A stretch of 24,626 nucleotides of DNA from Planoprotostelium fungivorum (lineage: Eukaryota; Evosea; Variosea; Cavosteliida; Cavosteliaceae): the NCBI GenBank assembly GCA_003024175.1, contig MDYQ01000320.1, positions 1 to 24,626 of the forward strand. Reading direction: 5' to 3'. Positions 1 through 24,626 of this stretch are shown here, one piece after another (the stretch's first letter is position 1; each line of letters starts with the position of its first letter). The notes beneath the pieces were generated by a model. The model worked only from the letters and a program-made list of their open reading frames with translations, searched no databases and was not told where the DNA came from. The translations under genes were made by a program, and so were the position numbers.

Positions 1-430
1 TGGTGAGACGAGTAGTGATAGCAGTGGCATATGTGTTCATCACTGACGAGCGATGGTAAGTGTGCTATGATGCTAGACAGAGACTGACGTGACACAGGTC
101 AGCAACAGTGATGCGGTTTCTGCTTCTCACTGCTCTCTTTCTGCATCTTGTCTTCTCTCCTTTTGTCACAGCAGCAGGGCAGTGGCTAGAGACAATATGT
201 CTTCTGTCTCTGTGCTGTCTGACAGTATTGAACGGACAGCTAGAATACAGATACTCTCACGCTTTCCTGGTGATCTGTCAGCATCTTACATCAGATGGAC
301 TCACACACCACAGGGCATCATAGCCCTTCCATTTGTGGCCAGTCTGATCATTGTGATCTACAAGCTATGGATGAAACGGAGGAAGAAGTATACACAGTAC
401 GAGCCTCTCGTTACTTCAGAAGAACTGTAG
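1..430 (+). CDS. 3' end of a beta-helix/Cys-rich/multipass membrane protein (partial copy of the array family)
   Basis: This is the C-terminal part of a gene that begins outside the window. The model is exons <1-55, 98-269 and 314-430, with introns 56-97 (GTAAG...CACAG) and 270-313 (GTGATC...CACAG). The last three membrane segments are visible: one starting VRRVVIAVAYVF, the hydrophobic stretch MRFLLLTALFLHLVF, and a final helix before WMKRRKK. The tail is YTQYEPLVTSEEL and stop. Exon borders and sequence match the 3' ends of the four complete copies in this window almost base for base, so the membership is solid. The tail carries a YEPL tyrosine-type sorting motif if it is cytoplasmic. Function is unknown; a surface receptor or transporter is inferred only from architecture. 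Confidence 0.85.
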
Positions 431-709
431 CAACAGCCTTGTCTTGCATCTCGAATCATGTTTGGTCTATCACTATTCTCGTAGAAAGTAAAAAGAAAGA
501 GTTCTAGTGCATTCCATTTGACATGATTGGCTCATTGTACAATGAGCCAATTGGCGTGATCTCCTTCTCCGTCTTCTCTTGTGATGGCCTCCATCACTTA
601 CTGTCCCGTTACTCGGTATCTTCTCTCAACTTCTTCTTTACTGTATGATCCCCGAATCAAATGACAGATACTTTTGTCGCTTATTTACATTTTACAAAGG
701 AGACTTCGG
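431..709. other. Spacer between two tandem family copies; putative promoter of copy A
   Basis: This 279-bp spacer holds no credible gene. It should contain the 3' end of the upstream copy and the promoter of copy A. Its only striking element is a perfect 26-bp palindrome at 526-551. No canonical AATAAA was seen just after the stop at 430. The 17 bases directly before the copy A ATG (693-709) resemble the leader of copy B. Confidence 0.6.
526..551. repeat. Perfect 26-bp palindrome with CCAAT/ATTGG ends
   Basis: The sequence starts ATTGGCTCATTG and ends CAATGAGCCAAT around a central GTAC dyad, and is fully self-complementary over 26 bases. The flanking bases 525 and 552 do not pair. The two ends are CCAAT boxes in opposite orientation. 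It lies 158 bp upstream of the copy A start codon, so a dimeric regulatory site or a cruciform/hairpin in the upstream gene's 3' region are both possible. Confidence 0.8.
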
Positions 710-3700
710 ATGATCGAACGGCTTCTCTGTCTTTCTGTCCTCTCATACCTTGCTGCGTCTTCGGACGCCTGTGAGGTCTATGTGGACAATCAGGCAGGAA
801 CTGATCTCGCCCCGTGTGGAAATGTAACAAACCCCTGCAGAAGCATTCCACCAAATAGTACGAACGTGTGTCTATCTCCTGGTCAGTGTAACGTCACAGA
901 TCGACTACCCTCTCAAATGCGAGGATGGTCAGTGGGAGTAGGAGCACAGGTGAGACTCTCCATAGAACGAGAATTAACTATTCACAGATCCCACGAGTTA
1001 CCTGTAACAACAAAGTGACCATCTCTTGTGAAAAGCAATCTTCTTTGGACTGGAATCTTTTAGACATCAGTGATTGTAATGTGCATAAGGGTGAGATTGA
1101 TACACAGATCGCAGGTGATGTAGTCTCACAACATCAGATCTTCGGTGAAGGCACCTCCATCAATTCGACCGTCAGCGATTGTCTCTTCGACGACACCAAC
1201 ATGATTCTGATCCATTCCTCTCCCGAATCACCCAAAACGACATCCGTGGCCCCCTCCCTCTTCCGTTTCATCGGTAATCAGCTCTTGGGCTCTTCCAAAT
1301 TCTCGTTCGAAGACAACACCACGGGCGGCCAATCGTACCAAGAGTTCATCAACAACACGTGTCCCAACGCCCCGACCATCGTGGCGCAGATCACTCTCCA
1401 CATCGCATGGACCGGTGCGTACGACCGAGAGAGCAGAACCAGACGCCACCTCCTCGTAGAAAATAACACGATGCCCGCCCTCTGGCTGCATCTCGACACT
1501 CCAAACACGCCGCAATTGAACATCACCGGAAATCATTTTGAATACTGCTACGTCATTTCCGTGGTCTCCTCTGAGAATGAGTACGAAAGCTCCTTGGTGT
1601 GGGTCGAGAGAAACACGATGACCGTCTTCACTTATACAAAGTCGGGCGCGCAAAGTTATGGACCGCTCGTGGTAAGACATAATCGCATGGACTCTGCACA
1701 AATCTTCTCCAATGGATTGAATGTCATCTTTCAACACAACATCTTGAGAGACTTTGGGGTGCACGAGGTGAAGTCGACTTCCATAGGTGATCGACTGATC
1801 GATACAGACTGGAGGGTACGTACCAGGACTAGATGACGTCATAACGGATAACACTATCACCACCTTCGCGTACACGATCTTATTCTTCAATTCTCTCTTC
1901 ATGGGTCCCGGTGCAGTGCAGATCCGACACAACTTCATTTCCTCGGCTGAAATATCGGTCTCTACAAGCTACGATATAGAGCTCAACATGGTTGATAACA
2001 TTTGGACGGGCCCCAATGCTCATCAGACCTTCGCCTTACACGTCAGACAGTTACGCCGTTGTGTCTTCTCCATGGGAAACTTCAGCATGGACAACTACCG
2101 AGGAGGGATCAAGATCGCCAGCGCAGCGCAGTCCTCCATTTACATCCGATACGGCAGGTGAATTGAAGATCGAAATTTCATGTCGAATCGTTATAGACTC
2201 AACATTGCACAGCATCCGCAGTAGTGAGAAGGGAGGCATATCCATCTCTGTTGAGAATACTTACGTCGACATTGCTTACGTCACCCTCTACAACAATACC
2301 AGCCCCACTGTAGGTGGTGCTATCTCCGTATCTGCATCAATAGAGGGTGTGATCGCGGTTAGAGACTGCAGTCTGATCCACAATCGATCGCCTCACAGCT
2401 CTGCAGTCTCTTTATCATCTGAAGAATATATAATAGTGAGAGTCGAATGCAATGAATGAATTATTGATGATGACAGGTGACGAACGTCAGTATCATCGTA
2501 CAAGATGACATCGATCAACCTCTCGTCGATCACTCTGTCTTCACTTTCAACGGTCATTATCACTATGAGAACGTATCACTGTCGTGCGCAGAAGAGAGAT
2601 ATTTGGCTTCATCCAACGTTTCATCATCGCTCGTGTGGAGCTGCAGACCGTGTGCTACTGGAACATACTTTCTGGGCAGAGGAGAAATGGTAGAGGATGT
2701 CGAGAAGGGCAACAAGTGCACGAGATGTCCAGAGAAGGGAGTGGAATGCGTGGATGGAAAGACACCCATAGTGAGACTCCGTCAAGATTTCATTTTATGT
2801 CTAATTGCGCGTGATCATCATCTGACCATTACAGAGTGCGCCCAACTATTGGTGTGGAAAGAACAGTTTACAACAGCTCATCTGTCACAACTGTCCCAGC
2901 GGCTATTGCAACGAGACAGCTCATCTGTGGAACAGCTCATGCATCGGTCATCGCAGTGGCGAGCTGTGTGGCGGCTGTGCAGACGGATACACACTTGGCT
3001 TTCTCACATCTGCTTGCCTGCCTGTCGATCACTGCAGACACGAGTGGATAGGACTGCTCTCTATCATCCCTTTCGTCTACGTGACAGTGCTGCTGTTCCT
3101 ACCGATAGGAGATGGGTCAATGTGGAAGTCGATGTCATACTTTGTACAGACCGTGCCTCTTTTACGTGAGATTCTTTCTACTGAGAACCGTTTGTTTCTC
3201 TCATACATCCCTCATCTTTGCCAAATAATGATGGAGCTTACAGTGAAGCAAGAGAAGCAGAACAGCATCATCACGATGTTCTCTTCTCTGTTCACTACGC
3301 CCACCAACATGGGCTCTTCTTCCCTTGGGTTCTGCATTGGTCAGATGGACTACATTGAGAGAGAGTTCATATCTCTCTATGTCCCAGCTGGCACTGTCAT
3401 CCTCTTCCTCTTCGGGTGTCTATGCATCCTATTGTATCACAAGATGGGCTGTACAATGCCACGACGAAAGATTATGTTTCTGACACAAGCGCTGAACAAG
3501 AGAAGCATGCTGAGTCGATGTACAACAGGCCTGGTGACAGGCTTCTTGCTGATGTACAGCGGACTGATAGCGTCATATCTGAAGCTGTACTTTTGCATAG
3601 AGGTGAGTGATGATAACAGAAGAACGAAGTAGGAGACTGAGAGAAGACAGATAGAGCCGGGGCGATGGGTGATGTACAATGCAGGAACAGAGAGATGTGA

Positions 3701-4431
3701 TCAGTGGTGGAGAACAATTCTCATCTCAGTGGCATCTATTCTTCTGTTACCGCTTCCTTTAGTAGTCTTCTTTGTTAGGTGTGTTTATTCCTTTTCTATT
3801 TTTCTTTACCTCACTGTCGGATTTCAGGCGAAGACTGAAAGGAACGGAAAGAGAGACAGGCAGAGATGTGCTCATGGTCTTAGACGGCTGCTACAGACAG
3901 TCTACAAAGTGAGCACAGACTGATCAACAGGTACAAGCAGAAGAGAGAGTGACATGAGAGCAGGTACTGGGAAAGTGTGTACATGGTGAGACGAGTAGTG
4001 ATAGCAGTGGCATATGTGTTCATCACTGACGAGCGATGGTAAGTGTGTTATGCTAGACAGAGACTGACGTGTCACAGGTCAGCGACAGTGATGCGGTTTC
4101 TGCTTCTCACTGCTCTCTTTCTGCACCTCTTTTTCACACCTTTCATCACAGCAGCAGGGCAATGGCTAGAGACAATATGTCTTCTGTCTCTGTGCTGTCT
4201 GACAGTGCTGAACGGACAGCTGGAAGAGAGATACTCTCACGCCTTTCTGGTGATCTGCCAGCATCTCTTGCTGACAGCTGGACTGAAGAAGTACAGGTCA
4301 TCATCTCGTTACCGTTTGTGACGAGTCTGATCATCATCATCCACCAACTCTGGATGAAGCGAAAGAACAAGAGAGACGTCACACGATACGAGCCTCTCCT
4401 CATGATGGAAGAATCTGTCATCGAAACATGA
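710..4431 (+). CDS. Family copy A: Pmp-like beta-helix ectodomain, Cys-rich module, multipass membrane protein
   Basis: Model: exons 710-949, 988-1767, 1808-2157, 2213-2435, 2477-2770, 2835-3165, 3244-3602, 3651-3778, 3828-3908, 3964-4038, 4078-4249 and 4297-4431, about 1055 residues. The ATG at 710 is chosen because it starts a signal peptide (MIERLLCLSVLSYLAASS) and matches the starts of the other copies. CEVYVDNQAG...CG...PCRSIP is a typical first coil of a right-handed parallel beta-helix. The helix continues to about residue 530, with NNTSPTVGGAI and IHNRSPHSSAV repeats. A Cys-rich module follows (CRPCATGTYFLGRG, CTRCPEKGVEC, then CHNCPSGYC, ELCGGCADGYTLGF), then about eight hydrophobic helices from residue 700 to 1030. 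The tail contains RYEPLLMM. Relative to copies B-D, about 23 codons of exon 2 are missing near 1081, where intron-like sequence (1081-1137) can be read through or spliced in frame. Function unknown; a surface receptor or transporter is inferred. Confidence 0.85.
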
Positions 4432-4483
4432 TTCATCACCATCACGATCCTCGTTTATCTTTATCTTCCGATTCCACATATGT
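4432..4483. other. Convergent 3'-3' spacer between copy A and ALDH7
   Basis: Only 52 bp separate the stop codons of copy A (+) and the aldehyde dehydrogenase (-), so both transcripts must end here or overlap. The pyrimidine-rich 12-mer TATCTTTATCTT (4456-4467) recurs in the other convergent spacer at 7538-7549. No AATAAA is present on either strand. Confidence 0.6.
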
Positions 4484-6466
4484 TCAAGAGAAGTTGATGC
4501 CCTGAGCCAGAGGAAGAGACTTTCCATAGTTGATCGTGCTGGTGACTCTCCTCATGTACTGCTTCCAAGAGTCACCACCGCTCTCTCTGCCACCTCCTGT
4601 CTCTTTCTCTCCACCGAATGCTCCTCCCACTTCAGCACCATTCGTCGGCACGTTGACGTTGACGATACCACAGTCTGAGCCGCTGGGGCCGATCCATTTG
4701 AATGCATTGCCGACGTTGCGAGTGAACAGACTCGATGACAGACCCTGTGGCACTTCGTTGTTGTACAGGATGGCGTTCTCGATGGATGAGCACTTGATGA
4801 TGTAGAGGATGGGAACAAAGAGCTCTTCTTTGACGATGGGCTTGTCGTGCTCGATCGTGACGATGGTTGGCTCGACGAAATTTCCACCGTTCGTGCCGAG
4901 GAAGTTGCCTCCGGCGATGATCTTGCCGCCTTCGCTCTGGATTCTCTTCAGACCTTCGGTGTATTCCTTGACAGCCGATTGAGTGTGGAGGGGTCCACAC
5001 AAGACACCTGGAAGAGATGAGCGTCATGATGATGATGGCGATGTGAAATGGATGATGATGTGATCATGGTGTGGAAGAGATGATGCGATCGTGATCATGA
5101 GATGATGGTGAGTCGTGGTGTACCTTCTTCTAATGGGCTTCCGATCTTGATGGTCTTGTACGCTCTGGTCAGACGATCCACCACCTCATCGTACACCTTC
5201 TCGTGGACGATCTGATCATCACCATTAGCTCTCATCTTCCATCTCTTCTCTCACCAATCTTCTGCAGGTCGTGCAACGTTGACCGCAAGTGCCTACGGCA
5301 GCGAAGAGAGCTGAACGGACGGCCATGTCGATGTCTGCATCATCCATGATGATGAGGGCGTTGTTGCCTCCCAACTCTAAGATGGTTCTACCGAAGCGAG
5401 AGTGAACCGAAGTGCTGACACGGGTTCCAATCTGCATCATGCGATCAGATGATGATGTCGAATGGACGCGAAGAGGTGCATGCGTGCACGATCCCATGTG
5501 GACGTGATGTGAAAGATGATGAGTCGTTCGGATGTGATGGAGATGATCTGAGGGGACTCACGTTGGTAGATCCGGTGAATGAAACGAGGGCCAGCCTCTT
5601 ATCTTGAATGAGAAGCTCACCAATGGATCTGCCGGGGCCGCAGATGAGAGAGAAGATGGCGGGGGGAACGTTCATCTTCTTTAAGACACGATCGACGATC
5701 TTTGTGATGGCGATGCTGCAGAGAGACGTAGTGGTGGCACCCTTCCAGATCTGAGCGTTACCGCAGATGAGACTGAGAGCTGCGTTCCAGCCACACACGG
5801 CCATTGGAAAGTTGAAGGCAGTGATGACACCGATGAGACCGAGGGGGTTCCAGTTCTCCAGCATGAAATGCTCGGGTCCTAACGTGGAGATGAGATGAAG
5901 AAATGCACTTGAGGAAGATGGGATGGAAAATGATATGGGAACGTAATCGAGAAGATGGATGGATGCAAGTGGAGAGACTCACTCTCTGATGGCAACACTT
6001 GTCCTCCGATGGTTCTGGACATTCCTTGTGCCATGTCACAGATATCGACAAACTCTTGGACTTCTCCTCTTCCTTCGACGAGGATCTTTCCCATCTCTAA
6101 TGAGACGAGCTTGCCGAGAGGCTCGATGAACTTCTGGACCTCTTGACCGATGGCTCTGACGAGTTCTCCTCTCTTCGGCATGGGAGTGGCTTGCCATTCC
6201 ACCGTTGTAGCTTGCATGCTCTTGATGCAGCGCTCATAGTCGGCGGCGGTACCCTGTATGACGTCAGTTTTTGTGATCGTATTGGAAAATGAGATGTAAC
6301 TCACTCCTCTAATTCTTGCAATGGGCTTGTTGTTAGCAGGGTTCACGGTTGTGAAATACTCCCCAGAACCGAACCATTCTCCATCGTAGACTCCTTCATT
6401 CTCCTCCTCAATGCCCAACTCCTTCAGGAAGGGATAGTCTTTGAATGTGAGTTCTGCGTTGCTCAT
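4484..6466 (-). CDS. ALDH7A1-like: ALDH7-family (antiquitin-like) semialdehyde dehydrogenase
   Basis: Model, from the start: exons 6466-6305, 6253-5983, 5878-5562, 5431-5255, 5211-5124 and 5007-4484, 512 residues, the usual length for cytosolic ALDH7. The family oxidises 2-aminoadipate 6-semialdehyde, and some betaine and lipid aldehydes, using NAD+; it serves lysine catabolism. Visible signatures are the N-terminal [41 protein letters not shown] in the cofactor region, LELGGNN with the general-base Glu269, and GQRCTT with the nucleophilic Cys303. Further on are [35 protein letters not shown] and the C-terminal LPLAQGINF. All catalytic residues are present, so the gene looks intact. There is no obvious mitochondrial presequence. 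It shares a divergent upstream region with the thioredoxin-like gene. Introns are 43-130 nt and rich in CAT repeats. Confidence 0.95.
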
Positions 6467-6736
6467 GTTGGGTGTTGGAGGTTTGGAGGTTTGCTTTGTG
6501 TGTTCTTCTCTTCCGGCGTCTGTCAGTTGTCGACATTGTTGGATTACAATTTACAAATCAGGGAAACCTTTCACCCCTTTGAAACGCTCCTGTTTTGCGA
6601 TCGTCGCGTCATCAACATCGAGATTGACTGACTCTCCTGCCGCTTGTGAAAGGAGATCCAAGAGAAGATATGACGGCTTATATACCGAATGACCTCCAGG
6701 TGGGGCAATGGATAGAAAGAAGATGGAGAGACTGAT
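6467..6736. promoter_or_regulatory. Divergent promoter region between ALDH7 and thioredoxin-like genes
   Basis: This 270-bp spacer lies between two head-to-head start codons and must hold both promoters. No strong known motif was recognised. An upstream ATG at 6670 begins a short reading frame (MTAYIPNDLQ...) that ends in TGA before the chosen start. It could be an uORF, or a first exon spliced from 6700 to the AG just before 6748, so the thioredoxin start is not certain. Confidence 0.5.
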
Positions 6737-7519
6737 ATGGGCGTCAAGTTTGTCAAGGGACAACATGTGGATTTTAGTGATCTCATGTCGAAGAAACAGT
6801 CCGTTTTTGTATTTGAATTTTGGGTGATCTGATGGAATGGTGACTGTGAATACTTACGTCCACTCAGGCCACTTGGTGTGGGCCATGCAGACAGACCGTA
6901 GGTCATCTCACACAATTACAGAAGCAATATGAATCACAGAATGTCATCTTTGTGGGCATCTCTGATGAAGATGAAACGGTGGGCATCTTCTGTTTTTTCT
7001 CGATCTCATCATCCTCTGCAAAAGATCTGATGGACTCAATCATTACAGACGGTGAAACGTTTTGTCGATCAAATGGGAAGTAAGATGGATTACCGCGTCG
7101 CCATTGATCGAAACCGAAAGATGAACGAGAACTACATGCAGAGTTTCAACGTAAGAGGTGAGATCGTCTTCGTGTGTGGCCTCCATCGAACATGAGAAAG
7201 GCATACCTCACGCTTTCATCGTGGACAAGGAGGGTAAAATAGCTTGGCACGGTCATCCAGGAGAGGGTGAGACATCGCCATCATCATCCATCCTCTAAAG
7301 ATGCATCATCTCATTCGAATAGGTAGCTTCGGTGTAGAGATACAGAAGGCAGTCAACGCGAGAGCGAAGCCGAGCATCGATCACAAGAGCATGAGTGAAG
7401 AACAGCAGAACGTCTTGTCGGTGTCTGACATCAAGTCCATCCTCAAATATCATCACGTCGATTTCTCTGGCGCAGTGGAAAAGCAAGACTTGTTAGACCT
7501 TTTGAGAAGCAAGTGTTGA
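6737..7519 (+). CDS. Thioredoxin-like (TlpA/redoxin-type) protein with C-terminal SAP/ARMET-like segment
   Basis: Model: exons 6737-6823, 6868-6978, 7049-7157, 7201-7266 and 7323-7519, 189 residues. The core is a thioredoxin fold: FVFEFWATWCGPC puts the redox-active CGPC at residues 33-36, followed by NVIFVGIS and, near residue 120, PHAFIVDKEGKIAW with the cis-Pro. HGHPGE follows, as in TlpA-like proteins. A final helical segment (VSDIKSILKYHHVDF, EKQDLLDLLRSKC) resembles the SAP-like C-terminal domain of ARMET/MANF proteins. The ATG at 6737 gives the natural start MGVKFVKGQHVDF; no signal peptide is seen, which suggests cytosolic disulfide reductase or peroxide-response work. An alternative first exon could begin at 6670. 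The gene shares its upstream region with ALDH7. Confidence 0.88.
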
Positions 7520-7527
7520 TCGTGAAA

Positions 7528-7533
7528 AATAAA
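7528..7533 (+). other. Poly(A) signal AATAAA of the thioredoxin-like gene
   Basis: A canonical AATAAA lies 8 bases after the stop codon at 7519, in the 54-bp convergent spacer before the stop of family copy B. The T-rich tract TATCTTTATCTT (7538-7549) follows it and would serve as a downstream element. Confidence 0.6.
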
Positions 7534-7573
7534 ACTCTATCTTTATCTTTTTCTTGAGGGCAACGTGGAAGTT

Positions 7574-10500
7574 TCACATTTCTTCGTTGAGAAGAAGTGG
7601 CTCGTTATCTATTTCATCTCTCTTCTTACATTTCATCCAAAGTTTGTGGATGATGACGATCAGACTCGTCACAAACGGTAACAAGATGATGACCTGCAAC
7701 ACCGTCAGTCTCATCTATAACGAGTGCTCACGAGAAAGGTGTAAGAGTATCTCTCTTCCAGCTGTCCGTTCAATACCGTCAGACAGCACAGAGACAGAAG
7801 ACATATTGTCTCTAGCCACTGCCCTGCTGCTGTGACAAAAGGAGAGAAGACAAGATGCAGAAAGAGAGCAGTGAGAAGCAGAAACCGCATCACTGTTGCT
7901 GACCTGTGTCACGTCAGTCTCAGTCCAGTACAAGGTGCTCACCATCGCTCGTCAGTGACGAACACATATGCCACTGCTATCACTACTCGCCTCACCATGT
8001 ACACACTCTCCCAGTACCTGCTCTCACGTCACTCTCTCTTCTGCTTCGTGCTCTATTGTTGTATGCTCACTTTGTAGAGTGTCTGTAGCAGCCGTCTAAG
8101 ACCATGAGCACATCTCTGCCTGTCTCTCTTTCCGTCCCTTTCAGTCTTCGCCTGCATCGTGTCACAATTGATCACACAAAGACGTTGTTTCACCTGATGA
8201 AGATGAGAAGAAGAGGAGAAGGCAGTAACAGGATAGATGCCACTGAGATGAGAACAGTCCTCCATGACTGATCACATGTCTCTGTTCCTGCATTGTACAT
8301 CACCCATCGCCCCGGCTCTATCTGTCTCCCCTCAGTCTTCTCTTCTCCTGCATCTTTCTCTTCTTCTCTCACCTCTATGCAGAAGTACAGCTTCAGATAT
8401 GACGCTATCAGCCCGCTGTACATCAGCAAGAAACCTGCCACAAGGCCTGTTGTACATCGACTCAGCATGCTTCTCTTGTTCAGTGCGTTTGTCAGAAAGA
8501 TGATCTTTCGTCGTGGCATTGTGCAGCCCATCTTGTGGTACAAGAGAGTGCACAGACAGGCAAAGAGGAAGAGAAAGATAGTACCAGCTGGGATGTAGAG
8601 AGACAATAACTCTCTCTGAATATAGTCCAATCTCCCAATGCAGAAACCCAGCCAAGAGGAAGAGCCCATGTTGGTGGGCGTGGTGAACAGAGATGAGAAC
8701 ATCGTGGTGACGCTGCTCTGTCTCTCTTGTTTTACTGTTGTTATCAGTCTCGATGATCACAAAATGCGAATGGTATGATACTTACATATGAGTGGGACTG
8801 TCTGTACAAAGTATGACATCGACTTCCACACTGCTCCGTCTCCTATCGGCACAAACAGCAACACTGCCACGTAGATGACAGGCACCATAGAGAGCAGTCC
8901 TATCCACTCGTGTCTGCAGTGATCGACAGGCAGACAAGCAGATGTGAGAAAGCCAAGTGTGTAGCCATCTGCACAGCCGCCGCACAGCTCGCCGCTGCGA
9001 TGACCGATGCATGAGCTGTTCCACAAGTGCGCACTCTCGTTGCAGTAGCCGCTGGGACAGTTGTGACAGATGAGCTGCTGTACAGCGTTCTTGCCACACC
9101 AATAGTTTGGTTTAGCCTGTGGCAGATGAACAACTACAGATGATGACGACACGTCAGCGTCTGATCACAGTGATGATGATGACGACACAGAGCGGATGAT
9201 GATTCGGACGATGACTATCATGATCGGTTGGACGATCACAAAGGTGGTAGAAATTATGATGGTAAGATAAATATGGTTCACCTGGGGTGTCTTTCCGTCC
9301 ATACATTCCACACCCTTCTCTGGACATCTCGTGCACTCGTTGCCCTTCTCGACATCCTCTATCACTTCTCCTCTGCCAAGAAAGTATGTGCCACTTGAAC
9401 ACGGTCTACAGCTCCACACGAGAGAAGAAGAGGCGTTGGATGAAGCCAAGTATCTCTCTTCTGCACAAGACAGTGACACGTTCTTGTAGTCGTGTGTTCC
9501 ATACAGATAGACGACAGAGTGATCGTTGAGAGGGTTATCTACATCATCTTCCACGATGATCTCCACGTTTTCGACCTTTCATCATCAGCTGTCGGCGCAC
9601 GAAATTTTGTCACCTGAATGTCTCCACCAGAGATCGACAGGGCAGAACCGTGAGGTGATCGATTGTGGATCAGTCTGCAGTCCCGAATCAAAACGGTCTG
9701 TTCTGTACCCGATGTGGAGATGGAAATTGCACCACCCACGGTGGGACTGGTGTTGTTGTACAGCGTGGAGGACTTGATGTCAATGTTGCTTTTCTCGACA
9801 GTCATGGATATAGCACCTCTTCCGCAGTTACTGATGCTGTAAGATTTCAGAATCATCACCAAGCTGAGATGGTACGATTCACCTCACGNAGATGATGACG
9901 ACACGTCAGCGTCTGATCACAGTGATGATGATGACGACACAGAGCGGATGATGATTCGGACGATGACTATCATGATCGGTTGAACGATCACAAAGGTGGT
10001 AGATATCATGATGGTCAGATAAATATGGCTCACCTGGGGTGTCTTTCCGTCGATGCATTCCACTCCCTCTGGACATCTCGTGCACTCGTTGCCCCTCTCT
10101 ACATCCTCTACCACTTCTCCTCTGCCCAGAAAGTATGTGCCACTTGCACACGGTCTACAGCTCCACACGAGAGAAGAAGAGGCGTTGGATGATGCCAAGT
10201 ATCTCTCTTCTGCACAAGACAGCGACAGGTTCTTGTAGTCGTGTGTTCCATACAGATAGACGACAGAGTGATCGTTGAGAGGGTTATCTACATCATCTTC
10301 CACGATGATCTCCACGTTTTCGACCTTTCATCATCAGCTGTCGGCGCACGAAATTTTGTCACCTGAATGTCGCCACCAGAGATCGACAGGGCAGAGCCTT
10401 GAGGCGATCGATTGTGGATCAGTCTGCAGTCTCGAATCAAAACGGTCTGTTCTGTAGTCGATGTGGAGATGGAAATTGCACCACCCACGGTGGGGCTAGT

Positions 10501-12135
10501 GTTGTTGTACAGCGTGGATGACTTGATGTCAATGCCGCTGTTCTCGACAGCCATGGATATAGCACCTCTTCCGCAGTTACTGATGCTGTAAGATTTCAGA
10601 ATCATCATCAAATTTAGATGATACGATTCACCTCACGGTATCGATCAATATGGTGGCCTTTATTGTACTACTGACCTTGATTCCCCCTTGACTGTATCCA
10701 TGGATACTCGTGTTTCTGAGGAGAAAGAAGCCGTACATCAACTGCAAGTGCAGCGCTGGTGTTTTTGTTTCTTCGATTGGACCCGTCCAGATGGTATCTT
10801 GCATGAGCAGCATCGCTGTTATATCCATATTGAGGATAATCCTCGCACTTGACATGATATTTCGATCAAATTTGACGGACGTGGATAATTTGCCTTGCGT
10901 GATGACATACGTCAAGAAAACGAACGTGTTATCTGATATCACGTCCCCCCTTCTCGTTTCATATCCCTTATTCTTTTTACGTCAGCTGAATATCGATACT
11001 CTCGAAAAAGTCTTCACCTCTATCAAATTGAATGCACGAATGTCATTGTGATGCAGCAGGAGGGTCACACCGTTTGATTCGACGGCCGCCAGTTGACCAA
11101 CTCGATTGTGGTGCATGAGGATGGATCCGTTGGTGGACGATCCACTCTTGCTCAGTATGATCGTCGAAAACGAATTGTTATCGATCTGTAATGATGGGAT
11201 GCGATCGCCATGCTCGATCGATGCGATCAGTCGGACGTATACTCGACAAAGAGTGAGGGTGTTTCCGGTGAGGCGTAAATCTGGCATTTCCATGGTAACG
11301 AGGTGAATATCCAGTTGGGGAAGAGTGTTGTTCTCCACGATGATGTGACGCTCGTTTCTCTTCAGACCTTGAGCATCGGACCATTGGATGTCTAAGCGGG
11401 CGGGTTTTGAAGAGGGATCATGCGTGTTGTTGATGATGGCGTGATGCGATCGCACACCCGTGGTGTTGTCCGAGAAGGAGAAAGCGGATGAGCCCATCAG
11501 GTAGTTTGAGGTGAAGAGGAAGACAGAGGATGCGTTGGCGGTTGATGTGGATGATTCGAATGGAAGAGTGTGGAGGAGACTGACAGTCGTGTGATTGAAG
11601 AGGCAGTCACTGAATGTAGAATTGGGAGAAGCATCTTGTGCTCGGATCTGTTCGCATGATTTTTAGAGAATCACAAGAATGGATCGGCCCACCGTGATTC
11701 GTGAGTCATACAGGCGAACAGATCGCAGGGTAACCTCTCTACAATTTGGTGATCTGACCATGCTGCAGCGGTCGATGTCTACAAGCTTCCAGAAGAGTGA
11801 AGGTTGGACATCGCAAGAAATCTTCGGAGCGTTGAGACAGGTGATTCTAGGTATCTGTATATCCTCAGTCTTTGTCTTCGGGTAGTAAACACCTGTGTTT
11901 CGGAATCATTTGACCACCATCCCCGAATCTGAGAGGGCATCCGATCTCTGATGTTATACTGACCAGAAGATAGACACACATTCGTGCTATTTTGCGGAAT
12001 GCTTCTGCAGGGGTTCATCCTATCTCCACACGAGACAACATCGTTTCCAGACTGACTGTCCACATATATCTCACAATCATCCAAAGAGGTGGCGGTGTGT
12101 ATGAGGAGAAAGACGCAAAGAAGCCGTGCGATCAT
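7574..12135 (-). CDS. Family copy B: beta-helix/Cys-rich/multipass membrane protein, interrupted by duplicated sequence and one N
   Basis: Exons from the start: 12135-11893, 11854-11693, 11647-11018, 10972-10632, 10585-10363, 10324-10034, 9116-8786, 8734-8373, 8321-8194, 8151-8071, 8017-7943, 7903-7732 and 7693-7574, about 1052 residues if only one copy of the duplicated block is used. The second copy of exons 5 and 6 lies at 9836-9614 and 9575-9282. The plan is that of copy A: signal peptide (MIARLLCVFLLIHTATS), CEIYVDSQSGND cap, beta-helix with NNTSPTVGGAISIS repeats, Cys-rich module, CHNCPSGYC/ELCGGCADGYTLGF, and membrane helices. The tail is DNEPLLLNEEM, so the Tyr of the YEPL motif is lost. 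As assembled, the exon 6 donor (phase 0) meets an exon 5 acceptor (phase 2), which breaks the frame. The 5' and 3' halves may come from different alleles or paralogs. Confidence 0.8.
9138..9888. repeat. Direct duplicate, left copy (751 bp)
   Basis: It matches 9890-10637 end to end with about 35 substitutions and one in-frame 3-base indel (by hand alignment). It covers, on the - strand, the end of exon 4, exon 5, exon 6 and most of the following long intron of copy B. It ends exactly at the N. Many differences are synonymous, as expected for alleles or recent paralogs. Confidence 0.9.
9889..9889. other. Single ambiguous base (N) at a probable contig join
   Basis: This is the only N in the window. 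It lies exactly between two direct copies of about 750 bp, as expected when two overlapping contigs were placed side by side without merging. Confidence 0.9.
9890..10637. repeat. Direct duplicate, right copy (748 bp)
   Basis: It matches 9138-9888. The three missing bases remove the Lys from the CPEKGVEC motif. This copy is colinear with the 5' part of gene B (exon 4 runs through its right end), while the left copy is colinear with the 3' part. Confidence 0.9.
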
Positions 12136-12553
12136 CCTCTCAATCGTCCGACGTCTCTTTTTGTAGATAGAGTATGGCAGATGATCAGAACCTAATGAAT
12201 TCTCATAACTCCGTTATATTTCTACAACACGAGCGTCTGCGTATACCGTGATAGAGACAATATTATATATACCATAGACGTAGATAGAAAGAGATTGAAC
12301 CTTGTTATATGTTCTAGTCTACCCATTACATGAGAACATTTTGTCGATTCGGGGAGGCCTTGTTGAAAATATTGTCCAGCGGGTTCGTTTTCAAACCATT
12401 TAAAATTAGTACACAAAAACACGGTTGATATCGTGCCTGTTGCTATTAGCAACTCGGTTTGTTAACGTGAAAAATTTAAAGGTTATGAAAACGAACCCGC
12501 TGGACAATACATTCCGCTCAGAAATACCATTTTTTATCGCATCCAATTGTCTA
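12136..12553. other. Spacer between copy B start and copy C stop; putative promoter of B
   Basis: This 418-bp spacer is AT-richer than the genes. It holds the copy B promoter and leader, plus a 136-bp inverted-repeat element (12372-12507) 236 bp upstream of the B start and 46 bp past the C stop. No gene was seen. Confidence 0.6.
12372..12507. mobile_element. 136-bp MITE with 22-bp terminal inverted repeats and TA target-site duplication
   Basis: The left end (12372-12393) begins TTGTCCAGCGGG and is the exact reverse complement of the right end (12486-12507). An imperfect inverted repeat continues inward through the AT-rich AAACCATTTAAAATT and AAATTTAAAGG stretches. TA dinucleotides flank it at 12370-12371 and 12508-12509, as left by Tc1/mariner-type transposases. 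The interior has no coding capacity but contains a small hairpin (12439-12453, GTTGCTA/TAGCAAC). It fits a non-autonomous Tc1/mariner-like or Stowaway-like MITE. No autonomous partner is in the window. Its GC-rich ends and AT-rich body differ from the surrounding spacer. Confidence 0.75.
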
Positions 12554-15500
12554 TCATAGTTCCTCTGTGCTGAGCATCGGCTCATAATCATTTGTGGGGA
12601 GTCTCTGCTTCCGTTTCGACCAAAGTTTGTGGATGGCGATCAAAAGGCATGCGATGAAGGGAAATGCAATAGCGATCTGCGAGATCGTCATGAATAGCAT
12701 GTTTCGAACGATGAACGTAGAACACACCAGAAAGACGTGAGAGTATCTCTCTTCTAGCTGTCCGTTCAATACTGTCAGACAGCACAGAGACAGAAGACAT
12801 GTTGTCTCTAGCCACTGCCCAGCTGCTGTGACAAAAGGTGTGAAGACAAGATGCAGAAAGAGAGCAGTGAGAAGCAGAAACCGCATCACTGTTGCTGACC
12901 TGTGTCACGTCAGTCTCTGTCTAGCATTACGTGCTCACCATCGCTCGTCAGTGATGAACACATATGCCACTGCTATAGCCAGTCTTCTGACCATGTACAC
13001 ACTCTCCCAGTACCTGCTCTCACGTCACTCTCTCTTCTGCTTGTGCCTTCTGTTCAGTCTGTGCTCACTTTCTAGACTGTCTGTAGCAGCCATCTAAGAC
13101 GATAAGGACATCTCTGCCTATCTCTCTTTCCGTCCCTTTCAGCCTTCGCCTAAAACTAGATGACGACAGGACTACGAATTTTACAGCCCACCTGATGAAG
13201 ATGATAACAAGAGGCAATGGTAGGAGCACTATGGAAGCTGTAGAGACCAGAATTGTTCTCCACCACTGATCGCATCTCTCTGTTCCTGCGTTGTACATCA
13301 CCCATCGCTCAGGCTCTATCTGTCTTCTCTCAGTCTTCTCTTCACCCGCATCTTTCTCTTCATATCTTCTCTCACCTCAATGCAGAAGTACAGCTTCAGA
13401 TATGACGCTATCAGCCCGCTGTACATCAGCAAGAAACCTGCCACAAGGCCTGTCGTGCACCGACTCAGCATGCTTCTCTTGTCCAGTGCTTTTGTCAGAA
13501 AGATGATCTTTCGTGGTGGCATTGTGCAGCCCATCTTGTGGTACAATAGGATGCACAGACAGGCCAGGAGAAACAGAAAGACGGTACCAAATGGAATGTA
13601 CAGAGACATGAACTCTCTCTCAATGTAGTCCATACTTCCAACGCAGAAACCGAGAGAAGAAGAGCCCATGTTGGTGGGCGTGGTGAACAGAGAAGAGAAC
13701 ATCGTGATGATGCTGTTCTGCTTCTCTTGCTTCACTACGATTGTTTTAATCCATATGAGAATGACTGGTGAATCGAGGAAGCAATCTCACATAAAAGAGG
13801 CACGGTCTGTACAAAGTATGACATCGACTTCCACATCGACCCATCTCCTATCGGCAGGAATAGCAGCACTGCCACGTAGATGACAGGCACCATAGAGAGC
13901 AGTGCGATCCATTCGTGTCTGCAGTGATCGACAGGCAGACAAGCAGATGTGAGAAAGCCAAGTGTGTAGCCATCTGCACAGCCGCCACACAGCTCGCCGC
14001 TGCGATGACCGATGCATGAGCTGTTCCACAGATGAGCTGTCTCGTTGCAGTAGCCGCTGGGACAGTTGTGACAGACGAGCTGTTGTACAGCGTTCTTGCC
14101 ACACCAATAGTTTGGCTTTGCCTATAGTTCTCGTCAGTGGATGTCGTCACATGGTGGATCTATTGGAGATGGACGATTTGATCACGAATATCGTCACGAA
14201 GGTAGTATGGAATGTCGACAAGAGATTGGAATGGAATCTTCACCTTTGGTGTTCTGCCGTCGATGCATTCCACTCCCTTCTCTGGACATCTCGTGCACTC
14301 GTTGCCCTTCTCGACATCCTCTACCACTTCTCCTCTGCCCAGAAAGTATGTGCCACTTGCGCACGGTCTGCAGCTCCACACGAGTGATGCTGAGGCGTTG
14401 GATGAAGCCAAGTATCTCTCTTCTGCACAAGACAGTGACACGTTCTCATAGTGATAGTTGCCGTTGAGAATGACGACAGAGTGATCGACGAGAGGTTGAT
14501 CTATGTCATCTTGTACGATGATACTGACGTTATCCATCTGCAATTTTTCACCACGTCATCCTATTCTGTCTCCTCACATCAAGTGTGCTGGCAGAGACCG
14601 ATACGGCCGAACTGTGAGGCGATCGATTGTCGACCAGAATGGAGTCCCGCATGGTGAATGGGTTGTCGTGGCCTGAGATGAGGATAGCACCTCCTGCCGT
14701 TGGACTCGTGTTGTTGTGGAAGATCACGGACCTCAGATTCACAGAAGAAGATTCTGCAGCCACAACGATACCTCCCTTTCCACAGTGACTTACACTGGTT
14801 CCTCTCAGCCGAATCACATAAAACGTCCGAAATGGTGTCTCCAACTCACTTGATCGATTCGATGTAGATGCTGGATCGCACCGTCCCACCGATGCTGATG
14901 CCTCCTCCTCTGTATCCACTTATCTTGCTGTTCTTCAAGAAGAGAGAACAGCTCGTCATCTGTGCGATCAGCAGGGCTGGCATCTCTGTTTGGTTGTAAA
15001 CTGGCCCCGTCCAAACGTTATCTAGCACGTAGAGATCTGCATTCGCATCCGAGATGAATGTGATATCTGCCCTGGAGAGGAAGTTCCGCGCGATGTATGT
15101 GTCACCACTTCTTCCCATCGTGCTAAATACAGAAACGTAATTGAGCTGGACGAAAGTGTTGTCCGTGATCACGTCTGTCCCTCTGGTGCTCACGTCTCCT
15201 CTCTGTATTCCTCAATCATCACGATGTGAGTGTTTGTGAATAGAAATGAAGGATGAAATGGAGGCAGTTCATAGATGGTGTAGAAACAACACACCCCCGA
15301 TATAGAGCAGATGCGAATATCATTGTTGTGGATTGCGAGCGGTAAGCTATTGGATCGAACGGTCAACCGTACCAGTACATTTTTCTGAAGGTTGACGGCA
15401 CCGTGGATAATATCTCGACCCTGTTTGTCGAGATTGAAGGTAGAAATGTGGTTGTCCTCGATGAAGATGAGAGACCCGATCGTAACCAATCCAGAGATGG

Positions 15501-16412
15501 TGAGCGAGACGTCACACTTGACCAGTCGATTGCCTACCATCTTCAAATCTGGTATACCATTGGTACGGAGATTGAGCGCCACAGAAGGTAAGACGTTCTT
15601 CTGTATCAGAAGGTGGCCCGTCGAATAATCAGTATCGTGTTGTCTGATCCATGCGATGAGAATGGTGGGAGACTGTTGGCTTCGAGATGTGGGGTCGAAG
15701 GTGTTGTTGATGAGCTCTTGAAACGATTGTATCTTCGTGGTCTTGTCCCAAAAGGAGAAACGAGATGAACCCAGCATGCGGTTGTTTTTGAATCGGAGGA
15801 GAGATAATGATGTCATCGGTGGTGGAGATGATTCAGAAACCGAATAGTGGGTGAGATCCAGTTTGGTGTTGTCGAATAGACAATCGTAGACGGTCGAGTT
15901 GAAAGAATTGCCCATTGATGTGATCTGTTGGATGGTCGATCTCATATCCATCATATCATCACCATCTCACAAACAGTCGTGTATGAAAGAAGGAAATCGA
16001 ATTCAAGGTGATTGTTGTGCATCGTGGGTCTATGAATTGGCAATTCTTGATGTGTAAACGGTCCCAATACAGTGAGGGCTGCACATCACAAGAGATCTCT
16101 ACTTCCTTCTGACAGAAAATCTGAGGGACCTGTTCTTATCAGTTTTCATTCCGACGATCACTGCACCTGTCCATTCGAGCCTGCTGGTTTCCACGCTCGA
16201 ATTTGAGATGGTAATCGATCCGTAATGTTATACTGACCGGAAGACAGACACACGTTCGTGCTGTTATATGGAATGCTTAGACAGGGGTGCAGCGGATCAC
16301 CGCAGGAAGCGCTGTCGTGACCGGAATGGCCATCAACGTATACCTCACAATCGTCCAGAGATCTGACGATATGGAACAGGAGGGATAGACAGAAGAATCG
16401 GTTTACCATCAT
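12554..16412 (-). CDS. Family copy C: beta-helix/Cys-rich/multipass membrane protein
   Basis: Exons from the start: 16412-16167, 16129-15971, 15924-15295, 15202-14850, 14794-14578, 14537-14244, 14121-13791, 13734-13376, 13319-13192, 13149-13069, 13013-12939, 12899-12728 and 12676-12554, about 1055 residues with an unbroken frame. It starts MMVNRFFCLSLLFHIVRS (signal peptide), then CEVYVDGHSGHDSASCG and PCLSIPYNSTNVCLSSGQ. The beta-helix domain has NNTSPTAGGAI and VDNRSPHSSAV. The juxtamembrane module has CRPCASGTYFLGRG, CTRCPEKGVEC, CHNCPSGYC and ELCGGCADGYTLGF. Hydrophobic helices follow, and the tail is NDYEPMLSTEEL. The 51-nt intron at 12677-12727 is open in frame, so an unspliced product would add 17 residues. 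This is the cleanest copy and the best reference for the family. Function unknown. Confidence 0.87.
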
Positions 16413-17062
16413 GTTCTGTGATGGATGCGCAGAGCTTCCGTTTTCTCTTCAAAACCCGCCTTATGGTTCGCTGTAGAAACTGTGATGGAAACCGGCAGAA
16501 AAAATTTTCCGCTTTAATTAATACGGTCTTGAACGGTGATACGTCAGACATGTGGTGTACCTGCTCAGCTACGAAACAGGGCTCAAGGCTGATTCATTTT
16601 GTCTGAACGACTTGTCAGATTTGCACTCCTTCACCAAGATTTAAATTATAATGATATTTATAATAATTATTGATTAAATCATCTGTCTGCAATTGAATAC
16701 GAACTGCTTGATGATGATCAGAAAACTCTCGTTTATAAGCAAATTGAACATATTGTCGGTGAACGTTGTAAACGCCCCATTAGATCAATACCGTATCCTT
16801 GTGGAAAATATCCCTTCATTTTCCCATCATCATCCGTTCCACATGATCGATGATCGACTGACCAAGAGATCGATCATCAGTATTTCCTCTTCTTTGATGG
16901 CTGGGAAAGGAATGATTCTGCGTCGTACAATTCTTCCTTGTGTAAAGCGAACGTATGCGTGGTTCTCCGGTATGTGATTCGATTCAGACTCTCTGCTGAC
17001 ATTCCACTGGCATCGTTCATTCTCTTCCTTCGTGGAGATGAATTGTAGAGATAAGATGATTC
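16413..17062. other. AT-rich 650-bp spacer between copies C and D, with an unassigned reading-frame fragment
   Basis: This is the longest spacer inside the array and clearly more AT-rich (for example 16640-16680) than the genes. A 59-codon open stretch at 16674-16850 (+) reads like protein (ELLDDDQKTLVYKQIEHIVG, then ERCKRPIRSIPYPCG) but has no start or partner exons I could identify. A 62-codon frame at 16418-16606 carries CRNC and CTC cysteines. Neither is recognised; they may be remnants of a lost gene or element. The part nearest 16413 should hold the copy C promoter. Confidence 0.4.
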
Positions 17063-20000
17063 TTACAATTCATCGCCGTTGCAAAGAGGCTCGTAACTCG
17101 GGTGACTTCTTCTCGTTCTCTTGTTCCAGTATTTGTGAACGACTATGACCAGGCTAACCATGAAGGGTACGGCGATGATGATCTACAACGCAATTCAATT
17201 GAGCTCGTCGAACGATGTACGATCTATCAACCCACCAGAAATGCGTGAGAGTATTTTTCTTCCAGCTGTCCGTTCAGCAACGTCAGACAGCACAGAGACA
17301 GGAGACACATGGTCTCTAGCCACTGCCCTGCTGCTGTGACAAAAGGTGTGAAGACGAGATGCAGAAAGAGAGCAGTGAGAAGCAGAAACCTCATCACTGT
17401 CGCTGACCTGTGTCACATCAGTCTCTGTCTAGCATCATAGCACACTTACCATCACTCGTCAGTGATGAACACATATGCCACTGCTATCACTACTCGTCTC
17501 ACCATGTACACGCTTTCCCAGTACCTGCTCTCACGTCACTCTCTCTTCTGCCTTGTGCATTCTGTTCAGCCTGTACTCACTTTGTGGAGTGTCTGTAGCA
17601 GCCGTCTAAGACCATGAGCACATCTCTGCCTGTCTCTCTTTCCATTCCCTTGAGCTTTCTTCTATTCCAAATATCACGGATAATACCAAGAACATGGAAC
17701 CCACCTGATGAAGATAATGAAGAGAGGGGCAGGTATGAAAAGGATCGACACGATCGAAATGAGAACCATTCTCCATGACTGATCACATCTCTCTGTTCCT
17801 GCGTTGTACATCACCCATCGCCCCGGCTCTATCTGTTCTCTCTCAGTCTCCTGCTTCATTCTTCTCTTGTTCTCTCTCACCTCTATGCAGAAGTACAGCT
17901 TCAGATATGACGCTATCAGCCCGCTGTACATAAGCAAGAAGCCTGTCACAAGGCCTGTTGTACATCGACTCAGCATGCTTCTCTTGTTCAGTGCGTTTGT
18001 CAGAAAGATGATCTTTCGTCGTGGCATCGTACAGCTGATCTTGCTGAATCCCAGGGTGCATAGACAGATTACGAGGATGAAGATAGTGCCAAATGGAATG
18101 TATAGAGATATGAACTCCCTCTCGATATAGTCCATTCTCCCAATGCAGAAACCGAGAAAGGAGGAGCCCATGTTGGTCGGCATGGTGAAGAGTGAAGAGA
18201 TCATCGTGATGATGCTGCTCTGTCTCTCTTGCTTCACTGCCGTCATTAGTAAAAGGGAGGTGAATGATCGTCTACGATGAATTACAAGAATCATTCTCAC
18301 GTAAGAGTGGGACCGTCTGCACAAAGTATGACATCGACTTCCACATTGACCCATCTCCTATCGGCAGGAACAGCAGCACTGCCACGTAGACGACAGGCAC
18401 CATAGAGAGCAGTGCGATCCACTCGTGTCTGCAGTGATCGACAGGCAGACAAGCAGATGTGAGAAAGCCAAGTGTGTAGCCGTCTGCACAGCCGCCACAC
18501 AGCTCGCCGCTGCGATGACCGATGCATGAGCTGTTCCACAGATGAGCTGTCTCGTTGCAGTAGCCGCTGGGACAGTTGTGGCATATCAGCTCTGCTCGAT
18601 CATCCATTCTACACCAATAGTTGGGTTTACCCTGTCATCTCGATCAGATACTGTTGAGATGAACTCATCATAATACCTTTGGTGTCCTTCCGTCGATGCA
18701 TTCCACTCCCTTCCCTGGACATCTCGTGCACTCGTTGCCCTTCTCGACATCCTCTACCACTTCTCCTCTGCCCAGAAAGTATGTGCCACTTGCACACGGT
18801 CTACAGCTCCACACGAGTGATGCTGAGGCGTTGGATGAAGCCAAGTATCTCTCTTCTGCACAAGACAGTGACACGTTCTCATAGTGATAGTTGCCGTTGA
18901 GAATGACGACAGAGTGATCGACGAGAGGTTGATCTATGTCATCTTGTACGATGATATCCACACTCCTAAGCTGATTTACCGTCAACCTTAAGTTCTCTTT
19001 CACGGTCTCTCACTTGTATGACATCGTTCGATGATATGTAAAGGGCCGAACTGTGAGGCGATCGATTGTCGATCAGACTGCATTCGAGAAGGTTGATGAG
19101 AGCGTTTTTGCCCGAAATTGACACGGCACCACCCACCGTGGGGCTAGTGTTGTTGTAGAGGGTGATGGACGTCAGATTGATCGGACTCATCTCTGTCATC
19201 ATCAAGATGCCTCCTTTACCGCAGCTACTGATGCTGTACAAATGATCAACGAGATGTTACAGACGAGAAATCGATGAAAATGATCCAATTCCAGGAATTC
19301 TGGTGTGTCACTCACTTGATCGACTCGATGTGTATTCTAGATCCTAATGCACTGGCGATCTTGATTCCTCCACCTCTATATCCGTCCATGCTGCTGTTCC
19401 TCAGGACCAGAACGCCGCTCAAAATCTGCGTGAAGTGCAAGGCAGGCTCTTCCTCGTATCGCACGATTGGACCCGTCCAAACGTTGTCCATCATGAAGAG
19501 GAACGTGTCTACGAACGTGTTGATCGTGATGTCAGCTCTCGAAAAGTGATTTCTATCGATTCGAATCTCGTTGCGAGTGAGCAGATCATCGTTGGTGTGT
19601 ACGATGGTATAGGTGAAGGTGGTGAAGGTATTGTCCGTTATAATGTCTCCCATATCAGGTACGTAGCCTCCCGTCTGCATCGATCAGTCGATTCACCATC
19701 GTCGATTCTTCACCTCGAATCTCTCCCAATTCAGGATGTCGTTGTTTTTTACGACGATGGCCGTACCGTTCGACGAAACTTCCATATATAGCATGTGATT
19801 GTGTCGGATGTTCAGAGGGCCTCGTGCACTGGCTCCCTTCTTTGACACGTGTATCACATTCATATCGGTTTCCTCGATGAATGCAGGGTGATGGCCGTAA
19901 AGGTCTTCGTCTTGGACGTTCAGGTAGATCAAACACACGACCATGTGATTCCTCGTCAGCTTCATGTCCGGTGATCCCAATGTCGAGAGATCGAATTGTG

Positions 20001-20830
20001 CGGTGCGTAGAATGTTGTTCTCGACTAGAAGGTGGCGGCCGGTTGGGTTCTCTCGATCGTAAGCGCCAGACCAAGTCAATTGGAGAGTCGTAGGAGCGGG
20101 TGTGGTCTGGGTGGCGTCGTACGTGTTATTGATGAGCTCTTGGTACGATTGTACCCCTGAGGTATGGTCTTCGAAGGAGAGTGAGGAAGAGCCCAGAATG
20201 TGATTCGAGAGAAGGCGGAAGTGAGAAGATGCGATGGTGGATGGTGCGGATGATTCGGAGGAATGGATGATGTGGAGATTTGTTTCGTTGAAGAGGCAGT
20301 CGTTGATGGTCGAATTGGAAGAGTTGTCTTTCACCGAGATCTGATCATACACCGTCAGATACCCACCGATCACAATCGATGTTGATTCACCGTGATTTTA
20401 GAGTTGAAAAAGTGAACGGATTCCAATGTTACTTCTCTGCATTCTGAATGTTCTACGAGACAGTTGCTGATCTCCACACGGTTCCAATGCATTGAAGATT
20501 GATAATCACAAGAGATGATCGCTTCGTTACGACAGGTGATCTGTGGCTCCTGGATATCGTCAATCTTCGTTCTGTCGAGTTAAATACCTGTTCTTCTGAT
20601 CGCCATGCTCGCATTTGAGGTGGTATTCGATCTGTGACAACATACTGCCCAGAAGACAAACACACGTTCGTGCTGTTATATGGAATGCTTCTACATGGAT
20701 TTAGAGCATCACCACACGAGGCGAGATCTCTTCCGATGTGATTGTCCACATACACTTCACAGAAGTCCGAAGAGTTGACAATACAGAGGAAGAAGGAAAG
20801 CCAAAAGAGTCGTAGACCATCTCCCATCAT
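17063..20830 (-). CDS. Family copy D: beta-helix/Cys-rich/multipass membrane protein with an in-frame TGA at a splice border
   Basis: Exons from the start: 20830-20588, 20540-20391, 20340-19714, 19674-19316, 19233-19014, 18970-18677, 18631-18301, 18236-17881, 17832-17705, 17661-17581, 17524-17450, 17407-17236 and 17182-17063, about 1051 residues. Landmarks are MMGDGLRLFWLSFFLCIV, CEVYVDNHIGRDLASCG, beta-helix repeats NNTSPTVGGAVSIS and IDNRSPHSSAL, the Cys-rich module, the membrane helices, and the tail SYEPLCNGDEL. In exon 11 the codon that is CGA in all other copies is TGA (17454-17452), just before the GTAAG donor. Splicing at the GTGATG donor six bases upstream (exon ending at 17456) would remove the stop and keep the frame. 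The region after NYWC (RMDDRAEL) differs from KNAVQQL in copies B and C. A start at 20827 is equally possible. Confidence 0.83.
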
Positions 20831-21326
20831 CTTCGCTATCGCTGGTTCTCAAACCGCCATCCATTGTAGACGTTTTACACTCAAAAAACTTGTCGCAGAA
20901 ATGTTACTGGCCTTTTCAAGGAGATGCAGAATAGAATCAACACGATCATGTCTATAAAATGCGAAAGCCTACGCTGATTGACAATTCTATACACGTATCC
21001 ATATATGATATTCGTCACCACAATATTCTGGCGTTGTAATGGTCAGATGACATATTTTCAGAAGAAGAGGACTTGATTTCGACCGCGAAATTGCCTCAAC
21101 ATTTCTCCCTCCATTTCAACCACACCATAAGCCGGTGGCCGCCCAGAGGACTCTGTTTGCTTTCTAAAGACGATAGAGAGGAGACAAAACATCAGCCGAA
21201 AAGAGGAGACCAAAGAAGGACTCCAACGGCTCAGCCTCCGCGACCACCATTCCTGTATAGAACGAAACGTTAAACGATCTTCTATAGAAGAAAAACAAAC
21301 AGAGTGGGTTGCATCTTTCAGATCGA
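20831..21326. promoter_or_regulatory. Divergent spacer between copy D and the RING gene
   Basis: This 496-bp region separates two head-to-head genes and must hold both promoters. Nothing else could be recognised. Short reading frames here are unconvincing. A TATAAA-containing tract lies near 20950-20960 (ctataaaatg), about 120 bp upstream of the copy D ATG, but its role is untested. Confidence 0.4.
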
Positions 21327-22915
21327 ATGATCCGCAGTCCATTTTGTTTTGGCGGTAAACTGAATGGAGGGCAGACGACAACGGAAACATTTACGACGAA
21401 ATATAAGATGAAGTCCAGCGGTAGCCGAGAAGTCATTCTGGGTAAATCAAGTATGGATGGTGCAGTGGACATTATCCGTGGGATTGTGGGAGACATGATG
21501 ACGGAGGAGAGGATCAAGATGTTCTTATTGGGGGCGGACGGAGACACAGAGATCGCTCTGAACCATGCATTGAATTACATAGAAAAAGAGCCGAGAGGTG
21601 AGAAATCACTTGGATCATGTAGATTCTGACCCTCTTCACAGGGGATACCTCTGCAGCTCTTCAGAAATTATTAGAAGGCCTGGCAGAAGAGGTCAAATGC
21701 AGTATCTGCTTGGGTTATCTTTCACAACCCGTGGCCCTTCATTGCCTCCATTCCTTCTGTTTAGATTGTATAAAAGAATACGGTGAGAGGAGGTATCTCT
21801 CCATCACACCATTCTCACATGTTCACAGCCAGCACCAACTGCATCTCTTGCCCCCTCTGTAGAAAACAATCTCCATTGGACGAGAGGGGTGTGGAGGGTC
21901 TAAAGCAGAACAGCTCACTGGCCAATATCATCGACAAACTGAGAAGTTCGCAGGCCACGAGATTATGTGGTGAGAAGCTCTCTCTTCCTCCATCCAATCA
22001 CCATCATGTCCATCGTGTTTCATCACGTCTACATCGATCATCGCCTGACCTCCACAGGTGAATGCGAAGAGGTTGTCTGTTCCGTCTACTGCGTCGAGTG
22101 TGGCAACTTCCTCTGTGAGGACTGTGAACGCAGGACCCACGCCAACTCAAAGAACAGACACCAATGCAAGCCATTCGAAGACGTCTACACGAAAGACACC
22201 GTCTTCCTTCCCCGAAAGGTGATCGTCACCTCCAACATCCAATTCCATCATCAGCATCATCGATGGCATCTGACGTTCGTCATTACAGATCGGACACCAG
22301 AGATGGAGGCCCGAATATGCTCTCTCCTTCAACATCAAAGCCGAGCAATGCGAAGACATCCTTCATCACTGGCTGGGTGAACTTTGGTTCGCACCGTTCC
22401 ATCTCGAGAGCCGAGTGCAGACGATCTCTTTAGAATCTGTCTTCCTCCCCTTCTGGCAGTACAACTGTCCACTATCTCATCGCAAGAAGGACGAGCACGT
22501 CTTACCTACGGCGACACCGTCCAGAGACATCCTCTTACTCGCATCTCGCGATGTAGATCATCACATTGCACCCGTCCATCACTCCATCGATCACCCTCTC
22601 ATCCCGCTCACTGGACTCAACACGAGCAAGACTCGCGTGGCCCGCATAGACAGGTCCGCAGAGAGAGCTTGGCAGGAAGTCAACCTGTCAGCCGCAGAGA
22701 AGGTCACAGCGACACCGACACGTGCGGCGGTTGTCTTCTTACCCTGCTATAGAGGCTGCTACACGTACAGAGATAGAGAGTACCAGTTTGTCGTGTGTGG
22801 AGTGACTGGCAAGTGCAGGGGAGAGAGGCCATACTCTTACGGGAAATTGTCCATCGCGACGGGATTGGGTGCCGCCATCAGCATCTTCACTTCAACGAGG
22901 ATCGCGAACACTTGA
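21327..22915 (+). CDS. UBA-like/RING/B-box protein, putative E3 ubiquitin ligase
   Basis: Model: exons 21327-21597, 21642-21782, 21829-21969, 22058-22218 and 22289-22915, 446 residues. Residues about 58-85 (MMTEERIKMFLLGADGDTEI) resemble a UBA-like helical domain of the type seen at the N-terminus of Rad5/HLTF-like ligases. A complete C3HC4 RING follows: Cys110, Cys113, Cys125, His127, Cys130, Cys133, Cys145 and Cys148. Then comes a B-box-like zinc site around residues 184-221 (VYCVECGNFLCEDC, RRTH, NRHQC). The last 200 residues contain LPFWQYNCPLSH and LPCYRGCYTYRDREY with GVTGKCRGERPYS, a pattern I associate with the domain that follows TFIIB-type zinc ribbons in some prokaryotic proteins. 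E3 activity is inferred from the intact RING; substrates are unknown. The ATG at 21327 is the first in frame, and Met28 (21408) is an alternative. Confidence 0.82.
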
Positions 22916-23583
22916 TGTAAATAGACGAATGTAGAAGGTGTCGATGATGTGAGATGATGTGGTTGTGATGTGATTCGATTGACGGCCGATTTAGAGATGT
23001 GATGGTGATATGATGATACGATGAGGTCGAGAGAGAACGGGAGACACGAATCATGTATTACATCTCATCTGCCGCCATCGTGCTGACGTTCGCAGATGGT
23101 TCATTTATGGATTACATCTTCCTTGAGCCGTTTCATCGTCAGTGTCGAATCCCATCTCTGTATACATCTGTGCTCCATGTTGTTGATTCATCGTTCGTTG
23201 CATCGCCGAGAGGCTCAAAAAATTCGTCTCACTACCTCTGCAGGAGTAGACAGTGTGTAAGTTGTGATAATTGTTGTCAGCGAAACACCCATCTCATTTC
23301 GGTCATCAGGTGGATCATCTTTCAACTGTACAAGGGCGTTGATCTATCGATGTCACACCATTGGCGACATTACAGAGAGAATCTATGAGACTATTATGGG
23401 TGTGTAATATACACGATGAGAAGATCTCCTCTACTCGAGTTCGCTTGGATCTTTGTGTCTTAAACGACGAGTGTGATGGTTAAGCGTCTATCTTGTAAAA
23501 CGTTCGTGGATGTGAAATCGTATGAGAAGATCACTCGATCGTCACAGCAGACAGAATCCACAGAGCCCTCAAACGCTTTATTC
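22916..23583. other. Convergent 668-bp spacer between the RING gene and MTFP1
   Basis: Both flanking genes end here. One open frame, 23053-23388 (+, 111 codons, MYYISSAAIVLTFADG...), includes a CRSRQCVSCDNC cysteine cluster. I recognise no family, it lacks supporting splice structure, and its composition is ordinary for the spacer. I treat it as unproven. The spacer is GATGATG-rich near 22940-23030. Confidence 0.45.
23577..23582 (-). other. Poly(A) signal AATAAA of the MTFP1-like gene
   Basis: On the - strand the stop TGA (23586-23584) is followed one base later by AATAAA. The 3' UTR would therefore be very short, in line with the compact gene style of this genome. Confidence 0.6.
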
Positions 23584-24620
23584 TCATTTTGTATTCTTCT
23601 CGTCTTGCATGATCTCGACGATGTCCTGCGGGGGATCAGTTTTAGACATGAGACAACACATGATTCACCTTCGCCTTCTCTGCGATGGCTCCAGAGTACC
23701 TTGGATCGCCAGGAAAGAGAGCCGGTGTCTTCTCTTCGTCTTTCTTCTTGTCGAAAAACTTCTCTTCTCCATACTCCCAGACTGTTGTCTTCAGTTCGAC
23801 GTGTCGTCATGAATGAATGTAGAAGATGCATTCGGATGAGATGGCTCACCCTTGTCAACGACCATCTCTGTCGGGTGATCAAAGAGGAAGGGAAGAGCTG
23901 GAACGACAGCGAGTCCCAACACTGTGGGACCCCAAGCTCTAACGGCGGGTGCAGATGATTCTGTTTCAAACGTAAATGATGATTCGTATGACCATCGATC
24001 TCTCACTCTGGAAGACCTTGGCAGAATGCTTGACGACGGAATGGATGGTGAGGGCTGGTAGCAGCATGCTGGCCACACCCTGGAAGATGGCTCGCTTAGC
24101 CATCATTCCACCCACGGTAGAGGGATCCTTCTGCAGTTTCCATGCTTTGTATCCTGTTCGAAATGTGTGAGTCCATCTGGATGTTTGGTATCTGACGATT
24201 CCATCGATTCGATTTAGATCACACCTTCCCAGGAGACATCGCCAGCGAGATACATCCAACTGATGGCATATGTTGCTGTTACGAAAGCGGGTTTGATGAT
24301 GGGTCTAAAGGCCTCACCCACGTCCGATGTGTAAGCGAGGTATCTGTGAATGTGAATAGAAGTAAGGGGCCACGGACTCTACCTCGAAGATGCAGTGACG
24401 AGGGTACGATAGCGAGCCAAGTATGCAAGATATCTGGCATTACTTTCAACTGTATCGATAGGTGCTGGGATGTTCTCTTTGATTCCTCCCGACTGTATTA
24501 GACGTCAGCCATCTGTATTAGCATGCTTCTGAATCTATATACTTTGTCGATGGCCTCTGCCACGAGGGCAGGTGAAGGATTGGGAGCAGTGGTGTTGGGT
24601 TTGTTTGTCCCTGAGTTCAT
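23584..24620 (-). CDS. MTFP1-like: Mitochondrial fission process protein 1 (MTP18 family)
   Basis: Exons from the start: 24620-24543, 24492-24383, 24343-24225, 24153-24007, 23960-23850, 23781-23669 and 23625-23584, 239 residues, complete, with the ATG six bases inside the window edge. Family landmarks are RYLAYTSDVGEAFRP followed by a first hydrophobic segment (ATYAISWMYLAGDVS), and GGMMAKRAIFQGVASMLLPA then LTIHSVVKHSAKVF as a second. A third hydrophobic segment is LGLAVVPALPFLFDHPTE. MTP18/MTFP1 is an integral inner-membrane mitochondrial protein that promotes fission. Beyond the animal-type core this protein has a charged C-terminal extension (EEKFFDKKKDEEKTPALF, ending DEKNTK) and an N-terminal lead of about 60 residues. 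It converges on the RING gene. Assignment rests on the VGEAFRP, QxxASxxLPxxTI and FxFDHPxE-type motifs. Confidence 0.88.
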
Positions 24621-24626
24621 GTTGTT

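Follow-up and report, generated by a model that had tools for sequence, protein, structure and literature searches.

Introduction

Partial gene conversion between neighboring receptor genes has been described for the mammalian tandem paralogues TLR1 and TLR6, where it was supported with nine species in the available text of Kruithof et al. (2007; PMC2077338). As far as that text goes, those genes resemble the locus described here in being tandem paralogues of a receptor type whose outer solenoid has diverged while the membrane-near and membrane parts have stayed alike. In a codon-identity test of such parts, the TLR1/TLR6 pair gave 96.3% versus 56.2% (PMC2077338), and the genes studied here gave 79 to 81% (exons 6 to 12) versus 45 to 57% (exons 2 to 5) identical codons at conserved residues. 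Unlike TLR1/TLR6 as presented in the available text, the copies examined here have a beta-helix rather than leucine-rich repeats and a multipass rather than a single-pass membrane part, no TIR domain was seen in them, and their conservation is older or less complete (PMC2077338). A further point of comparison is a survey of amoebozoan GPCRs (PMC10445921), in which PbH1 and Ephrin_rec_like stand among the Table 2 abbreviations for trees of annotated GPCRs. The portion of that survey available to us describes no beta-helix receptor in its text, its figures might show PbH1-bearing receptors, and the copies described here differ from the surveyed proteins in having no 7TM match. In the papers found by our literature search, which were mostly outside subscription literature, no description of the architecture was seen and DUF7630 was absent.

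Proteins of a similar beta-helix/cysteine-rich/multipass build are present in other protists, as is a YWE...RR membrane motif of this type. Right-handed beta-helix proteins (PF13229, and the Chlamydia Pmp proteins, PF02415) have in common with the present family a PbH1-like repeat and the motif GGA[IV]. The C-terminal half of Chlamydia Pmp is an autotransporter barrel, whereas the copies described here end in a multipass half, and Chlam_PMP stayed below its cut-off wherever it was listed (three of the four copies; best 14.1 bits versus a cut-off of 20.6). Exact short-peptide searches returned no confirmed relatives among IMG/VR contigs (a viral collection), with either the constant half or exon 7 alone, or among the bacterial and archaeal genomes of GTDB. 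With exact peptides required and collections of this kind, that negative carries little weight.

Results

Gene copies and exon-intron plan

The window, that is, the whole stretch of 24,626 nt that was analyzed, contains four paralogous genes and one 3' fragment built on one common plan: a signal peptide, a CE[VI]YVD...CG...PC cap, a beta-helix with the motif NNTSPT[VA]GGA[IV], two cysteine blocks, a multipass region, and a short charged tail. A preliminary description had proposed this domain order together with a clustered amplification; the order was found again in the gene models, and the amplification was borne out within the window. The fragment (copy Z) and copy A lie on the plus strand and copies B, C, and D on the minus strand; A and B are separated by a small gene and by one for an aldehyde dehydrogenase. 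Copy A (positions 710 to 4431; 12 exons; 1,055 amino acids) and copy C (12554 to 16412; 13 exons; 1,055 amino acids) have reading frames that are open throughout, so that two of the four copies are intact as modeled. Copy B (7574 to 12135; 13 exons; 1,052 amino acids) was modeled across an assembly join at 9889, the sole N of the window. The two ends that meet there align over 721 bases (35 mismatches and 3 gap columns), and exons 5 and 6 of B appear twice (10034 to 10585 and about 9267 to 9856). Copy D (17063 to 20830; 13 exons) carries an in-frame TGA at 17454 to 17452, the final complete codon in exon 11; because an alternative GT just upstream might act as a donor, D is a possible but not a certain pseudogene. 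The original count of four complete genes therefore stands for A and C but has to be qualified for B, with its assembly join, and for D, with its in-frame stop. Copy Z (1 to 430), a fifth gene of which part of exon 11 and exons 12 and 13 are present, is indeed a member of the family as first described, but since it begins at base 1, it is a gene truncated by the window start and need not be a broken one. Beyond Z and the doubled exons of B, no extra family fragments were found in the window (tblastn; E of 0.01). The 300-base upstream flanks of A to D had no mutual similarity (E of 0.1), and Rfam, tRNA, and tandem repeat scans of the window returned nothing.

Copies B, C, and D have twelve introns with the same phases (0,0,0,2,0,0,1,0,2,2,2,0). 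The intron plan that had been claimed for all copies is thus identical in these three, but in the final model of copy A, eleven of the introns are present and intron 2 is missing; an intron 2 in A was rejected, its candidate donor being poor. In the common numbering, exons 1 to 5 form the variable half, with signal peptide, cap, and beta-helix (710 to 2435 in A; 14578 to 16412 in C), and exons 6 to 12 form the conserved half, with the two cysteine blocks and membrane helices 1 to 8 (2477 to 4249 in A; 12728 to 14537 in C; 17236 to 18970 in D).

Beta-helix ectodomain

The assignment of the N-terminal half to a right-handed parallel beta-helix, made earlier from the sequence, was supported by three kinds of evidence. 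The Beta_helix family (PF13229; cut-off of 25.9 bits) was matched at or above its cut-off by two of the four copies, namely, by the whole of C (26.8 bits) and by the ectodomain of D (25.9 bits); the Pfam scan did not list it for A or for the ectodomain of B. The PbH1-like pattern hxhxxNxh, a loose motif of our own definition, was counted 10 times in the ectodomain of A, 8 times in that of B, and 9 times in each of those of C and D, versus 2.1 to 2.7 times in shuffled sequences (1,000 shuffles per ectodomain). Finally, exons 2 and 3 of copy A, modeled with AlphaFold2 from an alignment of 4 sequences, gave an all-strand structure with a pTM of 0.75 and a mean pLDDT of 70 in the best of five models, in which block means reached 73 to 95 over the last 110 residues and the first 50 residues were poor; in the remaining four models, the mean pLDDT was 29 to 58. 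A fold comparison with solved structures gave a best E of 0.03 in the PDB, with none at or below 0.001, and a best E of 0.0023 in a viral library. The ectodomain of D also had a Pentapeptide_4 match below the cut-off (E of 0.066), and the NCBIfam entry POMP_repeat was touched by one of the four members (E of 0.15).

Cysteine blocks and membrane region

The beta-helix is followed by two cysteine blocks and then, according to hydropathy, by about nine predicted membrane helices. At a strict cut-off, seven distinct C-terminal segments were obtained in A, B, and D and six in C; nine were reached once weaker segments, chosen by eye and including two that touch each other, were counted. Loop charge predicted two long basic inner loops in the membrane unit and, together with hydropathy, agrees with a multipass region. 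A 7TM-like bundle did not emerge: neither 7tm_3 nor any other 7TM family was listed by Pfam at E values up to 10, and sequence searches of the PDB with whole-protein and constant-half profiles gave 0 matches at E values up to 10. No Pfam family reached its cut-off in the membrane part, and a partial single-frame membrane piece was modeled by AlphaFold2 with a pLDDT of 36. Sub-threshold matches of the membrane part to DUF3413 (E of 0.038), CATSPERB_head (E of 0.12), and PGG (E of 0.27) were taken as chance. In the cysteine blocks, stretches matched Ephrin_rec_like (PF07699; block 1) and DUF7630 (PF24633; block 2; best 21 bits versus a cut-off of 27), all below the curated cut-offs, and NCD3G was touched only by one open reading frame piece of D, which holds exon 6 (16.2 bits versus a cut-off of 38.9; E of 0.0094).

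Silent sites in the diverged and conserved halves

In all six pairs of copies, Ks was 1.45 to 2.04, which is near saturation, in exons 2 to 5 versus 0.33 to 0.43 in exons 6 to 12, and the fourfold sites that differed numbered 20 to 29 of 48 versus 37 to 44 of 174. Codon usage was also more biased in exons 6 to 12 (ENC of 43 to 46, versus 53 to 56 in the other part). Identical codons predicted by codon usage alone amounted to 35 to 38% in exons 1 to 5 and 42 to 44% in exons 6 to 12, and codon usage does not explain the silent-site likeness of exons 6 to 12. The best silent-site segment beat all 5,000 shuffles in each of the six pairs, and in five of them it started no more than 36 alignment columns from the exon 5/6 junction and ended no more than 2 columns from the exon 12/13 junction. 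In most pairs, exon 13 has diverged as well. Because A and B have 75% of their codons in common in exon 13, and 78% in exon 1, the pattern is less clean for that pair. Gap runs numbered 32 in exons 2 to 5 versus 5 in exons 6 to 12. In the beta-helix, Ka/Ks was 0.28 to 0.43 and gave no indication of positive selection, with the caveat that Ks there is near saturation. The sharp boundary between conserved and diverged sequence had not figured in the preliminary description.

Tests of gene conversion

Gene conversion is the likeliest cause of the likeness of exons 6 to 12, and direct tests of it gave mixed results. Three of the six introns inside the block are alike (introns 8, 10, and 11; 74 to 93% versus 60 to 71% when shuffled), and three are at the background level (introns 6, 7, and 9; intron 6 without B); introns of the variable half may be alike too, as in A-D intron 3 (85%) and B-D intron 1 (79%). 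Identity runs lay inside the block in two of the six pairs: exon 8 holds one for B-D (global P = 0.016), and exon 7 holds one for B-C (global P = 0.030). A silent-only run in exon 6 had a P value of 0.0016 for the C-D pair. The strongest run, in A-B (global P = 0.0035), is in exon 13, outside the block, and three of the six pairs had no significant identity run. Exons 6 to 12 did not favor different copy pairings (P = 0.54; 55 informative sites). In copy Z, different patches are, by eye, common with different copies.

Discussion

The conserved block could also have arisen with no continuing conversion, either because exons 6 to 12 are under strong constraint that extends to silent sites or because older ectodomains acquired, in a single event, a younger membrane half. 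The stronger codon bias of these exons, the dissimilar introns 6, 7, and 9, and the failure to find topology differences among exons 6 to 12 would be expected from such a history; against it are the excess of identical codons over the codon-usage prediction, the likeness of introns 8, 10, and 11, and the two identity runs inside the block, and on this balance we consider it unlikely, if still to be reckoned with.

As to function, the membrane unit might be a channel or transporter with the beta-helix as a regulatory or capture domain, so that extracellular polymers would be taken up by the family or would gate it. About nine helices instead of a clean seven, two basic inner loops, the failure of Pfam to list a 7TM family, and the touch of CATSPERB_head by an open reading frame piece of D, below the cut-off, all point that way, but no channel or transporter family reached its Pfam cut-off and no PDB chain was matched by sequence, which leaves this a rather unlikely reading. 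Less probable again is a divergent GPCR, of the class C (glutamate-family) type or another, in which a beta-helix has replaced the ligand domain. It would accommodate the sub-threshold NCD3G and Ephrin_rec_like matches of the piece with exon 6 of D and the naming of PbH1 and Ephrin_rec_like among the figure domains in the part available of the amoebozoan survey (PMC10445921, Table 2), and the available text of PMC12716839 places Ephrin_rec-like domains on choanoflagellate and related glutamate-family receptors. That same text, however, reports no NCD3G in non-metazoan GPCRs, NCD3G was not listed in the whole-copy scans, and the copies have about nine helices and no 7tm_3 or other 7TM match. 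A membrane-anchored, lyase-like carbohydrate-active enzyme is the least probable of these readings. Polysaccharide lyases, namely, a PL6 alginate lyase and RbmB, did head the PDB fold list obtained with the beta-helix model, but the matches were weak (best E of 0.03 with a TM-score of 0.27 by query), TLR2 and other solenoids were listed as well, and the 99 invariant columns of the beta-helix alignment contain many N, S, T, and G residues, with no catalytic motif recognized by eye.

The explanation that we favor, with confidence just short of even, is that the genes encode a local family of receptors or adhesins at the cell surface, oriented with the N terminus outside, in which copy-specific beta-helix sensors are combined with a common membrane output and the shared half is kept alike by conversion. 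The term "receptor" is the best inference, and it is helped by the pairing of a conserved membrane half with a diverged ectodomain; a transporter role and the recognition of prey, both named in the preliminary description, are speculative by comparison. In such a protein, a beta-helix of about 450 residues would present a copy-specific face, for which glycans or surface polymers are likely ligands, and would be followed by a cysteine-rich stalk and a membrane unit of about nine helices whose two long inner loops are basic and whose tail is short and charged. Through conversion between copies, stalk and membrane unit may stay able to work with one common partner or assembly; the sensor would thereby be free to differ, and the array could read several ligands into a common output. 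Indeed, a variable outer half on a nearly constant stalk and membrane half would suit sensors for different targets with one reporting device.

A bolder proposal, which we put forward as doubtful, is that these genes represent a new class of protist recognition receptor, in which interchangeable beta-helix sensors sit on an orphan nine-helix transducer and ectopic gene conversion, with its limits at exon junctions, preserves the likeness of the half that the copies share. If so, the orphan membrane module would be the shared output, and the borders close to the exon 5/6 and 12/13 junctions would mark swappable parts with which specificity could be separated from signaling. The family would then provide a tractable unicellular array of receptors whose sensors are under one evolutionary regime and whose transducers are under the opposite one. 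Moreover, new sensor specificities could be added without loss of the output, in a unicellular counterpart of the variable/constant design of receptors.

Gene models and neighboring genes

Genes in the window were interrupted by short GT-AG introns, which marks the DNA as eukaryotic. Our models were built by hand on splice sites common to the copies, not on transcripts. Copy A (positions 710-4431, + strand) and copies B (12135-7574, - strand), C (16412-12554, - strand), and D (20830-17063, - strand) were modeled in this way; a fifth copy, Z (1-430, + strand), was cut by the window start. Copies B, C, and D were each split into 13 exons by introns of phases 0,0,0,2,0,0,1,0,2,2,2,0; copy A lacked intron 2 and had the remaining introns in common with them. 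Introns were 37 to 122 bases long, except in the stretch of copy B that holds an assembly join. As modeled, the reading frames of A and C were open throughout (1,055 amino acids each). No similarity was detected when the 300 bases upstream of each of copies A to D were compared.

Two models were irregular. The only N in the window, at position 9889, fell in copy B, and the two ends meeting there (9165-10640) aligned over 721 bases at 95% identity, with 35 mismatches and 3 gap columns. This N is an assembly join, and the B model unites two contigs, alleles or near-identical copies; exons 5 and 6 are doubled in B because overlapping ends were joined. Exon 11 of copy D closed on an in-frame TGA (17454-17452) as its last full codon, the codon being CGA in A, B, C, and Z. 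Since a GT slightly upstream might act as an alternative donor, copy D may be either a pseudogene or a splice variant.

Other features accompanied the copies. Between A and B lay an aldehyde dehydrogenase gene (4484-6550, - strand; Pfam Aldedh on two pieces) and a small gene (6700-7520, + strand) that was redoxin-like by eye only, with a subthreshold HeH/LEM-like match at its end. A MITE-like element with perfect 22-base terminal inverted repeats and TA on both flanks separated B from C (12372-12507). In a gene at 21400-22915 (+ strand), a RING-like pattern was recognized by eye and B-box matched below threshold, and a gene for MTP18, the mitochondrial 18-kDa protein (23791-24626, - strand; Pfam on two pieces), was found near the window end.

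Ectodomain, cysteine stalk, and membrane part

Exon 1 encoded the signal peptide and a CE[VI]YVD cap, and exons 2 to 5 encoded about 450 residues with hxhxxNxh repeats. The ectodomains of copies A to D contained 10, 8, 9, and 9 instances, respectively, of this motif, a loose one of our own definition, compared to 2.1 to 2.7 in shuffled sequences. In a Pfam profile search, Beta_helix was at the cutoff in C and D and was not listed for A or B. AlphaFold2, given exons 2 and 3 of A as a single frame plus three paralogue rows, returned as its best model an all-strand solenoid (mean pLDDT, 70; pTM, 0.75; block means of 73 to 95 over the last 110 residues); the remaining four models were poorer (mean pLDDT, 29 to 58). 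The beta-helix ectodomain proposed in the preliminary description is thus well supported by the repeats, the profile matches, and the predicted fold. The top PDB matches of the predicted solenoid were polysaccharide lyases, at a weak E value of 0.03, with TLR2 and other solenoids lower in the same list; an enzymatic role was not supported. Against viral models, the best E value was 0.0023.

Ahead of the first helix, 6 cysteines in exon 6 and 8 in exon 7 were invariant in copies A to D, and this region gave subthreshold Pfam matches to Ephrin_rec_like, NCD3G, and DUF7630. Hydropathy indicated 6 to 7 strong hydrophobic segments downstream of the cysteine exons; with weaker ones added, we chose nine, of which segments 6 and 7 touch one another. 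Basic loops followed segment 3 (7 K/R, 1 D/E) and segment 5 (11 K/R, 5 D/E), and the tail, with 4 basic and 4 acidic residues, was uninformative on topology. With these nine segments and the basic loops, the sequence fits a predicted nine-helix topology, N-out and C-in. The membrane part fell below every cutoff in the Pfam profile search and matched no PDB chain in a sequence search; AlphaFold2 on a partial membrane piece gave a pLDDT of 36.

Conserved and diverged halves

Protein identity among the copies was 36 to 45% in exons 2 to 5, 85 to 89% in exons 6 to 12, and 38 to 67% in exon 13. Silent sites followed the same division: Ks was 1.45 to 2.04 in exons 2 to 5 versus 0.33 to 0.43 in exons 6 to 12, a contrast seen in all six pairs, and fourfold sites differed at 20 to 29 of 48 versus 37 to 44 of 174. 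Conserved residues had identical codons in 45 to 57% of cases in exons 2 to 5 and 79 to 81% in exons 6 to 12 (exon 1, 45 to 78%; exon 13, 41 to 75%); codon usage alone would give 35 to 38% in exons 1 to 5 and 42 to 44% in exons 6 to 12. In every pair, the best silent-site segment exceeded all 5,000 shuffles, and in five of the six its start lay no more than 36 columns from the exon 5/6 border and its end no more than 2 from the exon 12/13 border. The exception was A-B (segment at 612 to 1046; borders at 550 and 1031).

Evidence for gene conversion within this block was mixed. Introns 8, 10, and 11 were 74 to 93% alike, compared to 60 to 71% after shuffling, which counts for conversion. Introns 6, 7, and 9 were at background (intron 6 of B being not comparable), and two variable-half introns were alike (intron 3 in A-D, intron 1 in B-D); both observations count against it. 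Two identity runs above chance lay inside the block and count for conversion, one in exon 8 of B-D (global P = 0.016) and one in exon 7 of B-C (global P = 0.030). The strongest, in A-B (P = 0.0035), lay outside the block in exon 13, again counting against conversion. Runs in A-C (P = 0.087), A-D (P = 0.36), and C-D (P = 0.13) were not significant. Silent-only runs gave P > 0.05 in five of six pairs, the sixth being C-D (exon 6; P = 0.0016 for that pair). By eye, the intron 11 insertion of copy Z recurred in D, a patch of its exon 12 in B, and the start of its intron 12 in A; this also counts for conversion. Against it, the copy pairing supported did not differ significantly among exons 6 to 12 (P = 0.54; 55 informative sites). 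Given this mixture of intron, identity-run, and pairing results, conversion, if it is the cause, has been patchy and partly old, with purifying selection adding to it.

Interpretation of the array

The closest described case is that of the tandem receptors TLR1 and TLR6, in which, as reported (PMC2077338), gene conversion keeps the membrane-near, membrane, and most of the signaling parts alike as the outer solenoid diverges. By analogy, each copy would be a surface receptor or adhesin with a ligand face of its own, whereas all stalks and nine-helix units would have to fit one common partner or assembly. In most pairs, divergence resumed at the last helix and tail, suggesting that the tail, too, may be copy specific. 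We tentatively favor surface receptors or adhesins with differing ligands and a common stalk and membrane unit kept alike by conversion, at somewhat short of an even chance. The mixed conversion tests lowered our confidence in this reading and raised that in its rival, the absence of continuing conversion, since joining a younger membrane half to older ectodomains on a single occasion would produce a comparable pattern; with the alike introns and the runs in exons 7 and 8 on the other side, we consider this rival unlikely, though a serious contender.

A beta-helix, Ephrin-like cysteines, and a multipass part are each of a known kind. Among the open-licence papers listed in our searches, we found no description of their combination with this membrane unit or of the conserved/diverged split. 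A beta-helix GPCR may already have been drawn in the figures of a survey of amoebozoan GPCRs (PMC10445921), because the domain abbreviations for those figures name PbH1 and Ephrin_rec_like; that the copies are such a GPCR type seems improbable to us, if slightly less so after rechecking. It is also doubtful, if less so, that they form an undescribed class of protist recognition receptors in which varied beta-helix sensors are coupled to one nine-helix transducer, with the common half kept by conversion; the mixed conversion tests made this reading, too, somewhat less likely. As receptors, the copies would probably bind a glycan or surface polymer and may serve in prey recognition by P. fungivorum.
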